Shown: positions 1 through 64,000 of the stretch, in pieces
Layout: every line of letters starts with the position of its first letter
Numbering within the stretch: position 1 is the stretch's first letter
From: Methanoculleus bourgensis MS2
GTDB lineage: Archaea; Halobacteriota; Methanomicrobia; Methanomicrobiales; Methanoculleaceae
Assembly (NCBI RefSeq): GCF_000304355.2
Contig: NC_018227.2
Location: 496,001-560,000, forward strand
Direction of reading: 5' to 3'
DNA: 64,000 nucleotides
Notes under the pieces: model-generated
Told to the model about the DNA's origin: nothing
What the model saw: the letters and a program-made list of their open reading frames with translations, nothing else
Databases searched by the model: none
Translations under genes and position numbers: made by a program

Positions 1-685
1 CCATGGTCAGCGCCCGATTGCGGAGCGCGGCGGTGGCCGCCCTGAAGATGGGGGCGCTGACGTAGAGAAAGACCGGGGCGGTGATGATGAGCATGATGAG
101 GTTGATCGAGACCGGGAGGGCGACCATCTCCGGCACCCGGAAGAGCATGATGAGGAAGAGCGGGATGCTCACCGCAAACCCGACGGTGAATCGCAGGAAC
201 TTGTCCCGGAGGTCTTCTTCCCGCATCCGGGCTTCCGCGTCTTCGGAGACCTCCTCCAGGAGCCCCAGGTACTGGTAGCCGGCGTCCTCGATTGCAGCCC
301 TGATATCTGATGCGGTGACGAGCGCAGGGTTGTAGACGATCTGCGCAGTCTCGGCGGCAAGGTTGACCCTGGCTTCGTAGACCCCGTCGAGGTCGGCAAG
401 CGAGATCTCGATCACCTGGGCGCAACTTGCGCAGACCATCCCGCCGATTCTGACGGTGACCTCGCTCCGGACGACCTCGTAGCCGGCTTCGCTGACCGTC
501 CGCTCAAGGTCAGCGAGGCTGGCCTTCGCCGGGTCGTACTCGACGACCGCGGTCCCGGCAGCGAGGTTCACCCGGGCATCGTAGACGTCGTCCCGGCCCC
601 GGAGGGCGCGTTCTATGTTGAGTGCGCAGGATGCGCAGTGCATCCCTGAGATCTTCAGTTCCGCCTTCCTCTTCTCCTCCGGCAT
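1..685 (-). CDS. copA: Copper-translocating P-type ATPase, N-terminal part
   Basis: Leftward gene cut by the window edge; 228 codons are visible from the ATG at 685. Two heavy-metal-associated domains come first, with metal-binding motifs GMHCASC and GMVCASC. They are followed by the first hydrophobic segments typical of a P1B-type ATPase (IPLFLIMLF and NLIMLIITAPVFLYV). The family exports Cu(I) across the membrane using ATP. The phosphorylation (DKTG) and CPC motifs would lie outside the window, so metal specificity is inferred from the tandem CASC domains. It is transcribed divergently from the HEAT-repeat gene at 856. Confidence 0.9.
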   Translation of the reverse strand, partial: MPEEKRKAELKISGMHCASCALNIERALRGRDDVYDARVNLAAGTAVVEYDPAKASLADLERTVSEAGYEVVRSEVTVRIGGMVCASCAQVIEISLADLDGVYEARVNLAAETAQIVYNPALVTASDIRAAIEDAGYQYLGLLEEVSEDAEARMREEDLRDKFLRFTVGFAVSIPLFLIMLFRVPEMVALPVSINLIMLIITAPVFLYVSAPIFRAATAALRNRALTM

Positions 686-800
686 GATACTACTCTCCTC
701 GATGTTCGAGGTTAAAATACCTGCAGTTTCCCGGCCCGTCTTCGTTAAGAAACCCCTGGTGTGGTCGGGATCCAGGTTATAATGCTCCAGGATTTTTATG

Positions 801-850
801 CATATTATTATATATCGTTGGCCATGTTATAGCGCCCTATCCTGAGGTGA
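801..850 (+). promoter_or_regulatory. Promoter and ribosome binding site of first HEAT gene
   Basis: An AT-rich block with TTATTATATAT at about 807-814 is a good archaeal TATA box. GAGGTGAT at 844-851 matches the 16S rRNA 3' end and sits 4-5 nt before ATG 856, which fixes that start over the upstream GTG at 847. The paralogue at 3487 has a closely similar TTATTATATCG box. Confidence 0.6.
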
Positions 851-855
851 TTGTG

Positions 856-1719
856 ATGCAGAGAAGGGATGTTCCAGTGGGGGAGATGCAATATGACGTT
901 GACCTTATGGCGTCGAAGCGGGACATTGACGGCCTGATCGAAGCGCTACAGAGCAGCGATCCCGAAATCCGCCGGAGTGCCGCCCTGGATCTTGGCAGGC
1001 TCGGCGAATGGAGGGCGACAGAACCGCTCATTGTTGCGCTTGCCGATCCCATTCAGGCTGTCCGGGAGGCCGCGGCGAACGCGCTTGTCATGGTCGGGAC
1101 GCCGGCGGTCGAGCCGCTGATCGACCTGCTCGAGCGCCCGGAGGCATCAGCGGGGTACGAGCGGCCCCGGGAAGTGTCCCGGGAGGGGCTTACCCAGCAC
1201 GACCTCCTCGCCGGTCCTGAGGGTATACCGCCTGAAAAGAGGCCTCTCCGGCACAGGGGAGGCATTACGCAGCACGATGTACTCGCCGGCCCCGAGGGTA
1301 TCAGGCGGGCCGGCGGGCGGCGGGCGCTCGAGGAGGAAGAGGAGGGGCTTACCCAGCACGACCTCCTCGCCGGTCCTGAGGGGATTCCGCCCGAAAAGAG
1401 AACCCTCCAGCACAGAGTCCTGGCACAGCATGACCTCCTTGCCGGTCCGGAGGGTGTGAAGGAACACGAGGCCCTCTTCCCCGGGGTCGGGAGGGCAGGT
1501 GTTGTGGAGGAGGGCCCACCACCTGAGATGGGGCGGGGGCTACGGCGTGCGTATGCGGCAGCCATCCTCGGCGAGATCGCTGATCCCCGGGCGGAGGGGC
1601 CCCTCACCCGATCGCTCTCAGACGACGACCCTGTTGTCCGAAAAGCGGCCGGGGATGCGATCGTGAGGTTCCGTGAGAAGCGGGGTGAGGCAACGCCCGT
1701 GCCGCCGGCGTCCCGGTGA
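856..1719 (+). CDS. HEAT-repeat protein with four inserted QHDLLAGPEG repeats
   Basis: 287-residue protein of PBS-lyase/HEAT-like repeats, helical scaffolds usually used for protein-protein contacts; no enzymatic motif is seen. Residues about 18-95 hold two HEAT units and residues about 225-280 the last ones. Between them, starting at residues 112, 137, 165 and 189, are four copies of a (L/I)(T/A)QHD(L/V)LAGPEG peptide followed by variable charged linkers. Copies 1 and 3 are nearly identical in DNA. The paralogue at 3487 lacks this insert and aligns on both sides of it. Start chosen by the Shine-Dalgarno at 844 and by alignment with the paralogue's N-terminus. Partner and role unknown. Confidence 0.8.
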   Translation: MQRRDVPVGEMQYDVDLMASKRDIDGLIEALQSSDPEIRRSAALDLGRLGEWRATEPLIVALADPIQAVREAAANALVMVGTPAVEPLIDLLERPEASAGYERPREVSREGLTQHDLLAGPEGIPPEKRPLRHRGGITQHDVLAGPEGIRRAGGRRALEEEEEGLTQHDLLAGPEGIPPEKRTLQHRVLAQHDLLAGPEGVKEHEALFPGVGRAGVVEEGPPPEMGRGLRRAYAAAILGEIADPRAEGPLTRSLSDDDPVVRKAAGDAIVRFREKRGEATPVPPASR

Positions 1720-1737
1720 TGCCGGGGCAGACTCCTG

Positions 1738-1743
1738 TTTTTT
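1738..1743 (+). terminator. Possible T-run terminator after first HEAT gene
   Basis: A run of six T follows the HEAT stop codon by about 20 nt. Archaeal termination often uses such T tracts without a strong hairpin. The call rests only on position and composition. Confidence 0.35.
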
Positions 1744-2189
1744 CGGGTGTGGGTGTGCTACGATACTGCGCGAGGGGAGTATTTCCAGACCCGATTGGCT
1801 CTGACGAATCCTCGTGGAGAGAGTAGAGATAGCTGGTATAATAAGGGAGCCCCTCATAAGTTAGACACCTTAGGCACCGGGGTGCAGCCATGACCCTGGA
1901 CTCCTGTAGACCCATCGGCGGCGTGCCTGTGATATCTCCGATGGGAGATTCTCGATTTCTTCAACGCACAAGAAAGCAGCCGCCGGGCGTAAGGCCAATT
2001 TCGGGTGTTACCGGTGATGGTGACTACGGGAGGCCGGGTCGGTCCGGGGTACCACCCCCCATGACACCGGTCCGCCGTTCTCCTACGAATTTCGTCGGGA
2101 TGGCGGCGGCTTTGCCTATACAAAGCAGCGAACCCTGAGGAGGTCCCGGAGATCTCCGGATCTCTCTCCCGGGTTTGAGTGATTATACA
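1744..2189. other. Gap without a convincing gene
   Basis: About 450 bp between the HEAT gene and the zinc-ribbon gene. A TATA-like TGGTATAATAAGG near 1834-1846 and an open frame of 82 codons (1890-2138) are present. The translated product is low-complexity Pro/Arg/Gly without recognisable motifs, so I do not call it a gene. Confidence 0.4.
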
Positions 2190-2351
2190 ATGATACCAGA
2201 AACAGCAGAAAACCACGTCATCTTCTACTGTGGTCGATGTCAACACCGATGGACTGAAGAATTTACCAACAAACCGATCGGGTGCCCGATCTGTGGAAAC
2301 TACAGCACAGTTGGACGCACCGAACCGAGACATAGGCGGAGAAGACGGTGA
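2190..2351 (+). CDS. Small zinc-ribbon protein (53 aa)
   Basis: A short frame from ATG 2190 to TGA 2351 encodes a 53-residue protein with a clear zinc-ribbon: a first knuckle CGRC around residues 14-17 and a second CPIC at residues 32-35, 14 residues apart. The tail is strongly basic (RHRRRRR), suggesting nucleic-acid contact. A GAGTGAT stretch 6 nt upstream could serve as ribosome binding site. Small zinc ribbons of this kind are common in archaea and often of unknown function. Motif spacing makes it likely real despite its size; no neighbour indicates a pathway. Confidence 0.65.
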   Translation: MIPETAENHVIFYCGRCQHRWTEEFTNKPIGCPICGNYSTVGRTEPRHRRRRR

Positions 2352-2589
2352 TTGAAGTTGTCCGGGGCCCGGACGGCGATACCGTCAGAACGCAACCTGG
2401 ACACCTGAACCCCTACCACCTCTTTTGAAGATATCTCCCTGCAGCGCCCCCAACACCGGGAGGGGCGGCAACCCTGGCAGCAGCGGGTTGCTCGTCCTGA
2501 CCACCGCTCCATGCTACCTGAAACCTCACAGATCCCGCACTCTCCCCTTCGCGTGAGGCAACCCGCGGTACGTGAAATATGAGGTGCGT

Positions 2590-2902
2590 CTAGTGCCAAG
2601 TCAATCATTAAACGTCGGATATGGGCGTTCTAGTGCTTGTTGTCATCTTACATTGAGAGATCTCCCGTCTCTCTTCACGACCTTCGTGCACTTCTGCGTG
2701 AGACGTTGGTACTCTCGATTACCCATCACGCGAATCCGCGGAGGGCGCGAAGGGGCGTTGCAGGGGATTATACCGAACTTCGCGCACTCCCGTGTGGCTT
2801 TCCACGTGAGGCCAGAGTGCCCATCCCAGCACGTTCCAAAAATCTCTAAAATAAGATGACACGGTGCACTATTGCGACAATTTGTCGTTGACTTGGCACT
2901 AG
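2590..2902. repeat. MITE-like element with perfect 15-bp terminal inverted repeats
   Basis: CTAGTGCCAAGTCAA at 2590-2604 is exactly the reverse complement of TTGACTTGGCACTAG at 2888-2902. The 313-bp interval has no credible gene and contains a second, nested element (2631-2871). Perfect ends with no transposase fit a non-autonomous element mobilised in trans by an insertion sequence with the same ends; none is present in the window. Confidence 0.75.
2631..2871. repeat. Nested GCGAAG-cored MITE with imperfect terminal repeats
   Basis: The ends 2631-2650 and 2852-2871 are inverted repeats matching at 16 of 20 positions (TAGTGC, four mismatches, then TGTCATCTTA). The interior contains cacgcgaat, ggcgcgaag and the complementary acttcgcg, the core of the dispersed repeat family seen elsewhere in the window. 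It lies wholly inside the 2590-2902 element, suggesting insertion of one element into another. Confidence 0.65.
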
Positions 2903-3070
2903 TGGAGCATTTCACCTTACCTTGAGGGTGTGTGGGAGTGATCGCCGGTCTCACGCGAAGGCGCGAAGAGCGCGAAGGGGACCATATCGTCCAGAAACCG
3001 AACTTCGCGTCCTTCGCGCCTTCGCGTGACGCAACAATCACATGGAAATATTAGGTGCAATAGTCCACTA
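2900..3070. repeat. GCGAAG-family MITE copy
   Basis: Starts with TAGTGGAGCATTTCACCTTA, passes through GGAGTGATCGCCGGTCTC, a core CACGCGAAGGCGCGAAG facing CTTCGCGTCCTTCGCG, and ends GTGCAATAGTCCACTA. The two ends form an imperfect inverted repeat. The core halves are complementary and can fold into a long hairpin. The unit abuts the next one at a shared CCACTAGTGG palindrome. Confidence 0.75.
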
Positions 3071-3243
3071 GTGGACCGTTGCATCTAAATCTTCACACAA
3101 TGTCACCTCACGCGAAGAGCGCGAAGCCTTGATGCCCGTGTAACTCCTCCCAACCGGAACCCTTCGCGTCCTTCGCGGCTTCGCGTGCGACGGCAATCCT
3201 CCGCGCACCGGGACCACCAAAATAAGGTGAAACGGTCCACTAG
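3069..3243. repeat. GCGAAG-family MITE copy
   Basis: Begins TAGTGGACCGTTGCATCTAA and ends AAGGTGAAACGGTCCACTA. The core has GCGAAGAGCGCGAAG facing CCTTCGCGTCCTTCGCGG. The loop segment CCTTGATGCCCGTGTAACTC is shared exactly with the next copy. Orientation is opposite to the copy at 2900-3070. Confidence 0.75.
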
Positions 3244-3413
3244 GTACTACAGGACTATTTCACCTTGACTTGAGGGTGCGCTGGAGTGATCGCCGGTCTC
3301 TCGCGCGAAGCCTTGATGCCCGTGTAACTCCTCCCAACCGGAACCCTTCGCGCTCTTCGCGTCTTCGCGTGACGCAACAATCGCATGGAAATAGTAGATG
3401 CAATTGCTTCACT
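3242..3413. repeat. GCGAAG-family MITE copy next to the second HEAT gene
   Basis: Begins TAGGTACTACAGGACTATTTCACC, continues with GGAGTGATCGCCGGTCTC, a core ending CTTCGCGTCTTCGCGTGACG, and ends GATGCAATTGCTTCACTA. Its right end lies only about 30 bp before the TATA box of the gene at 3487. An ATG within it (3385) is in frame with that gene but is repeat sequence, not the gene start. Confidence 0.7.
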
Positions 3414-3439
3414 ATCCCCTGTCGACCACCTCACAAAAG

Positions 3440-3478
3440 TTATTATATCGACCCCCCGCTATACCCCGGGCCCGGAGG
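3440..3478 (+). promoter_or_regulatory. Promoter and ribosome binding site of second HEAT gene
   Basis: TTATTATAT at 3440-3448 is a TATA box resembling that of the first HEAT gene. GGAGG at 3474-3478 lies 8 nt before the TTG at 3487, supporting that unusual start. Confidence 0.55.
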
Positions 3479-3486
3479 CGAATTGG

Positions 3487-4422
3487 TTGCAGAGAGAGGG
3501 TAATCCAGCGGAAGAGAGACGGTTCAACATCGATCTCCTGAGGGCGGAAGAGAATATCGACGGCCTGATCGCGGCACTGGAGAGCGAGGATGGCCTGACC
3601 CGCCAGCGGGCCGCACTGGCGCTCGGGGACTTTGGTGATGCAAAGGCAGTAGCCCCGCTCATCAGGGCGCTCGGCGACCCGCTGACAGCGGTGCGGGAAG
3701 CGGCGGCCGACTCACTTGCCATGCTTGGCCCCCCGGCGGTTGAGCCGCTGGTCGAACTCATCGAGCGCCCGGGGGCTTCGGAGAGGTATGAGGAGCCCGG
3801 GGCCGCGGAGAGCGCGAAGACCGTGACCGGGCCGGGCGATCTATCCTGGGAGATCGCGACCAGGAGGGATCTCCGACGGGTCTACGCGGCCGCCATCCTC
3901 GGCGAGATCGGTGACCCCTCGGCGGTGGAGCCCCTCGCCCGGGCACTCCGCGACGCGAACAACGATGTCAGGTGTCAGGCATCGGGGGCGCTCGCAAAGT
4001 TCGGCCGCGGAGCGGTAGAGCTGCTTACAACAGTGCTTGCCGACCCGGACCCCGATGTCAGGGTCGTCGCGGCCGGCGTCCTCGGGGATATCGGCGACGC
4101 TTCGGTGGTGGAGCCGCTCATCGGGGCGCTCCGCGACGCGAATGACGACGTCCGGGGAGCGGCGGGCGGCGCCCTCATCCGGGCCAGGAATGCTGCGGTG
4201 GACCCGCTCATCGGTGCAACAAAAGACAGCGACCGGAACGTCAGGCTCTACGCGGCGGGCGCTCTCAAGTACATCGGCGATCCGCGGGCGATCGACGCGC
4301 TCCAGGACCTCACCCGGGACGAGGACGCTGATGTGCGGAGCGTGGCTGAGGATGCGATCGCAAAGATCAGGGTGGTCCGGGGCGGGATCGCACCGGAGCC
4401 GTCTCCGCCGACGTCGCGGTGA
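3487..4422 (+). CDS. HEAT-repeat protein, paralogue of the gene at 856
   Basis: 311-residue protein made of about seven HEAT/PBS-lyase-like units, recognised by recurring motifs such as AVEPLARALRDANNDVR, VVEPLIGALRDANDDVR and ALGDFGDAKAVAPLIRAL. The TTG start is chosen because LQREGNPAEERRFNIDLL aligns with MQRRDVPVGEMQYDVDLM of the first HEAT protein and because GGAGG precedes it; the upstream in-frame ATG falls in a repeat element. Such proteins act as adaptor scaffolds, and no catalytic residues are seen. It carries two more central HEAT units where its paralogue has the QHDLLAGPEG insert. Confidence 0.85.
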   Translation: MQREGNPAEERRFNIDLLRAEENIDGLIAALESEDGLTRQRAALALGDFGDAKAVAPLIRALGDPLTAVREAAADSLAMLGPPAVEPLVELIERPGASERYEEPGAAESAKTVTGPGDLSWEIATRRDLRRVYAAAILGEIGDPSAVEPLARALRDANNDVRCQASGALAKFGRGAVELLTTVLADPDPDVRVVAAGVLGDIGDASVVEPLIGALRDANDDVRGAAGGALIRARNAAVDPLIGATKDSDRNVRLYAAGALKYIGDPRAIDALQDLTRDEDADVRSVAEDAIAKIRVVRGGIAPEPSPPTSR

Positions 4423-4530
4423 GGGGGAGATCCCATTTCCGGTCTCCTCCTCCCGAGGCGATTGGCCACCACGGTCCACTGTCCGTGGAATGGCTGTTTT
4501 TATGCAGCTGCCATCTGTTCGTGGCGCCCA

Positions 4531-4536
4531 AAAAAG
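4531..4536 (-). terminator. Possible T-run terminator after hisD
   Basis: On the minus strand a run of six T follows the hisD stop codon by about 7 nt. The gap 4423-4543 also holds CCACCACGGTCCACTG (4466-4481), which recurs near 53.96 kb. Confidence 0.35.
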
Positions 4537-4543
4537 TGTCTTT

Positions 4544-5794
4544 TTATCTCCGGCGCCGCACCCGCACCGACTCTGCGTGGGCGTGGAGCCCCTCGGCGTC
4601 GGCGATCGTCTCCACGACATCGCCGATGGCCTCGAGCCCCTCCCGCGTGATCATCTGGACCGTTGAGCGCCGGCAGAAGTGGTTCACATCAAGCCCCGAG
4701 TACAATCTGGCATATCCTGCGGTCGGGAGGACGTGGTTCGTCCCGGACGCGTAGTCGCCGCAGGCCACCGCCGCGTAAGGGCCGACGAATATCGACCCGG
4801 CGCTCCTGAACCGGGTGAGGATGCCGAGCGGGTCTGCCACCTGCACCGAGAGGTGCTCAGGGGCGATGCCATTGACCGTTGCCACCGCCTCATCGAGGTC
4901 GCCGGCCACGATGTAGCCAGAGTGGTCGAGCGCCTTCTCTATGATCTCCCGCCGGTCTGCACCCTCCACCATCCGCTTCACTTCGGCCCCGACCGCATCG
5001 GCGAGGGCCGCGTCGGTGGTGACCAGGACGCAGGCGGCGCTCGGGTCATGCTCAGCCTGGGCGAGGATATCGGCCGCGATGAACCTCGGGTTCGCCGTAC
5101 TATCTGCAAGGACCGCGATCTCGCTTGGGCCCGCGGGAAAGTCGATCTCGACCTCGTCCCGGAGGAGCATCTTTGCGGCGGTGACAAAGACGTTCCCGGG
5201 CCCGACGATCTTTTCCACCCCCGGGATCGTCTCGGTCCCTATCGCCATGGCCGCAATCGCCTGCGCGCCGCCGACACGGTAGATCTCATCGACCCCGGCG
5301 ATATCGAGCGCCACAAGCGTGATCGGGTTGATCGGCGGCGGTGTGCAGCAGCAGATCTCACGGACACCGGCCACCACCGCAGGGATAGTACACATCAGCG
5401 CCGTCGAGGGGTACGCCGCCCGCCCGCCGGGGACGTAGGCCCCCACCCGAGAAAGCGGCGTCGTCTTGACACCGAGGGTGATCCCGGGCTCCATCTCCTG
5501 GAGCCAGAGGTCGCGCCCACGCTGCAACTCATGGAACCTGCTGATCCGCACCTCAGCCTGCACGAGGCTCTCGACCAGTTCTGCATCCACCTGGTCGTAG
5601 GCCGCCTCCCGCTCCTCGTCAGAGACGGCGATCTCTGCCAGATCGATGCCGTCGAACTTCTTCGTCAGGTCGACCAGCGCGTCGTCACCCTCTGCCCGCA
5701 CCCTCCCGATGATCTCAGAGACTGAACCCTTCACCCGGTCAAGGTCTGACCGCCGCCCGGCGATCCAGGTCTCGATATCCAGCGCCTTCCACAT
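4544..5794 (-). CDS. hisD: Histidinol dehydrogenase
   Basis: 416 residues, normal for the family. HisD carries out the last two oxidations of histidine synthesis, L-histidinol to L-histidine via histidinal, with two NAD+ and a bound Zn2+. The zinc and substrate residues are visible: Q246 and H249 in AQAEHD, E313 and H314 in APEHL, and the C-terminal H372 in VNHF. The GPGN and AGPSE glycine-rich stretches of the nucleotide-binding region are present. It stands alone here, with no other his gene nearby, and is transcribed away from the tungstate genes. Confidence 0.95.
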
Positions 5795-5925
5795 GGGGAA
5801 AAAGGTCGGCGGGTTGAAGCGTTAAGGTTTCGGCACCCCGATCCCGGGAGGAGATTCTCCTCCCGGAGGGGGCGGGTTTGTGGAAACTGCTGTATAAATT
5901 ATATTTGTTAATTTTTATAATAATG

Positions 5926-5959
5926 TTTAAATATATTGCCTGATGATTGCCCGCCCGTA
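5926..5959 (+). promoter_or_regulatory. TATA box and leaderless start of orphan tupA
   Basis: A very AT-rich block (5885-5937) ends in TTTAAATATA at 5926-5935, centred 28 bp before ATG 5959. That distance places transcription initiation at or next to the start codon. No Shine-Dalgarno is seen, consistent with a leaderless message. Confidence 0.55.
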
Positions 5960-6888
5960 TGACTCCGAGATCATGGGTGCCCCTGGTGGGCATCATGGTA
6001 GTACTCTTGGCCGCATCTGTCGTCGCCGTCCCGGCACAGGAGGCAGCGAACCCGGACGTGCTCCGGATAGCAACGACAACAAGCCTCTACGATACCGGCC
6101 TGCTTGACGAACTTGAGATGATGTACGAGAACACGTCCGGCGTGGACGTGCAGATCACCGCACAGGGAACGGGCCAGGCGCTCGATACCGCACGACGTGG
6201 CGACGTCGACCTGGTGCTCGTCCACTCGCCGTCGCTTGAGCAGGAGTTCATCGATGAAGGCTACGGCATCAACGAGCGGTGCTTTGCCTACAACAACTTC
6301 CTCATCGTCGGGCCGGAGTCCGATCCGGCGGGAATCGCGAACATGAGCCCCGTGGAAGCATTCAAGGCGATCTACATCGCCGGGACGAACAACACAGAGG
6401 GCGTGGCCTTTGTCTCCCGCGGCGATGACTCGGGCACGCACAACCGGGAGCAGCAGATCTGGGCGGCAGCCGGCTACAACTACACAGAGGACATCCAGGA
6501 CTCCGGGCCCTGGTACCTGGAGACCGGGAGCGGCATGGGTGAGACCCTGACCGTCGCGAACCAGAAGGATGCCTACACGCTCTCAGACATCGGGACGTAC
6601 CTCGCCTTCAAGGACCAGCTCAACCTTGTAGAGCTCGTGACCGAGGGCGACGATCTCCTGAACCGCTACAGCGCCATTTCAGTCAACCCGGAGCAGGTGC
6701 CGGGCGTCAACATCAATGAGGCCACCAACTTCACCAACTGGATCACCTCCAACGAAACCAAGGAGTTCATCGGGAACTTCGGCGTCGAAGAGTACGGCCA
6801 GCCGCTCTTTGTGCCGCTCTACGCACCTGAGTGTACCGAACCGCCGTTCAACTGCACCTGCGCAGAGCCGGTGAACGCAACAGCGTGA
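5959..6888 (+). CDS. tupA: Tungstate-binding protein TupA, orphan copy
   Basis: 309 residues: a hydrophobic signal segment (VPLVGIMVVLLAASVVAV) followed by a TupA-type periplasmic binding fold. RIATTTSLYDTGLL near the mature N-terminus carries the TTTS oxyanion-binding motif typical of TupA; ARRGDVDLVLVHSP and VSRGDDSGTHNREQ are other family signatures. Unlike the two other copies, the signal has no lipobox cysteine. The C-terminus has three cysteines in a PEC-x4-FNCTC pattern shared with the copy at 7059. It has no permease of its own; a hairpin separates it from the complete tupABC operon. It may deliver tungstate to that transporter. Confidence 0.9.
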   Translation: MTPRSWVPLVGIMVVLLAASVVAVPAQEAANPDVLRIATTTSLYDTGLLDELEMMYENTSGVDVQITAQGTGQALDTARRGDVDLVLVHSPSLEQEFIDEGYGINERCFAYNNFLIVGPESDPAGIANMSPVEAFKAIYIAGTNNTEGVAFVSRGDDSGTHNREQQIWAAAGYNYTEDIQDSGPWYLETGSGMGETLTVANQKDAYTLSDIGTYLAFKDQLNLVELVTEGDDLLNRYSAISVNPEQVPGVNINEATNFTNWITSNETKEFIGNFGVEEYGQPLFVPLYAPECTEPPFNCTCAEPVNATA

Positions 6889-6910
6889 ACCCGGGAGTGC
6901 AAAAACCCTG

Positions 6911-6938
6911 CCGCCTGCCCCACCGTTCTGGCAGGCGG
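6911..6938 (+). terminator. Hairpin between the two tupA genes
   Basis: CCGCCTGCC (6911-6919) and GGCAGGCGG (6930-6938) form a perfect 9-bp stem with a 10-nt loop, 23 nt after the tupA stop. No T tract follows, so it may stabilise or process the 3' end rather than terminate transcription. Confidence 0.45.
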
Positions 6939-7020
6939 GGGGCACACCCCATCTTCAGGCCGGCGGGACCACTCTCTCCTCCCCTGTGGTTAACTGGACG
7001 CTGTTGACACCCCCGGCAGG

Positions 7021-7033
7021 ATAAATATTTATG
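7021..7033 (+). promoter_or_regulatory. TATA box of tupA2BC
   Basis: ATAAATATTTATG lies about 33 bp before the ATG at 7059, so the operon has its own promoter with little or no 5' leader. Confidence 0.5.
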
Positions 7034-7058
7034 GGTGTTTGTCATTTAGCGCGCTGCC

Positions 7059-8030
7059 ATGAAGACGAACGTAACTACTCTATCGGCCGGTGCTGTCCTG
7101 CTCCTTCTCGTCCTCGCCATCTTTGCGGGGTGCACGGGGACTGCGCCGGAGGGGAACGAGACGCCGGGCGCTACGACGACGGCCACACCCGCTGCCGGTG
7201 CGAACGTCATCCGGGTCGCCACCACGACAAGCCTTGAGAATACCGGACTGCTCGCGGAGCTCGAGCGGGTCTACGAGGGCGAGACCGGGGTTGACCTCCA
7301 GTTCATCGCCCAGGGGACGGGCCAGTCGCTCGATACCGCACGGCGCGGCGATGTGGACATGGTGCTCGTCCACGCCCCTGCGCTTGAAGAGCAGTTTGTA
7401 AATGACGGCTACGGGATCAACCCGCGCTGCATCGCCTACAACTACTTCATCATCGTCGGGCCGAAGTCCGACCCGGCGGGGATAGCGAACATGAGCCCCG
7501 TGGAAGCCTTCAAGAAGATCTACATCGCCGGGACGAACAACACGCCGGGCGTGGTCTTCGTCTCCCGGGGCGACAACTCAGGCACCCATAACCAGGAGAA
7601 GGCGCTCTGGAAGGAGGCGGGCTATGACTACGAGAAGGATATCCTGGACTCCGGGGCCTGGTACGTCGAGGCAGGCAAGGGCATGGGAGACACCCTGATC
7701 CTCACGAACGAGAAGAACGCCTACACGCTCTCTGATGAGGGTACCTATCTCTCGTTTAAGGACCGGCTGGCGCTGGTGCCGGTCATCGAGCAGGGTACGG
7801 AACTCATGAACCGTTACAGTGCGATCGCGGTCAACCCTGAAAAGTACCCGGATGTGAACGCGAAGGGGGCCGCGGACTTCATCAACTGGCTCATCTCCGA
7901 TGAAGGAAAGCAGCTCATCGGCGACTTTGGGAAGGCTGAGTTCGGGAAACCGCTCTTTGTGCCGCTCTACGCGCCCGAGTGCGCACAGCCGCCGTTCAAC
8001 TGCACCTGCGCAGAGCCGGTGACTGCATAA
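7059..8030 (+). CDS. tupA: Tungstate-binding lipoprotein TupA
   Basis: 323 residues. The signal segment ends in the lipobox IFAGC, so the mature protein is lipid-anchored on the outer face of the membrane, followed by a Thr/Ala/Pro/Gly-rich spacer. RVATTTSLENTGLL holds the TTTS tungstate-binding motif, and ARRGDVDMVLVHAP and VSRGDNSGTHNQE are conserved. The C-terminal PECAQPPFNCTC cysteine tail matches the orphan copy at 5959. It is the first gene of a tupA-tupB-tupC operon and would hand tungstate to the permease at 8092. Confidence 0.93.
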   Translation: MKTNVTTLSAGAVLLLLVLAIFAGCTGTAPEGNETPGATTTATPAAGANVIRVATTTSLENTGLLAELERVYEGETGVDLQFIAQGTGQSLDTARRGDVDMVLVHAPALEEQFVNDGYGINPRCIAYNYFIIVGPKSDPAGIANMSPVEAFKKIYIAGTNNTPGVVFVSRGDNSGTHNQEKALWKEAGYDYEKDILDSGAWYVEAGKGMGDTLILTNEKNAYTLSDEGTYLSFKDRLALVPVIEQGTELMNRYSAIAVNPEKYPDVNAKGAADFINWLISDEGKQLIGDFGKAEFGKPLFVPLYAPECAQPPFNCTCAEPVTA

Positions 8031-8091
8031 ACGCTCATCCTGAGGAGCCGGGAGATGTGGATGAGGTGATCAGAAAGGAGGGTGAGTTCGC

Positions 8092-8787
8092 GTGGTGAAC
8101 GGGAGCCCGATCATTGAGGGGTTCATCGAGGCCATCTACCTCATCATCACCCTCAATCCGCAGGTGGTCGAGATCACCATCCGCTCGCTCTACATCTCCC
8201 TCACCGCCACCCTCTTTGCCTCTCTGATCGCCCTGCCGCTTGGGGCGCTCATTTACTTCTACGACTTCCGGGGGAAGCATGCGGTCGTCTCCACGCTGCA
8301 GACGCTCTATGCGCTCCCGACAGTCATCGTGGGCCTGATCATGTTCCTGCTCCTCTCAAACATCGGCCCCTTCGGGTTCCTCCACCTCCTCTACACTCCC
8401 GGCGGCATGATCGTCACCCAGACGGTTCTCATCATACCGCTCCTGATGGGGCTGACGGTCTCGGCACTCTCCGGGATCGACCGGGATAAACGCTACACGA
8501 TCACGGCGCTCGGTGCAAGCAGGTTCCAGACGGTCACGACCATCATCGCGGAATCCCGGTTCGCGGTCATGTCCGGCGTCCTTCTGGGGTTCGGGCGGGC
8601 GATCTCCGAGGTGGGGACGGTGATGATCGTCGGCGGCAACATCCGCGGCGCCACCCGGGTTCTCACCACCGCGATCGCGCTCAATACATCGATGGCAAAC
8701 TACTCCGTATCGATTGCACTCGGGATCATTCTGCTCGGGGTGGCGCTCGGGGTGAACATCGTTCTCTCCCTCGTGCAACGGCGGTGA
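8092..8787 (+). CDS. tupB: Tungstate ABC transporter permease TupB
   Basis: 231 residues with about five membrane segments and the binding-protein-dependent permease loop (EAA-type region around ITALGASRFQTVTTIIAESRF). It forms the tungstate channel that couples TupA to TupC. A strong AGGAGGGTGA precedes adjacent GTG codons at 8092 and 8095; 8092 is preferred. It is 61 bp after tupA2 and 4 bp before tupC, which implies one transcript. It is similar throughout to the TupB at 20610. Confidence 0.93.
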   Translation: MVNGSPIIEGFIEAIYLIITLNPQVVEITIRSLYISLTATLFASLIALPLGALIYFYDFRGKHAVVSTLQTLYALPTVIVGLIMFLLLSNIGPFGFLHLLYTPGGMIVTQTVLIIPLLMGLTVSALSGIDRDKRYTITALGASRFQTVTTIIAESRFAVMSGVLLGFGRAISEVGTVMIVGGNIRGATRVLTTAIALNTSMANYSVSIALGIILLGVALGVNIVLSLVQRR

Positions 8788-8791
8788 TATC

Positions 8792-9868
8792 ATGGCGATT
8801 GTTGAAGCACAGAAGATCAGGAAGGTATACGGCAGCTTAGAGGTCCTGCACGACGTCGACCTCTCGGTCCGGGAGGGGGAGATCCTCGGGCTCATCGGCC
8901 CGAGCGGCTCCGGGAAGAGCACACTCTTACGGATCCTCGACCTGATCGAACCGCCGAGCGGCGGCGAACTCTCGATCTTCGGTATCGATACAGTAGGGGA
9001 ACGCGGCCGCTGGCTCGACCTCCGCCGCCGGATGGGGATGCTCTTCCAGAGACCGATCGTCTTTAACGCATCGGTCTACGACAACATCGCGATGGGGCTG
9101 CGCTACCGGGGAGCCCCTCGTGATGAGATCGACCGGAGGGTGAAGGAGGCGCTTGAGGCAGTCGGGCTCTCCCGCTACATCAGGAGCAGGGCAACCGACC
9201 TCTCGGGCGGCGAGCAGCAGCGGGTGGCGTTATCGAGGGTGCTCGTGACGGACCCTGAGATCCTCTTCCTGGACGAACCGACGGCGAACCTGGACCCGGG
9301 CTCGACCGCTACCATCGAGGCGATCGTGACCCGTCTGAACCGTGAGAGGGGGATAACCGTCCTGATAAGCACCCACGATCTGGCGCAGGGGCAGAGGCTC
9401 GCCCACCGTGTCGCGGTGATGATCGAGGGGACGGTCGCCCAGGCGGGCTCGCCCCGCGAGATCTTCCATGAACCAAAAGACCAGAAGATCGCCAGGTTCG
9501 TGGGGGTCCAGAACATCATCCACGGCCGGGTCGTCTCCCGGGAGGGGGGGCTCACCACGGTGGAGATGAAGGAGAGACGTATCGTCTCAAAGACCCCGCC
9601 GCCGGCAGAGGAGGTGGCGGTGGTTATCAGGGGCGAGGATATCTCCCTGCACCGGAGGGAACCAGGCTACGAGGAGGCGGAGAACCTCTTTCCCGCCAGA
9701 ATTACCAGTGTCGAGCCCATGGCGCCGTTCGTGAACGTGACCGTGGACTGTGGGTGCGCTCTCGTCGCGCTGGTGACCGCGAGGAGGGCAGAGGCTCTCG
9801 GGCTTCGCGCAGGCATGGATGTCTGGGTCTCCCTCCCGGCGAGGGTGGTCCACCTGGTCCCCCGGTGA
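8792..9868 (+). CDS. tupC: Tungstate ABC transporter ATP-binding protein TupC
   Basis: 358 residues. Walker A GPSGSGKST is at about 36-44, the signature LSGGEQQ at about 137-143, Walker B ILFLDEP at about 157-163, and the switch histidine follows in ISTHDL. A C-terminal regulatory extension of about 120 residues (from VGVQNIIHG onward) resembles the TOBE-like oxyanion-binding region of Mod/Tup/Wtp ATPases and may sense intracellular tungstate. It powers import through TupB and ends the tupA2BC operon. Confidence 0.93.
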   Translation: MAIVEAQKIRKVYGSLEVLHDVDLSVREGEILGLIGPSGSGKSTLLRILDLIEPPSGGELSIFGIDTVGERGRWLDLRRRMGMLFQRPIVFNASVYDNIAMGLRYRGAPRDEIDRRVKEALEAVGLSRYIRSRATDLSGGEQQRVALSRVLVTDPEILFLDEPTANLDPGSTATIEAIVTRLNRERGITVLISTHDLAQGQRLAHRVAVMIEGTVAQAGSPREIFHEPKDQKIARFVGVQNIIHGRVVSREGGLTTVEMKERRIVSKTPPPAEEVAVVIRGEDISLHRREPGYEEAENLFPARITSVEPMAPFVNVTVDCGCALVALVTARRAEALGLRAGMDVWVSLPARVVHLVPR

Positions 9869-9935
9869 GGAGCAGGGCGACCCGGGCCGTGCAGGACCGA
9901 TACCGTTACATCAGGCTGCCGTCAACAATCCAGGA

Positions 9936-10913
9936 GTGAAACTGCACGGGGTTAGCGGGAGGGGCGCCGAAGATATCAGGATAACGGTCTTTTGTGCCGG
10001 AAGCCTGACCGGGCCCTTTGAGAAGGTGAAGGCGGCGTTTGAAGTGGAGCACCCCGGTGTCACTGTCGTCCTTGAGCCCGGCGGCAGCGTGGAGATCATC
10101 AGGAGGGTGACCGGAAGCGGGAGGCCTGCCGATCTGCTCGCATCAGCAGACTACGCCCTCATCCCGGAGATGATGGTGCCGGAGCACGCCGACTGGTATC
10201 TTACGTTCGCAAAGAACCGGATGGTGCTCACCTACACGAACGAGAGCAGGTATGCGGACGAGATCACCGCCGGGAACTGGTATGATGTTCTCGCTCGTGA
10301 CGGTGTCAGGTGGGGTTTCTCTGACCCGAACTCAGACCCCTGCGGCTACCGCACCCCGATGGTGATCCAGCTCGCCGAGGGCTACTACGGAAACGATCAG
10401 ATCTTTGAGGACCTCGTCGTGGCCCACAGCAACATCACCGTAACAGAGGAGAACGGCACCTCCACGGTTCATGCCACCGATTCGGGCTCCGACGATACCA
10501 CGCTCTTCATCAGGCTGAAGGCCGACGACCTCGTCAGGATGGTCAGGTCGGGCGACCTCGATTATGCCTGGGAGTACCGGAGCGTTGCCGTGCAGAACGA
10601 CCTACTCTTCATCGAACTCCCCGAAGAGATCGACCTCTCGGCGGTAGAGTTCGCTGAGAACTACGCGACCGTCCAGACCGAGGCGAAGAAGGGCGACGGT
10701 ACCACGCTCTATGCGGGCGCCCCGATCGTCTACGGCGTGACCGTCCCGAAGAACGCAGAGCACCCCGACCTTGGTCTTGCATTCGTGGAGATGCTGGTCG
10801 GTGCCACCGGTCAGGAGATCCTCACTGCCGACGGCCAGCCCCCGATCATGCCTGCGGGAGGCTACGGCAGCGTCCCTGCCGGGCTCGAGCCGCTCGTTGC
10901 GGTGAAAGCCTGA
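9936..10913 (+). CDS. wtpA: Tungstate/molybdate-binding protein WtpA, no evident signal peptide
   Basis: 325 residues from the GTG at 9936. The body is a clear WtpA/ModA-type binding protein: FCAGSLTGPFEKVKAAFE, LEPGGSVEIIRRV, RPADLLASADY, ADWYLTFAKNRMVLTYT and GFSDPNSDPCGYR follow the family in order. WtpA binds tungstate and molybdate for WtpBC. Oddly, nothing hydrophobic precedes the domain: the residues before it are VKLHGVSGRGAEDIRI, and the upstream extension to 9819 is also hydrophilic. A missed start, a frameshift or loss of the signal are all possible. Confidence 0.88.
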   Translation: MKLHGVSGRGAEDIRITVFCAGSLTGPFEKVKAAFEVEHPGVTVVLEPGGSVEIIRRVTGSGRPADLLASADYALIPEMMVPEHADWYLTFAKNRMVLTYTNESRYADEITAGNWYDVLARDGVRWGFSDPNSDPCGYRTPMVIQLAEGYYGNDQIFEDLVVAHSNITVTEENGTSTVHATDSGSDDTTLFIRLKADDLVRMVRSGDLDYAWEYRSVAVQNDLLFIELPEEIDLSAVEFAENYATVQTEAKKGDGTTLYAGAPIVYGVTVPKNAEHPDLGLAFVEMLVGATGQEILTADGQPPIMPAGGYGSVPAGLEPLVAVKA

Positions 10914-10923
10914 AAACTCCCTC

Positions 10924-10929
10924 TTTTTT
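10924..10929 (+). terminator. T-run after wtpA
   Basis: Six consecutive T lie about 10 nt after the wtpA stop codon. It may cause partial termination between wtpA and wtpB. Confidence 0.35.
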
Positions 10930-10980
10930 CGAAGAAGTTATTCACGGGCACGTAGAACGTATATCAAGGAACATATCGAG

Positions 10981-11841
10981 ATGAAGACCGAGACGCTCTC
11001 TGGCGATAAGGGAGGGTTATGGCGGGCGGAGCGCCCGGGATGGCACACGGACCGGTGCATCCTCTGGTTCTGCATCATGGGTGCGGTGATCGTCGGAATC
11101 ACGGTGCTTGCGCTTGCAAACATTGCGATTACAGAGCTCGCCGACCCTGCCCACCTCTTTGAGGTGGCAGCATCCTCGGAGGTGATCGGGTCCATCCTTC
11201 TCACGTTCTGCGCGGGGGCAAACGCTGTCCTCCTCCTGGTGATCTTCGGAACCCCCCTCGCCTACGTCCTCGCCCGCTCCCGCCCCTCCCGCTTCAAGGA
11301 AGTCGTGGAGAGCGTCGTCGATATCCCGCTCATCCTGCCCCATACGGTTGCGGGCCTGCTTGTCTACCTCCTCTTCATGCGCCGTGGGTGGCTTGGAGCG
11401 CCGCTTGCGGAGATCGGACTTGCATTTGAGGACGCCTACCCGGGCACGGTGGTTGCCATGCTCTTTGTCGCCTCCCCGTTCTTCATCAACAGCATGCGGG
11501 AGGGGTTTGAGAAGGTGCCCGTCCACCTGGAGAACGTCGCCCGCACGCTCGGTGCCGGCACGTTCACCACCTTCCGCACGGTCACGCTCCCCTTAAGCCT
11601 CCGGCACATGTTCAACGGAGCCATCCTCGCCTGGGGGAGGGCAATTGGGGAGTTTGCCGCTGTCATCATGATCGCCTACTACCCGTTCATCATATCGACG
11701 CTGATCTATTACTCGTTCACGACAGACGGCATCCACACAAGCCGGAGCATTGCGTTCGTGGTCATTGTGATCAGCTTCGCGGTCTTCTACCTCCTCCGGC
11801 GGATGACCCGGTACCTGGGGAGATACGATGATCGAGTTTGA
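10981..11841 (+). CDS. wtpB: Tungstate/molybdate ABC transporter permease WtpB
   Basis: 286 residues with an N-terminal cytoplasmic extension of about 28 residues and then about six membrane segments. The coupling-loop region (VPVHLENVARTLGAGTFTTF, then TLPLS) is typical of ModB/WtpB permeases. It would form the channel used by WtpA-delivered oxyanions. It overlaps the ATPase gene wtpC by 14 nt, implying coupled translation. ATG 10981 is used; a shorter start at a downstream ATG would remove part of the extension. Confidence 0.9.
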   Translation: MKTETLSGDKGGLWRAERPGWHTDRCILWFCIMGAVIVGITVLALANIAITELADPAHLFEVAASSEVIGSILLTFCAGANAVLLLVIFGTPLAYVLARSRPSRFKEVVESVVDIPLILPHTVAGLLVYLLFMRRGWLGAPLAEIGLAFEDAYPGTVVAMLFVASPFFINSMREGFEKVPVHLENVARTLGAGTFTTFRTVTLPLSLRHMFNGAILAWGRAIGEFAAVIMIAYYPFIISTLIYYSFTTDGIHTSRSIAFVVIVISFAVFYLLRRMTRYLGRYDDRV

Positions 11842-12889
11842 CCAGGTCTCGCTCGCACTCGGCTCGTTCCGCTTGAACAACGTCAGCCTGACGATCAACC
11901 GGGGTGACTACTACTTCATCGTCGGGCCGTCGGGCGCGGGGAAGACCGTGATTCTTGAGGCGATTGCGGGCCTCCACCGGCCCAGGCGGGGCCGGGTTCT
12001 CCTGCGGGGCGAGGAGGTCACCGCCCTGCCCCCCGAGAAGCGGAGGGTCGCCCTCGTCTACCAGGACTACTCGCTCTTTCCCCACATGAGCGTCATCGAT
12101 AACGTCGGCTACGGTCTTCGGATGCAGGGGATGGGGAGAGCGGATGCCAGGCATGAGGTTGTCGGTCTCCTCGCAGAGTTCGGGATAGCCCACCTCGCGG
12201 ACCGCTACCCGGGAACCCTCTCGGGCGGCGAGCAGCAGCGGGTCGCACTCGCACGTGCCGTCGCGGTAAAGCCCGACATCCTCCTCCTCGACGAGCCGCT
12301 CTCTGCCCTCGATCCGGTTACGCAGGAGAAGTTCATCCTCGACCTGCAGCGGCTCCACCGGGAGGACGACCTTACCATCGTCCAGGTGAGCCACGCCCGC
12401 AGGGAAGCGCACCTGCTTGCCACCCGGATGGCGGTGATCATCGACGGGAGCCTTGTGGAGGAAGGAGAGGCTGACGTTGTGCTGAACAGACCCCGGAGCC
12501 GGGAGGTCGCCTCGTTCGTCGGGATAGAGAACATCCTGGATGGAGCTGTGGTGAGAAACGAGGACGGGCACGCGACGGTAGATCTCGGCGGGCAGGTCTT
12601 CGAGGCGGTGACTGATGCGCCGGTGGGTGAGGAAGTCACCCTCTGCATCAGGTCTGATGATATCGTCCTCCGGGTTCCCGGCTCAACCCGTTCCAGTGCC
12701 CAAAACACGATGACCGGGACGATTACCCGGGTTGTTGAGAACGGGCCTGTCGCCGAGGTGAAGGTGGACTGCGGCGTAGAGTTGACTGCGGTCCTGACGC
12801 GGCGGTCGGTGCGTGACCTCTTGCTCGCCCCCGGAACGCCTGTAACCCTCTCCATCAAAGCGACGGCGGTCCATGTCATCCGCGGGTGA
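11828..12889 (+). CDS. wtpC: Tungstate/molybdate ABC transporter ATP-binding protein WtpC
   Basis: 353 residues. Walker A GPSGAGKT is at about 33-40, the Q-loop in VYQDYSLFPHM, the signature LSGGEQQ, Walker B ILLLDEP, and D-loop SALDP. The C-terminal third (from VGIENILDG) is a TOBE-like region that in ModC/WtpC proteins binds the oxyanion and inhibits transport. It overlaps wtpB by 14 nt and completes the wtpABC set. Confidence 0.93.
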   Translation: MIEFDQVSLALGSFRLNNVSLTINRGDYYFIVGPSGAGKTVILEAIAGLHRPRRGRVLLRGEEVTALPPEKRRVALVYQDYSLFPHMSVIDNVGYGLRMQGMGRADARHEVVGLLAEFGIAHLADRYPGTLSGGEQQRVALARAVAVKPDILLLDEPLSALDPVTQEKFILDLQRLHREDDLTIVQVSHARREAHLLATRMAVIIDGSLVEEGEADVVLNRPRSREVASFVGIENILDGAVVRNEDGHATVDLGGQVFEAVTDAPVGEEVTLCIRSDDIVLRVPGSTRSSAQNTMTGTITRVVENGPVAEVKVDCGVELTAVLTRRSVRDLLLAPGTPVTLSIKATAVHVIRG

Positions 12890-12895
12890 GCGGTC

Positions 12896-13150
12896 TCACC
12901 CGTGCTTCGCCTTTATCGAGAGGATGAGGCCGATGAGGACGGCGGTGATGCTGTTCGCTGCGATGATGGCGAGATCCTCTTTCACCACGCCGTAGGCGAG
13001 CCAGAGCAGGATGCCGGCGAGGAAGATGATGAGCATCGCAAGAGAGAGGTCGGCGGTCGACCGCGTGCGCCACGCTCTTACGACCTGCGGTGCAAACGAG
13101 AGCGTTGTAAGCGAGCCGGCGATGAGGCCGAGTGCAGTGACGGAGTCCAT
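12896..13150 (-). CDS. SemiSWEET-type transporter
   Basis: 84 residues, the usual length for a SemiSWEET half-transporter with three helices. The N-terminal helix carries the LSFAPQVVRAWRTRS PQ-loop, and two more hydrophobic helices follow (LAMLIIFLAGILLWLAYG and ANSITAVLIGLILSI). Family members work as dimers, and the characterised ones move sugars by facilitated diffusion; the substrate here is unknown. It lies between two metal-oxyanion transporters, convergent with wtpC with a 6-nt gap. Confidence 0.8.
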   Translation of the reverse strand: MDSVTALGLIAGSLTTLSFAPQVVRAWRTRSTADLSLAMLIIFLAGILLWLAYGVVKEDLAIIAANSITAVLIGLILSIKAKHG

Positions 13151-13206
13151 GGGAGATCCTGTTCTTCATCTCTCTCGCCGGGCCTATGAACCTTGGGGCC
13201 GGCACC

Positions 13207-14355
13207 TCAGGACTGTGATTCCGGCCCGCTCCCCTGCCCTCTTCCTTTCTGCCACTGCAGGGCGTAGGCGAGGACCATCCCGATGATGAACGCGATGGTG
13301 AGGCCGATCACCAGCGTGAGGACGGCGATGGCTCCCGTGACCAGGTACGACTCGGTCTTTGCGCTGTGTTTCCCGAGTTCGATCGCCACGAAGACCAGGA
13401 GCGCGCCGAAGACCCCGAACGGTATGAGGGTCAGCACCTCCGGCGGGGCGAAGGCGATGGCGAAGATGAGGATGAAAATGCCGGCGATGATATTCGCCCC
13501 GCCGGTCCTTGCACCAAACCGGTACATGGCGGCAAGCCCCCCGGCGCCGTGGCACATGGGAAACCCTCCAAGCGGCGTGGAGATGAGGTTCATGGCGCCG
13601 ATGGTCCGGGAGAGCCGATCAGGGTCAACGCCTTTCTTCGGGAAGAGGTCGTAGGTGAGGAGCGATGTTGCGAGGATCGCGTTTGTCAGGGTGAGCGGTA
13701 TCTGCGGGAGTGCCAGATCCCAGGTGCCTGTTATGAAGTCTGCCGGTGCGGGGATGACGAGGCCCGGGATGGGTATCAGGCGGAACGGCGGCATCCCCTG
13801 CGTGGCGATGCCCGCGGCAAGCCCGATTCCGAGGACCATCAGGGCGGAGATGTCAGGCACCCGGGTGCGCTGCGACGCGATGAAGAAGATGACGATGATC
13901 GCGATCGCGAGCACCGCAAAGAGGACATCCGAGATGATATAGCCAAGCGATGTCTTCAGGAGGAGGAGCGCAAGCCCCGCCTGCACGCCCCGGACGACAC
14001 TCTTTGGGATCCGCTCCCCGATCCAGGTCATGCCGCCGACGAGCCCGAGCAGGAGGAAGAGCACGCCGACGATGATCCCGGACGCCACGATCTCGCCGCC
14101 GGAGAGTCCTTCGGCGATGACGATAGCGCCGATGGCCTTCATCGGCTCGATGGGGATCGGGAGGCGGTAGTAGAACCCGGCGATGATGTACCAGGCGGCG
14201 AGGAAGAGGAAGAAGTGGCTGACGTTCACGTCCGGGCAGACGATGGCAACCCCGAGCATGATGGGGAAGATGGTGCCGAAGTCGCCGACGGCTCCGGCGA
14301 TCTCCTCCAGGGTGATCCTGATGCCTCCTTCTCCGGTCCCGGTGTTCTCCGCCAT
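13207..14355 (-). CDS. MOT1-type molybdate/sulfate transporter
   Basis: 382 residues with about ten membrane segments. Family signatures are AGAVGDFGTIFPIMLG near the N-terminus and PLGGFPMCHGAGGLAAMYRFGARTGG in the middle, as in plant and algal MOT1 molybdate transporters of the sulfate-permease superfamily. A secondary, ion-coupled uptake of molybdate is inferred from the family and from the three Mo/W ABC transporters around it. ATG 14355 is chosen because AGAGAGGAGTC precedes it; the longer start at 14409 would run into the MscS gene. Confidence 0.85.
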   Translation of the reverse strand: MAENTGTGEGGIRITLEEIAGAVGDFGTIFPIMLGVAIVCPDVNVSHFFLFLAAWYIIAGFYYRLPIPIEPMKAIGAIVIAEGLSGGEIVASGIIVGVLFLLLGLVGGMTWIGERIPKSVVRGVQAGLALLLLKTSLGYIISDVLFAVLAIAIIVIFFIASQRTRVPDISALMVLGIGLAAGIATQGMPPFRLIPIPGLVIPAPADFITGTWDLALPQIPLTLTNAILATSLLTYDLFPKKGVDPDRLSRTIGAMNLISTPLGGFPMCHGAGGLAAMYRFGARTGGANIIAGIFILIFAIAFAPPEVLTLIPFGVFGALLVFVAIELGKHSAKTESYLVTGAIAVLTLVIGLTIAFIIGMVLAYALQWQKGRGQGSGPESQS

Positions 14356-14369
14356 GACTCCTCTCTGTC

Positions 14370-15323
14370 TTATGTTCCCGCTTCTTTTTGGAGGTTCTGG
14401 ATGGGGCATGTCGGGGTTTCTGGTACGGGTTCACCCTCCCATTCCTTCTTCTCAAGGAGATCCTCTGCCCTCAGCCGTTCGATGACGGTATCCAGGTACT
14501 CAGAGACGATCGCATCTTTCCTCGGGATCTGCCGGATCCAGACCCGCACCGTCAGCCTGACCCAATCCTCCTTGATCGACGAGATCTGCACCTTCGGCTC
14601 GAATAACGCAAGGCCGGGGCGGGGGAGGTCTGACGAGAGGCGTCCGATGTAGGGGAGGTCAAAGAGGCTCTGGACAGCGGACCGCTCGGCCGGTTCGACG
14701 TGGGGGAGGATCAGGGGATGGTCATGTGCGGCGCGAAGCGCTATCTCCTGCACCCGTTCGAGGTCCGCCGTGACCGGGACGGCGAGCGGGATCTGGACCT
14801 CAAGCAGCCCGGCCCGGGAGTAGTTGATGACCTTTGATGTTATGATACTCGAGTTCGGCGTGAGGACGAGGCCGCCGTCGAGGCCCTGGAGGATCGTCGT
14901 CGTGAGGGAGATATCCTGCACCTTGGAAAGCCCCGTCTCTGGTCTCCCGCTGACGATCACCCATTCCTCGAGCTGGACCGGGCGGTTGATCGTGATCAGG
15001 ACGCCTGCGATGACGTTCTGGATGATCTGGCGCGACGAGAACGCTACGACAATACCGAGGATACCAAGCGACGCCACAAAGGCTGTCAGGTCGAAGGCGA
15101 GGAGGTAGCGAGCGCTCGCGTAGATCCCGCCGATGGTGATGCCGTACTGCAGGACGGCCGCCGTCCACTTGGCTGTCCCGCGCGAGACCCGTCCCTCCAG
15201 CAACCGCCGGAGGAGCAGGTAGGCGAGGTTGCCGAGGAAGAGGAACCCGATAAAGGCGAAGAGGAACGCGAGAACCGCATCGAAGGATACCCCGGTGACG
15301 GGGACCGGAACGCTCTCCTGCAT
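14370..15323 (-). CDS. MscS-family mechanosensitive channel
   Basis: 317 residues: two to three N-terminal membrane helices, the pore-lining helix region (ASLGILGIVVAFSSRQIIQNVIAG), then the MscS beta domain (RPVQLEEWVIV and LTPNSSIITSKVINYSR) and a C-terminal alpha/beta domain. Such channels open on membrane tension and release solutes during osmotic downshift. It closely resembles the next gene, 39 bp upstream, so the pair arose by duplication. The region before ATG 15323 is pyrimidine-rich without a Shine-Dalgarno; TTAAT lies near 15350, suggesting a leaderless start. Confidence 0.9.
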   Translation of the reverse strand: MQESVPVPVTGVSFDAVLAFLFAFIGFLFLGNLAYLLLRRLLEGRVSRGTAKWTAAVLQYGITIGGIYASARYLLAFDLTAFVASLGILGIVVAFSSRQIIQNVIAGVLITINRPVQLEEWVIVSGRPETGLSKVQDISLTTTILQGLDGGLVLTPNSSIITSKVINYSRAGLLEVQIPLAVPVTADLERVQEIALRAAHDHPLILPHVEPAERSAVQSLFDLPYIGRLSSDLPRPGLALFEPKVQISSIKEDWVRLTVRVWIRQIPRKDAIVSEYLDTVIERLRAEDLLEKKEWEGEPVPETPTCPIQNLQKEAGT

Positions 15324-15362
15324 GTGGGAAAGAGTGAGAGGGAAGAGGATTAATCCCTTCCG

Positions 15363-16247
15363 TCAGGAGACCTCGGCCTTGACCGGGATATCCTCGGCCT
15401 GAAGACGCCTGAGGACCTCCTTCAGGTACCGGGAGGCGATCTCGTCCTTTCGGGGAATTTTGCTGATCCAGGCCCGCACTGTCAGTTTGATCCAGCCGTC
15501 GCTGACCGATGCGATGAGGACGGCGGGCTCGAAGTGCGCAAGGTCGGGGCGGTCGGCGCGGAGGCGCCTGATGTAGGGGAGGTCAAAGAGGCCTTGCGCC
15601 CCGGTTCGCCCGGCCGTGCTGATATGGGGGAGGATCTGGGGGTCGTCGAGTGCCACCGCGAGTGCGATCTCGCGCACCCGCGCAAGATCCGTGGCGGCCG
15701 GGACCGAGAGCAAGACCTGGATCTCTAAAAGCCCGCCCCGGGAGTAGTTGACGACCTTTGACGATATGATGCTTGAGTTCGGCATGAGGATGAGGCCGCC
15801 GTCGAGCCCCTGGAGGATCGTCGTCGTGAAGGAGATGTCGCGCACCTTACAGAGCCCTGTCGTCGGCCTCTCCCCGACAATTATCCACTCCTCAAGGTGG
15901 ACCGGGCGGTTGATCGTGATCAGGATGCCGGCAAGGACGTTCTGGATGATCTGGCTCGATGAGACGGCTACGACGATACCGAGGATACCGAGCGATGCGG
16001 CAACGGCCTTCAGGTCGAAGGCGAGGAGGTACCGGGCGCTCCCGTAGACCCCGGCAATGATGACCGCGTACTGCAGGATGGCCGCCGCCCACTTGGCAGT
16101 CCCGTGGGAGACCCGCCCGTCCAGCAACCGCCGGAGGAGCATGTATGCGAGGTTGCCGAGGAAGAGGAACGCGAGAAGGGCGAAGAGGAACACGAGGAAT
16201 GCGTCAAGTGACACCCCGCCGATGAGAGTTGGATCGCTCGCCTGCAT
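15363..16247 (-). CDS. MscS-family mechanosensitive channel, tandem paralogue
   Basis: 294 residues from the ATG at 16247, chosen because MQASDPTLIGGVSLDAFLVF aligns with the N-terminus of the neighbouring paralogue; the longer form from 16349 adds 34 hydrophilic residues. It has the same architecture: N-terminal helices, pore helix AASLGILGIVVAVSSSQIIQ, beta domain with RPVHLEEWIIV and LMPNSSIISSKVVNYSR. GGTTAACTC about 27 bp upstream may be its TATA box, giving a leaderless message. It releases solutes on hypo-osmotic shock by family inference. Confidence 0.9.
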   Translation of the reverse strand: MQASDPTLIGGVSLDAFLVFLFALLAFLFLGNLAYMLLRRLLDGRVSHGTAKWAAAILQYAVIIAGVYGSARYLLAFDLKAVAASLGILGIVVAVSSSQIIQNVLAGILITINRPVHLEEWIIVGERPTTGLCKVRDISFTTTILQGLDGGLILMPNSSIISSKVVNYSRGGLLEIQVLLSVPAATDLARVREIALAVALDDPQILPHISTAGRTGAQGLFDLPYIRRLRADRPDLAHFEPAVLIASVSDGWIKLTVRAWISKIPRKDEIASRYLKEVLRRLQAEDIPVKAEVS

Positions 16248-16395
16248 GCAGGAGAGAGGTGGGCGGGTGAGAGAGTTAACCCCTTCTCTACCGGTCCCGG
16301 ACCGGGGCATCGAATGTTCTTCATGCGCCCAGGGCTTGCCCCTTCGCAAGAGACCGTGTTCAGCCTCTTACGCGGCCTTGCATGGGTGTAATTGG

Positions 16396-17098
16396 CGGTT
16401 CTCCCCACGCACCAGACCCTCAAGCTATGGTGAAACGGCCCACTACTGGGCCATTTCATCTAATATTGCACGTGGCCTCCCATCACCTCTCGCGCTCTCG
16501 CGCGAAGCCTTGACGCCCGTGGGATTGTTACGCCATCCTTCGCGATCTTCGCGGCTTCGCGTGAGTCTTCAGTACCGGGAGGGGATAATGTCTCACGCGA
16601 AGAGCGCGAAGACGCGAAGTCCGTGTATCTCCTCCTAACCGGAACCTTTCGCGAGCTCCCACGTGCTTCCGCGCGAGACCGGCAATCGTTCCCACGCACC
16701 CTCAAGTTAAGATAAAATGGTCCATTACAGGATCATTGCATCTAATATTTCCCTGTGATTGTTGCGTCACGCAGAAGCACGCGGGAGAGCGCGAAGGGGA
16801 CTATACCGTCCAGCAACCGAACTTCGCGTCTTTCGCGCTCAACGCGAGAGACCGGCGATCACTCCAACGCACCCTCAAGTTAAGGTGAAACGGCCCACGA
16901 CCGTCTCTTCAAATTGTGCTTGAGTCACTATTGGAGCATTTCGTCTAATATTGTCCATGCAATACCACCTCACGCGAAGAGCGCGAAGACGCGAAGTCCG
17001 TGTAACTCCTCCCACCGGAACCCTTCGCGCCCTTCGCGGCTTCGCGTGAGGTGACGATCTGCACCAGAACCCGCAAGATAAGGTGAAATGCTCCACTA
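16396..17098. repeat. Array of GCGAAG-family MITE copies
   Basis: One remnant end (about 16396-16445) and three fuller units (about 16443-16726, 16727-16898 and 16926-17098). Each unit has one end like GGNCATTTCATCTAATATT and the other like CGCACCCTCAAGTTAAGGTGAAACGGCCCACTA split over both sides, around a core of GCGAAG facing CTTCGCG. The first unit has two successive cores. The units fill the whole space between the MscS pair and the gene at 17127, with no coding sequence of note. Confidence 0.75.
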
Positions 17099-17126
17099 TT
17101 ACGCGGCTCCTTAACGCCGGTTCCTC

Positions 17127-17486
17127 CTACTCCTGCCCCTCGCCTGCCGCGTATGCCTGCAGCGCCTGGAGAATCCCTGTACCCAGGACCTCCTCTGCGC
17201 GCTCCCTGTAGCGCTCCGCCATGAGTTTGAGGAGTTGCGCCGTCCCTGCCGCCGTGGTCGATATACCGACCCGTTCTGCGCGGTGGATCAGCCCGTCCCG
17301 CTCCATCGACCCAAACCGGGGCAGGACATAGTAGTGGGGGATACTGAGGAATTCTGCGAGTTTTCGGGTTGTAGGGAAACGTATGGAGATGCCGTCAGGA
17401 GAAAAACTGATAGTTACCTGCCGGTCTTCTTCGAGGAGGATCCGGATAGCCGCATCGATTATCTCGTCATGCTCATGGATGGACAT
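17127..17486 (-). CDS. Small winged-helix-like protein
   Basis: 119 residues of unassigned family. The N-terminal part (HEHDEIIDAAIRILLEEDRQ) and a central stretch (TTRKLAEFLSIPHYYVLPRF, then GLIHRAERVGISTTAAGTAQ) read as a winged helix-turn-helix with a recognition helix near residues 40-60 and a wing near 65-80, as in small archaeal regulators. DNA binding is an inference. It is 49 bp downstream of the gene at 17536 and probably cotranscribed, with a palindrome upstream of both, so it could be a local regulator. Confidence 0.6.
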   Translation of the reverse strand: MSIHEHDEIIDAAIRILLEEDRQVTISFSPDGISIRFPTTRKLAEFLSIPHYYVLPRFGSMERDGLIHRAERVGISTTAAGTAQLLKLMAERYRERAEEVLGTGILQALQAYAAGEGQE

Positions 17487-17535
17487 CTGATCACAGAAGT
17501 ACTGGCGTTCGGGGGGAAAAAGGGGGTCGGTATGG

Positions 17536-17769
17536 TTACGCCGCCTCTTTCTTCATCTCGCCCCGCTCTTCTTCGGGCATCTCCTCGAGGTAGACGATCT
17601 CCGCCCCGACATCCTTTGCAATCGCTTCGAGTTCGACCTTCCTGAAGTGGACGCTCTCCACCTTCAGGTGCTTGTTCTCACCCTGTTCTTCGACGACGGC
17701 GACAACACGGAACCGGGGCTGTTTCACGCCGGTACCGATCTTCTGGCGCTCTCGTGCATAGATCTTCAT
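17536..17769 (-). CDS. Conserved small protein of unknown function (77 aa)
   Basis: 77 residues, mixed charged: MKIYARERQKIGTGVKQP, a predicted beta strand RFRVVAVVEE, KHLKVESVHFRKVELEAIAKDV, and an acidic then basic tail. I do not recognise the family. ATG 17769 is chosen over the in-frame ATG at 17787 because GGGAGGTGAT lies 6 nt before it. It is divergent from the Mo-storage-like gene at 17865 across a palindrome. Confidence 0.7.
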   Translation of the reverse strand: MKIYARERQKIGTGVKQPRFRVVAVVEEQGENKHLKVESVHFRKVELEAIAKDVGAEIVYLEEMPEEERGEMKKEAA

Positions 17770-17792
17770 CGTTTCATCACCTCCCAACCAAC

Positions 17793-17814
17793 TGGTATAG
17801 CTGCTGATATACCA
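17793..17814. promoter_or_regulatory. Palindrome in divergent promoter region
   Basis: TGGTATA (17793-17799) and TATACCA (17808-17814) are perfect inverted repeats with an 8-nt spacer, centre to centre 15 bp. It lies just upstream of the leftward gene at 17769, overlapping its likely TATA region, and about 50 bp before the rightward Mo-storage-like gene. The size fits a dimeric winged-helix operator. Its function is inferred. Confidence 0.5.
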
Positions 17815-17864
17815 CGAAGTTACTTAATACTTTTGCTACTCATACTGTAAGAGGAACACTTACC

Positions 17865-18671
17865 ATGACTGAGCGAATCGAGTTAGGATCGAAGTTACGG
17901 GGCGAGAGCCTGGTCCGGCGGGGCCTGATGCGAGAGACCGCCAGAGTCCGGCAGATCAGGATCATGCCGGACCTGAACGTGGTCAAGATCGGCGGCCACG
18001 GTGTCATCGATTACGGGCGGAAGGTTATCTACCCGCTGGTCGAAGAGATCGGAGAACTCTCCCGGGACCACAAGATCCTGGTCGCCACCGGTGGTGGTGT
18101 CCGGGTGCGTCACATTCTCGACGTCGGGATCGACCTTGGCATGCCGACGGGGGTGCTTGCAGAACTGGCGGGCAAGGTCAGCGAGCAGAACGCGATCATG
18201 ATGTCCCTCCTCTTCTCGAAGTATAACGGTGTTCGGATCCACACCACCGACCTCTTAAACCTCCCCTCCCTCATATCGCTCGGCATGCTGCCGGTCGTGC
18301 AGGGCACCCCGCCCTACGGGCTCTACGAGCACCCGCCGAAACTCGGCAGCATCCCGCCGCACCGGACCGATACCGGGGCCTTCCTGATGGCCGAGGTCGT
18401 GGGTGCGAAGAACTGCATCCTCGGGAAGAACGTGGACGGTCTCTACACTGAAGACCCGTTTGCGAACCCCGACGCCGAGTTCATCGCAGATATCACAGCC
18501 GAAGAACTCCTGGAGATGAATCTAGAGGATATGGTGCTTGAACCGATGGCGGTCGAGCTGCTCCGGGACGCCGTTCACGTCAAAGAGATCAAGGTGGTGA
18601 ACGCTCATGTGCCCGGGAACATCACCAAGGCCATGAACGGTGAGCGTGTCGGCACCCTGATCCGGGCCTGA
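17865..18671 (+). CDS. Molybdenum/tungsten storage protein homologue (amino-acid-kinase fold)
   Basis: 268 residues. The sequence tracks the Azotobacter Mo-storage subunits MosA/MosB: LNVVKIGGHGVIDYG, ILVATGGGVRVRHILDVGIDLGMPTG, PPYGLYEHPPKLGSIPPHRTDTGAFLMAE, NVDGLYTEDP and VVNAHVPGNITKAMNGERVGTLIR. Those proteins form cage-like hexamers that use ATP to pack polyoxomolybdate or tungstate clusters. The UMP-kinase-like ATP fold alone could mean another kinase, but the RTDTGAF region and setting among tungstate transporters favour storage. A single gene is present, so a homo-oligomer is inferred. TTAATACT near 17822 may be its TATA box. Confidence 0.82.
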   Translation: MTERIELGSKLRGESLVRRGLMRETARVRQIRIMPDLNVVKIGGHGVIDYGRKVIYPLVEEIGELSRDHKILVATGGGVRVRHILDVGIDLGMPTGVLAELAGKVSEQNAIMMSLLFSKYNGVRIHTTDLLNLPSLISLGMLPVVQGTPPYGLYEHPPKLGSIPPHRTDTGAFLMAEVVGAKNCILGKNVDGLYTEDPFANPDAEFIADITAEELLEMNLEDMVLEPMAVELLRDAVHVKEIKVVNAHVPGNITKAMNGERVGTLIRA

Positions 18672-18756
18672 AAGCCCGGAGTCAACCCATTTTAATTAAT
18701 CCCGGAGATGTCTTCTTAAATCTTGTGTGCGGATCTGTAGAGGGGCGAACGATTAC

Positions 18757-19455
18757 ATGACCCTCTACCTTGGCATCGACGATACTGATACCCGCGAGTC
18801 CCGGGGGACCGGACGGCTCGCCCGCATGATTGCAGCAGAACTCGCCCGGTCATACGTGGTGACAGGGGTGACCCGGCACCAGCTCTTCATCCACCCGTCC
18901 ATCCCGTATACCTCGCAGAACAGTTGCGCGGTCATCCACATCCAGGATGCGGATAACGGGACAGGTGCCGACGTCTTCTCGGCCGCAAAGGAACTGATGC
19001 TCTCCGACTTCATCGAGGGGAGCGATCCCGGCATCTGCGTCGCCGCCGCCCGGGAGATCGGGAGTGACCTCCGCGGTTTCGGGTTCTCGGCGAAGAAGAG
19101 TGTCGTGACACAGGACCAGGCGCGGGCGCTTGCGAGGGCGGCAGGGGTCTGCCTCGAGGGGCTTGGCGGCACCGAAGACGGCGTGATCGGTGCGCTCGCC
19201 GGCATCGGCCTTGCCGCATCCGGAAACGACGGCCGGTTCGTCGTTAAGGGAGCGACCCGGAGCCTTCACGGCACCCAGACAGTCGCCGCAATCCTCGCCT
19301 CAGGCGTCGACCAGGTCATGACGCGCGATGGCACGGCGATCGACAAGGGTCTCGTGGCGCTCAAGAAGTTCCCAAAGCCCGCCTTCATCGGGGGGAAGGC
19401 GGTCCTCTTTGTCGAGCCCGACGGCGATCTATACCGCGATATCGTGGTCGGGTGA
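18757..19455 (+). CDS. GIDDTD-domain protein (TiaS-like N-terminal domain)
   Basis: 232 residues from ATG 18757. The N-terminal YLGIDDTDTRESRGTGRLAR matches the GIDDTD signature of the kinase-like domain of TiaS, the archaeal tRNA-Ile2 agmatinylcytidine synthetase. TiaS itself is much longer and ends in a zinc ribbon; both that and the ferredoxin-like middle are missing, so this is a stand-alone relative of unknown role. GAGGGG 12 nt upstream is a distant ribosome binding site. It sits between the storage-protein gene and a tupABC operon, so a role in metal-oxyanion use is possible but unproven. Confidence 0.75.
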   Translation: MTLYLGIDDTDTRESRGTGRLARMIAAELARSYVVTGVTRHQLFIHPSIPYTSQNSCAVIHIQDADNGTGADVFSAAKELMLSDFIEGSDPGICVAAAREIGSDLRGFGFSAKKSVVTQDQARALARAAGVCLEGLGGTEDGVIGALAGIGLAASGNDGRFVVKGATRSLHGTQTVAAILASGVDQVMTRDGTAIDKGLVALKKFPKPAFIGGKAVLFVEPDGDLYRDIVVG

Positions 19456-19526
19456 GGGTGGGAGGTTCCTCCCGGGAGGGGGCTTCCGCCCCATCTCCCA
19501 GCAAATCCATTTAAGTTCAGCATTTT

Positions 19527-19582
19527 TTAACTACTTTTGTTTAACTGTTTAACTCTCGATATAAAACTATCACATTTAATTA
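19527..19582 (+). promoter_or_regulatory. Promoter region of second tupABC operon
   Basis: TTAACT occurs three times (19527-19532, 19541-19546, 19549-19554) upstream of AT-rich TATA candidates (GATATAAA at about 19558, and TTTAATTAT at about 19574-19582, some 30-38 bp before the start). The repeats could bind a regulator; this is inferred from position. Confidence 0.4.
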
Positions 19583-19611
19583 TCTGAAGTCCGATACTTG
19601 AATTGAACGTT

Positions 19612-20544
19612 ATGAGAATACGAACCCTTTTTGCCGTTGCGACCGTCATGGTCGCTCTCCTGCTGATCTGCGGGTGTACCGGGACGACACAGCCCGATAC
19701 TCCTGTCGATACTGAGAAGCAGCAGCTGCGTATCGCCACGACGACCAGTCTTTATGACACCAAACTTCTTGACCGCCTCAGCGCGATATTTGAAGAGGAG
19801 CACAACGCCGAGGTGCTGATTGTCTCTGCCGGAACCGGCAAGGCAATCGAGTACGGGCAGCGGGGCGACGTCGACGTCCTGATGGTGCATGACCGTGCGC
19901 GTGAAGATGTCTTCCTCGCTGACGGCTACGGGACCAACCGGCGTGTCTTTGCCTACAACTACTTCATCATCGTAGGACCGGAGTCCGACCCGGCAGCCAT
20001 CAAGGGCCTGCAGCCCGAAGAGGCGTTCACTGCCATCCGTGAGAAGGGAATGGCCGGTGATGCGGACGTAATCTTTGTCTCACGCGGCGACGCCTCGGGC
20101 ACACACTCCAAGGAGAAGGCTATCTGGAAGGGCGCCGGATTCAACTACTCCACTGACGTGCAGGGCTCCGGCGACTGGTACCAGGAGGCCGGGACGGGCA
20201 TGGGTGCGACCCTCTCGATGACCAACGAGAAGCAGGCCTACGCCCTCTCTGACATCGGCACCTACCTCGCTTACAAGGGCGACCTTGACCTCGTGACGCT
20301 CGTGGACGAGGGCGACATCCTGCTCAACGTCTACTGTGCCATGCAGATCAACCCTGAGAAGTACCCCGACATCAACAGCACCATCGCCAAGGACTGGATC
20401 AACTTCATGATCTCTGACGATGTGCAGAAGGAGATCGCCTCCTTTGGTGTCGACCAGTACGGCCAGCCGCTCTTCTACGCCGCCCAGGACGACTGGGAGA
20501 AGATCGGCGTAACCCTGGCTGAAGTGACGGACCCGGTTCTGTGA
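19612..20544 (+). CDS. tupA: Tungstate-binding lipoprotein TupA
   Basis: 310 residues. A signal segment ends in lipobox LICGC, followed by a short polar spacer and RIATTTSLYDTKLLD with the TTTS motif. YGQRGDVDVLMVHD, VSRGDASGTHSKEKA and SMTNEKQAYALSD follow the family. It lacks the C-terminal cysteine tail of the two copies near 6-8 kb and is clearly more divergent from them, so it is not a recent duplicate. ATG 19612 is preferred to TTG 19603 because it begins the signal peptide. It opens the second tupABC operon. Confidence 0.92.
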   Translation: MRIRTLFAVATVMVALLLICGCTGTTQPDTPVDTEKQQLRIATTTSLYDTKLLDRLSAIFEEEHNAEVLIVSAGTGKAIEYGQRGDVDVLMVHDRAREDVFLADGYGTNRRVFAYNYFIIVGPESDPAAIKGLQPEEAFTAIREKGMAGDADVIFVSRGDASGTHSKEKAIWKGAGFNYSTDVQGSGDWYQEAGTGMGATLSMTNEKQAYALSDIGTYLAYKGDLDLVTLVDEGDILLNVYCAMQINPEKYPDINSTIAKDWINFMISDDVQKEIASFGVDQYGQPLFYAAQDDWEKIGVTLAEVTDPVL

Positions 20545-20609
20545 GCCGGTCTCTTCACTCCAATCCCTACCCATTTTTCCCCCTGGCAAACCACAATTAG
20601 GAGCAGAGC

Positions 20610-21311
20610 ATGTACGAGATCATCGAGGGATTTCTGGAGGCGGTCGAGCTCATCATCACGCTTGACCCCGACGTGATGGCTATCTCTGCAAGGAGCGTCA
20701 TCATCTCATTCACCGCAACCATCTTCGCCACCATGATCGCCGTCCCGCTCGGCGCCGCGATCAACTTCGGCACGTTCCGCGGGAAAAAGAGCCTCATCAA
20801 TCTGATCCAGACCCTCTACGCTCTGCCGACGGTCATCGTCGGACTCCTCATATTCCTGCTGATATCCCGTGTTGGGCCGTTTGGGTTTATGCGGCTGCTC
20901 TTCACCCCGACCGCGATGATCATCGCACAGACGGTGCTTGTCCTGCCGATCATGACCGGGCTCACGATCTCTGCGCTCTCGGGGGTCGATCCGGTCATCA
21001 GGGATACCCTCCACTCGCTTGGGGCGACACGTCTCCAGTTTCTCGTAAACATCATGAAGGAAGCGCGGTTTGCGATCCTTGCGACCGTCGCGGTCGGGTT
21101 TGGGCGGGCGATATCAGAGGTCGGGGCGGCGATCCTGGTCGGCGGCAACATCATGGCGTCGTCCTTCATGAGTTCGACCCGTGTGCTGACAACGGCGATA
21201 TCCCTTGAGACATCGATGGGAAATATCCCTAAGTCCATCGCGCTCGGTATCATCCTTCTCGTGATCGCTCTCGGCGTCAATCTCATCATAACCACGATAC
21301 AGCACCGGTGA
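20610..21311 (+). CDS. tupB: Tungstate ABC transporter permease TupB
   Basis: 233 residues, about five membrane segments, with the permease coupling region LHSLGATRLQFLVNIMKEARF. It aligns end to end with the TupB at 8092, including YALPTVIVGLLIFLLISRVGPFGF. TAGGAG lies 6 nt upstream of ATG 20610. It is 65 bp after tupA and 4 bp before tupC. It forms the membrane channel of this tungstate importer. Confidence 0.93.
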   Translation: MYEIIEGFLEAVELIITLDPDVMAISARSVIISFTATIFATMIAVPLGAAINFGTFRGKKSLINLIQTLYALPTVIVGLLIFLLISRVGPFGFMRLLFTPTAMIIAQTVLVLPIMTGLTISALSGVDPVIRDTLHSLGATRLQFLVNIMKEARFAILATVAVGFGRAISEVGAAILVGGNIMASSFMSSTRVLTTAISLETSMGNIPKSIALGIILLVIALGVNLIITTIQHR

Positions 21312-21315
21312 TCCC

Positions 21316-22398
21316 ATGATTGAACTTATCGACGTCTCAAAGAGGTTTGGTGATACGGTGGTGCTTCGCGGCGTCACCGCGCGGGTCGAGCGTGGAGAGA
21401 TCTTTGCGGTCATCGGGCCGAGCGGGTCCGGGAAGTCGACCCTGCTGCGTCTCATCAACCTTCTCGACAGACCGGGGGGAGGAAAGATCCGGGTCAACGG
21501 TGTCGACATCCACGCCGAGAAGGAGCAGCGTCTCCGGATCCGCCGGATGATGGGGATGGTCTTCCAGAAACCCGCCGCTTTCAACTCAACCGTCTACGAA
21601 AACATTGCAGTCGGTCTCAGGTTCCGGGGGACGGGTGAGGGTGTGATCCGCGAGAAGGTCAGGGACGCCCTCGATGTGGTCGGGCTTGCCGGCTACGAGG
21701 AGCGGAGAGCGCGGACGCTCTCGGGCGGGGAGATGCAGCGGGTGGCTCTTGCGCGGGCGATGGTGATCGAGCCGGAGGTCCTGCTGATGGACGAGCCGAC
21801 CGCGAACCTCGACCCGGTCTCGGTCGGGATGATCGAGGAACTGGTGCTCCGCATCAACCGCGACCTCGGCACGACGATCGTGATCTCGACCCATGATATG
21901 TACCAGGGGCAGCGGCTCGCCCACCGGATCGGGGTGCTGATGGATGGTGCGTTTGCGCAGGTAGGGACGCCCCGGGAGGTCTTCACCGTGCCTGCGAGCC
22001 GGGAGGTTGCGCGGTTCGTCGGTATCGAGAATATCATCGAAGGGGTCGTTGTGGCCGCCGGGAACGGCAAATCCGCCATCGATGTCGGCGGCATCCCCAT
22101 CCGGGCGGTATCGCCGCTTCCCCCGGGGGAGGATGTCTGCCTCTGCATCAGGTCCGAGGACCTGCGGATCGTGCAACCGGATGGGGGAGGTGTCCCCGGT
22201 GGGAACAGCCTCCCCGGCACCGTGACGTCTATTGCGCCGCGCGGCCCGTTCAGCAGGGTGACGGTCGACTGCGGGTTTGTGCTCTCGTCCATCCTCTCGT
22301 GGAAGGCGGTGGACAGTCTGGGTATCAGGGAAGGCAGCCGGGTCGTTGTTTCGTTTGCGCCTGAGGCGGTCCACGTCGTCGGGGCGGCGCAGGGCTGA
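21316..22398 (+). CDS. tupC: Tungstate ABC transporter ATP-binding protein TupC
   Basis: 360 residues. Walker A GPSGSGKST near residues 34-42, signature LSGGEMQ, Walker B VLLMDEP, D-loop ANLDP and H-loop ISTHDM are all intact. The C-terminal part from VGIENIIEG is a TOBE-like regulatory region as in the TupC at 8792. It energises tungstate import through the TupB encoded just upstream. Confidence 0.93.
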   Translation: MIELIDVSKRFGDTVVLRGVTARVERGEIFAVIGPSGSGKSTLLRLINLLDRPGGGKIRVNGVDIHAEKEQRLRIRRMMGMVFQKPAAFNSTVYENIAVGLRFRGTGEGVIREKVRDALDVVGLAGYEERRARTLSGGEMQRVALARAMVIEPEVLLMDEPTANLDPVSVGMIEELVLRINRDLGTTIVISTHDMYQGQRLAHRIGVLMDGAFAQVGTPREVFTVPASREVARFVGIENIIEGVVVAAGNGKSAIDVGGIPIRAVSPLPPGEDVCLCIRSEDLRIVQPDGGGVPGGNSLPGTVTSIAPRGPFSRVTVDCGFVLSSILSWKAVDSLGIREGSRVVVSFAPEAVHVVGAAQG

Positions 22399-22470
22399 GC
22401 GCGGTTTACTCTACTACCGGTGCTGCTGCATCCGGCGTGCCACCGATACCCATCTACCGGGACTGCCGCC

Positions 22471-23847
22471 TCACTCCTGCGCTGCAAGGTGCTCCCGCAC
22501 CCCGGCAAGGTAGCGGTCCAGCCGCCGCCTGAACTCACGGCGGTCAAGCGCCCTGGTTTCGTGGCCGGAGAGTTGCATGATCCGGTCGGCCTGCGCGATG
22601 AGGATATCGAGCGACGAGGCGGCGAAGAGGATCGTCGTCTCCCCGAAGACCTCGCGCCGGGTGGCAAGCAGGGTGGCAAGCGGCGTCACCCCGTCGCCCT
22701 GGAGGCAGCCCGGCACCAGCAGGTTGGTCGCGGCACGGTCTTCGTCGAGGATGAGGAGCGGCGCGGCGGTCCGAAGCGCGGTCTGGATCTCGTGCGCCAT
22801 CACAAGCGACCCGCTCCCCTGGCCGAAGGCGGCCCGGGGCTCTCCCCCGACGCCTGGCGGGAGGCGGGAGAAGAAGAGGCTGACGTCAGCCCCGGAGAGA
22901 CCCCGTTCGCCCGCATCGGCCCGGGCAACCCCGTTGACGCTGACCAGGAGTTCCCGCCCGTCCCCGGCGGCGTGGTCGTCCTGCCCGGCGATGATCGCAT
23001 GGAGGAGGGTGCTCTTTCCTTCGGCGTTTGAGCCCGCGACAGCGAAGACCTCCCGCTGCCTGATCCCAAGCCCAGTCACGACCCTGCCGCTCCCGGCGAG
23101 TTCGACCTCGACCGGGTCGAGTTCCTGCGGGCACCGGAAGGGCACGTGCACACCCTCCTTCGGCCCGGCGATACGGTGGTGACACCGGAACCGGGTGAAC
23201 CGGCGGGCCGGCCGCGTGCCGTCGGCGACGAACGCGACAAGCCCCACACCGGGAAGGGCACGCCGGAGCGCCTTCTGGTCGATGGAGAGGTCCCGCGCCG
23301 CAGTGAGGTCCCGGTCAGGCACCCGGCGCACGACGCGGTCAAGTGCATCGAGGAGTGCCAGGAAGCGCTCTTCGAGTTCAAGGATACGTGCCGGTGTGGG
23401 CGCGCCGGGGTATGGGAGCGCGCCCCTGACAACGAGGTGGACGCCGTCGCCGTCGATCCGGTTCCCGTGGTCAGGCCGCCAGAGGTCGGTACCGATGGCG
23501 CTTCGTGATGCGGTCAGCGTCACCGGCTCGATGTTCGGCAGGCAGTGGCCGGGGTGCTCGGTCCCGGTCCCTGCTATCGGGCCGAGATCACGTTCGCCGT
23601 GGACCGCCGCCTTGATCGCCTCGATGATGACACCGACCGTCCCGTCGCCGCCGGGACCGGGCCCTGGCACCGGTGCCGTGAGCAGGGCCGGGATACTGAA
23701 CCGGAGCGCCGTTCCGTCGAGCGATCTGACGAGGTAGGTGTTGACGAGATTCCTGATCGCCGGGTAGTCGATGCGTGCCCGGCCATCCCCGGGGCCCGGG
23801 AGGATCCGGTGAATCTCGTCCTGCCAGGAGTCGCCTCTTCTGCTCAT
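22471..23847 (-). CDS. Predicted ATPase of the ABC class
   Basis: 458 residues from ATG 23847 (an 81-bp longer form from 23928 is less likely). It matches the stand-alone ABC-class ATPase family (COG3044, Pfam ABC_ATPase). Landmarks are SRRGDSWQDEIHRILPGPGDGRARIDYPAI at the N-terminus, a Walker A GSNAEGKST around residue 285, an ABC-like segment RGLSGADVSLFFSRLPPG, and Walker B LLILDEDRAATNLLVPG. No membrane segments are seen. The cellular role is unknown; the family often carries this unusual DEDRAATN motif. Confidence 0.82.
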   Translation of the reverse strand: MSRRGDSWQDEIHRILPGPGDGRARIDYPAIRNLVNTYLVRSLDGTALRFSIPALLTAPVPGPGPGGDGTVGVIIEAIKAAVHGERDLGPIAGTGTEHPGHCLPNIEPVTLTASRSAIGTDLWRPDHGNRIDGDGVHLVVRGALPYPGAPTPARILELEERFLALLDALDRVVRRVPDRDLTAARDLSIDQKALRRALPGVGLVAFVADGTRPARRFTRFRCHHRIAGPKEGVHVPFRCPQELDPVEVELAGSGRVVTGLGIRQREVFAVAGSNAEGKSTLLHAIIAGQDDHAAGDGRELLVSVNGVARADAGERGLSGADVSLFFSRLPPGVGGEPRAAFGQGSGSLVMAHEIQTALRTAAPLLILDEDRAATNLLVPGCLQGDGVTPLATLLATRREVFGETTILFAASSLDILIAQADRIMQLSGHETRALDRREFRRRLDRYLAGVREHLAAQE

Positions 23848-23945
23848 GGCTTCTCGTACCAGGTACTGGTATCCCGGGCCACAAGGCTCTTTCTTGTGGC
23901 TCTCTTCCCTGATCTTATATATCCACAACGCCCACCATTTCTAGC

Positions 23946-24731
23946 ATGGAACTGACAGTCCTCGCTAGCGGGAGCAAAGGAAACTGCACCTGTATCCGGG
24001 GGGAGCGGGGTGCGCTGCTCATCGACGTGGGGCTCTCAGCCCGGGAGACTCTTCGCCGCCTCGCAAACGCCGGTGAGGACGCATCGACGATCGAAGGGAT
24101 CCTTGTCACTCACGAGCACATCGACCACATAAAAGGGGTTGATGTGCTGGCGCGGAGGCTCAAGGTGCCCGTCTACGCGACCGCCGGGACGCTTGAAGTG
24201 TTCTACGAGAAATACGGCCCGACATCGGCCGAGGTCAGGCGGTGCAGGTACGGTGAATCGTTCTCTGTAGGCGACTTCCAGGTCGAGCCCTTCGCCGCCT
24301 CCCATGACGCCCGGGAACCCTGCGGGTTCTCTGTCACCGAGGGCGACCTCCGTGTCGGGTGCTGCACCGATACCGGCACCGTCACGGCAACCATGTTCGA
24401 CCGACTTGCGTCCTGTGACGCTGTCCTCCTGGAGAGCAACCACTGCCCCCAGATGCTCGAGAACGGCCCGTACCCAGCATTTTTAAAGAGCCGGATACGC
24501 TCAAGCCACGGGCACCTCTCAAACCCTGATGCCGCCCGCTGCCTCCAGAGGCTCGCCGACCACATCCACGTGGCGATGCTTGCCCACCTAAGCGAGATCA
24601 ACAACACGCAGGAGAAAGCGCTCCTCTCCGCGCTTGAGGGGCTCGGGTTCTACTCAGACCAGGTTGCGGTCACTGTGGCAGAACAGAACCCGGGCCCGGA
24701 GCACCCCGAGTCCTGCGGCTTCCGGCTCTGA
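23946..24731 (+). CDS. Metallo-beta-lactamase-fold hydrolase
   Basis: 261 residues. The metal-binding THEHIDH motif is at 55-61, with further ligands in ASHDA (about 120), CTDTGTV (about 141) and a C-terminal SHGHLS/HLSEIN region. Overall it resembles the YycJ-like branch, phosphodiesterase-type enzymes or 5'-3' exonuclease-like proteins of the superfamily; the substrate is unknown. CTTATATAT at 23914-23922 is 28 bp before the ATG, so the message is probably leaderless. It is divergent from the ABC-class ATPase. Confidence 0.85.
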   Translation: MELTVLASGSKGNCTCIRGERGALLIDVGLSARETLRRLANAGEDASTIEGILVTHEHIDHIKGVDVLARRLKVPVYATAGTLEVFYEKYGPTSAEVRRCRYGESFSVGDFQVEPFAASHDAREPCGFSVTEGDLRVGCCTDTGTVTATMFDRLASCDAVLLESNHCPQMLENGPYPAFLKSRIRSSHGHLSNPDAARCLQRLADHIHVAMLAHLSEINNTQEKALLSALEGLGFYSDQVAVTVAEQNPGPEHPESCGFRL

Positions 24732-24817
24732 CCGGCCGATTGCATCGGGCATCTTCTTTTGCGGCCCATGAGGCAAGTATGGTCTCACGCGAGGGGGCGA
24801 GCCCGGCCCACTCAGCC

Positions 24818-26107
24818 CTACACCCTTTGAAACGTGCAGACCATGCCGATCACGGCGCCGTCGGCATCGATGATCGGGTCTCCGGAGAAGTGGATCGAAA
24901 GCTCCGTCCCGTCGCTTCTCACGAGCGCCATCCCTTCGGCACGCTGTATGGCCCTGCCCTGCTCCAGCAGTTCCCGGGAGAGGAACTCCCGGGCGTCGCC
25001 GTCCGTCCCGGTGATCGAGAGGAGGGGCCATATTGGTCTCCCGGTCAGGTCGCCCCCGGTGTAGCCAGTCAGGCGCTCGGCTGCCCTGTTGACGATGACG
25101 ACCGTCCCGGCGGCATCGGTGGTGATCCTTCCCTCCTCGGGCTCAGCCGTTCCCAGGCTGCCCTGCCCGGCTGAGAGGTCCAGCCACTCCTCAGCGGCCC
25201 TCCGCTCGGTCATCTCGATGTAGTGGAGGAGACGCTGGAGCTGCTGGTTCGCACGCTCGAGTTCGTCGGTCCGCCCGGCGACGAGGTCTTCCAGGTGCTC
25301 GCGGTGGCGGTGCAGTTCCTGCTCAGCCCGCTTCCGCTCCGTGATGTCCCTGATGACTGCCATCACGTGCATCTCATAGAGCGGCACAATGCGGGCTTCG
25401 TAGTGGCGCACCTCCCCGTCTTCCTGGTGACTGAACTCCAGCGGTGCGGCAGGTGTGCCGGTCCTGACTGCCTGTTGCAGTGCATTCCCGACCGCCTCCC
25501 CGAGTTCGGCGGGGAGCAGGTCCTGCACCCGCCGCCCGAGCAGTGCCCGGGGCACAAGAGACACCTCAACCAGCCTGCCTGCCCTGGACTCGATGATCGT
25601 GCCGTCGGCGTTCAACCGGAGGAAGAGGTCAGGGAGGGCCTCGATCACTGCGGTCAGTTCCGATGTGGCCTGCCTGAGGTGTTCCTCGATCGCGACCTGA
25701 TCGGTGACGTCCCGGACGACATACAGGCTGCAGCCCCCCTCGACGGGTGTCTGCCGGATCTCGATATCACGGACTTTCCCGTCCCGGCAGACGACGCCGG
25801 CGACCACGGCGCTCCGGTCGCCCTGGAGCAGTTCCTGCCACATCTCCTGCACTCCCCGGCGGTATGCAGGGTTTGGGTGGGCACGCTCAAACCAGGCTGC
25901 AACAGTGGGGAGGTCGTCCCCGGTGTATCCGGTGATCCTGGTGAATGCCCGGTTCAGGCACCGGCATCGCTCCTCGCTGTCCACCAGGACGAACCCGTCC
26001 GGCGCTTCGCGAAGGAGCGAAAGGCAGATCTCCCTTCCGGAAAACTCCCTCCCGTCGGTCCCGGGTGCGTTCCCCCCGGTGCGTCGAATGTTGTTATTTC
26101 TCATCAT
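24818..26107 (-). CDS. PAS-domain sensor protein without output domain
   Basis: 429 residues with three PAS domains: about 28-145 (VLVDSEERCRCLNRAFTRITGYT), about 150-265 (LRLNADGTIIESRAG) and about 320-429 (TTDAAGTVVIVNRAAERLTGYTGGD). A charged coiled coil at about 270-315 joins the second and third. PAC-like endings such as VVRDVTDQV and VIRDITERKRAE support the assignments. No histidine kinase, GGDEF or DNA-binding domain and no membrane segment are present, so it is probably a soluble sensor or adaptor working with a separate kinase. Signal unknown. Confidence 0.85.
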   Translation of the reverse strand: MMRNNNIRRTGGNAPGTDGREFSGREICLSLLREAPDGFVLVDSEERCRCLNRAFTRITGYTGDDLPTVAAWFERAHPNPAYRRGVQEMWQELLQGDRSAVVAGVVCRDGKVRDIEIRQTPVEGGCSLYVVRDVTDQVAIEEHLRQATSELTAVIEALPDLFLRLNADGTIIESRAGRLVEVSLVPRALLGRRVQDLLPAELGEAVGNALQQAVRTGTPAAPLEFSHQEDGEVRHYEARIVPLYEMHVMAVIRDITERKRAEQELHRHREHLEDLVAGRTDELERANQQLQRLLHYIEMTERRAAEEWLDLSAGQGSLGTAEPEEGRITTDAAGTVVIVNRAAERLTGYTGGDLTGRPIWPLLSITGTDGDAREFLSRELLEQGRAIQRAEGMALVRSDGTELSIHFSGDPIIDADGAVIGMVCTFQRV

Positions 26108-26311
26108 CGTGCCGATTCTCCCGGTATACCTCTGCTAAGGGTCGCGGGCGCCGCTCATAGTGAATCTTGCCGGCTCCCATAGATATACTCATCGTTCTAT
26201 ATCTCCGTTGTATTTAGGGGATGAACTGATTTAATGGAATATCCGCGGGATTATCGTGAATCCCGCTCGAATAATCCGTAACCCGCGATACGCCCTGGTC
26301 CAGCCGGTATG

Positions 26312-27490
26312 TCAGTCCATCCTGATCTTGAGGACGTGCATGCAGTACTGGTCGACGCTGGCAAAGAAGGTGGATCTCGCCCGCTTTGACCGGTCATCAT
26401 CACCCTCGACAAAGTCGCGGAGGATATACTCCAGCGCCGTGATGTAGTGGTTTCGCCCGGGCGTGACCTTCTTCGCCTCCTCAAAACAGAGGTAACTCTC
26501 GGCCTTATGGTTGCACATGACCTCAAGCACGGCATCAAGCATCAGGAGCAGGTTCCGGGGGAACTGTTTTATGATCGCCAGTTTCCGGAAACTTGTATAG
26601 GACCGCGGTTGGGCCCCGAGGATCGCGAGTTTCAGCCCGAAGTAGAGCGGTTCGTGGTCGTCGGGGTACTGTTGCATCATCTGTTTGACGATGGCGGCAG
26701 CACCGCTCCCGTCCCGTAGTTCAAGGTGGGTATTGAACGCCTCTGCCAGGAAGTACCTGTCATCCGGGAACCGCTCGGTGGCATGGGTGAGAAGGTGCCG
26801 GCGACGTTCGATGTCACCCTCATACGTTGCCCGCATAATCCCGATGCGGTAGAACCCGGGTTCCCCGGGAAACCAGGTGAATGCCAGGTCCAGCATGAAC
26901 CAGAAGATCAGATTCAGCCGGGCGTCTCTGCGGTCAAAGATCGAGAGGCGGTTGAGCGGGGCACGGGACCGGGAGAGGTTCAACATCTCCTCACGGGCGT
27001 GAAGTTCCAGTTCGTTCGGACCGAGACCGTGCTTTCTGTTGACAGCTCGTGAGAGGGTGTAGTAACAGTAGGCGATTGCGGTATTGACCCGGCCGTCGTA
27101 GTTCCTGTAACGCACCAGGTACTCGATCGCCTGCTGGCAGTTGCCCACGTCGATCAGTTTGAGGCCCACGACCACATCGAGGGTTGCCCGTCCCCGTCTC
27201 CGCCGCCGGTTTCCCATGGCGTGTCGGAGGGTCTTTTCAAGGAGTTCCGCCGTAGGGGCCTCGCGCGTGGTGTTGAGCAGCGTGAAGGTGACCGCATCGA
27301 TGAAGTCGTCGTACGACCGGTCGTCCAGGCCGGGGAAGGTCTTATCGAGCGTGGCGGCAACGTGTCCGTAGAAGACCGGCAGGTTTCCCTCCACCAGATC
27401 GATGTTCTTCTCGATGTACTCGTTCATGGTAGCCTGGAGCTGTTCAAGCCTCCTGTTCCTGAGCGCTTCAGGCTGCCACGCCTCTTCCAT
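26312..27490 (-). CDS. Helical-repeat (TPR-like) protein of unknown function
   Basis: 392 residues, rich in helices and aromatic residues. Segments such as VGLKLIDVGNCQQAIEYLVRY, RRRHLLTHATERFPDDRYFLAEAFNTHLELRDG and YLCFEEAKKVTPGRNHYITALEYIL have TPR-like spacing, but no clean consensus is visible. A basic patch MGNRRRRRGRA occurs near residue 90. No signal peptide or catalytic motif. The gap 26108-26311 before it holds no gene. Confidence 0.6.
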   Translation of the reverse strand: MEEAWQPEALRNRRLEQLQATMNEYIEKNIDLVEGNLPVFYGHVAATLDKTFPGLDDRSYDDFIDAVTFTLLNTTREAPTAELLEKTLRHAMGNRRRRRGRATLDVVVGLKLIDVGNCQQAIEYLVRYRNYDGRVNTAIAYCYYTLSRAVNRKHGLGPNELELHAREEMLNLSRSRAPLNRLSIFDRRDARLNLIFWFMLDLAFTWFPGEPGFYRIGIMRATYEGDIERRRHLLTHATERFPDDRYFLAEAFNTHLELRDGSGAAAIVKQMMQQYPDDHEPLYFGLKLAILGAQPRSYTSFRKLAIIKQFPRNLLLMLDAVLEVMCNHKAESYLCFEEAKKVTPGRNHYITALEYILRDFVEGDDDRSKRARSTFFASVDQYCMHVLKIRMD

Positions 27491-27666
27491 GAGCTAGAGA
27501 TGTTCCGTCAACGTGATATTTGTTTTTATATGGTTTCCGGCCCCGGTGGTGGCGCGGCATCCCCCACGACCCTGGAGCGAGGGGGCCGGTCCCCGGGCCT
27601 GCGGCGAACCCGCGAGACAGAAGGATTGATTCACCCTGCCGGGAAATGCTGTAGGAGAATATGGGT

Positions 27667-29313
27667 ATGCAGTTTCTGGAGTTTGCCCGTATATGCGAGC
27701 ACCTGGAAGGGATCAGTGGGCGCCTGGATATGATCGAGCAGGTCAGCGCCGTCCTGCCCGGGCTCGAAGACGAGGAACTCCCCATCTTTGTCCGCTTCAT
27801 CATGGGCCGGGTCTTTCCCGACTGGAGCCCCAAAAAACTCGGTGTGGGCCCAAACCTCCTCTACGACGCCGTCGCCTACGTCGTCGGCACGAAGAGGAGT
27901 GCCGTCCGTGAGGCGATCAACGCGACCGGGGACGCCGGCCTGGCTATCGAGGACCTCCTTGCAACCAAGGAACAGACATCGTTCTTCGTCCAGGAGATGG
28001 ACCTCCTGGAGGTCTATTGGGATTTCGAGCGGGTGGCGGCCGCTGAAGGAGCGCGGTCCCAGCGGGAGAAACTCCTGGTGGTCCGGAAACTCTTTGCCAA
28101 CGCCCGCCCCCTTGAGGGGCGGTATCTTGCCCGGCTCATGCTTGAAGAGCTCAGGATTGGCATGGGCGAGGGGAGCGTCCGCGACGCCGTCGCCCGTGCG
28201 TTTGATATCGACGTCCGCCTGGTCGAGCATGCCCACCAGGCGATGAACGACCTCGGGGAGGTGGCTCTCCTCGCCAGGCGGGACCCTGCCGCCCTCTCCC
28301 GGGTGACGATCGAGCCCTTCCGGCCTGTGAAGATGATGCTTGCACAGGCAGGCACCATCGCCGGGCAGATCGAGGACCACGGTGAGGTGGCGGTCGAGTA
28401 CAAGTATGACGGGAGCAGGTTCCAGTTCCACAAGGTGGGCAACATCTGCCGGATCTACTCGCGGCGGCTGGAGGAGGTCACGGGGAGCCTCCCTGATATC
28501 GTCATGCACCTCGGGGAGGCCACCGACCATGACGTGATCCTGGACGGTGAGGTGGTCGCTGTCCAGGACGGCCGGCCGATGCCGTTTCAGTACGTGATCA
28601 GGCGGTTCCGGCGGAAACACCAGGTGAATGCGATGATGGAAAAGATCGAGGTCGTACCGCGGGTCTTTGACATCCTCTATCTGGACGGCGAGACCCTGAT
28701 GGACCGCCCTCTCGCCGAGCGGCGCAGGATCCTCGAGGAGGTGCTTGACGCACACATCGCCCCCCAGTTCCTGGTCACCGATGTTGCCGGGGCGGAGGCG
28801 ATCTACACCGAGGCGTTGAACCTCGGGCACGAGGGAGTGATGGTGAAGGTGCCCTCCTCGCCCTACACCCCGGGTGTTCGGGGCCGTCTCTGGGTGAAGG
28901 TGAAACCCGGGGTGGAGACGCTCGACCTTGCTGTGATCGGGGCCGAGTGGGGCGAAGGGCGGCGGGCGAAGATGTTTGGCTCGTTCCTGCTTGCGGTCCA
29001 GGACCAGGGCCGGCTTCTCCCCGTGGGCAAGGTGGCGACCGGGATCACGGATGAGGTGCTGGCCGACCTCTACGCCCTCCTCAAGGATAGCGTGATCGCC
29101 CGCTCAGGAAAAGAGGTCACGCTTGAGCCGAAGGTGGTCTTTGAGGTGGGCTACTCCGAGATCCAGGCAAGCCCCAACTATGCGAGCGGGTATGCGCTCC
29201 GTTTCCCGAGATTCGTCCAGGTGCGTGAGGATAAGAGCGTCGACGAGGTCGAGACCCTGGACGCCCTCGCCGAACGCTACGGCGAGCAGAAGAACGGGCA
29301 GGGATCACTGTGA
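27667..29313 (+). CDS. lig: ATP-dependent DNA ligase
   Basis: 548 residues. The adenylated lysine is K246 in motif I ([10 protein letters not shown]). Motif III (FDILYLDGE), motif IV (EGVMVKVP) and motif V (WVKVKPG) follow in order, then an OB-fold ending [15 protein letters not shown]. An N-terminal DNA-binding domain of about 200 residues precedes, as in archaeal replicative ligases that seal Okazaki fragments and repair nicks. ATG 27667 is favoured over 27661 because TAGGAG is 9 nt away rather than 3. Its stop codon is separated by one base from the convergent tnpB stop. Confidence 0.95.
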
Positions 29314-29314
29314 A

Positions 29315-30490
29315 CTACCCCCCGCTTACGCAGGGGGCTTCCTGCTTCATCCCCCTCCCCATCGGGAGCGGGTCCACAGGCTCTTCGGCGCGTTCCGCGC
29401 CTGCAAGTGCGAATTGTTTGATATTGATCGCGGCGTTCAGGTCCCGGTCGTGGGTCGTGCCGCAGTCCGGGCATATCCACTCCCGATCCTTCAGCGTCAG
29501 GTCGGCCTTCCGGTAGCCGCAGACCGAGCAGGTCTTGGAAGACGGCTCGAAGACCCCGATCCTCAGCAGGGTTTTCCCCGCCTCCCGACACTTGTACGCC
29601 AGCATCGCAAGGAATGTTCCCCACCCGGCATCGCTGATCGCTCTCGCGAGAGAGTGGTTCTTCACCATGCCGTCCACGTTCAGGGACTCCACGGCCAGGG
29701 CTTGGTTTTCGCGGACCAGTCGAGAAGAGAGCTGGTGCTGGAAGTCCTGCCGTTGGTCGGCAATCGTCTGGTGACACCGGGCGACCTTGAGTCGGGCCTT
29801 GTTCCGGTTCTGGGAACCCTTCTGCTTGCGGTCGAGTCGGCGCTGGAGCACGGCCAACCGCACCTGGGCGTTCCTGAGATACTTCGGATTCTCCACCTTC
29901 TCCCCGGTCGAGAGGACGGCATAGTGCGAGAGACCCAGGTCGATCCCGACCGTCTGATCCGGGATCGGATCGGTCGGCTTCGGGGCTTTCTTGCCGTCTT
30001 CGACCACAATGCTGATCAGGTACCGACCCGTGGACTTGCGGATGACGGTTGCAGACTTCGTCGTGCCCGCGAAGGCCCGGTGGTACTTGACTTTGAGCGT
30101 TCCGATCTTCGGGAGTTTCACGGTGCCCTGCTGGAAGTCCACGGTATACGCCTGCGGCACCGTGAACGCCTGTTCGGGGTCGTGCTTCTTCTTGAAGGTC
30201 GGTTCTTCGGCCCGACCCTCGAAGAAGTTCGTGAACGCACGGGAGAGGTGATGGATCGATTGCTGTAGCGACTGGGCGTTGACCTCTTTCAGCCACGGCA
30301 ACTCTTCTTTGAGCGCCGGGAGCTGCTGCATGAGGTCGTACTTGGAGAGGCTGATCCCCTCGTCGTGGTACGCTGTGTTCTTGAGGTTGAGGGCCCAGTT
30401 GTACACATACCGGCAACACCCGAGGTGCTTGGCGATCAGAACCTCCTGATCCTTCGTCGGATAGAGCCGGTACTGGTACCTCCGCAGCAT
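29315..30490 (-). CDS. tnpB: RNA-guided nuclease TnpB
   Basis: 391 residues, typical TnpB length. The RuvC-like catalytic triad is intact: D184 in GIDLG, E268 in AVESLN, and D350 in HDRDLNAA. The zinc finger CSVC(x15)CPDC has C321, C324, C340 and C343. TnpB proteins are small RNA-guided DNA nucleases that help IS200/IS605 elements persist; they are ancestors of Cas12. The guide RNA normally comes from the 3' end of tnpB and its right flank. Codon use and GC resemble the surroundings. The C-terminal EAPCVSGG is encoded by the right-end hairpin. Confidence 0.93.
   Translation of the reverse strand: MLRRYQYRLYPTKDQEVLIAKHLGCCRYVYNWALNLKNTAYHDEGISLSKYDLMQQLPALKEELPWLKEVNAQSLQQSIHHLSRAFTNFFEGRAEEPTFKKKHDPEQAFTVPQAYTVDFQQGTVKLPKIGTLKVKYHRAFAGTTKSATVIRKSTGRYLISIVVEDGKKAPKPTDPIPDQTVGIDLGLSHYAVLSTGEKVENPKYLRNAQVRLAVLQRRLDRKQKGSQNRNKARLKVARCHQTIADQRQDFQHQLSSRLVRENQALAVESLNVDGMVKNHSLARAISDAGWGTFLAMLAYKCREAGKTLLRIGVFEPSSKTCSVCGYRKADLTLKDREWICPDCGTTHDRDLNAAINIKQFALAGAERAEEPVDPLPMGRGMKQEAPCVSGG
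29318..29337 (-). ncRNA. Right-end hairpin, probable scaffold end of the TnpB guide RNA
   Basis: On the minus strand CCCCCTGC, loop GTAA, GCGGGGGG form an 8-bp stem (one T-G wobble) with a GNRA-type tetraloop. It overlaps the last tnpB codons, where reRNA/omegaRNA scaffolds of IS200/IS605 elements end. The next bases, in the lig 3' end, would be the guide. Transcription is inferred from the family. Confidence 0.5.
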
Positions 30491-30496
30491 ACGATA

Positions 30497-30511
30497 GGGT
30501 CATGTTGACCC
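30497..30511. promoter_or_regulatory. Palindrome just upstream of tnpB
   Basis: GGGTCATGTTGACCC is a perfect 6-bp inverted repeat with a 3-nt centre, 6 bp before the tnpB start codon. It could be the left-end hairpin or an operator. Confidence 0.35.
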
Positions 30512-30654
30512 TCCTCCGGCATAAAGAATACCGGTGCAGGGTGAAAGTGAAGAAGGGGCGCCGCGAATCCCCTCCCCCCTTGCGGAGGGAGCCCTCCCGC
30601 TCATGCCCCGCGAGCCCCGCAGAGGTAGAACGTACCACTTCGCTCATCGGCAGC

Positions 30655-30735
30655 TCACGCGAAGGCACGAAGCCGCGAAGGGAAGTTACAGGTAGCTATA
30701 CCGAACTTCGCGTTCTTCGCGGCTTCGCGTGAGGG
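30655..30735. repeat. GCGAAG-family repeat, core only
   Basis: CTCACGCGAAGGCACGAAGC faces CTTCGCGGCTTCGCGTGAG with the loop TACAGGTAGCTATACCGAAC. The outer TAGTGG ends of full copies are absent, so this is a core hairpin or a decayed element between tnpB and nreA. Confidence 0.7.
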
Positions 30736-30770
30736 GCCCCATGACTCCGCCATGTTGCACTCCGTGATGT

Positions 30771-31913
30771 TTAGAAATCAAAGAGCGTCTTCTGGGTCAT
30801 AAGTTCAGGGATGAGCCGGCTGTGGGGGCGCCAGTGGGAGAACCCGAGGAGGCGGGAAGCGGTATCGACTCCTGCCTGCAGGGTTGCGCATGCGGTCTTT
30901 GGCCCCTTCATGGCGTTCCGTGTCGCCTCCCTGACCACCCAGGTGCCGAGCGGCGCCCAGTACTCGCCGGTGATGCTCCGGAGCACCAGCACCCGTGCAG
31001 AACGCTGTATGCTCTCCAGGTACTCTGTGACCGCCAGGCGGGCCGAGTAGTAGGCCCCCGCGAGGGGTGAGTAGCCGGGTTTGGTGAGCCCTTCGCCGTC
31101 CTGCGCGATCGTCTCGTCCTCACCGGCCCAGAGCGACTGTTTTCTCCAGACCTCGATCATCTCAAACTTCCAGTCCCCGGGGGTGAGGAGGCAGACGATA
31201 TGGTTCCCGTAGAGCGAGGCCGAGAAGACCTCTATCCCGGAAAGCGGCGGGTATCGCGCGATCTTCTTCTTGAGCCGGTTTGAGACCGAATCGTCGACCG
31301 CCGTGATCGCCCATCTGGTCGGGACGACGTGCCGCTTCCGCCCGAGGAGACCGGCGGTGAGGAGCTGGGTGATCTGATAGACGTCGGTGCCCGAGGCGTG
31401 GAGGATCTCGAAGGCGTCGGTGGTTGAGAGGTCGGTGTCGGATGTGGCCCGGTCCACCGCGCGGTCCACCCGTGCGTTATCGAGGACGTCTATCTTCCGG
31501 ATAGCGCCGGTGAGCCCGACGGGCGCGATCGTCCCGTCGAACCTGAGATCGAAGGCGACGGGTTTTGTGAACCGTACCTCCACATCGAGCGGCTTGCTCG
31601 ATATCGCGATCTCCTGGAGGTTCTCGGCAAGCCGCCCGGGTCCGGCGGTGCCGCGTATCGTCCGGGCGCGTATCCCCACGATATCCTCGATCCCGAGCCC
31701 CCGGGCGACCCAGTCCGGCGGGTTGTCGGCATCGTTGATCATCAGCGGGCCTCCTGCTACCTTCGGGTAGCCGTAACTCCCGACGAAGACCGAGGGGGCC
31801 GACCCCTGGTAGTGGTCGCTCGGCCTGACCGGGGCCTGGGCGTAGAACCTGCTCATGATCGGGCAGCGCGGAAGCCCGCAGAGCCCTTTTCCCTTACACT
31901 CAGCGCATCGCAT
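30771..31913 (-). CDS. nreA: NreA-family DNA repair protein with PCNA-binding tail
   Basis: 380 residues. An N-terminal zinc-binding cluster CAECKGKGLCGLPRCPIM precedes the archaeal Nre domain (VFVGSYGYPKVAGGPL, RWAITAVDDSVSNRLKK, SLYGNHIVCLLTPGDW). The C-terminus QKTLFDF is a PIP box that docks on the sliding clamp PCNA. NreA proteins act in archaeal repair of DNA damage such as mitomycin C lesions. It follows the DUF2117 gene after 3 bp and probably shares its transcript. Confidence 0.92.
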   Translation of the reverse strand: MRCAECKGKGLCGLPRCPIMSRFYAQAPVRPSDHYQGSAPSVFVGSYGYPKVAGGPLMINDADNPPDWVARGLGIEDIVGIRARTIRGTAGPGRLAENLQEIAISSKPLDVEVRFTKPVAFDLRFDGTIAPVGLTGAIRKIDVLDNARVDRAVDRATSDTDLSTTDAFEILHASGTDVYQITQLLTAGLLGRKRHVVPTRWAITAVDDSVSNRLKKKIARYPPLSGIEVFSASLYGNHIVCLLTPGDWKFEMIEVWRKQSLWAGEDETIAQDGEGLTKPGYSPLAGAYYSARLAVTEYLESIQRSARVLVLRSITGEYWAPLGTWVVREATRNAMKGPKTACATLQAGVDTASRLLGFSHWRPHSRLIPELMTQKTLFDF

Positions 31914-31916
31914 ACC

Positions 31917-32966
31917 TCATCCTTCCCGGCGGTCGACGACGACCCGCACCCTCCCCTCGAGGGAGCGGAGGGTCTCCTCGACCCACTCGTCCCAGCAGGA
32001 CGCCTCAAGGTCCCGGGTGGCTGCAACCTCACGCCCGAGGTCGTCGTCCCGCCCGCAGGTGACCTCGACCACCACCGACCCGGGCGCAAACCCGGGCTCA
32101 ACGATGCCGTCACCGTCCCCGTCGACCACCCCGAAGACCGGGATGCCCGCATGGGAACAGATGTGGCCGCAGACGGCGGTGGTGTCATCCCCAATGGCGA
32201 GGACGCCGCAGACCCCCTCGTCCTCGATCTCCCGGTAGAGGGTGTGGCCGCAGTGGTCGATGACCGCGACCCGGCCGGCCCGGGAGACGCGCACTCCTCC
32301 CGGCCGGGGCGGGGCTGACCGTATCATCCCGCTCTTGCACCAGGCCGCGTTGAGGTCGGGAAGCCCCCTCCTGAGGAGTTTCTCAAACCCGTGGGGTTTC
32401 ACCTCGAGCCCGGAGACAGCCCTGATCGTCCCGTTGCGGCTGGAGAGGACGACCGTCTCGTCTGTTGCGGTCCCGATCACGATCCCGTTGACGAAGACCG
32501 CCTCTCCCGGGATGCACCCGCGGATCTCCCGGGTCCCGTCGCGCGGGGTGCCGGTGCTCGTCGCGGAGGCGAGGGCAAACCCGGTCTTCTCTGCGATCTC
32601 CCGCGCGAGGGCATCATCGGCGCGGTTCCAGGAGTAGATGGTGCGGCTTGAAGACTCCACGTGGACGAGCCCCTGCCCGCTCCCCAGGCGGCCGGCGATG
32701 ATCTCGCCGAATATCCGGCCTGACTCCGGCGTCTTCCCCCGGTTGACCAGGAAGGCCCGACTGGAGAGGGCGTTGAGCAGAACACTCGGCCGCTCGTCGG
32801 TGCAGGTCACCGGGAGCCCCGACTCCCTGGCTGCGGTCCGGGCCATCACCCCTGCGACCAGCACCTCCCGGGGTGAGAGAAGCCTGATCAGCCATTCGAC
32901 ATCGCCGGCATCGAAGACCTCGGGGCCGTGCACCACCATGACGGCATCTGCTGTCAGGGGATTCAT
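31917..32966 (-). CDS. DUF2117-family archaeal protein
   Basis: 349 residues, matching my memory of the methanogen-specific DUF2117/COG4022 family. Visible features: MVVHGPEVFDAGDVEWLIRLLSP near the N-terminus, SGMIRSAPPRPGG in the middle, and a C-terminal region with VAVIDHCGHTLYREIEDE, IGDDTTAVCGHICSHAGIPVFGVVDGDGDGI that looks like a small-molecule or nucleotide-binding Rossmann segment. No membrane segment. The function is not established. Upstream of and probably cotranscribed with nreA. Confidence 0.75.
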   Translation of the reverse strand: MNPLTADAVMVVHGPEVFDAGDVEWLIRLLSPREVLVAGVMARTAARESGLPVTCTDERPSVLLNALSSRAFLVNRGKTPESGRIFGEIIAGRLGSGQGLVHVESSSRTIYSWNRADDALAREIAEKTGFALASATSTGTPRDGTREIRGCIPGEAVFVNGIVIGTATDETVVLSSRNGTIRAVSGLEVKPHGFEKLLRRGLPDLNAAWCKSGMIRSAPPRPGGVRVSRAGRVAVIDHCGHTLYREIEDEGVCGVLAIGDDTTAVCGHICSHAGIPVFGVVDGDGDGIVEPGFAPGSVVVEVTCGRDDDLGREVAATRDLEASCWDEWVEETLRSLEGRVRVVVDRREG

Positions 32967-32997
32967 GCCATAATTTAGGGCTTTGTTGACTATCAGG

Positions 32998-33687
32998 TTA
33001 CCGTCCCGAGGAGTTCTGGACCGGGAAGTATGGCATCAGGGCGGTGGCGAGTTTTGCTATGTTCATGGACTGCAGGACGACCCGGCCCGGGCCGGTCAGC
33101 GTGGTCAGGAAGAGTCCCTCGCCCCCGAAGAAGACTGTCTTCACGCCGCCGGCAAGCGCGATGTTGTAGTCGACGGTGCTCTCAAACCCGACCACGAGAC
33201 CGGTCTCCACCCTGACCATCTCCCCGGGCGCAAGCGTCATCTCCATGATGTCGCCGCAACAGTGGAGGAACGCCGTCCCCCTGCCGGAGAGCCGCTGCAG
33301 GATGAACCCCTCCCCGCCGAAGACCCCCGACCGGAGCCTTTTCGCGAAGGCAACATCAAGGTCGATGCCCTGCTCCGAGCAGAGGAACGCATCCTTCTGG
33401 GCGATGAATTCGCCTTCAGTGAGGTCGAGCGTGAAGATCTTTCCGGGGACGTTCCCGGCGAAGGAGACGAACCCCTCCCCGCCCTTCGGGGTGAACTCGG
33501 TCATGAAGAGGCTCTCGCCGGTCACCATCCGTTTGAGTCCCCCAAAGAGTCCGCCCTTCATGTTGGTGCTCATCTGCATATTCCCGCTCATGTTGACCAT
33601 GGCGCCGGCCTCGGCGCAGGCGGCCTCCCCCGGGGCGAGGCGGAGGGTCACCATCTGGAGGTTGTCTCCGGTGATCTCATACTGCAT
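32998..33687 (-). CDS. AIM24/TIGR00266-family protein
   Basis: 229 residues, full length for the TIGR00266/AIM24 family, a beta-rich fold of tryptophan-RNA-binding-attenuator-like shape. Signatures are LRLAPGEAACAEAGAMVNMSGNMQM, GGLFGGLKRMVTGESLFMTEF, FLCSEQGIDLDVAFAKR and GGVKTVFFGGEGLFLTTLTGPG. The biochemical role is unknown; the yeast relative affects mitochondrial membrane organisation. It lies 31 bp upstream of the DUF2117 gene in the same orientation. Confidence 0.88.
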   Translation of the reverse strand: MQYEITGDNLQMVTLRLAPGEAACAEAGAMVNMSGNMQMSTNMKGGLFGGLKRMVTGESLFMTEFTPKGGEGFVSFAGNVPGKIFTLDLTEGEFIAQKDAFLCSEQGIDLDVAFAKRLRSGVFGGEGFILQRLSGRGTAFLHCCGDIMEMTLAPGEMVRVETGLVVGFESTVDYNIALAGGVKTVFFGGEGLFLTTLTGPGRVVLQSMNIAKLATALMPYFPVQNSSGR

Positions 33688-33729
33688 ACCCTTATCTCTC
33701 CTGGTTTTGGGGTATAGGTCTATTCATCG

Positions 33730-33892
33730 TAGTGGAGCATTTCATCTAATAGTTCACGTGGCATCCCGTCAACTCTCGCGCTCTCGCGCGGAAGTTCGCG
33801 AAGTCCGTGTATCCCCCTAATCAGAACCCTTCGTGTGAGAGACCGGCGATCACTCCAACGCACCGTCAAGTTAAGGTGAAATGGCCCGGTGG
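33730..33892. repeat. GCGAAG-family MITE copy
   Basis: Starts GTAGTGGAGCATTTCATCTAATAG and ends TCAAGTTAAGGTGAAATGGCC, with GAGAGACCGGCGATCACTCCAACGCACC inside, split over the conserved end. The core (CTCTCGCGCTCTCGCGCGGAAG) is partly decayed. Both end types of the family are present. Confidence 0.75.
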
Positions 33893-34184
33893 TAGAGCGC
33901 GGAGGCCCCTGTCCGGACAAGGTTAGAGTTCACGTTCGGGAACTTGATCGTCTCCCGGGCATGACTTCTGCATCAAGGGGAACAAGACTTCTCCCTTGCG
34001 ATCTCCACCATAGTCCAGAGCTACGTCGGCAAGCCCGGGGAAAACCTGGTCACAGTCTCTCCCGCACCCCGCCTTCATCCACCACCCCGGTTTCACCGGT
34101 TCTGCCTGGGGCCGTGCCTCCCGGGGATTCACCGGCCCGGCCGATCACAAACCTTATTAACCAAAATGGGGTCTCTCTCTCATC

Positions 34185-34457
34185 ATGGGTATGGAACAAG
34201 GGGCACCACAGGAGGTACATATCCCGGGGGCATACATCACGGACGAGGTCATGCGGATCGTCCTCGAGCGGCAGTGCCACCGGTGCGCCGGGTGCAACGC
34301 TCCGCTCACCGCCGGTTCCACGCATTTCGATCTCAGGCAACCGGTGATCCGCGGCGGTGCTCATACCATCGGAAACTTCCAGGCCCTCTGCCCCTTCTGC
34401 CACCGGAACCTGATGCGCCGGTTCCGGGATCGGTTCGCCCGTATGAACCGGCCGTAG
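34185..34457 (+). CDS. HNH-like zinc protein, catalytic histidine apparently lost
   Basis: 90 residues. A CxxC pair (CHRCAGC) and a CPFCHRN pair flank DLRQPVIRGGAHTIGNFQALC, which has the length and G-G, N-x-Q-x-L-C pattern of an HNH endonuclease. The usual D-H-I-x-P start reads DLRQP, so the catalytic His seems replaced by Leu. It may be a zinc structural or DNA-binding protein. CTTATTAACC at about 34151-34160 is some 29 bp upstream of ATG 34185, suggesting a leaderless message. No Shine-Dalgarno. Confidence 0.65.
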   Translation: MGMEQGAPQEVHIPGAYITDEVMRIVLERQCHRCAGCNAPLTAGSTHFDLRQPVIRGGAHTIGNFQALCPFCHRNLMRRFRDRFARMNRP

Positions 34458-34596
34458 TGCTCCGGGTTGCTCGGTTGCTCTATCACAGTCCGAAACCCAC
34501 GCCGGGCACGACTGTCAGCCACGGTCCGCTATCCGGGCCAGGCCCCGGGAGGGCCGTTTTCGCGCATGCAGCCTCTCACTATGCCTCATGAGTGTG

Positions 34597-34834
34597 AAGC
34601 AACGGTGCGTAGATGCCGACGCGGTCTCTCGCGTTGCCGCGAAGGGAGGTGCTATACCTGTCTGACATTCTTCGCGCTCTTCGCGGCAACGCGAGAGTTT
34701 TCAGTATAGAGAGATGCTACAGTCTCACGCGAAACCACGAAGCCGCGAAGGGAGAAAGGGAGGGAAAGCCACAAACTTCGCGGCTTCGCGTGACGCAACA
34801 ATCGCATGGACATAGTAGATGCAATGATCCACTA
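34597..34834. repeat. GCGAAG-family repeat, double core
   Basis: Two successive core hairpins: CTCTCGCGTTGCCGCGAAGG facing TTCGCGGCAACGCGAGAG (about 34625-34693), then CTCACGCGAAACCACGAAGC facing CTTCGCGGCTTCGCGTGACG. The right end GCAACAATCGCATGGACATAG then GATGCAATGATCCACTA is the standard family end. Short open frames here are repeat sequence, not genes. Confidence 0.75.
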
Positions 34835-34844
34835 CCCTGGAGCA

Positions 34845-36680
34845 TTACGCCCTCCGCCCCTTCTTCTTCCACCCCGCCCGGGGCGGGCCGCCTCTCCGTG
34901 CCGGGATCAGGCATCTCCATGCGTTCCCGATGAGGTCCTCCCTCCCTGCCGCGCGGAGCCCCTCGCGGACAAGCCCGTAGTTCTTCGGGTCCCGGTAGTG
35001 CATGAGCGCCCGCTGGACCCTTTTTTCCCGGCCCTTCGGGACATAGACCTCCTCGAGGGTGAAGGGGTCTAGCCCTGTGTGGTAGATGGTCGTCGAGATG
35101 CTCATCGGCGTCGGCGTGAAGTCCTGGACCTGTTCGGTGTAGAGGTCAGTGTCCCGGACATACTCGGCGAGTTCGACCATATCGGTGATCCGGCACCCCG
35201 GGTGACCGGACATAAAGTAGGGGACGAGATACTGGCGTTTCTGCTTTCCTTCCTGGAGGGCCTCGAACCGCTCCCTGAAGGCGTCGAAGACATCACGGGG
35301 CGGTTTTCCCATGCAGGAGCAGACCCGCTCCGAGACGTGCTCGGGAGCGACCTTGAGGTGCCCGGAGATGTGGTCTTCGCAGACGTGGGCGAGATACTCC
35401 TGCTCCTCCGGGGGTATGAGGTCGTACCTGATCCCCGACGCGATGAAGACGTGCTTCACCCCCGGGATCTCGCGAAGGCGCCCGAGCAGGCGGAGTTGCT
35501 CTTTGTGGCTCCGGTCGAGCACCGGGCAGTCGATGCAACGCCGGTCTGGACAGGTGCCCGCATCGTCCCACCGGTCGCAGTGGATCCCGTACATGTTCGC
35601 CGTCGGCCCGCCGACATCCTGGACGACGCCAGTAAACTCAGGCATCGCCGCCATCCGTTCCACCTCCCGGACGATTGAGTCGATGCTCCGACTCTGGATG
35701 ATCCTCCCCTGGTGGTGGGTGAGGGCGCAGAACGAGCAGGAGCCGAAACACCCCCGGTGGCTGACGACCGAGAACCTGACCGGTTCGAGGGCCGGGACCG
35801 GTTCGGTGTAGGAGGGGTGTGCCGCTCTCGCGTAGGGGAGTTCATAGACCCGGTCGAGTTCATCGCTTGCAAGCGGCATCGACGGCGGGTTCTGGATAAT
35901 CACGGTCTTTGGATGCGGCTGCGCTACGGTACGGCCCCGCAGGGGGTCCTGCTCCCGGTAGTGCTGTGCGAATGCCCTGGCATAGGCGTAGCGGTCCTCT
36001 CTCACCTCTTCATAGCCGGGGAGCACCACGCAGCCAGCGTGGTCTGTGCTCCGCCAGGTCTTCAGGTCGAGCCTGTAGGCGGTGCCGGGAATATCGGTGA
36101 GCGAGCCGGCCGCTTCCCCGGCGGCGAGGCGGCGTGCGATCGTGACCACCTGGCGCTCGCCCATGCCAAAGACAAGGAGGTCGGCCGGGGCGTCGGCAAG
36201 GATAGACTGTCGGACCGCATCAGACCAGTAGTCGTAGTGGGCGAAGCGCCGGAGGCTCGCCTCGATCCCACCGATGACGATCGGTGTTTCCGGGAAGAGG
36301 GCGTGGACCCTGTCGGTGTAGACAAGGGTCGCCCGGTCAGGTCGCAGAAGCCGTCCTCCGGGGGAGTAGACGTCCGAACTCCGGCGTTTGAGGTTCGGCG
36401 TGAAGGCATTCACCATTGAATCGACGTTCCCGGCCGAGACCGAGAAGAAGAGCCGCGGCGTGCCCAGGCGCTGGAAGTCGGCGTCGCTCCGCCAGTCTGG
36501 CTGGGCGATGACACCGACCGAGAACCCGGCGTCCCAGAGCACCCGCCCGAGCAGCGCGGTCCCGAAGGAGGGGTGGTCGACATAGGCGTCGCCGGTGACC
36601 AGGATGATGTCGAATTGGTCGATGCCGAGGCGTTCCGCCTCCTCCCTCGTCATGGGGAGGAACTCTGGCTGGCCGGTCAT
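34845..36680 (-). CDS. YgiQ-type radical SAM protein
   Basis: 611 residues, normal for the YgiQ family. An N-terminal domain (FDIILVTGDAYVDHPSFGTALLGRVLWDAGF) resembles the cobalamin-binding-like domain of UPF0313 proteins. The radical SAM cluster motif is SHRGCFGSCSFCAL. A second cysteine set (CDRWDDAGTCPDRRCIDCPVL) may hold another metal centre. The C-terminus is basic (KKKGRRA). The reaction is unknown. It overlaps the PPC gene upstream by 4 nt (ATGA), so the two are cotranslated. Confidence 0.92.
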   Translation of the reverse strand: MTGQPEFLPMTREEAERLGIDQFDIILVTGDAYVDHPSFGTALLGRVLWDAGFSVGVIAQPDWRSDADFQRLGTPRLFFSVSAGNVDSMVNAFTPNLKRRSSDVYSPGGRLLRPDRATLVYTDRVHALFPETPIVIGGIEASLRRFAHYDYWSDAVRQSILADAPADLLVFGMGERQVVTIARRLAAGEAAGSLTDIPGTAYRLDLKTWRSTDHAGCVVLPGYEEVREDRYAYARAFAQHYREQDPLRGRTVAQPHPKTVIIQNPPSMPLASDELDRVYELPYARAAHPSYTEPVPALEPVRFSVVSHRGCFGSCSFCALTHHQGRIIQSRSIDSIVREVERMAAMPEFTGVVQDVGGPTANMYGIHCDRWDDAGTCPDRRCIDCPVLDRSHKEQLRLLGRLREIPGVKHVFIASGIRYDLIPPEEQEYLAHVCEDHISGHLKVAPEHVSERVCSCMGKPPRDVFDAFRERFEALQEGKQKRQYLVPYFMSGHPGCRITDMVELAEYVRDTDLYTEQVQDFTPTPMSISTTIYHTGLDPFTLEEVYVPKGREKRVQRALMHYRDPKNYGLVREGLRAAGREDLIGNAWRCLIPARRGGPPRAGWKKKGRRA

Positions 36681-37126
36681 GGGAGTACCCGGTCGAAGAC
36701 CGGCAGGTCAACGCCGGTCTTTTCATCGAAGATCCGTTTTGCCGATATCCCGACGAACTCTGTGATGATCGCTTCAATGACTATGTAGACCTCCGCCTTC
36801 TCCCGAAGGCACCCGGAAAGTGACCTGATTCCCCTCCCTGCAACCGTATGGATATGGATGGATGGCCCCTCCTCTCCCGGATAGATGGTGGCAAACCCGA
36901 GGAGTTCCCAGCCCCCGAAGATCTCCTCGCGCCGCGGCGCCGGGGGGATGACCGGCTCCTTTGGCCCCGTCACGATCCTTGCAGACCGTACGGCACCGAG
37001 GAAATGGATCATGCCGCTCTGGATGTTCATCGCCGCAACAAAGCGCCGGACTTCACTGATAAAATCCTCACGATCGTCAATCCTGACCGTAAAGACCCTG
37101 CCGATCTGCCCTTCCGAATACTGCAT
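36677..37126 (-). CDS. PPC/DUF296-domain protein
   Basis: 149 residues: the plant-and-prokaryote-conserved (PPC, DUF296) fold. Signatures are VFTVRIDDREDFISEVRRFVAAMNIQSGMIHFLGAVRSA, WELLGFATIYPGEEGPSIHIHTVAG and AEVYIVIEAII. The conserved histidines of the IHIH segment may bind a metal. Prokaryotic members form trimers, with DNA-binding proposed but not general. It overlaps the radical SAM gene downstream by 4 nt. Confidence 0.88.
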   Translation of the reverse strand: MQYSEGQIGRVFTVRIDDREDFISEVRRFVAAMNIQSGMIHFLGAVRSARIVTGPKEPVIPPAPRREEIFGGWELLGFATIYPGEEGPSIHIHTVAGRGIRSLSGCLREKAEVYIVIEAIITEFVGISAKRIFDEKTGVDLPVFDRVLP

Positions 37127-37368
37127 GGACTTCTCTCCTGATAGGTGGTGCCTTCTGGTATTATAGTGCTCCAGGGCACCTCATACCCCACGCACTCCGG
37201 GTTGCCCTGCGCCCTCTCTTAGCGTAAGGCAGCGTCACGCGTGAAGTATCGGGCGAAATGGTCCGGTGGTGCTCGACCCGACTGCCGCCCCTCCCGGCGG
37301 CAGGGTTCATATATCCCGGGTTCGCAAATGAGGGGTCGATATCTCCGTCCGGGAGACATCATCGGTGC

Positions 37369-38508
37369 GTGGTTCTGGTGGTCTGGATCAGGGAGCTTGA
37401 GTACCTCCGGGGGTTTGCCGCCCTCGCCGTGATCGCGGTCCACATCTCCATGAACTTCACCCAGTTCCCTGCTGTGAACCTGCCTGGTCTCCTGAACCTC
37501 TTTATCTACATCACCGCCCACTTTGCCGTGCCGGTCTTTATCTTCATATCGGGCTGGGTGCTCGCGCTCCGGTATTCGGGAGCGTATTCGGTTCCGGCCT
37601 ACTACCGGCGCCGGGCTCGGACAATCCTTCCCCCGTACCTCTTCTTTACCGCCCTCTACCTCCTCATACCGGTGGAGGGCGCGATACGCGTCGCCAGTCT
37701 ACCTGAACCGGGTGCAGTGGCGAGCGCCCTCCTCATGGGAACCGCCGCCTACCACCTCTGGTTCTTTGTAGTGATCATCCAGTTATATCTCCTCTACCCC
37801 CTGATCGTCAGGATCTACGAGATCTTCGACCGGGCCGGTGCGGCGCTCTTTCTCCTTCTTGCCCTCCTCTTCTGCCAGGTCCTCTGGAACATGGGCGCCC
37901 ATGCTCTCGGGGCGTTTGCGGGCGCTGACTGGTACGCGATCCTGGCCCGGGCATTCCCGTCGCACCTCTTCTACTTCGTGCTTGGTATCCACGTCTTCCG
38001 GCAGACCGGATGGTTCCGGTCGGCGGTCAGGTCGCTCTCTCCGGCATGGGTCGTTGTCGCGTCCGGTGCGGGGGCTCTCCTCATCGGGGGCGTGTGGGTC
38101 GCACCCATGCTCCTCAGCAGCAGTTTCTCCGGCGCAACGCTCGCTGTCTTCTGTATCTACCGGATCCTTGAGCCGCTCTACTACATCCCGGTCATCATCG
38201 TGCTCGTCATGGCCGCCCTGCGGCTCGAGAAGACCGGCGGCCTTCTTGCTGATTTTTTCCGGTCATTCGGCGAGCACTCGTTCGGGATTTATCTCATCCA
38301 CCCTATCATCATCGCCGCTCTCGCTGCAGTCTGGGCCTCCTTCACCGGGCAATCGTGGACTGACTGGGTGACCTACCCGGTGCTCTTCCTTGCGACGGCG
38401 GCGGTGAGTTACGGTGCCGTCAGGCTTGCCGCACCCCTCCCGTACACCGGGTGTCTGGGCGGCTCCTCCCGGTTCCGGCGGGGTCCGGGGCGGTCAGGCG
38501 GCACCTGA
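37369..38508 (+). CDS. Acyltransferase 3-family membrane protein
   Basis: About 379 residues with roughly ten membrane helices. The N-terminus IRELEYLRGFAALAVIAVHIS has the Arg and His (LRGFAA...VH) of the acyltransferase 3 (OatA/NodX-like) family, which transfer acyl groups to sugars of surface polymers. HSFGIYLIHPIIIAAL near the C-terminus is the other signature. The start is uncertain: GTG 37369 and GTG 37378 are plausible; the in-frame upstream part to 37258 has no family similarity. TCATATATC at about 37307-37315 may be the TATA box. Confidence 0.82.
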   Translation: MVLVVWIRELEYLRGFAALAVIAVHISMNFTQFPAVNLPGLLNLFIYITAHFAVPVFIFISGWVLALRYSGAYSVPAYYRRRARTILPPYLFFTALYLLIPVEGAIRVASLPEPGAVASALLMGTAAYHLWFFVVIIQLYLLYPLIVRIYEIFDRAGAALFLLLALLFCQVLWNMGAHALGAFAGADWYAILARAFPSHLFYFVLGIHVFRQTGWFRSAVRSLSPAWVVVASGAGALLIGGVWVAPMLLSSSFSGATLAVFCIYRILEPLYYIPVIIVLVMAALRLEKTGGLLADFFRSFGEHSFGIYLIHPIIIAALAAVWASFTGQSWTDWVTYPVLFLATAAVSYGAVRLAAPLPYTGCLGGSSRFRRGPGRSGGT

Positions 38509-38815
38509 CCACGGTACGGCGCATACCTCGCCTGCCGCTCCTGCCGGAAAAAGGTTATGTTTTTATTGTTGAACAACAGGCCCCGGTTTAAAAAATGAAC
38601 GCCCGCGGTAAGCCGCCGACTGATATGCGCGGTTTATCGTTCTCCTTCTTTTTCTGGTCTCTCTCCTCTCTTGATCTCTCTAAAAATATTTGGTTAAATC
38701 GATAAAATGTCTAAATTTGTTTTTATAATCTTACATTTATATTGTGCTCCCTCAAGTCCACTCCGTTACCCCTGACGACCATCCTAAGACCCCGGCCTGC
38801 ATCCAAATTTGGGAA
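38509..38815. other. AT-rich gap without a gene
   Basis: About 300 bp between the acyltransferase and the next promoter. It is much richer in A/T than the surroundings (for example CTAAAAATATTTGGTTAAAT near 38680) and has no credible coding frame. Confidence 0.5.
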
Positions 38816-39020
38816 AATTATATATATGATTAATGGTATCTCTAGGTCACGGTAGTTGCCAAGGCCGGCCGGGTGGGGAAGTAAGAACTGGATGCCGATG
38901 GGTGCCCGGCCGGCTGATGAGGCAAGACCTCGGTCCCGGTGTCCCGGGAGATGGAGGTCCCGTACCGTGCCAGGTGGCCCATCCTGTAAACCACCGCCTG
39001 GAAGCCACATCTATGGAGGA
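38816..39020 (+). promoter_or_regulatory. Promoter and long structured leader of secreted-protein cluster
   Basis: AATTATATATATG at about 38816-38828 is a strong TATA box, so transcription should begin near 38850 and leave a leader of about 175 nt, unusual in this window. It contains a perfect 10-bp stem (GCCGGCCGGG 38864-38873 with CCCGGCCGGC 38905-38914), a 6-bp stem (GACCTC 38926-38931 with GAGGTC 38954-38959) and a bulged stem (38970-38977 with 38991-39001). GGAGGA at 39015-39020 is the ribosome binding site. A regulatory RNA is possible; I recognise no known class. Confidence 0.5.
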
Positions 39021-39028
39021 ATTGTAGA

Positions 39029-40096
39029 ATGAAAATCCGAGTACCGCTAGGTATCATTACCGCGGTTATGATGATACTGGCAGTCATGGTTCTGCCGGTA
39101 TCGGCGGTGACAACGCCGCAGAATGTTGAGACAACGGCCAATATCGCAACGGGGGGAGGTAACGTCCCCATTGTGCTCTGCAAATGGGAAGCCGACACCA
39201 CCGCCTCCTGGGAAGATGGTGATCCGACACACGCTCTCCCCGGAAGCCAGTTCCTGCCCCCTGTAACATATGAAGCCAAGAAGCCTATTCAATATTTCGC
39301 TGTCGTCTTTGACCATGAGGACAACGGTAACGTGAACGTGGTCGCCTGGGACGTCTACCACCCGCAAGATGACTGGGTCCCTGCTGAGTACAGGGAGTCA
39401 GGACCGCTTGGAGACGGGTTCAAGTACCAGGTGATGGGCACGAAGATCACCAACAAGACCGCGTCCGTGGCACTCTTCCAGAGGGCGATGAACGCCGGCC
39501 TGCTGACGATTGATGAGGATTTCAACGCGACCACCATCCTCACCCAGTACCTTGAGAAGGGCACCGCTGCTCTCTGGGTCGGCACCGCGGACATCGATTA
39601 CCAGCAGCCCGCCGGTAACTACCGGGTCGAGGCGAACGCCATCGACTTCAACAACAACTGGGCCGTGCCGCTGGAGAACACCTTCCTGTACGTGCCCGTC
39701 GCTGCCTTTGAGTTGGACTTCACCGCGGTCAACTACGGGTCCGTGAACATCAACACCCACAAGTGGGTTGCCGGCGACGTTGACTTCGGCACCGCCGACT
39801 GGCCGACCATCCGGAACATCGGTAACACCCACCTCCAGGTCACTGTCCAGCAGGACGACATGGGCCTTGGGGAGAGTCTGAGCGGCTGGAACGTCCAGTG
39901 GGATGCCCGGCTGGGCAACGATGACGCCAACACGAAGGTCTACAAGCCCTTCGAGGCCGTCACCCTGCCGAACCCGCTCGAACTCTGCGACATCGATGAA
40001 CTCGACTTCTCCATCCAGGTCTTCAAGGGAACCACCGGTGAGAAGACCGGCACGATGACCCTCGGAGCTGTCGTGGCCGACGGCATCCCTACGTAA
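39029..40096 (+). CDS. Secreted protein, first of a three-gene surface cluster
   Basis: 355 residues with a clear signal peptide (IITAVMMILAVMVLPVSAV). I do not recognise the family. The mature part is beta-rich: VPIVLCKWEADTTASWEDGD near the N-terminus, ALPGSQFLPPVTY, and toward the C-terminus AFELDFTAVNYGSVNINTHK, DVDFGTADWPTIRNIGNTHLQVTVQQDDMGLG. The last segment has the N-T-G-like strand pattern of secreted immunoglobulin-type or fibre-forming proteins. No membrane anchor is seen. The protein at 41469 shares these motifs, so the two are paralogues. A role as a surface or fibre subunit is inferred. Confidence 0.72.
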   Translation: MKIRVPLGIITAVMMILAVMVLPVSAVTTPQNVETTANIATGGGNVPIVLCKWEADTTASWEDGDPTHALPGSQFLPPVTYEAKKPIQYFAVVFDHEDNGNVNVVAWDVYHPQDDWVPAEYRESGPLGDGFKYQVMGTKITNKTASVALFQRAMNAGLLTIDEDFNATTILTQYLEKGTAALWVGTADIDYQQPAGNYRVEANAIDFNNNWAVPLENTFLYVPVAAFELDFTAVNYGSVNINTHKWVAGDVDFGTADWPTIRNIGNTHLQVTVQQDDMGLGESLSGWNVQWDARLGNDDANTKVYKPFEAVTLPNPLELCDIDELDFSIQVFKGTTGEKTGTMTLGAVVADGIPT

Positions 40097-40215
40097 GTTA
40101 GGGTGCAGTATATATTTGTAACCAACCCGCCGGTCTTTGCGCCGAAATCAGGCGCAAAGACCTGTTTTATGATTGCTGGCGCGCAGCCAGAGACTACAGA
40201 GAACAAGGAGAGACG

Positions 40216-41409
40216 ATGAATCTGATAGCAAGGGTGACGATGGTCGTCGCCGTCGTCTTGGCGGCGGCGATCGTCTGTCAGCCTGTGAGTGCTGCAGGCA
40301 TAGCCGTCGGACCTTCCAGCCAGACCATTGAGAACGCGCTGCGAGGAGGGTCCTTTGAACGGTCGTTGACGATCTTTAATCCCTCTGATATGGGCTTTGA
40401 CGTGGTCCTGAAGACCGAGGGTTCTGCGAAGGACTGGATCAAATTCTCAGCCATCGATGGCAGTGAGGAGATCCAGAAGGTCTATGCCCCAAAGAAGGGC
40501 CAGATCCCCGTCCTGCTGCGGGTGAAGGTCCCGGACGATGCCGCGAACGACCGCTACACGGCAAAGGTCGTCGTTGAGACGGTTCCTGGTGAAAAGGTTC
40601 CGGGCTCGGTGGGGATGGTCCTCCAGGCGACATCCGCTCTGGAGATCACGGTAACCGATGTCGAGAAAGTCTCCGGTGAAGTCACGAGCATCGTGGTGAG
40701 GGATACCGAGGTGGACATCCCGCTAGGTGTTGAGGTCGGTTTCAAGAACACCGGGAACGTTGTGGTGACCCCTGAGATCACCGCCGTCATCTCCCGGGAC
40801 GGAACGGTCATCGACACCATCTCCGAGGCAAAAACGCCGGTCCGCCCGACCTTCACCGAACGGATCGTGGTGCACTGGCCCAACGAGGGGCTTGCTGCAG
40901 GGACCTACCAGGCAGACGTCACGGTCTCGCTCCGCGGGGCGGTACTGGCGGAGGAAGGTCGAACCTTTGCGATCCTCCCGTTAGGATCGCTGACCCGGCA
41001 GGGGGAACTGACCGATCTCGGCTATGAGGGAGCGCTCACGGTCGGCAAACCGATCAAGATCACAGGGCTCTTTAAGAACTCGGGGTCTATTGCGACGAGA
41101 GCCAGGCTCTCGGGCGAGGTCTACCGGGGCGGCAGCCTTGTCGACGTAATCTCCGGCGATGAGATGACTGTCCTGGTCTTTAGCGAGAATCCCCTGACCG
41201 CGTACTACACCCCGAAGGAGCCGGGGGAGTACACGATGAAGACCTGTGCCGTCTTTGAGGGTAAGACGACCGACTCAAAGGATATGGTCTTTACCGTCCA
41301 GCCGGACTCATCGGGCCTGAGCCTGCCGCTCTCGCCGGTCCCGGTTATAGCAGCGCTCGCATTCATCGGTCTCTTCGCAGCGGGAAGACGAAATCGCGAA
41401 AACCGGTGA
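40216..41409 (+). CDS. Secreted, C-terminally anchored Ig-like domain protein
   Basis: 397 residues: signal peptide (VTMVVAVVLAAAIVCQPVSA), an extracellular part of about three beta-sandwich domains (RSLTIFNPSDMGFDVVLKTEG; DIPLGVEVGFKNTGNVVVTPEI; GKPIKITGLFKNSGSIATRAR), and a C-terminal membrane helix followed by basic residues (AALAFIGLFAAGRRNRENR) after a Pro/Ser-rich stretch. This layout is that of an anchored surface protein, perhaps handled by an archaeosortase, although no exact sorting motif is recognised. It sits between two paralogous secreted proteins and may anchor or chaperone them. Confidence 0.75.
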   Translation: MNLIARVTMVVAVVLAAAIVCQPVSAAGIAVGPSSQTIENALRGGSFERSLTIFNPSDMGFDVVLKTEGSAKDWIKFSAIDGSEEIQKVYAPKKGQIPVLLRVKVPDDAANDRYTAKVVVETVPGEKVPGSVGMVLQATSALEITVTDVEKVSGEVTSIVVRDTEVDIPLGVEVGFKNTGNVVVTPEITAVISRDGTVIDTISEAKTPVRPTFTERIVVHWPNEGLAAGTYQADVTVSLRGAVLAEEGRTFAILPLGSLTRQGELTDLGYEGALTVGKPIKITGLFKNSGSIATRARLSGEVYRGGSLVDVISGDEMTVLVFSENPLTAYYTPKEPGEYTMKTCAVFEGKTTDSKDMVFTVQPDSSGLSLPLSPVPVIAALAFIGLFAAGRRNRENR

Positions 41410-41468
41410 TCAGTTCCTGCCTGTGCGTTCTGTACGGGCTGGGGTCACCGGATGAAGAGAGGCAGTAG

Positions 41469-43025
41469 ATGATGAAGAGTATTGACAGGATCGCGATCTT
41501 CTTCGCGATTCTCCTTGTTTCGGTCTCCGCCGTACCGGCGTTTGCAGGTTCGCCTGCAGATACCGCGGAGGATCCCCTCTCGCTGGCGGAGGCCGATGCC
41601 GGAGCGGCCGACAACGACAACCAGTTGTCGGATGAGCCTCTTTCGGAACAGACCGGCTCCGGCGATGACTCCTCCGGGGTGGATGAAGGTCCGCCTGACC
41701 ATGATATCGTATCTGAAGCCGGGGAGGACGATACGTCTTCCGCGGTGCCGGAGGAAGACGAAACCTTAACTGAAACGACCACGCCCGCGGTCACGGATGT
41801 GCCGGATTCGGCCGGAAACGACACTACTATGTCAGAACCCGGGAAGACCCCTGCACCCACGGCTTCCCCTAAGGAGACCCCGGTGGTTGACCCTGAGCCT
41901 GTGGTGACCGAAGGGCCTGGCCAGGATGACGCGCCGGCTGAGAACACCGCAGCAACCAATGAGACCTCTGTATCCACGGTCTCTCCTGAGGAGACCTCCG
42001 GGGCTGATCCCGAGCCTGTGAAAACTGCCAGCCCTGACGCTGCTGCTGAGAACACCACGGCACCGCTCCCGACGGACACCATAGACCCCGCTCCATCTAC
42101 CGGCACCGGTGTGGTGGAGAACGAGTCGGTGTCATCTGATACCTTGCCTGAGAGCGAAACAGCCGGGGAGTCTGTCTCCCGTGCGGCCGTGCTCTGCGTC
42201 TGGGAGCAGCTCGATCCGGCCCTCGGCTGGCTCGACGATGATCCGGCCCAGGCGGGGAGCCAGTTCCTGCCTCCCTGTGCCTACGGTGCGGAAAAGACCG
42301 TCCAGATCTGCGCGGTTGTTGCCGGGGGCGGCGCGACGCCTGACCTGGTTGTGGCCGACGTGGTGTCTCCCGACGGTTCGCCCTTCTCCTGGGTCAACCT
42401 GACCCGGCAGGATTCTGGTACGGATGCGCTCGAAGCGGCCTCCATGGCCGGGCTGGTCACCTACGCCCATGGCACGAGCCTCAATGAGGCTGTACGTGCT
42501 CTGGAGGAGACCGGCGCAGCGGTCTATGCGGGCGAACTTGACCTCCTCTTTTCCCAGGCGCCCGGCGACTACCATGTCTCGGTGCAGGTCCTGTCCAAAG
42601 AGGGGAACTCGGTAGAGCCGCTTGCCAGCATCTTCACCTATCTCCCGACCGCGTCCTTCGAGATCGACTTTGCGATGGTTAACTATGGGACCGTCGAACC
42701 GGAGGAGGAGGCCTGGGTCGAGGGTGACGTCGATTTCGGGACAGAAGAGAGACCGACGGTGCGCAACACCGGCAACGTGCCGATCCGCATCACCGTCGTC
42801 CAGGACAACATGGGGCTTGGTGTGCCTGTCTCCTACATGGCAAAACTTGGCAACAGCGGCACCCCGGTCGCCTTCGAGGCGATGGAAGAGGTGACGCTCC
42901 CAGGTGTCCTGCCGGTGAATGAGACGGCGCCGCTCTCGCTCGCCCTCCGGGTTCCTTCCGGCGGCGAGGGCACACCGGGCGGCAGGCTCCAGGTTAGCTG
43001 TGTCCCCCATCTGGGGGAGCACTGA
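41469..43025 (+). CDS. Secreted protein with long acidic Thr/Pro-rich region
   Basis: 518 residues: signal peptide (IAIFFAILLVSVSAVPAFA), then about 200 residues of low-complexity acidic Thr/Ser/Pro/Glu sequence typical of a glycosylated stalk, then a C-terminal domain from about 235. That domain repeats motifs of the protein at 39029: VLCVWEQLDPALGWLDDDP, GSQFLPPCAY, ASFEIDFAMVNYGTVEPEEE and DVDFGTEERPTVRNTGNVPI, then VVQDNMGLG. No anchor is seen at the C-terminus. Probably an exported partner or larger variant of the first subunit. Confidence 0.72.
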   Translation: MMKSIDRIAIFFAILLVSVSAVPAFAGSPADTAEDPLSLAEADAGAADNDNQLSDEPLSEQTGSGDDSSGVDEGPPDHDIVSEAGEDDTSSAVPEEDETLTETTTPAVTDVPDSAGNDTTMSEPGKTPAPTASPKETPVVDPEPVVTEGPGQDDAPAENTAATNETSVSTVSPEETSGADPEPVKTASPDAAAENTTAPLPTDTIDPAPSTGTGVVENESVSSDTLPESETAGESVSRAAVLCVWEQLDPALGWLDDDPAQAGSQFLPPCAYGAEKTVQICAVVAGGGATPDLVVADVVSPDGSPFSWVNLTRQDSGTDALEAASMAGLVTYAHGTSLNEAVRALEETGAAVYAGELDLLFSQAPGDYHVSVQVLSKEGNSVEPLASIFTYLPTASFEIDFAMVNYGTVEPEEEAWVEGDVDFGTEERPTVRNTGNVPIRITVVQDNMGLGVPVSYMAKLGNSGTPVAFEAMEEVTLPGVLPVNETAPLSLALRVPSGGEGTPGGRLQVSCVPHLGEH

Positions 43026-43038
43026 ACCTGAGCTCTTC

Positions 43039-43046
43039 TTTTTTTT
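43039..43046 (+). terminator. T-run terminator after secreted cluster
   Basis: Eight consecutive T begin 14 nt after the stop of the last cluster gene, the longest such tract near a gene end in the window. Confidence 0.5.
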
Positions 43047-43052
43047 GCCTGG

Positions 43053-43238
43053 GAGCACTCCGGGTTCTGCCCGGCGCTGGCAAAGAACGTGGACGACCTG
43101 GAGCTGATCGGTCTCCAGGACAACCCCGGGGAAGTGGTCACCACGATCCAGGAGTTTGTATGCTCAAACCCAAGTGAGTTTGCCGCGCTGACGTATGCCG
43201 GTACCAACCCGCTTGAGGTGCTTGGGGTGGTTGGGTGA
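43053..43238 (+). pseudogene. Possible gene remnant
   Basis: A frame ending at TGA 43236-43238 reads as protein-like sequence (LAKNVDDLELIGLQDNPGEV and VTTIQEFVCSNPSEFAALTY), with ordinary amphipathic composition. It has no usable start beyond a GTG at about 43089 and is preceded by the T-run. It looks like the C-terminal remnant of a lost gene; I cannot name the family. The following 43239-43498 shows no gene. Confidence 0.35.
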
Positions 43239-43498
43239 GGAGGGGTTTTCCCACCTACCACCCATACAAATCCGCAAGGCCCGGGACGGCGAGAGCAGAA
43301 TGGGGGAAAAGTGCTTGAATGATGTGTACGAATGCGCTGGCGCGAAACGGGTAGAAGAGCCACTGATTACATCTTTCCTTCTTATGAGGGGTCAGATGCC
43401 TGTATGATGGTCCCGGAAAATTCTCGGAGATTTCTGGTAATTTTGAGAAACTGATCCTGGAATAACTCTAAGAATTATGCTTATATTCCCAAAAGAAG

Positions 43499-43572
43499 TG
43501 GGCTCGCTGAGATTCGAACTCAGGACCTCCGCCATGTCAAGGCGACGTCATAACCAGCTAGACCACGAGCCC
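43499..43572 (-). tRNA. tRNA-Val (GAC)
   Basis: The minus strand folds as a complete cloverleaf. The acceptor stem is GGGCTCG/CGAGCCC with discriminator A. The D arm contains the TAGCTGGTTA loop. The anticodon stem CGCC/GGCG encloses TTGACAT, giving anticodon GAC. The T arm contains GTTCGAATC. The 3' CCA is not encoded and no intron is seen. Confidence 0.93.
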
Positions 43573-43691
43573 GTGTCTGCCTAATAAAATTGGTGCTCCG
43601 GGTATAAAATTATTCCCTCCTCGCCATCCCGACTCTCCCGCGCTCCGGGCCGGCAGGCACCATGAAATTGGGGGTGATTGGCCGGGACCGA

Positions 43692-45287
43692 TCAGATCTC
43701 GGCGTGTTTTGCCGTGTGGATGCCGTCGATCTTCCGGATCTCGTCCATCGCATCGGCCGGCACTGCGGAGTCGACGGTGAGGACCATCAGCGCCTCTTCT
43801 CCGGGTTTGTGCCGTCCCACCTGCATCCCTGCGATGTTCACGTTCGCGCGGCCGAGGATCGTCGCCGCCTTGCCGATGACGCCCGGCTTGTCGATATGGC
43901 GGGAGATGACCACGTGACCGGTCGGGGTCAGGTCGGTCATGTACCCGCCGATGTTCACGATCCGCGCCCGGTTCGGGGCGGAGACGTTGCCGCTCACCGA
44001 CTCGGTCATCCGGTCGGTCGTTGCGGCGATAGTGATGAGGTTGCGGAAACCGTGCGCCTCCTCAGTGGTGGTCTCGCTCACCCTGATACCGCGCTCCTTT
44101 GCGACGAACTCCGCGTTCACGATGTTGACCGGCATCTGCAGAATCGGGTCCAGCAGCCCCTTTAAGATGACGCGGGTGATGAACTTCGTATTCGGCACCT
44201 GGGCGATCTCGCCGCCGTAGGTGACGTCGATCGACTCAAGCCGCCCCTCGGTGAGCTGAATGAGGAGGCTTCCCATCTTCTGTGCGAGCGTCGCGTAGGG
44301 CTCGATCAGCGCCTGCTGCTCTGCAGGGACCATCGGCGCGTTCACCACGTACTTCGCCGGGCCGCCCTCGAGCACACTGATACACTGGTTCGCAACCGAG
44401 GTGGCGACGTTCTTCTGCGCCTCGACCGTGCTTGCCCCGAGGTGCGGGGTGACGATCACCCGGTCTAGGCCGAGGAGCGGGGATTCGGTCGGCGGTTCGG
44501 ACTCAAAGACGTCCACCGCAGCGCCGGCGACCTTGCCGCTTCTAATCCCGTCCGCGAGCGCCTTCTCATCGATGATTCCGCCGCGGGCGCAGTTGATCAA
44601 CCGAACACCGTCCTTCATGGTGGCGATGCTTTTAGCGTTGATCATGTGGCGCGTCTCCTTGATCAGCGGTGTGTGGACTGTGATAACGTCCGACCGCCGG
44701 AAGAGGTCGTCGAGCGAGACCAGTTCAACACCGATCTTCGCAGCCCTCTCCTTGCTGATGAAGGGGTCGTAGGCGATGCACTTCATCTCCATCGCCCTTG
44801 CGCGCTTCGCAACCTCGTTACCGATACGCCCGAGCCCCACAATGCCGAGGGTCTTGTCGTTGAGTTCGACCCCCATGAATTTGGAGCGCTTCCACTCACC
44901 CTTCTTGAGTGATGCGCTCGCCTGGGGGATGTTGCGCGCGAGCGAGAGCATCATCGCCATCGTGTGCTCTGTTGCCGCCAGGGTGTTTCCTTCGGGAGCA
45001 TTGGCAACGATGATTCCCCTGCGCGTCGCCGCATCGATATTGATATTATCTACCCCGGCGCCGGCACGGCCGATGAACTTCAGCCTCGTTCCCGCATCGA
45101 TGACACGCGCTGTCACCTCGGTGCCCGAACGCACCAGCAGGGCATCGTAGTCCCCGATAGTAGCAACGAGCTGATCCTCGGTCAGCCCGGTATTGACATC
45201 CACGTCGCAGAATTCTTTCAGGATGTCAAGCCCTTCCTCTGCCAGCGGGTCGCTGACAAGCACTCTATATCTCACAGTTGAACCCAT
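43692..45287 (-). CDS. serA: D-3-phosphoglycerate dehydrogenase
   Basis: 531 residues, the long form. It catalyses the first step of serine synthesis, 3-phosphoglycerate to 3-phosphohydroxypyruvate with NAD+. The NAD motif GLGRIGNEVAKRA, catalytic Arg in NCARGGIIDE, Glu and the HLGAST histidine are present in the first 310 residues. The intervening-substrate-binding domain and a C-terminal ACT domain (VISRHIDKPGVIGKAATILG, then NVNIAGMQVGR) follow; ACT domains mediate serine feedback. It is divergent from ppsA with a 68-bp shared control region. Confidence 0.95.
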   Translation of the reverse strand: MGSTVRYRVLVSDPLAEEGLDILKEFCDVDVNTGLTEDQLVATIGDYDALLVRSGTEVTARVIDAGTRLKFIGRAGAGVDNINIDAATRRGIIVANAPEGNTLAATEHTMAMMLSLARNIPQASASLKKGEWKRSKFMGVELNDKTLGIVGLGRIGNEVAKRARAMEMKCIAYDPFISKERAAKIGVELVSLDDLFRRSDVITVHTPLIKETRHMINAKSIATMKDGVRLINCARGGIIDEKALADGIRSGKVAGAAVDVFESEPPTESPLLGLDRVIVTPHLGASTVEAQKNVATSVANQCISVLEGGPAKYVVNAPMVPAEQQALIEPYATLAQKMGSLLIQLTEGRLESIDVTYGGEIAQVPNTKFITRVILKGLLDPILQMPVNIVNAEFVAKERGIRVSETTTEEAHGFRNLITIAATTDRMTESVSGNVSAPNRARIVNIGGYMTDLTPTGHVVISRHIDKPGVIGKAATILGRANVNIAGMQVGRHKPGEEALMVLTVDSAVPADAMDEIRKIDGIHTAKHAEI

Positions 45288-45355
45288 ATCTGATTTGACA
45301 TCATGTGTATTGATGCTTTTTCTTCCGAAATCTTTTATGGAATGGTGAGAAGTAT

Positions 45356-47662
45356 ATGTGTGGTGCGAGCATGAAGGAAATGCCCAACGTTCTGTGGCTC
45401 GAGGAAATAAAAAAGGAAGATATCATCTCCGTAGGTGGAAAGGGAGCATCTCTGGGTGAGATGACCTCCCTCGGCCTCCCTGTGCCGAAGGCGTTTGTGG
45501 TGACCGCCCAGGCATTCCGCAGGTTCCTGGTCGAGACCGGGATCGAAGATACACTCTTTCGCAAACTGGAGCGCCTGGATGTTGATGATAATGGAGCCCT
45601 GGAATCAGTCTCCAGGGAAGTGCAGGATATCGTCCTGAGTGTTGAGATCCCTGACCAGATCAGGGAGGCTATCATCGATGCGTATGCCCGGATGGGCGAA
45701 AACGGGGAGGTTGTCGCCGTCCGGTCGAGCGCTACCGCCGAAGACCTCCCTGAGGCCAGTTTCGCCGGGCAGCAGGAGACGTTCCTCAACGTCCTCGGCA
45801 ACGATGACCTCCTTGACGCTGTCCAGCGGTGCTGGGCCTCGCTGTATGGTGCGCGGGCCATCTACTACCGGGCAAAGCAGGGGTTCGATGACCGTGGCGT
45901 GAACATCGCCGTTGTCGTGCAGGAGCTCATCCGGTCTGAGAAGTCAGGTGTCATGTTCACCTCCCACCCCGTCACCGGCGAGCCCCTGACGATCGTCGAG
46001 GGCTCCTGGGGGCTCGGCGAAGCCGTCGTCTCGGGCAGCGTCTCGCCCGACAACTACGTCTTTGACCTGCGCTCAGAGCGCGTGGTCGACCGCCTGATCG
46101 CCGAGAAGGAGATCATGATCGTGCCGGAGGGCGAGAACGGGACGAAGGTCGTCAAACTCACTCCCGAACAGCGCACCGCCCCGGTCCTCTCGGACGAGGA
46201 GGTGGCGCGCCTCGCAACGCTCGGAAAGATCGCGGAGGAGCACTACGGCGTCCCGCAGGATGTCGAGTGGGCGATCGTCGGCAACGAGATCTTCATTCTC
46301 CAGTCCCGGCCCATCACGACCATCAGGCGGCCGGAGATCCCCCGTGCCGGTGCAGAACCCGCACCGGAACCCGCGGCCGCGCTCGGCGTGGTGCTGCTGG
46401 AAGGCCAGGGCGCTTCCCCCGGGATAGCGAGCGGCCGGGTCGTGATCGTCCGGGACGTCAGGGACACGAGCACTATCAAGGATGGCGATATCCTGGTCAC
46501 CAAGATGACCAACCCTGATATGGTGCCGGCGATGCGCCGGGTCAAGGCCATCGTAACCGACGAAGGCGGTATGACCTGCCATGCGGCCATCGTGAGCCGG
46601 GAACTCGGGACGCCTGCAGTCGTCGGGACCAAGAAAGCGACGAAGATTCTGCAGGATGGGCAGGTCATCACCGTCGACGGTGAGAAGGGCACTATCTACG
46701 AAGGAGCGGTTGAGGCGCCGGCCCCGGCAGCACCGGCAGCAGTCGCAGTAGCGGCGCCGGCCCCCGTGATCACCGGCACGCTCGTCAAGGTGAACGTCTC
46801 CCTCCCTGAGGCCGCAAAGCGGGCCGCCGCCACCGGAGCGGACGGCGTCGGCCTTCTGCGGATCGAGCACCTCATCCTCGGCCTGAACAAGACCCCGGGC
46901 TGGTATGTTGAGCACGGCGAGGAGGAGAAGTTCATCAGCGAGCTCTACAGCGGTATCAAGACGGTGCTCGATGCCTTCCCCGGAAAGTCTGTCTGGGTGC
47001 GGACCCTGGACGCCCCGACCGACGAGTTCCGGAACATGGAGGGCGGTGAGGTAGAACCGGTCGAGCACAACCCGATGCTCGGGTGGCGCGGCATCCGCCG
47101 GGATCTCCGGAGCCCGGAACAGTTCCGCATGCAGGTTGAGGCCTTCAAGCGGCTCTGGGCCGCAGGCTACAGCAACCTTGGTGTTATGTTCCCGCTGGTC
47201 AACCACCCCGCCGAGTTTGTCCAGGCCCGCGCGATGATGAAAGAGTGGGGGGTCAACGTGGAGAACGTGACCCTCGGCGTCATGATCGAGGTCCCGAGCA
47301 GCGCCATCCTCATCGAGGACTTCATCAAGGCCGGGATCAAGTTCGCCTCGTTCGGGACGAACGACCTCATCCAGTACACGCTCGCCATCGACCGGAACAA
47401 CGAGCATGTCGCAGATATGTACGAGCCCGAGCACCCTGCAGTGCTCAGGCTGATCGATTACGCGATCAAAGCCTGCCGGGAGCACGGTGTTGAGTGCTCG
47501 ATCTGCGGCCAGGCCGGCTCTGACCCTGATATGGTCGCGTGGCTCGTCGGGCACGGCATCACCAGCGTCTCCGCAAACATCGACGCGGTTCCGCGCATCC
47601 GTGAGGCCGTGGCCCGGAAAGAGCGGCAGATCCTCCTTGATGCGGCGAGAAGAAATGCGTGA
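45356..47662 (+). CDS. ppsA: Phosphoenolpyruvate synthase
   Basis: 768 residues. PpsA makes PEP from pyruvate and ATP for gluconeogenesis in autotrophic methanogens. The N-terminal ATP-grasp domain contains GGKGASLGEM and RSSATAEDLPEASFAGQQET. The swivelling His domain carries the phosphorylated H409 in GGMTCHAAIVSRELG. An Ala/Pro-rich hinge (about 445-475) leads to the PEP/pyruvate barrel with SFGTNDLIQYTLAIDRNN and the cysteine of CSICGQA. ATG 45356 has GGTGAG 6 nt upstream; ATG 45371 is possible. First gene of a closely packed rightward run. Confidence 0.95.
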   Translation: MCGASMKEMPNVLWLEEIKKEDIISVGGKGASLGEMTSLGLPVPKAFVVTAQAFRRFLVETGIEDTLFRKLERLDVDDNGALESVSREVQDIVLSVEIPDQIREAIIDAYARMGENGEVVAVRSSATAEDLPEASFAGQQETFLNVLGNDDLLDAVQRCWASLYGARAIYYRAKQGFDDRGVNIAVVVQELIRSEKSGVMFTSHPVTGEPLTIVEGSWGLGEAVVSGSVSPDNYVFDLRSERVVDRLIAEKEIMIVPEGENGTKVVKLTPEQRTAPVLSDEEVARLATLGKIAEEHYGVPQDVEWAIVGNEIFILQSRPITTIRRPEIPRAGAEPAPEPAAALGVVLLEGQGASPGIASGRVVIVRDVRDTSTIKDGDILVTKMTNPDMVPAMRRVKAIVTDEGGMTCHAAIVSRELGTPAVVGTKKATKILQDGQVITVDGEKGTIYEGAVEAPAPAAPAAVAVAAPAPVITGTLVKVNVSLPEAAKRAAATGADGVGLLRIEHLILGLNKTPGWYVEHGEEEKFISELYSGIKTVLDAFPGKSVWVRTLDAPTDEFRNMEGGEVEPVEHNPMLGWRGIRRDLRSPEQFRMQVEAFKRLWAAGYSNLGVMFPLVNHPAEFVQARAMMKEWGVNVENVTLGVMIEVPSSAILIEDFIKAGIKFASFGTNDLIQYTLAIDRNNEHVADMYEPEHPAVLRLIDYAIKACREHGVECSICGQAGSDPDMVAWLVGHGITSVSANIDAVPRIREAVARKERQILLDAARRNA

Positions 47663-48752
47663 AGTTGGATGCCCTGAGGAGGAGCTCTTCTCCTTCCTCT
47701 CGCTCTCGCGGCAGGAGGATCTCGGCTACCAGAATATCCTGAGTTCGATGTGCACGCCGCCCCACCCGGTCGCGGCACGGGCGCACGCGATGTTCCTCGA
47801 GACCAACCTCGGCGACCCCGGGCTCTTCCCGGGGACGGCCGCGCTCGAGAGACTCCTCGTCCGGAGGCTCGGCGCGCTGATGCACCTCCCCGAAGCGGGC
47901 GGGTATGCGACCTCAGGGGGGACCGAGTCGAACATCCAGGCGTTCCGGATCGCAAAGAAGCGAAAGCGCACACGATCCCCGAACGTGGTTGTTCCTGAGT
48001 CGGGCCACTTCTCGTTCCAGAAGGCCTGTGACATCCTGGGGCTCGAGATACGGACAGTGCCGCTCGATGCGGAGTTCAGGATGGATGTTGACGCGGTCGA
48101 CGGTCTCGTGGATAACAACACGATCGCTCTCGTCGGCGTCGCCGGGACGACCGAGTACGGGGTGGTTGACCCCATCACCCGCCTCTCTGAGATCGCCCTG
48201 GACCGGGAGGTGTTCCTCCACATCGACGCCGCCTTCGGGGGGATGGTGGTGCCGTTCCTTGACCGGCCGATCCCGTTTGACTTCCGGCTCCCCGGTGTCA
48301 ACTCCATATCCATCGACCCCCACAAGATGGGGATGAGCACCATCCCGGCAGGCTGCCTCCTTGTCAGGGACCCGGAGTATTTTTCGAGTCTCAACGTTGA
48401 TACGCCCTACCTGACCGTGAAGCAGGAGTACACCCTCGCCGGAACCAGACCCGGCGCGTCGGTGGCAGCCGCAGTCGCGGTTCTCGAGTACCTGGGGATG
48501 GACGGCATGAGGGCGGTGGTCGCCGGGTGCATGGAGAACGCTCGAAGGCTGATCGAGGGGATGGAGACGCTCGGCTACCCGCGCGCGGTGACCCCGGACG
48601 TCAACGTGGCGACGTTCTCCTGTGACCGTGCGCCCGCCGGCTGGCGGGTCTCGAGGACCCGGGCCGGAGATATGCGGATCATCTGCATGCCTCACGTCAC
48701 TCGTGACGTCGTCGAGGCATTCCTTGGAGATATGAGTGATCTGGATGCTTGA
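47655..48752 (+). CDS. mfnA: L-tyrosine/L-aspartate decarboxylase MfnA
   Basis: 365 residues. This PLP enzyme decarboxylates tyrosine to tyramine for methanofuran (and aspartate to beta-alanine for CoA in some archaea). The PLP-lysine is K224 in SIDPHKMGMS. TSGGTESNIQAFRIAKK, HIDAAFGGM and TRPGAS are family signatures. ATG 47655, which overlaps the ppsA stop by 8 nt, is chosen because MREVGCPEEELFSFL corresponds to the N-terminus of the characterised Methanocaldococcus enzyme. Translation is likely coupled to ppsA. Confidence 0.93.
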   Translation: MREVGCPEEELFSFLSLSRQEDLGYQNILSSMCTPPHPVAARAHAMFLETNLGDPGLFPGTAALERLLVRRLGALMHLPEAGGYATSGGTESNIQAFRIAKKRKRTRSPNVVVPESGHFSFQKACDILGLEIRTVPLDAEFRMDVDAVDGLVDNNTIALVGVAGTTEYGVVDPITRLSEIALDREVFLHIDAAFGGMVVPFLDRPIPFDFRLPGVNSISIDPHKMGMSTIPAGCLLVRDPEYFSSLNVDTPYLTVKQEYTLAGTRPGASVAAAVAVLEYLGMDGMRAVVAGCMENARRLIEGMETLGYPRAVTPDVNVATFSCDRAPAGWRVSRTRAGDMRIICMPHVTRDVVEAFLGDMSDLDA

Positions 48753-49296
48753 ACGACTGATACGTTCACTGGAAGCCTCCCCGGTCATGAAGCGCGGGGA
48801 GTATGACTACTTCATCCACCCGATAACCGACGGGGTGCCGCTCGTTGAGCCGGCGCTCCTCCGCGAGGTCGGGTGTGCCATGGTGCGGGTCCTTGACCTT
48901 TCCGGCGTCGACAAGATCGTCGTCTGCGAGGCGATGGGGATCCACATCGGTGTCGCCTTCTCGATGATGACCGATATTCCGCTGGTGGTCGTCAGGAAAC
49001 GCTCCTACAACCTGCCCGGGGAGGTCGCGGTACACCAGACCACCGGCTACTCGAAGGGGGAACTCTACTTAAACGGCGTCAGTGCGGGCGAGCGTGTCGT
49101 GATCATCGACGACGTCTGCAGCACCGGGGGGACGCTCCGCGCCCTCATCAGCGCGCTCGGGCAGGTTGGCGCCGAGATCGCCGATATCTGCGTGGTCATA
49201 TCCCGGGGCGATGCTGATATCGGCCGCCCGCTCAAGACCCTGGTCAGGGTCGATGTCTCCGGGGGCCGGGTGCGTGTTGTTGATACCTGTATCTGA
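48745..49296 (+). CDS. hpt: Archaeal hypoxanthine/adenine phosphoribosyltransferase
   Basis: 183 residues. The PRPP-binding loop VVIIDDVCSTGGTLRAL is intact, and MKRGEYDYFIHPITDGVPLVEPALLREV and VAVHQTTGYSKGELYLNG match the archaeal Hpt family, which salvages purine bases to nucleotides with PRPP. GTGATC lies 3 nt upstream of ATG 48745, which overlaps mfnA by 8 nt. It is followed by dph2, overlapping by about 23 nt. Base specificity cannot be read from the sequence. Confidence 0.9.
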   Translation: MLERLIRSLEASPVMKRGEYDYFIHPITDGVPLVEPALLREVGCAMVRVLDLSGVDKIVVCEAMGIHIGVAFSMMTDIPLVVVRKRSYNLPGEVAVHQTTGYSKGELYLNGVSAGERVVIIDDVCSTGGTLRALISALGQVGAEIADICVVISRGDADIGRPLKTLVRVDVSGGRVRVVDTCI

Positions 49297-50227
49297 CATT
49301 ATCCGCCGGCTCAGCGAGCGCGGCGCAAAACGCGTTGCTCTCCAGTTCCCGGCAGGGCTTGCGCGGCAGGCGCCGGGGGTAGCAGCCGCACTCCGCGATG
49401 CAGGATTTGAGGTGATCGTCAGCGGCGATCCCTGCTACGGGGCCTGCGACCTTGCGCTTGATACCCTCACGTATGCCGACGTCCTGGTCCACTTCGGCCA
49501 TGCGCCGGTTGAGGACCGATCTAGCGTCATCTACGAGCCTGTCCGGATCGACTTCGATGTGGGTGTGCTCTCCCGGGCCCTGCCAATGCTTGAGAGCCGC
49601 CGGGTTGGCCTTGTCACCACGGTCCAGCACGTCCACCTGGTGGGCGCGATGGCTGCGTATCTCGGGGAACACGGTATCGAGGCGGTCGTCGCTCCCGGGG
49701 ATGGGCGCACACCGCTTCCGGGACAGGTGCTCGGGTGCAACTTCGCCGCCGCGCGGGCGACGGGGGCGGACGAGATCCTCTTTGTCGGGACCGGGGTCTT
49801 CCACCCCACCGGGATCCAGCTTGCCACCCGGGCCCGGGTGGTGGCGCTCGACCCCTTCACCGGCGAGGCTCGGATAGTGGATGCGTCCCGTCTGGTCCGC
49901 CGCCGTGCTGCGGTGATGGCGAAGGCAGAAGATGCTGCGAGTTTTGGGATCATCGTCAGCACAAAGAGCGGGCAGCAGCGGATGGGGCTTGCCCGGCGGC
50001 TCGCCGCGCTCTCGGATCGCGCTTTCCTTGTTGCGATGCGCGAGGTCTCCCCTGCCGGGATGCTCGACCTCGGGTTTGGGGCGTACGTGAACACCGCATG
50101 CCCCCGGCTCGCCTACGACGACCAGATCCGGTTCCCGGTCCCGGTGCTGACGCCGCCGGAGTTTGAGATCCTCTGCGGTGCCCGGGCCTGGGAGGATTAC
50201 GCGATCGACGAATACCTTGCGCCATGA
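49274..50227 (+). CDS. dph2: Diphthamide biosynthesis enzyme Dph2
   Basis: About 317 residues. Dph2 is an unusual [4Fe-4S] SAM enzyme that transfers a 3-amino-3-carboxypropyl group to the histidine of elongation factor 2, the first step to diphthamide. The three scattered cluster cysteines are visible in GDPCYGACD, VLGCNFAAA and NTACPRLAYDD. The start is uncertain: GTG 49274, TTG 49277 or TTG 49280 lie together inside the end of hpt, without a clear Shine-Dalgarno. Its stop overlaps the next ATG by 4 nt. Confidence 0.92.
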   Translation: MLLIPVSDIIRRLSERGAKRVALQFPAGLARQAPGVAAALRDAGFEVIVSGDPCYGACDLALDTLTYADVLVHFGHAPVEDRSSVIYEPVRIDFDVGVLSRALPMLESRRVGLVTTVQHVHLVGAMAAYLGEHGIEAVVAPGDGRTPLPGQVLGCNFAAARATGADEILFVGTGVFHPTGIQLATRARVVALDPFTGEARIVDASRLVRRRAAVMAKAEDAASFGIIVSTKSGQQRMGLARRLAALSDRAFLVAMREVSPAGMLDLGFGAYVNTACPRLAYDDQIRFPVPVLTPPEFEILCGARAWEDYAIDEYLAP

Positions 50228-50835
50228 ACCTCCGGCAACTTGAGATGCGGCTCGAACGCCTGCAGGGTTTTGAGCGGCCGACAGCCCGCCTCGAGCAGTA
50301 CCAGACCCCGGCGCCGGTGGCGGCCCGTCTCCTCCATCATGCTGCCATGCAGGGGGCGATCGAGGGGCGCCGGGTCTGCGACCTCGGGTGCGGGACCGGG
50401 ATCCTCGCCTGCGGTGCAGCCCTCCTCGGCGCGTCTGCCGTGACCGGGGTGGATATCGACCCGGCCGCAATAGACGTCGCCCGGCAGAACGCGGAGATGC
50501 TCGGGGTCACGGTGGATTTCATCGTCGCCGACATCAGGAGCCCCGACGTCGACTGGGCGGCGCTTGCGTGCGACACCGTCGTGATGAACCCGCCGTTCGG
50601 GGCGCAGAAGGCGCACGCCGACCGGCCATTCATCGATCGGGCGCTCGAACTCGGGCAGATGATCTATGGCATCTTCAACGAAGGCTCAAGTCCGTTCGTG
50701 GCCGCCTACATCGAAGGCCGGGCGACGATTGAAGAGGTGATTTTGTGCGCGTTCCCGCTCCGGAGGACGTTTGCGCATCATCGCAAGGAGCGAGTGGATA
50801 TTACGGTAGAGGTCATACGCTTAAGGCGGATCTGA
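50224..50835 (+). CDS. METTL5-type N6-adenine RNA methyltransferase
   Basis: 203 residues. SAM-binding motif DLGCGTG at 53-59 and catalytic NPPFG at 122-126 mark an N6-adenine methyltransferase. MNLRQLEMRLERLQGFERPTARLEQYQTP is the N-terminus of the METTL5/archaeal rRNA methyltransferase family, which modifies an adenine in the small-subunit rRNA. The basic C-terminus (FAHHRKERVDI) suits RNA binding. It overlaps dph2 by ATGA, so two translation-apparatus modification genes are coupled. Confidence 0.88.
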   Translation: MNLRQLEMRLERLQGFERPTARLEQYQTPAPVAARLLHHAAMQGAIEGRRVCDLGCGTGILACGAALLGASAVTGVDIDPAAIDVARQNAEMLGVTVDFIVADIRSPDVDWAALACDTVVMNPPFGAQKAHADRPFIDRALELGQMIYGIFNEGSSPFVAAYIEGRATIEEVILCAFPLRRTFAHHRKERVDITVEVIRLRRI

Positions 50836-50839
50836 CACC

Positions 50840-52009
50840 GTGACCTCTGATACAAAGTCCGTATGGGGACTCTCTGCAGCCCACCTGGTGACCGACCTCT
50901 ACTCGCCGGTCCTCCCTGCAATCCTGCCACTCCTCATTGCAGAGCAGGGCTACTCGTTCTTCCTCGCGGGGCTGATCGTCACGGTCTTCAACCTCACGTC
51001 GTCGATGATGCAGCCGCTCGTCGGCTGGCTCTACGATACCCGGGGGCTTGCCGTCCATATCAGCGTCACCGTCCTCATCAGCGCGACGTTCATATCGGTC
51101 ATCGGCCTGCTCAACAACTATTACCTCGTTCTTGCTTCCGTTGCCATAGCGGCGCTGGGGCACGCTCTCTTCCACCCAAGCGCGCTCGGGACCGTCAGCC
51201 GCCTGACCCGGGATGCGAGCCGGGGCCGGATCACCTCCTACTTTGTCATCGGCGGCAACCTGGGCTACGCAATCGGCCCCATATGCGCCGGGGTAGCTGT
51301 CGGCCTCATGGGCCTTCCGGGGCTTGTCATCCTTGCGATCCCCGGCATCGTGATGGCGGCGGTGCTCCGCTACGTCCTGCCCGGCCCCGTGCGCCGCGAG
51401 GTCCCTGCACCGTCCTCCCGGAGCGAGCGGCCCGCACGCCGGGCGATCGCACTCCTGGTCGCGGCCTCAGGCCTCCGGGCGTGGGCGATATTCGGTTCGG
51501 TCGCGTTCCTCCCGACCATCCTCACCCTGCGGGGCATCGATCTCGTGACCGCGAACCTGCTGGTCTCAGGCATGCTCATCGCCGGGGTCGTGGGGCAGCT
51601 CGTCGGCGGGATACTCTCTGACCGCTACGGCCGCAAGGAGTACACGCTCATCGGGCTTGTCACCGCCATCCCGCCGTTCCTCGTCTTCCTCATGACCGAC
51701 GGCATCGTCTCGCTGGTCGCGATGATCATCTTCGGGTTCATCCTCTGGTCGACCTTCGCCGTCACCGTCGCCATGGCTCACGAGATAGCACCCGGGAACG
51801 TCGGGCTCGTCTCCGGGCTGATGCTCGGGCTCGCGGTCGGCGTGGGCGGGATGGGGGTTGCGGCCACCGGGTGGATTGCTGATGCAACCTCACTCTCGGT
51901 TGGCCTCATGACGATCCCGGTTGCGATCGCCCTTGCCGTCCCGCTATTCCTTGCGGTCCCCTATCCCTGGAAGGTCTTCTCGCGGAGCCGGTCTCCCACC
52001 CTGGGATAA
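50840..52009 (+). CDS. MFS transporter, fosmidomycin-resistance-like
   Basis: 389 residues with about twelve membrane helices. SAAHLVTDLYSPVLPAILPLL and FNLTSSMMQPLVGWLYDTRGL resemble the Fsr (fosmidomycin resistance) branch of the major facilitator superfamily. A second-half signature GGILSDRYGRKEYTLIG is present. Efflux of an unknown compound is inferred. GTG 50840 lies 4 nt after the methyltransferase stop, so it probably shares the transcript. No Shine-Dalgarno other than upstream coding sequence. Confidence 0.85.
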   Translation: MTSDTKSVWGLSAAHLVTDLYSPVLPAILPLLIAEQGYSFFLAGLIVTVFNLTSSMMQPLVGWLYDTRGLAVHISVTVLISATFISVIGLLNNYYLVLASVAIAALGHALFHPSALGTVSRLTRDASRGRITSYFVIGGNLGYAIGPICAGVAVGLMGLPGLVILAIPGIVMAAVLRYVLPGPVRREVPAPSSRSERPARRAIALLVAASGLRAWAIFGSVAFLPTILTLRGIDLVTANLLVSGMLIAGVVGQLVGGILSDRYGRKEYTLIGLVTAIPPFLVFLMTDGIVSLVAMIIFGFILWSTFAVTVAMAHEIAPGNVGLVSGLMLGLAVGVGGMGVAATGWIADATSLSVGLMTIPVAIALAVPLFLAVPYPWKVFSRSRSPTLG

Positions 52010-52054
52010 TCCCACCCCAACCTCTTAAGTAGAGGGAGTGCGGATTCATCGCCG

Positions 52055-53704
52055 ATGGTCACCCGGTTCCAGCGCTACCGGCAGATAGCCGATGTGCTGG
52101 TCAAGTATGGTTTTGGGATCCTCGTCGAGGAGGTCATTCCAGGGGGCAGGCGCTTGAGGGCGCTCCGGAGACCTCCCGGTGAGGAACGGTCGGTATACGA
52201 GCGGATCCGGCTTGCCATCGAGGAACTGGGGCCGACCTACATTAAGTTCGGGCAGATCATGAGCACCCGCCGGGAACTCCTCCCGCCTGAACTCATCGAG
52301 GAACTCCAGAAGTTGCAGGACCAGGTTGCCCCGCTCCCGTTTGAGGAGATCCGGCCGGTGATCCAGCGCTACTGCCCAAACCTCGAGGAGTGTTTTGATA
52401 TCATCGAGGAGGAGCCGGTCGCGGCCGCCTCCCTCTCGCAGGTGCACCGCGCGGTGATGCGAGACGGCCGCATCATCGCCCTCAAGGTGCAGCGCCCGGG
52501 AATCGTCAACCTCATCGAGACCGACATCCTGATCCTGCAGTCGCTTGCAAGACGGGTCGGGTCGCTCTCCCCTGCCCTGCGGGTCTACAACCTGCGCGGC
52601 ATGGTGGATGAGTTCTCTCTCCAGATCAGGCGCGAACTGGATTTCGCCCAGGACGGGATGAACGCGGACCGTCTCAGGAGGAACATGCGCGGGATTCCGG
52701 GCGTGAAGATCCCCCGGGTCCACTGGGGGATCTCCGGCCCCTGCCTGCTTGCCATGGACTACGTCGAGGGGGTGCGGATCGATGATGTGGCGGCCATCCG
52801 GGCGTTCGGCCTCTTTCCCGAGGATATTGCCAACCTCGGTTTTTCTGCCTACATCCAGCAGATCTTCGTGGACGGTCTCTTTCACGGGGACCCCCACCCT
52901 GGAAACCTCCTGGTTACCAGACGGGGAGAGGTCGTCTTCCTCGATTACGGCATCGTCGGGGTTCTCCGCCCGGAGAGACGGCGCGCTTTTGCCGACCTCC
53001 TCCTCGCCATGACCAGAACTGACGTTGCGGGCGTTATCGCGGCGCTCGAGAGGCTCGATGTGCATATCAGCCCGGCAGACCTCGACTCCGTGAAGGATGA
53101 CCTCTACCTGGTCCTGCTGGATTACCGGGAGATGCGGCTTGAGCAGGTGAACTTTGCGATAGCGATCCGTGGCCTGACCGATATCCTCCGGCGGTACCAC
53201 ATCAGCGTCCCATCCAACCTGATGCTGATGATGAAGGTGGTCGTTATGGTTATCGATATCGGCATCAGGCTCGATCCCTCATTCAACTTCGACCAGAGGA
53301 TCCGGCCGTACCTGGCCAGGATCATCGCGCAACAGCGATTCTCCCCTGATACAGTGGCTGATTCCGTGCGGTCGCTTGCGGGCGCGGCAGAGGGGCTGCT
53401 CGCCATCCCGGGGAACGTGAACGAGACCTTAAAGACCCTCTCAGAGGGAGCCGTCACGATCGAACTGGAGGATAGCGACCTTGCAAAGATCGTCGGCGTC
53501 ATCGACCGGACGAGCGATAAGCTCATCGTCGGGCTGGTGGTCGCCGCGATCGTCGTGGGGTCGTCACTGGTGCTCCGGGTGGCCGATCTCCCGATTCCCC
53601 GCTACGTCACGACTCTTGCGGTCGTGGGTTATGTCTTTGCGGTGCTGGTCGGGTTTTATGCGGTCTATAATATCCTCAGGCACGGGAGGATCATACGGCG
53701 GTGA
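52055..53704 (+). CDS. ABC1/AarF/UbiB-family atypical kinase
   Basis: 549 residues. KFGQIMSTRRELLPPELIEELQKLQDQ is the KxGQ motif of the ABC1 family. VAAASLSQVHRA, ALKVQRPGI, HGDPHPGN and LDYGIVG are the kinase-like motifs; the usual Gly-rich loop is replaced by Ala (AAAS), as is standard in the family. Two C-terminal membrane helices (LIVGLVVAAIVVGSSLVL and LAVVGYVFAVLVGFYAVY) anchor it. Relatives support isoprenoid quinone or lipid metabolism; in an archaeon without ubiquinone the target is unknown. Confidence 0.9.
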   Translation: MVTRFQRYRQIADVLVKYGFGILVEEVIPGGRRLRALRRPPGEERSVYERIRLAIEELGPTYIKFGQIMSTRRELLPPELIEELQKLQDQVAPLPFEEIRPVIQRYCPNLEECFDIIEEEPVAAASLSQVHRAVMRDGRIIALKVQRPGIVNLIETDILILQSLARRVGSLSPALRVYNLRGMVDEFSLQIRRELDFAQDGMNADRLRRNMRGIPGVKIPRVHWGISGPCLLAMDYVEGVRIDDVAAIRAFGLFPEDIANLGFSAYIQQIFVDGLFHGDPHPGNLLVTRRGEVVFLDYGIVGVLRPERRRAFADLLLAMTRTDVAGVIAALERLDVHISPADLDSVKDDLYLVLLDYREMRLEQVNFAIAIRGLTDILRRYHISVPSNLMLMMKVVVMVIDIGIRLDPSFNFDQRIRPYLARIIAQQRFSPDTVADSVRSLAGAAEGLLAIPGNVNETLKTLSEGAVTIELEDSDLAKIVGVIDRTSDKLIVGLVVAAIVVGSSLVLRVADLPIPRYVTTLAVVGYVFAVLVGFYAVYNILRHGRIIRR

Positions 53705-54519
53705 GGGGTGAGAGAACCCCCATACGCGCTAACGTTCGGTATGGAGATTCACGAGAATGACGCTCGATTCGGGATATGAGGGTCGGTTTTGGGTATTACT
53801 GGTTATTCTACGGTCAATAGCCCGCCTCCTCGGGAAACGGTCTTGATCCCGGTCAGGGAGCATACGATGAGAGCCCGATCGGTTCGCTCCGGGAGGTTAT
53901 CAGGCCTCAGGCGGGGTTTCCCCGGGTATCGCCCCCTCCCCTGCCCCCACCCCCAGGGTGATTCCCACCACGGTCCACTGCCTGGGTGAGCCGGGGGATA
54001 CCCCGCGTTCACCACCCACGCTGAGGTGGGTGGGAACGATCGCCAGAACTGACATGCGGGTTCAACAGAGTTTGAACCCCGCCGATAGCCAACCCGAGAA
54101 CGCAAGTGCACCCATGGTTGGGTTCGCGCCAATGGGAGGAGCCTCTCTCCCGGGCCCCAAGGTATTCCCACCACGATCCACTCACTGCCTGGGGCGAGCC
54201 CGGGAAATATCTGTGTTCAGTCCATCCCTGCACCCCACCTGCTCCAACATATGGGTTTTCACGCATGCAGCCTGCTGCATCGTGTCACTTTATTTTGAAG
54301 ATTCCAATGCGTGAAATGCAACGTCGATGACCACGCGTGAAGATGAGGATTTGACCTCACGCGAAGCCGCGAAGGTCGCGAAGGTGACGTTGGATTTGTG
54401 GGTTTTGGACGACAAAGAGCATTAAGGCGCGGCCTCATGAGCGTTTTGGGGACCTCTCACACAATAACCGGCCCACCGGCATGCCCCTTCCCCGGGCCGG
54501 AGGATGAGTACAAAAAATA
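53705..54519. repeat. Long intergenic region with a second repeat motif
   Basis: About 800 bp without a credible gene. CCCACCACGGTCCACTGCCT at 53964-53983 recurs as CCCACCACGATCCACT at 54167-54182, in each case followed by CTGGG(T/G)(C)GAGCC-like sequence. A related CCACCACGGTCCACTG is at 4466-4481. CACGCATGCAGCCTGCTGCAT near 54260 resembles CGCGCATGCAGCCTCTCAC near 34562. A short GCGAAG core (CTCACGCGAAGCCGCGAAGG) lies at about 54357-54376. Low-confidence composite repeats. Confidence 0.5.
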
Positions 54520-54801
54520 TTATTCAGATTTCTTCTTGAAGAACAGCCTGCAGTGGCACATGCCCTGCTCCTCGATCTCTTTCTCGTGGTAGATGCAGGG
54601 ACAGATGATGATCTTGTCCTTTTCAGGATCCCCGCTCCGGAGCCTGCAGGGGCAGTATGCCGCCCCAAACCGCTCTTCGTTCCGGGCAAGCCCGCGGAGG
54701 ACGGCCGAGAGTTGTTTCTCGTCGACGTTCAGCACAAAGCCCTTCTCCTTCGCGTACTGCTTTGCCCTGGTACGCGCTTCTTCAATCCCTTCTTCAGTCA
54801 T
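54520..54801 (-). CDS. Ferredoxin-thioredoxin reductase catalytic-type protein
   Basis: 93 residues. The six cysteines form the FTR catalytic-subunit pattern: CPC (50-52), CPC (67-69) and CHC (82-84), which bind a [4Fe-4S] cluster next to an active-site disulfide. FTR passes electrons from ferredoxin to thioredoxin-like proteins. ATG 54801 is chosen because AGGAG lies 7 nt upstream. It starts 10 nt after purQ, so redox control or shared expression with purine synthesis is possible. Confidence 0.88.
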   Translation of the reverse strand: MTEEGIEEARTRAKQYAKEKGFVLNVDEKQLSAVLRGLARNEERFGAAYCPCRLRSGDPEKDKIIICPCIYHEKEIEEQGMCHCRLFFKKKSE

Positions 54802-54811
54802 AACAAAACTC

Positions 54812-55528
54812 CTATCGTGTGGGTCTCCGGCGCCCGTGCTCTTCGATATGGGCAATCATCGAGTTAAAGATTTTGACACCGTCCTCTGATCCGAGTACGC
54901 GCTCACTTGCCCGCTCCGGATGCGGCATCATCGCGAGCACGTTTCCTGCTTCCGAGAGGACGCCGGTGATGTTCTCTGCCGACCCGTTCGGGTTGCTCTC
55001 CGGTGTTGTGTTGCCGTGCTCATCACAGAACCGGAATGCGACCTGCCCGTCCCGGTTCAGCCGCGCGACCACATCCTCAGGGGCAACGTACCGCCCCTCC
55101 TTATGAGCGATCGGGACCCTGATCACCTCGCCCTCCCGGTAGAGCGTGGTGAACGGGGACGTGGTGTTCTCGACGCGGAGGTATACATGCTGTGAGATGA
55201 ACTTCGGGTAGGCGTTCAGCGTGAAGGTGCCCGGCACCAGTCCTGCCTCTGAAGCGATCTGCGCGCCGTTGCAGATCCCAAGGACCAGCCCCCCGCTCTT
55301 CGCGTGCCTGACGATGTCATCCATGACTGCAGTCCGGGCGGCGATGGCCCCTGCGCGGAGGTAGTCCCCGTACGAGAACCCACCCGGGAGCACCACGGCG
55401 TCGTAAGGGCGGGAAAGCCCCTCCTTATACCAGACAAGGTCGGTATCGACCCCGCAGACGTCCGCGAGGACGTGGTAGGTGTCCTGGTCGCAGTTGCTGC
55501 CGCCGAACTGTACCACAGCGAATCTCAT
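54812..55528 (-). CDS. purQ: Phosphoribosylformylglycinamidine synthase, glutaminase subunit PurQ
   Basis: 238 residues. This class I glutamine amidotransferase supplies ammonia to PurL for converting FGAR to FGAM in purine synthesis. RFAVVQFGGSNCDQDTYHVL is the PurQ N-terminus, the nucleophile cysteine is in LGICNGAQI, and the His-Glu pair is in MMPHPERASE. It follows purS by 3 nt. The partner PurL is not in the window. Confidence 0.95.
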   Translation of the reverse strand: MRFAVVQFGGSNCDQDTYHVLADVCGVDTDLVWYKEGLSRPYDAVVLPGGFSYGDYLRAGAIAARTAVMDDIVRHAKSGGLVLGICNGAQIASEAGLVPGTFTLNAYPKFISQHVYLRVENTTSPFTTLYREGEVIRVPIAHKEGRYVAPEDVVARLNRDGQVAFRFCDEHGNTTPESNPNGSAENITGVLSEAGNVLAMMPHPERASERVLGSEDGVKIFNSMIAHIEEHGRRRPTR

Positions 55529-55531
55529 GCC

Positions 55532-55774
55532 TTACTCGACCTCAATGGTGTAGCGGTGGATGACCGGGTTTGCAAGGAGCCGTTCGCAGATCGCCCGGGC
55601 CTCTTCCCGTGCCGCTGCCGCATCTTCTGCGTCGATACTGATCCGGAAGAGGCGCGCCGTGCTCAGGTCCCCGGTCGCAAACCCAAGGTTCGCAAGGGCG
55701 TGCCTGATGGCACGCGCTTCAGGGTCCAGCATCCCCTCTTTGAGGGCGATGGTGATGGTTACGTCAAACTTCAT
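55532..55774 (-). CDS. purS: FGAM synthase subunit PurS
   Basis: 80 residues, the normal size. PurS bridges PurQ and PurL in the small-subunit form of FGAM synthase. MKFDVTITIALKEGMLDPEARAIRHALANLGF and the C-terminal LLANPVIHRYTIEVE are family features. The start overlaps the purC stop by 4 nt and the stop is 3 nt before purQ, so the three are translated from one message. Confidence 0.93.
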   Translation of the reverse strand: MKFDVTITIALKEGMLDPEARAIRHALANLGFATGDLSTARLFRISIDAEDAAAAREEARAICERLLANPVIHRYTIEVE

Positions 55775-56496
55775 GCAGACCCCCTTTGAGGCGGCGAGAG
55801 TATCCGTTTCGCGACGCCGGCGTAGGTCTCCATGACGTCTCCCTTGTTGAAGCGGTAGACGTCCTTATCAAGAGACGCCCCGGTCTCCTTGTCCCAGAGC
55901 CGCATCGAGTCCATACTGATCTCGTCGCCGACGACGATCTCCCCATCATGGTGGCCGAACTCGAGTTTGAAGTCGACCAGGGTGATGCCGCGCTGGTCAA
56001 GATACTCAGAGAGCACCTCGTTTACCGCGAGCGCCATGGCCTTGATCTGGTCGAGTTCCTCGGGCGTGGCAAGCCCCAGGGCATAGATCAGGTCATCGTT
56101 CAGCATCGGGTCATGGTGAGCGTCGCTCTTGTAATCGATGACGATCACTGGCGGATCGAGCGGTTCACCTTCGCGGAACGGGTAGCGGCGCACGATTGAC
56201 CCGGCCGCGACGTTTCTCACGATCACCTCGAGGGGGAACATCTCAAGTCTCCGCACCGCAATCGTGGCGGGCTCAAGACTTGCGAGGTAGTGAGTCCCGA
56301 TCCCGTGCTCCTCCAGGTACCCAAAGAGGAAGGAGGAGACCTCTGCGTTATATCTTCCCTTGCCGCTCAGGGTGTCTTTCTTCTCACCGTCAAAGGCCGT
56401 GATGTCGTCCCGGAACTTCACGATATACACTTCCGGGTCATCAGTGCGATAGACGGATTTAGCCTTCCCTGTGTAGAGGAGGTCAACCTGTTTCAT
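55771..56496 (-). CDS. purC: Phosphoribosylaminoimidazole-succinocarboxamide synthase
   Basis: 241 residues. PurC ligates aspartate to CAIR using ATP in purine synthesis. KQVDLLYTGKAKSVYRTDDP, NDLIYALG-type and LVDFKLEFGHHDGEIVVGDEISMDSMRLWD segments are SAICAR synthase signatures. ATG 56496 is chosen because AGGAG lies 8-9 nt upstream and the protein start then matches the family; an in-frame start at 56553 would reach cofG. First of the purC-purS-purQ set. Confidence 0.95.
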   Translation of the reverse strand: MKQVDLLYTGKAKSVYRTDDPEVYIVKFRDDITAFDGEKKDTLSGKGRYNAEVSSFLFGYLEEHGIGTHYLASLEPATIAVRRLEMFPLEVIVRNVAAGSIVRRYPFREGEPLDPPVIVIDYKSDAHHDPMLNDDLIYALGLATPEELDQIKAMALAVNEVLSEYLDQRGITLVDFKLEFGHHDGEIVVGDEISMDSMRLWDKETGASLDKDVYRFNKGDVMETYAGVAKRILSPPQRGSA

Positions 56497-56549
56497 GGCG
56501 AAATCTCCTGGTAGATGTTGATCGGGATTTATGATGAGGTTATGCACCC

Positions 56550-57536
56550 TCATCCCGGTTCGGCCTTGCGAATCCTCTCCGCAAGCTGTCTGATCAGGGG
56601 TTCGAGGAGGGGAGAGTACCAGCCTTTCTCGATGTACTGCGGGTAGATGCAGAGCCGCTCCCGGAGCTCGGCGTCGCCGGCCACTCTCTTTAGTTCCTCG
56701 ATCTCCGGCCAGGGGCGCTCAGGGTTGACGTAGTCGATGGTGAGCGGGGAGACCCCGCCGAGGTCGTCCACGCCGCACCCGATCAGGTGAGAGGCATCAG
56801 CGAGGTTCGGCGGTATCTGCACCGCCACGTCGGAAGGGAGGATCTCCCGGGCGAGGGCTATCGTCGCACAGAGTTCGCTTGTTTCGGGAGTCGGTGTGCC
56901 TTCCATCGGGGTCCCGGGCTTCGGGCGGAAGTTTTGCACGATGACCTCCTGGATATGACCAAATCGTCGGTGGAGGTCCCGGATGACCTGGAAAGACTCC
57001 TCCCGGTCCTCCATCGTCTCACCGATCCCGACCAGGATGCCGGTCGTGAACGGTATCGAGAGTTTACCTGCGTTCTCGATCATCTCGATCCTGACGCCCG
57101 GTTTTTTTCCTGGAGAATCCCGGTGCGCGGCAACCTCCGCGGTCGTCTCAAGCATCAGCCCCATGCTCGCGTTCACCGCTCGGAGCCGGTCGAGTTCCAG
57201 GTAGGAGAGGATGCCGGCGTTGGTGTGCGGCAGGAGCCCAAGCCGTATGGCCGCAAGAGAGAGGTCGTAGACGTAGTCGAGGATATCGGTGTAGCCTATC
57301 CGCTCGAGCATGGCGGTAAACCCGGGAACCGCACCAGGGCGCTCCCCGAAGGTGAAGAGCGCCTCGGTGCAGCCAAGTTCCGCGCTCACCTCCATGGTGC
57401 GGAGCACCTCGCCGGGGGGCATGATGCACCCCTCCCGCACCGGGGTCCGGAAGCAGCAGTAACCGCAACGGTTTGCGCAGACTGTTGTTAGGGGGAGGAA
57501 TGCGTTCCTTGAGTAGGTAATCACGCGCCGGTGCAT
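56550..57536 (-). CDS. cofG: FO synthase subunit CofG
   Basis: 328 residues. CofG and CofH together make 7,8-didemethyl-8-hydroxy-5-deazariboflavin, the chromophore of coenzyme F420. The radical SAM CxxxCxxC is C20-C24-C27 in CANRCGYCCF. TEALFTFGERPGA, NFRPKPGTPM and DDLGGVSPLTIDYVNPERPWP are CofG signatures. cofH is not in the window. It lies 53 bp upstream of purC in the same direction. The gap 57537-57813 has a degenerate repeat but no gene. Confidence 0.95.
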   Translation of the reverse strand: MHRRVITYSRNAFLPLTTVCANRCGYCCFRTPVREGCIMPPGEVLRTMEVSAELGCTEALFTFGERPGAVPGFTAMLERIGYTDILDYVYDLSLAAIRLGLLPHTNAGILSYLELDRLRAVNASMGLMLETTAEVAAHRDSPGKKPGVRIEMIENAGKLSIPFTTGILVGIGETMEDREESFQVIRDLHRRFGHIQEVIVQNFRPKPGTPMEGTPTPETSELCATIALAREILPSDVAVQIPPNLADASHLIGCGVDDLGGVSPLTIDYVNPERPWPEIEELKRVAGDAELRERLCIYPQYIEKGWYSPLLEPLIRQLAERIRKAEPG

Positions 57537-57813
57537 GGATAGTATGTCGACACTTCCGCACTTGAAGTTTGGGAGTGCATCGAGCCCTCTTTGAGGGGAG
57601 AGCCTGCTCTGGTGCGTGAAGCGGATCGCCGGTCACACAGAGATCCGCGTGAAGCAGCGGTATGGCGACGGTGATGGGGGCCTCGCGCGAAGCCGTGAAG
57701 GGGTGGTCCGGGGCGTGGGGGATTATCTGTTGTCGTAAATCCGGCGGATGGGTGGTTTTGGGCGTGCACCATTAACGATGCCTTTTTGATGCTGCCCCGA
57801 CAACCGTTTCACA

Positions 57814-58461
57814 ATGTATTTTCACGCGCTTATTCCCTTTAAGCCCGTAAACCCCAAGACGCGTCTCTCCTGCATCCTCAGCCAGGAGGAGCGGGAGGCG
57901 TTTGCACGGACGATGCTCGAAGACGTGATCGCCTCTGTGCTGAAGTCGGGGTGCAGCGCCACCCTGCTCTGCACCCACCCCTTCAAACACGAGGACACGC
58001 TCATCGCCGTCAGGAAAGAGCCCCTGAACGAAGCGATCAACTGGGCGCTCAGGCAGTTCCACTGTCCTGCGCTCATCATCATGGCCGACCTCCCCCTGGT
58101 GACTGCCGGGGATATCCAGCGGCTGATCCGCACTGAGAAGGACATGGCTATCGTGCCGGGCCGGGGCGGCGGGACGAACGTAATTTTCCTGAAGAAACCG
58201 CAATGCTTCCACGCCGACTTCTACGGCGCAAGTTTCATCGACCACATGGCGGTTGCAGAAGAGTGCGGCTTCTCAGTCGAGGTGATCGACTCGTTCCGGA
58301 TGTCGACCGACATCGATGAGAAGGAAGACCTCGTTGAGATCCTGATCCATGGAAAAGGGAGAAAGAGCAAGGAGTTCCTGGAGAATTCAGGGTTTACCCT
58401 TGCCATCGACGAGAAGGGACGGGTCGGCGTGCAGCGCGACGCCCATAAAGAGACACTCTGA
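57814..58461 (+). CDS. cofC: 2-phospho-L-lactate guanylyltransferase CofC
   Basis: 215 residues. CofC activates 2-phospholactate (or PEP-type substrates) with GTP for F420 side-chain assembly. FHALIPFKPVNPKTRLSCILS holds the nucleotide-binding start of the family; LIIMADLPLVTAGDI carries the metal-binding aspartate, and VPGRGGGTNVIFL, FYGASFIDHM follow. It is the only rightward gene between two leftward runs, and its last 75 nt overlap the convergent cofE gene. Confidence 0.93.
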   Translation: MYFHALIPFKPVNPKTRLSCILSQEEREAFARTMLEDVIASVLKSGCSATLLCTHPFKHEDTLIAVRKEPLNEAINWALRQFHCPALIIMADLPLVTAGDIQRLIRTEKDMAIVPGRGGGTNVIFLKKPQCFHADFYGASFIDHMAVAEECGFSVEVIDSFRMSTDIDEKEDLVEILIHGKGRKSKEFLENSGFTLAIDEKGRVGVQRDAHKETL

Positions 58462-59193
58462 AGCATCGATGGTGGCGACCCCTGCGTAGTCGCCGACGGG
58501 AAGCCCGGTCCCCCGCACAACGACTGCGGGGACGCACTCGTTTGCTTCCCCCATCACCAGTTCGGCCGCTGATGCGATGCAGTCAGCCACCGCCCGTTTG
58601 GTGACCTCGAGTTCGCGGCCGAAGAGATCCTGCTTTCCGCGCTCGTCAAGGACCGAGGGGATGCCCGAGCACCCGATAGCGACCCCGCAGCACCCAAGGC
58701 GCATCGCATGTGTCCTTGAATCGGCGATGATGACACCGACGTCTGCCCCGGTTCGCTCTGCGATCCCGGCACGTATCCGCGCAGCGGTCGCATCCGGATC
58801 CACCGGCAGCAGGACGACGGAGCCGGACGGGGCATTGGATGCGTCGATTCCAGCGTTTGGGAGGAGCGTCCCGTTCTTCATGCAGAGCAGGAACCCCGGG
58901 ATGCCCCCGACGACCCGGTCGCTCTCCCTGAGCACCACCTCAACCAGGCGGGGGTCCATCTGGTAGTCTTCGGCAAGCCGGAGCGCTTCGGGCGAGGGTT
59001 CGATATCGTCCAGTCTCGCGACCCGCCCCTCGGCGGTGGCCACGGCCGACTCAGCGACGACCACGATATCCCCTGCCTGCAACCCCCCGCACTCCGAGCG
59101 TTCGGCGGCTGCGAGGATATGCGCCGCCATATCATCCCCGGCCCGGACCAGGGGGGTCGCAAGACCGTACACAGAGTATGATAGCCTCGTCAT
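58387..59193 (-). CDS. cofE: Coenzyme F420-0:L-glutamate ligase CofE
   Basis: 268 residues. CofE adds glutamates to F420-0 using GTP and Mn2+. LQAGDIVVVAESAVATAEGR, LLPNAGIDASNAPSG, VGVIIADSRTHAMRLGCCGVAIG and SAAELVMGEANECVPAVVVRG are the family motifs. The start overlaps the folP stop by 4 nt, so it is the last gene of glyA-folD-folP-cofE. Its 3' end overlaps cofC in antisense by 75 nt, while the C-terminus VDGKGKP remains in family range. Confidence 0.94.
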   Translation of the reverse strand: MTRLSYSVYGLATPLVRAGDDMAAHILAAAERSECGGLQAGDIVVVAESAVATAEGRVARLDDIEPSPEALRLAEDYQMDPRLVEVVLRESDRVVGGIPGFLLCMKNGTLLPNAGIDASNAPSGSVVLLPVDPDATAARIRAGIAERTGADVGVIIADSRTHAMRLGCCGVAIGCSGIPSVLDERGKQDLFGRELEVTKRAVADCIASAAELVMGEANECVPAVVVRGTGLPVGDYAGVATIDASECLFMGVALHADPSLLVDGKGKP

Positions 59194-60005
59194 GTCTGTC
59201 TCATCTTCTCATACACCCTGAGCAGGTCTGCAGTCTCGGCGACGTCGTGGCTCCTGACCACGGCCGCTCCCTGCCTGACCAGGTCCATGGTGAGCGCGAG
59301 GGTTCCCGCGAGCCGCTCTTCCGGTCCTTTTCCGATCAGGTCTCCGATGAAGGTCTTTCGGGAGATCGCGGCGAGCACCGGGCGGCCGAAGGTTAAGAAC
59401 GCCTCAAAGTTCCGGCAGAGCTCCCAGTCATCCTCGTTTGTCCGTTCCGGGATCCATCTCCCGACGGCAGGGTCAAGGACGTATTCGTCGATCTCAAGGC
59501 GCGCGCACCGCGTCACGACCGCCTCGAGTGCCGCGAGTGTTTCGGCAAGCCCGGCGGCATCGCCCGGTTCCCTGAAACTTGCCATCACAAAGACCGGCAA
59601 CCCGGAGTCTGCGACCGCCCGCGCGTAGCGCTCGTCGGCGAGCCCCGAGATGTCGTTCACCGCGTGGACGTCGTGGCGGAGGCAGACCTCGAGCACCTCC
59701 GGGTAGCGGGTATCCACCGAGAGGGTGATCCCGGTCCCGTCGAGTTCTGAGAGCGCTGCATCCACCCGTTCCGCCTCTTCAGCGACGGTGATGGGGACCG
59801 AACCCGGAGCCGTGCTCCGCGCCCCGAGGTCGATCATGTCGGCCCCCGCTTCTTGCATGGCAAGGGCGCGGTCGTATATCCTCCCGGTCGGGGTATAGGA
59901 GCCCCGGTAGAACGACTCGGGGCTGCAGTTGATGATGCCCATCAGGCGAACTGGCGCTCCGGCGCCGATCCTGAGGCGGTCTACAATACAGTGTTGTTGC
60001 AGCAT
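59190..60005 (-). CDS. folP: Dihydropteroate synthase-like protein
   Basis: 271 residues with the standard dihydropteroate synthase fold. [17 protein letters not shown] is the first pterin-site motif (NxSPxSF), [15 protein letters not shown] the second, [11 protein letters not shown] and NDISGLAD the next, and a C-terminal Arg-His-Asp segment ([12 protein letters not shown]) binds phosphate. DHPS joins a pterin to p-aminobenzoate for folate; in methanogens it could instead serve a methanopterin-type pterin. It overlaps folD by 25 nt, and context with folD and glyA favours folate. Confidence 0.88.
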
Positions 60006-60832
60006 GCCGAAAGCCTGGCCGCCTTGAATGTGTTCTCCATCAGCGTCGCGATCGTCATGGGGCCGACGCCGCCGGGGACCGGGGTTATCGCTCCCGCGCG
60101 CTCGCGCACCGCCTCAAAGTCGACGTCGCCGCAGAGTTTGCCCTGCTCGTCGTAGTTGATTCCGACATCGATGACGGTCGCTCCTTCCTTCACCATCTCC
60201 GGTCTGACAAACTTCAATCTCCCGACCGCGCTGACGAGGATATCGGCGCCTCTCATCTCATCTTCGATCTTCTTCGTCTTCGAGTGGCAGATGGTGACGG
60301 TCGCATCGGCGTTGAGGAGCAGGGCGGCCATGGGTCTGCCCACATCGATGCTCCGGCCGACGACGACCGCCCGCTGCCCCTGGATCGGGATCCTGTACTC
60401 CTCAAGGATCGTCATGATCCCCTGCGGCGTGCAGGGGGCAAAGACCGGGTCCCCGGCAAGGAGCCTCCCGAGGTTATAGGGGTGGAACCCGTCCACGTCC
60501 TTTCCGGGCGCGACCGCATTGATGACGCGGGTGGTGTCCACCTGCGATGGCAGCGGGAGCTGGACCAGGATGCCGTTGATATCGGGGTCGTTGTTGAGGC
60601 GTGTTACCGCCTCAAGCACCCGTTCCGTGGAGGCATCCTCCGGGAGTTCGATGCCTATGGACCCGATCCCGACACGCTCGCACGTCCGGTGCTTCATGCG
60701 GACGTAGAGTTTTGATGCCGGGTCTTCGCCCACGATGACCGTCGCAAGGCGCGGGTAGAGCCCGGACTCCTCTATCTTCTCCTTGAGGAGCTCAAGCCTC
60801 TTCTCAGAGACTGCTTTTCCGTCGAGTATCAT
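59981..60832 (-). CDS. folD: Methylene-tetrahydrofolate dehydrogenase/cyclohydrolase FolD
   Basis: 283 residues. FolD interconverts methylene-, methenyl- and formyl-tetrahydrofolate. [16 protein letters not shown] contains the YxxxK catalytic pair, [13 protein letters not shown] and [17 protein letters not shown] are family signatures, and [17 protein letters not shown] is the NAD(P) loop. [18 protein letters not shown] closes the domain. Most methanogens use tetrahydromethanopterin instead; FolD is known from Methanosarcina barkeri. It overlaps glyA by 4 nt. Confidence 0.95.
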
Positions 60833-62100
60833 GCTACTTCAGGGTAGAGGGGGTACTTGCTTGCGAGAGCAATAACCTCTTCTCTCACTTCGGTGATCGC
60901 CTTCTTTGAGGTCGGATCTTTGGCGACATCCTTTACGACCCGGGCGATCCAGTGACCGATCTGTTTCATCTCTTCCTCTTTCATGCCGCGGGAGGTGACC
61001 GCCGGCGTGCCGATGCGAAGTCCGCTCGTCACGAAGGGGCTGAGCTGTTCGCGGGGGATGGTGTTCTTGTTCACGGTGATACCTGCCTCGCCGAGTGCGG
61101 TCTCGGCCGCAAGCCCGGTGAGGTGCTGGCCGTCCGTGGAGACCCCGGTCAGGTCGAGCAGGATGAGGTGGTTGTCGGTGCCGCCGGCGACGAGGTCGAG
61201 CCCCTCCTCTGCGAGGACTTCTGCCATGGTGCGCGCGTTTTTGACGACCTGTCCGCAGTAATCTTTGTATGCAGGGGTCAGCGCTTCCTTGAAGCAGACC
61301 GCCTTTGCGGCAATGGTGTGCATCAGCGGGCCGCCCTGCATGCCCGGGAAGATGGACTTGTCGATGGCCGGGGCGTCCTCCTTGCTGCACATGATGGCGC
61401 CGCCGCGAGGGCCGCGAAGGGTCTTGTGGGTCGTCGTCGTCACGATATCGACGACACCGACCGGGCTGTTATGGTATCCGGTCGCGCAGAGTCCGGCGAT
61501 ATGGGCGATGTCGGCCATGCACCGCGCGCCGACGGTCTCGGCGATCTCCTGGAACGCCTTAAAGTCGATCTCGCGCGGGTAGGCGCTTGCACCGCAGACG
61601 ATGATCTGGGGTTTTGCGATCCGGGCTATATCCTCGATAGCCGCGTAGTCGAGTGTCTCTGTCTCGGAATCGACGCCGTAGTGGAAGATAGAATACCAGC
61701 GCCCGGTGATGTTGACCGGCGAGCCGTGAGAGAGGTGGCCTCCCTGTGTGAGGCTCTGGCTCATGATCCTGTCCTTGTAGTTGAGATACGCAAAATATAC
61801 CGCCTGGTTTGCCTGGCTTCCCGAGTGCGGCTGGACATTTGCGTGTTCCGCTCCAAAGAGTTTGCATAACCGGTCGCGTGCCAGGTTCTCCACGACATCG
61901 TGGAACTCGCAACCCCCGTAGTAACGCTTGCCGGGATACCCCTCGGCATACTTATTGGTCATTATAGAACCCATCGCCTCGAGAACAGCCTTGCTGACGA
62001 CGTTCTCGGAGGCAATCAATTCTAATCCATTGACCTGACGCAGGCGCTCTTCCTCGATGAGGCCTGCGATTTCAGGATCGAAGTTTGCCAGACTAGACAT
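60829..62100 (-). CDS. glyA: Serine hydroxymethyltransferase
   Basis: 423 residues. GlyA converts serine and a tetrahydropterin to glycine and the methylene derivative, linking serine made by SerA to C1 supply. The PLP-lysine is in [15 protein letters not shown] (about residue 227). [35 protein letters not shown] and [15 protein letters not shown] match the family. Whether it uses tetrahydrofolate or methanopterin cannot be read directly, but folD follows by ATGA overlap. First gene of the four-gene run. Confidence 0.96.
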
Positions 62101-62194
62101 GCAGGAAAAGGTTGCTCCGGTGAGGTAATATTCTTTCTTTTGCAGGATTTGTGGTAGTGCATCGAGTCACCGTATTCTGGATGGCTCTGGCATG

Positions 62195-62600
62195 AGGCGG
62201 ACCGCCGGTCGCGTGTGGGGAGATGGGGGTATGGCCTCAGTACTTCGCTAAAACGGTTGAGGTAATCTCCAAGAGGTTAAACCATCGACCTCCCTTCGCG
62301 TTGTTCGCGGCTTCGCGTGAGTTAATGGCCGAAGATAGCAATATGGCCTCTCGCGCTCTCACGCGTTGCCCGCGAAGTCCGGTGCCCTGGTGCTGCCGAT
62401 CCCGTTTTAGGTCGCTATGCGAGGCTGCATTGGTCGATTTCAGATGCCGAAATGAGCGAAGTACTGGGCTTCACGTGAGATTCTGTCTTCACACCTGCGA
62501 TGAGGTCGCTCGCGAAGAGAACAGCGGGAAACAGAAATACTTCGCGAAGTCTGTGCGGTTGTTGGCGATCCACGTCACGCACCAGAGCAGGCTATACCCT
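62195..62600. repeat. Degenerate GCGAAG-family repeats
   Basis: Fragments of the family: ACCGCCGGTCGCGTG near 62200, CCTTCGCGTTGTTCGCGGCTTCGCGTGAG at 62295-62322 in overlapping pieces, and CTCTCGCGCTCTCACGCGTTGCCCGCGAAG at about 62344-62375. No complete end pairs remain. The 62101-62736 gap holds no convincing gene; TATA-like AT-rich sequence at 62690-62720 serves the gene at 62737. Confidence 0.55.
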
Positions 62601-62736
62601 TCAGATGAGGGTGGCTTCGAAGCGCTGGCTGCCTGTCCCTGGACCTGATGCCGGATAAAATGTAATAATTCTTCATTCGGTGAATCTATAGTAATATTAT
62701 TACGTAATTATATCAAGGATTTATTTGAGGGAGATT

Positions 62737-63348
62737 ATGGCGAAGAAGGATGCGAGGATACGATTTCTCGAGCGAGAACTCGCGGAGCGCGAGAAGGAGA
62801 TGGAGACCATGATTGAAACTGAGCGGCCGATGGAATCGGAGGCGGAGGATGAGCGCGTGCGCGATCTGGAGCGGAAGGTGCGGGAACTTGAGGCTCTGGT
62901 GAAAGGCCTGACTGCAGAGGTTCTGGATCTCAAATCGGTGACCATGAATCTCTGTCGGGACGTTGAGGAGCGAAAGAAAAAGCCGGTGGCGACTGAAGAG
63001 AGGACGGCGGGGGCCACAGTCAGGGCTGAACCCCGGATCGGCTCCGAACCGCGCGCGCGTGTTGAGCCCCGGACCTCCACGCGTCCGGTGGAGAAGCGGC
63101 CTGCCGAGCCCGCTGTCGAAGAAGGGGAGCTGGACCTCATCATGCAGAACGACGGGACGCTGAAGCCGGAGCCGAGAAGATCCTCGGAGTATATTGTTGC
63201 CAGCACCAAATTTGGGAACGCACCGGTGAAGGGCAAGGGCAGGGGCGGCAGGTCGTCTGAACGGACCCTGTTCGTGGAGCAGAAGAAACGTAAGGTCAGC
63301 GATGTCATCCAGGCTGAAGAGGGTGACACGCTCGACCTTGACCGGTAG
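62737..63348 (+). CDS. Coiled-coil protein upstream of smc
   Basis: 203 residues. The first 90 residues are a charged coiled coil (RIRFLERELAEREKEMETMI; RVRDLERKVRELEALVKGL). A basic/proline-rich middle (about 95-130) follows, then a C-terminal part with ELDLIMQNDGTLKPEPRRSSEYIVASTKFG and a basic GKGRGGRSSERTLFVEQKKRK. I do not recognise a named family. GAGGGAG lies 4 nt before ATG 62737. It ends 17 bp before smc and is probably cotranscribed, suggesting a link to chromosome organisation. Confidence 0.75.
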   Translation: MAKKDARIRFLERELAEREKEMETMIETERPMESEAEDERVRDLERKVRELEALVKGLTAEVLDLKSVTMNLCRDVEERKKKPVATEERTAGATVRAEPRIGSEPRARVEPRTSTRPVEKRPAEPAVEEGELDLIMQNDGTLKPEPRRSSEYIVASTKFGNAPVKGKGRGGRSSERTLFVEQKKRKVSDVIQAEEGDTLDLDR

Positions 63349-63365
63349 CCGGGGGAGCCTGATCC

Positions 63366-64000
63366 TTGTATATCACGCACCTTGAGATCGACAACTTCAA
63401 GTCGTTCGCCAGAAAGACGAAAATTCCTTTTTTTGAAGGATTTACTGTCATCTCAGGCCCGAATGGTTCAGGGAAGAGCAACATCATCGATAGTATCCTC
63501 TTCGTTCTGGCCCTCTCGGGTGCGCGGGGGTTGCGGGCCGAGAAGCTGACCGACCTGATCAACGTCAACACCGGGAAGAACACCGCCGAGGTGGGGGTTA
63601 CGTTCTCGGACGGCACGACGATCCGCCGCCGGATAAAGCGGACGCCGGCCGGGTACTACAGCTACAACTACCTAAACGGCCGCCTTTGCAAACAGGGCGA
63701 CGTCATCGAGTTCCTTGCGAAGTTAGGGGTCAAGCCTGAGGGTTACAACGTCGTGATGCAGGGTGATATCACCCGGATCATGGAGATGAGCGACGGCGAG
63801 CGGCGCAAGATCATCGATGAGATTGCGGGTGTCGCCGAGTTTGACAGTAAGCGTGAACAGGCTCTCTCGGAACTTGAGGTGGTGCGGGAGCGGATCGAGC
63901 GTGAGGAGATCCTCCTTGGTGAGCTCGCCGCGCGGCTGGATGCGCTCCAGCATGAGCGGGAGCAGGCGATTGAGTACCGGCGGTGGCAGGAGCAGCTGGA
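63366..64000 (+). CDS. smc: Chromosome segregation protein SMC, N-terminal part
   Basis: Cut by the window end; 211 codons are visible. TTG 63366 is the start, with GGGGGAG 8 nt upstream. LYITHLEIDNFKSFARKTKIPF is the SMC N-terminus, Walker A is GPNGSGKSN near residues 31-39, and SDGERRKIIDEIAGVAEFDSKREQA marks the head-to-coil transition. The start of the coiled coil is visible at the end. SMC condenses and segregates chromosomes with ScpA/ScpB kleisin partners, which would lie beyond the window. Confidence 0.95.
   Translation, partial: MYITHLEIDNFKSFARKTKIPFFEGFTVISGPNGSGKSNIIDSILFVLALSGARGLRAEKLTDLINVNTGKNTAEVGVTFSDGTTIRRRIKRTPAGYYSYNYLNGRLCKQGDVIEFLAKLGVKPEGYNVVMQGDITRIMEMSDGERRKIIDEIAGVAEFDSKREQALSELEVVRERIEREEILLGELAARLDALQHEREQAIEYRRWQEQL

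What the first reader, a model, noticed from the sequence alone, without database searches (positions are those of the whole stretch)
5959..22398. Concentrated molybdenum/tungsten island with four uptake systems and a storage protein
Directly visible: orphan tupA, two full tupABC operons, one wtpABC set, a MOT1-type permease and a Mo/W-storage homologue within about 16 kb. Known: methanogens need W or Mo for formylmethanofuran and formate dehydrogenases. Having two Tup and one Wtp systems side by side suggests division of labour by affinity, metal or condition. The interleaved winged-helix, GIDDTD and small unknown proteins may belong to the same system.
Basis: partly seen in the sequence, partly recalled or inferred. 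Interest (0 to 1): 0.85.

Follow-up and report, generated by a model that had tools for sequence, protein, structure and literature searches.

The report
Archaeal tungsten/molybdenum storage-and-uptake island
A methane-producing archaeon keeps its tungstate-uptake genes beside a gene for a metal-storage protein, and comparing many genomes shows that this storage gene almost always comes with two uncharacterised partners: a tiny protein and a DNA-binding switch whose likely DNA target is found next to them even in distantly related Asgard archaea.

Summary
The island is real and syntenic across Methanoculleus. All three TupA genes of the 2.79-Mb genome lie in it. One correction: the "full" wtpABC is damaged here. 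The wtpA copy lost its lipoprotein signal (tupC-to-mature-WtpA gap about 100 bp, versus 250-300 bp in same-genus relatives), and Wtp genes erode repeatedly in the genus.

The storage gene (best solved match: Azotobacter Mo storage protein, E 4e-64) comes with a 77-aa protein matching no Pfam or solved-structure family. That protein was found in 93 of 93 storage-positive genomes of the order and in only 1 of 57 storage-negative ones. A 119-aa winged-helix protein, also in no Pfam family, accompanies it in 89 of 93.

A palindrome, TATACCAATTGGTATA, lies upstream of the 77-aa gene in 24 of 25 genera that have the winged-helix gene and 0 of 8 sampled groups without it. It recurs upstream of tup genes, and in Asgard archaea that carry the same cassette.

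Best reading: a dedicated W/Mo storage module (MoSto-like pump, obligate small partner, own regulator) embedded among tungstate transporters. Metal specificity, DNA binding and the small protein's role are inferred, not shown.

The parts
5947..6888 (+). tupA1: TupA-like binding protein, tandem paralogue of tupA2; secretion signal but no lipobox
   Evidence: PF12849 E 4e-39; NF041772 211 bits (below cut-off 400); signal/tail
7059..8030 (+). tupA2: TupA-like lipoprotein
   Evidence: PDB tungstate-binding protein 3lr1 E 7e-57, TTTS and SRGDnSGTH blocks aligned
8092..8787 (+). tupB2 permease
   Evidence: NF038017 above cut-off, NF041773 E 2e-47
8792..9868 (+). tupC2 ATPase
9936..10913 (+). wtpA lacking its lipoprotein signal peptide (GTG start at 9936 is a guess)
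   Evidence: TIGR03730 378 bits over cut-off; no signal in any frame and shortened upstream gap; highest mean dN of 13 species
10981..11841 (+). wtpB permease
   Evidence: NF040839 E 1e-70
11828..12889 (+). wtpC ATPase
   Evidence: NF040840 E 4e-107
13207..14409 (-). MOT1-type molybdate/oxyanion permease
   Evidence: PF16983 E 3.7e-54
17127..17486 (-). wH: 119-aa winged-helix protein, candidate regulator of the storage module
   Evidence: no Pfam family; AF2 pLDDT 90.7; Foldseek best DtxR/IdeR E 2e-3; co-occurrence and operator tests
17536..17769 (-). small83: 77-aa protein (ORF to 17787 with upstream TTG), obligate companion of the storage gene
   Evidence: 93/93 and 49/49 storage genomes; no Pfam or PDB match; AF2 pLDDT 65, no fold match
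17784..17799 (.). operator-like palindrome 1, CCAACCAACTGGTATA (right half perfect)
   Evidence: genus-weighted matrix score 15.6
17796..17811 (.). operator-like palindrome 2, overlapping, 12 bp on, TATAGCTGCTGATATA (weak)
   Evidence: score 10.4; same tandem spacing as in relatives and Asgard
17865..18671 (+). MosAB/MoSto-like storage protein (amino-acid-kinase fold)
   Evidence: PDB MoSto beta 2ogx E 4e-64, alpha E 2e-50, next family UMP kinase E 5e-11
18727..19455 (+). GIDDTD protein, distant TiaS-TCKD / methanogenesis-marker-11 relative; membership in the module uncertain
   Evidence: TIGR03280 54 bits (cut-off 256), PF22641 21.6 bits (cut-off 27); present in 33 of 78 longer loci
19603..20544 (+). 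tupA3 lipoprotein
   Evidence: NF041772 180 bits
20610..21311 (+). tupB3 permease
   Evidence: conserved next to tupA3 in the genus
21316..22398 (+). tupC3 ATPase
   Evidence: conserved next to tupB3 in the genus

Best explanation
The island is the tungstate/molybdate supply centre of a Methanoculleus archaeon. Tup transporters and a MOT1-type permease bring oxyanion in. A MoSto-like protein (17865-18671) stores it, presumably as polyoxometalate using ATP. A 77-aa protein (small83) works with the storage protein, most likely as a subunit or accessory for loading, capping or release. A winged-helix protein (wH) binds tandem TATACCAATTGGTATA operators between small83-wH and the storage gene, regulates both, and in some genera also regulates tup. 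Shown here: gene identities by homology, co-occurrence, synteny, operator conservation and its dependence on wH. Inferred: DNA binding by wH, response to W/Mo, metal storage, and the physical partnership of small83. Wtp is probably impaired in this strain.
For: (1) Storage protein: MoSto is the nearest solved family by more than 50 orders of magnitude. (2) small83 is in 93/93 storage-positive and 1/57 storage-negative genomes of the order (Fisher 8e-41, not corrected for relatedness), and in 49/49 of the phylum sample. It still co-occurs where the genes lie apart: G006 on different contigs, G036, G103, G019, G115 about 10-15 kb apart. Where the storage gene is duplicated (genus g8), each copy has its own small83. 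(3) wH is in 89/93, always on the same strand as small83, within 250 bp in 83 of 89 loci. (4) With a leave-one-genus-out matrix the operator is found upstream of small83 in 24/25 genera with wH and 0/8 groups without. (5) Four loci not used in training (three Asgard, one Methanocellales) score 22-28, in tandem 12 bp apart in three of them. (6) The same operator occurs 16 times upstream of tup genes in 11 loci against 0.9 expected from the background rate, and upstream of tupA in G093, which has wH but no storage gene or small83. (7) In genomes G015 and G033 the only perfect genome-wide site is the one at small83/storage.
Against: The MosA His block (PPYHHHEF) is not conserved; archaeal proteins have PPYGLYE, so the stored form may differ. 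The operator in this window is degenerate. Genome-wide, near-matches to the operator are no commoner than the reversed control. Genus g25 has wH but no recognisable operator. Linked genes can be lost together, which inflates the co-occurrence statistics. No tup operator was found in Methanoculleus itself. No expression or binding data.
Confidence: 0.7

Rival explanations
1. small83, not wH, is the DNA-binding or sensing protein at the operator, and wH has another target.
For: small83 is basic, with conserved R6, R8, K10, H41, R43, K44, and is nearest to the operator.
Against: Genomes with small83 but no wH (G002, G008, G019, G115, Methanocella-type G166, G175, G184) lack the operator, while G093 has wH and a tup operator without small83. 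wH has a confident winged-helix model.
Confidence: 0.1
2. The kinase-fold protein is not a metal store but a small-molecule kinase of unknown substrate that merely sits beside W/Mo transporters.
For: UMP-kinase superfamily; bacterial MosB is annotated 'uridine kinase'; the MosA His block is missing.
Against: Far closer to MoSto than to UMP kinase; linked to tup or mot1 in most loci and in Asgard; shares a putative operator with tup.
Confidence: 0.15
3. The island is ordinary redundancy: several homologous oxyanion transporters acquired by transfer, without a shared regulatory or storage system.
For: Transporter content varies strongly between relatives, with Wtp and Mod losses.
Against: The invariant core is storage gene, small83 and wH with one operator, kept while the transporters around it come and go.
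Confidence: 0.12
4. wH is a metal-cation (DtxR/MntR-like) repressor, so the module responds to Fe or Mn rather than W/Mo.
For: Best fold matches are DtxR/IdeR (E 2e-3); weak sequence profile hits to DtxR-like proteins.
Against: The fold match has rmsd about 8 A and TM about 0.5; the sites found lie at storage and tup genes.
Confidence: 0.12

Closest known systems
Azotobacter vinelandii molybdenum storage protein MosAB (PDB 2OGX, 4F6T)
   Same: About 40% identical amino-acid-kinase fold over full length; ATP-site-like motifs KIGG, TGxG, RTDTG and NVDG aligned.
   Different: One archaeal gene (two tandem copies in genus g8) instead of mosA plus mosB; MosA His block absent; companion small83 and wH not found beside Azospirillum mosAB. 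A 2019 paper states that MoSto had no known homologues (PMC6448029).
TupABC tungstate transporter
   Same: All three TupA keep the TTTS and SRGDxSGTH blocks aligned with solved tungstate-binding proteins (TupA2 aligned; TupA1 and TupA3 read from the sequence).
   Different: Scores below the NCBIfam equivalog cut-off; TupA1/A2 and their nearer homologues carry a cysteine-containing C-terminal tail.
WtpABC tungstate/molybdate transporter
   Same: WtpA mature domain over the TIGR03730 cut-off; 337-bit match to solved M. acetivorans protein 3k6u.
   Different: No export signal here; the conserved FHAGSL is FCAGSL.
DtxR/IdeR/MntR metal-dependent repressors
   Same: Winged helix with extra helices; weak fold similarity.
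   Different: No Pfam or NCBIfam family is met; operator TATACCAATTGGTATA is unlike theirs (from memory).
ModE and TunR oxyanion regulators (from memory); Tub tungsten storage protein (PMC11980592, listed)
   Same: Regulate or store Mo/W.
   Different: wH is one small domain with no molbindin-like part; the storage protein here is of the kinase fold (Tub being TOBE-type is from memory).

Membership tests
MoSto (molybdenum storage protein) | Full-length homology closer to MoSto than to UMP kinases | tested here: met
   E 4e-64 against MosB, 2e-50 against MosA, 5e-11 against UMP kinase
MoSto (molybdenum storage protein) | ATP-site motifs of the fold | tested here: met
   KIGG, TGxGxR, RTDTG, NVDGLYT aligned with MosA/MosB
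MoSto (molybdenum storage protein) | MosA histidines that bind the polyoxomolybdate cluster | tested here: inconclusive
   His block PPYHHHEF of Azospirillum MosA is PPYGLYE in archaea, but MosB lacks it too; which residues are the cluster ligands was not checked
MoSto (molybdenum storage protein) | Binds Mo/W clusters with ATP | not testable with these tools
   needs biochemistry
TupA | NCBIfam equivalog cut-off NF041772 (400 bits) | tested here: not met
   180-212 bits; so called TupA-like, not TupA equivalogs
TupA | Ligand blocks TTTS and SRGDxSGTH | tested here: met
   alignment for TupA2; reading of all three sequences
WtpABC | WtpA family model TIGR03730 | tested here: met
   378 bits, cut-off 243
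WtpABC | Exported, membrane-anchored binding protein | tested here: not met
   no signal or lipobox in any frame; intact relatives have one
MOT1 permease | PF16983 above cut-off | tested here: met
   182 bits, cut-off 30
DtxR repressors | Sequence family membership | tested here: not met
   no family above cut-off for wH
DtxR repressors | Metal-binding residues | not tested
   residues not mapped
ModE | Winged helix plus molbindin domains | tested here: not met
   119 aa, no such domain found

The most novel reading that the evidence does not exclude
small83 founds a new family of obligate MoSto accessory proteins, and wH founds a new family of W/Mo-responsive regulators with the operator TATACCAATTGGTATA. 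Together with the storage gene they form a self-regulated storage cassette that has moved between archaeal phyla (methanogens and Asgard).
Probability: 0.5. Interest if true: 0.8.

Novelty: new variant of a known kind. Interest (0 to 1): 0.66.

Why it matters
Tungsten and molybdenum are needed for the first step of CO2-based methane formation, and their supply affects biogas digesters. How archaea store and sense them is little known. This gives a storage protein, an unstudied obligate partner, a regulator and an exact DNA site, all directly testable, in a system shared by methanogens and Asgard archaea. No paper in the searched library mentions both a molybdenum storage protein and methanogens.

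Tried and rejected
Genome-wide regulon by pattern: 12-mer with 1 mismatch (40 sites, control 61) and 16-mer with 2 mismatches (no excess over the reversed control), so no wider regulon is claimed. Fold search of small83: low-confidence model (pLDDT 65) and no meaningful match. A frameshifted wtpA signal was looked for in three frames and not found. Seeing the Azotobacter MosA alignment in PDB output failed because only MosB rows were printed, so Azospirillum MosA/MosB were used. TunR literature is not in the open library. Trace-element papers on digesters mention no W/Mo transport or storage proteins in the passages read. A considered reading that TupA1 works with WtpBC was dropped for lack of evidence.

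Full report
WHAT IS THERE. The window is bases 496001-560000 of a 2,789,774-base single-contig genome. Genus mates are Methanoculleus by record title; from memory the size suggests M. bourgensis MS2, which was not tested. All three TupA of the genome lie in this 16-kb stretch. A ModABC operon lies elsewhere (1.798 Mb), and a second ModA homologue at 126 kb.

CORRECTION ON WTP. WtpA's mature domain matches solved archaeal proteins over its whole length, but no signal peptide or lipobox precedes it in any frame. Every relative whose wtpA 5' end is intact has one. The distance from tupC to the mature domain is about 100 bp here and 250-300 bp in the genus, so a deletion is the simplest cause. wtpA of this species has the highest mean dN of 13 species (0.131, median 0.073), although other genes of this lineage are also somewhat fast. 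Across the genus wtpA or wtpBC is missing in several species: L031 and L045 have wtpA without wtpBC, L035 and L043 the reverse, L048 a wtpA remnant, L032 and L033 none. Wtp is therefore eroding, and a three-transporter division of labour is unlikely to be general.

SYNTENY. The order tup - (wtp) - SemiSWEET - mot1 - [modABC or mscS] - wH - small83 - storage - GIDDTD - tupABC recurs in the genus with insertions and losses, and the parts are shuffled in other families. Within the shuffling, one core stays: wH and small83 on one strand, usually divergent from the storage gene (86 of 104 storage copies have a divergent small83 within 400 bp).

CO-OCCURRENCE. In 150 genomes of the order, storage 93, small83 94, wH 91. 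All 93 storage genomes have small83; of 57 without storage only one (62% complete) has it. In 295 genomes of the phylum the figures are 49, 52 and 45, again with all storage genomes having small83. P values ignore relatedness and block loss. Two facts go beyond linkage: small83 still accompanies storage where the two are far apart (G006 on different contigs, G036, G103, G019, G115), and duplicated storage genes each have their own small83 (L057, L058, L061, L062).

OPERATOR. The small83/storage intergenic region holds TACCAnnTGGTA, often as two palindromes overlapping at 12-bp steps. A genus-weighted matrix built without the tested genus finds it upstream of small83 in 24 of 25 genera with wH and 0 of 8 groups without wH. 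At one mismatch the counts are 69 of 95 genomes with wH and 0 of 10 without (Fisher 9e-6). Asgard loci (Sifarchaeum L206, Borrarchaeota L207 and L209) and a Methanocellales locus (L204) carry storage, small83, wH and tupABC; their small83 upstream regions, not used to build the matrix, score 22-28, L207 with a perfect TATACCAATTGGTATA. The L204 genome may be the same as or close to G188, which was in the training set, so the Asgard loci are the cleaner test. The operator is also enriched upstream of tup genes in 11 loci of other genera (16 sites, 0.9 expected; the background is mostly coding, so this is approximate) but in no Methanoculleus locus. G093 has wH and a tupA operator without storage or small83. 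In the window the operator is a weaker version (scores 15.6 and 10.4).

PROTEINS. wH: confident winged-helix model (pLDDT 90.7), best fold matches DtxR/IdeR but weak, no curated family. Columns PTTR..A, PHYY..P, ME and ERVG..T are almost invariant. small83: 77 aa, invariant R6, R8, A24, H41, E48, strand-strand-helix-strand in a low-confidence model, no fold match. Storage protein: archaeal sequences form one clade apart from Azospirillum MosA/MosB, with the Asgard sequences inside the methanogen set (SH-aLRT 94, quick tree), suggesting lateral transfer. The MosA histidine block is not conserved.

MECHANISM. Shown: gene identities by homology, co-occurrence, synteny, operator conservation and its dependence on wH. 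Inferred: wH binds the operator and answers to W/Mo; the storage protein stores W/Mo; small83 assists it. Because small83 persists with storage where wH is absent (G002, G008, G019, G115, G166, G175, G184), it is better read as a partner of storage than of wH. In Methanoculleus the operator abuts the small83 start, which would suit autorepression (inference).

NOVELTY. MoSto, Tup, Wtp and MOT1 are known. The obligate companion, the regulator family and the operator were not found in Pfam, in the solved structures or in the papers searched. Subscription papers were not searchable.

Noticed in passing
window 6820-6888 and 7970-8030: TupA1 and TupA2 end in a cysteine-containing tail (APEC..PPFNCTCAEP); many homologues in the genus and some in other families keep it or a variant, TupA3 does not. 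Possible disulfide or metal site.
   Followed up: partly
L163:4816-4831 (genome 1,797,816): An operator-like site GATACCTATTGGTATC (score 14.5) lies about 580 bp upstream of the genome's separate modABC operon, with a small ORF of ribbon-helix-helix look between them.
   Followed up: partly
window 14370-16349: Two tandem MscS-like channel genes sit where some relatives have modABC; L031 has both, so modABC was probably lost here from the island.
   Followed up: partly
window 18727-19455: A GIDDTD protein distantly related to the TiaS kinase domain and methanogenesis marker 11 follows the storage gene by 55 bp on the same strand.
   Followed up: partly
window 12896-13150: SemiSWEET-like PQ-loop protein (84 aa) conserved beside the transporters in Methanoculleus.
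   Followed up: no
window 847-1719 and 3385-4422: Two HEAT-like repeat proteins beside hisD; the first holds repeated QHDLLAGPEG motifs. Often found next to the island in the genus.
   Followed up: no
L125, L123, L124, L126, L149: Genus g22 has two tandem small83 genes with one storage gene.
   Followed up: no

Follow-up and report, generated by a model that had tools for sequence, protein, structure and literature searches.

The gene at 17865..18671 on the forward strand of a 64,000-nucleotide stretch of the Methanoculleus bourgensis MS2 genome (referred to below as the window) encodes a MoSto-family protein, a full-length relative of the molybdenum storage protein subunits MosB and MosA. One-gene MoSto proteins of this kind constitute a family spanning two domains of life. 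The current analysis has also revealed a neighbouring gene for a partner protein of 77 residues and an operator-like site common to both genes, which the original prediction of a Mo-storage homologue had missed.

Sequence, fold and residues of the MoSto-like protein

The open reading frame at 17865..18671 starts with ATG and encodes 268 residues, and the opposite strand across it is interrupted by stops. All three landmark motifs of MosA and MosB quoted in the original prediction are found in its product. Searches of the PDB sequences exclude a chance match, as the product matches MosB (2ogx_B; 4e-64, 220 bits) over 263 of its 268 residues and MosA (2ogx_A) at 2e-50 and 175 bits; the best UMP kinase follows at 5e-11 and 46 bits. 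The sequence identity with MosA and MosB of Azotobacter vinelandii is 41-43%, the MosA sequence used in the comparison being identical to 2ogx_A over 276 residues. The AA_kinase family of Pfam has been assigned to the protein (1.2e-25), and a search of NCBIfam returned no MoSto model. The AF2 model has the amino-acid-kinase fold (pLDDT 81, pTM 0.82), with weak regions at the N-terminal arm (1-25) and the insert (151-163). Compared with PDB structures, it matches MoSto chains at ranks 1-15 (E 2e-25 to 8e-23), and the UMP kinases come after them at 6e-15.

The gene is the sole MoSto-like gene of the 2,789,774-base genome, as had been predicted; the second match (E 6.6e-4, 20 bits) is the UMP kinase gene. 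Since there is no paired gene for a second subunit, the protein is placed as a variant of the MoSto family and not as MosA or MosB. A homo-oligomer of six identical subunits is plausible for the product.

Residues were compared in an alignment comprising 38 rows of the query clade, 9 one-gene rows of Desulfobacterota, 4 paired-gene rows, MosA, MosB and 3 UMP kinases. The motif GxRxRH is invariant in the MoSto-like rows; R80 is invariant across all of them and different in UMP kinases, R82 is common to both groups and H83 is found in MoSto only. The query keeps the N-terminal arm and the MoSto-specific insert (about 149-163), both of which are missing in UMP kinases. K41 and K188, equivalent to K42 and K189 of MosB, are kept in 38/38 clade rows; MosA has a Glu at the position equivalent to K188, and K42 of MosB has been mutated in PDB 6ris ('Kb42S'). 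From these residues the ATP site is probably beta-like and active. T168/D169 and the KxGG loop are common to the query and the UMP kinases. The UMP-site Asp of archaeal UMP kinases is replaced by Ala99, and judging by this alignment the UMP site appears to have been lost.

Met149 of MosB, the gate residue of the A. vinelandii protein, corresponds to Thr148 of the query; this position is Thr in 38/38 clade rows and Met or Ile in the Desulfobacterota rows. The covalent cluster ligands E129 and H156 of MosA, the latter mutated in PDB 6h6w, correspond to H126 and G152. MosB also lacks both ligands, and as they are a feature of the alpha subunit their absence gives no verdict on family membership. 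With E129/H156 of MosA and Met149 of MosB lost, cluster chemistry or binding and gating must differ from those of Azotobacter. The original prediction had looked to the pocket residues, and these are retained in part: the beta-type ATP-site residues are kept, and E129/H156 and Met149 are replaced.

Phylogeny and the Mo/W import island

The query and the other MoSto-like proteins, 51 in all, are split at 99/99 from three UMP kinases, one of them that of E. coli, in a tree built by maximum likelihood. The earlier claim of a Mo-storage homologue and not a UMP kinase is thus borne out by tree, sequence, structure search and residues alike. In the tree without outgroup, the query clade of 32 rows has a branch support of 100/99 and occurs in 100% of bootstrap trees. 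It includes Methanomicrobiales, other Halobacteriota, Borrarchaeota (Asgard archaea), Geobacter, Pelobacter and Anaeromyxobacter. The paired-gene types together with MosA and MosB form another group (98/97). Forced grouping of the query clade with MosB is rejected marginally (p-AU 0.04), and with MosA it is not rejected (p-AU 0.098); long branches lead to MosA and MosB, and the root of the MoSto tree is insecure. On the best tree the query falls in the separate one-gene clade and would not be an orthologue of either MosA or MosB.

Methanospirillum-like loci (L158, L159) carry the unit of partner and MoSto genes in tandem duplicate, and both of their MoSto copies share about 70% identity with the query. 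On plasmids of Azospirillum (L128:6175-6987), the annotation of MosB reads uridine kinase or UMP kinase, and that of MosA molybdenum storage protein.

Tungstate importers had been reported around the gene, and they are indeed part of an oxyanion-import island extending from 5947 to 22398 in the window. The island comprises an extra TupA-like binding protein (5947..6888, +; NCBIfam TupA 211 bits, under cut-off), a first TupA-TupB-TupC set (7059..9868, +; TupA 212 and TupB 162 bits, under cut-offs), a WtpA-WtpB-WtpC tungstate importer (9819..12889, +), a MOT1-type molybdate transporter (13207..14409, -; Pfam MFS_MOT1 3.7e-54), the MoSto gene and a second TupA-TupB-TupC set of a tungstate-type ABC importer (19603..22398, +; TupA 180 and TupB 159 bits, under cut-offs). 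WtpA scores 392 bits, over the NCBIfam cut-off of 355, with WtpB (238 bits) and WtpC (358 bits) both under theirs; the ATPase of the second Tup set scores best to WtpC. Two related genes in tandem at 14370-16349 (-), named by eye as MscS-type channel-like, also lie inside the island, and this pair recurs at other Methanoculleus loci.

Within 10 kb of MoSto in 80 loci from named genomes, genes for TupC-like proteins (56), TupB (49), TupA (45), MOT1 (38), FdhA (13) and MoeA (9) have been found, counts which are lower bounds because some of the loci are short. The gene order is different in Asgard archaea and Desulfobacterota, and the linkage to Mo/W genes is therefore not only inherited synteny.

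A GIDDTD protein encoded at 18757..19455 (+) is a distant relative of the TiaS kinase domain and methanogenesis marker 11 (TiaS_TCKD 21.8 bits, sub-threshold); in L034 a homologue reaches 54 bits against marker 11, also sub-threshold. Of about 104 loci scanned, 32 have the GIDDTD gene near MoSto or the small partner gene, among them loci of Pelobacter and Desulfobacterota, in which its distance to the small gene can be about 225 bases.

The 77-residue partner, the operator-like site and the regulator

The small partner protein of 77 residues, belonging to no recognised family, is encoded at 17536..17769 (-), divergently from the MoSto gene, with a Shine-Dalgarno-like GGAGGTGAT immediately upstream of its ATG at 17769; the label S83 refers to this protein taken from an upstream start. 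The two genes are linked in 71 of the 80 loci. Searches of Pfam (to E 10), NCBIfam and PDB (sequence and profile) gave no significant match to the partner, and its AF2 model (pLDDT 77) has no match among PDB folds, MosA included, with Foldseek. Its relatives share the motifs KIYVRERxKVGxGVKQPRFR and HFRKxELEQIA, and R6, R8, P18, A24 and H41 are invariant in 27 diverse sequences.

Among 150 genomes of Methanomicrobiales, 93 encode both genes, none MoSto alone, one the partner alone and 56 neither, so that the partner is present in 93/93 MoSto genomes; the Fisher value of 8e-41 overstates this evidence because the genomes are related. Both genes are jointly absent from some members of genera that possess them, as in G063, G088 and G132 of the query's genus. 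The partner is likewise present in 49/49 MoSto genomes among 295 of Halobacteriota, and in a sample of 247 Desulfobacterota genomes it accompanies 15/15 one-gene MoSto genomes vs 0/3 paired-gene ones. A separate panel of MoSto-negative genomes contained it in 0/19.

The sole Methanomicrobiales genome with the partner and no MoSto (G056) is 62% complete, and in Halobacteriota the same is seen in three incomplete genomes of one genus. G168, G177 and G191, which have the partner without MoSto, are 70-85% complete; with this low completeness, the stops in G177 and a regulator match in G168 that is fragmentary only, they look like remnants or gaps. The partner gene of G177 (G177:C51:17816-18019) has two in-frame TAG codons and is possibly a decaying remnant or recoded. 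At L160 the partner is directly upstream of MoSto with both on one strand.

Three genomes of a single class encode distant relatives of the partner upstream of moaA, and also of moaC and mogA, moaC having been read by eye; the one checked of the three, G561, has no MoSto match in the genome. Among these relatives, the one at L181:1720-1965 lies directly upstream of moaA in a genome lacking a MoSto match, and G797 and G798 show the same arrangement. The location at moaA is a tie between the partner family and the supply of Mo/W cofactor that does not depend on MoSto. This previously undescribed small protein probably works with MoSto.

The region between the partner and MoSto genes contains, at 17784..17811, the operator-like sequence CCAACCAACTGGTATAGCTGCTGATATA, which repeats the conserved palindrome ATACCARYTGGTWTA in degenerate form. 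A search of the window for the palindrome gave two matches with three mismatches vs 0.09 expected. A scan of 100 MoSto loci (1.58 Mb) gave 45 exact strand-hits of ATACCARYTGGTWTA, a count in which a palindromic site may appear once per strand. Of these, 42 are found no more than 200 bases upstream of MoSto, and the remaining three are upstream of the small partner gene; no exact copy is at a transporter gene in the loci scanned.

Downstream of the small gene and on the same strand, a putative winged-helix regulator of 119 residues is encoded at 17127..17486 (-) and is conserved in 61 of the 80 loci. Its profile weakly matches winged-helix proteins including repressors of the DtxR family (E 0.002-0.004), and Pfam and NCBIfam gave no match to it. 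Motif and regulator tend to occur together (p 0.002, with no correction for kinship), and we infer that the regulator binds ATACCARYTGGTWTA.

Possible function and its alternatives

A role of MoSto linked to nitrogenase was considered and rejected. The nifD gene was not found in the query genome, and it is present in 23 of the 150 Methanomicrobiales genomes with no association to MoSto (11/82/12/45 for both, MoSto only, nifD only and neither; p 0.16). In methanogens the users of Mo and W are likely to be pterin enzymes, namely formate and formylmethanofuran dehydrogenases.

We consider it probable that the query is a one-gene Mo/W store feeding such pterin enzymes, in the form of an ATP-loaded homo-oligomer acting with the putative 77-residue partner. 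Six identical subunits would form the cage, and a beta-type ATP site on each would drive molybdate or tungstate inside, where the metal may be kept as oxo-clusters. The store would feed molybdopterin and tungstopterin enzymes, such as the two dehydrogenases, and not nitrogenase. The 77-residue protein may be a small accessory subunit or a factor for unloading towards cofactor synthesis, the latter being slightly preferred with less certainty.

It is very improbable that the protein is an enzyme of the amino-acid-kinase superfamily that phosphorylates UMP or another small molecule and resembles MoSto in looks only. It does share with UMP kinases (PyrH, archaeal TIGR02076) the fold, reflected in the AA_kinase assignment, and some of the ATP site, namely T168/D169 and the KxGG loop, and the MosB gate position is taken by Thr, a polar residue. 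However, UMP kinase models score far under the cut-off (66 vs 158 bits), the genome has a separate UMP kinase, the arm, the insert and R80/H83 belong to MoSto only, and the gene neighbourhood is that of Mo/W genes. UMP kinase identity as such was rejected on the score, the tree, the residues including Ala99 in place of the UMP-site Asp, and the structure search. An ATP-driven sensor or buffer of molybdate or tungstate that regulates import, in place of a bulk store, also seems unlikely. The operator common with the small gene, the regulator gene, the linkage to transporters and the loss of the MosA cluster ligands would suit this role; it is opposed by the signature of the cage family, by the retention of the beta-type pump site and by the occurrence of exact operator copies, in the scanned loci, at the MoSto-partner pair only and not at the transporters.

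Within the storage reading, the 77-residue protein might take the structural place of MosA as the second subunit of a hetero-oligomer, and not be an unloading factor, a possibility to which we give some weight while doubting it. Its strict co-occurrence with MoSto, and its presence with one-gene types and absence from the three paired-gene genomes, are in keeping with a subunit; the distant relatives upstream of moaA and the lack of a sequence or fold match in PDB, MosA included, speak against it. The broader proposal, which we hold at about even chances, is that a one-gene homo-oligomeric Mo/W store unrelated to nitrogen fixation is widespread among anaerobes of both domains, archaea and bacteria, and works with a 77-residue protein dedicated to it. 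This protein would represent a new family and serve as second subunit or as unloading factor, and the system would be controlled through its own operator by a winged-helix regulator, possibly one that senses the metal.

The query resembles Azotobacter vinelandii MoSto (PDB 2OGX, 4F6T, 6RIS) in its fold, N-terminal arm, insert, GxRxRH motif and lysines of the MosB K42/K189 type. Unlike the two-subunit (alpha-beta)3 cage of Azotobacter, it is the product of one gene in a separate clade, with Thr for the Met149 gate, E129/H156 of MosA lost, a co-occurring 77-residue partner and no tie to nitrogenase. A study of 2019 regarded the Azotobacter storage protein as unique, the databases being without known homologues (PMC6448029). 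None of the papers searched connects storage proteins for Mo or W to methanogens, and nothing useful was found on MoSto in Geobacter or methanogens. Judging by the methods of the paper on it, Tub of Eubacterium limosum is not known to be an amino-acid-kinase cage. Tub is a tungsten storage protein, studied among TOBE-domain proteins, for which the storage of W in an anaerobe has been shown as it is here proposed for the query (PMC11980592).

The query family suggests what the one-gene form of a two-subunit cage looks like, and the co-occurrence of the partner points to storage of the metals outside nitrogen fixation, by a system that has an undescribed part. The partner protein is a direct experimental handle and, should one-gene forms prove unable to load or unload by themselves, may be the missing piece. 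The MoSto family suggests how anaerobes buffer scarce Mo and W for their formate and CO2 enzymes.
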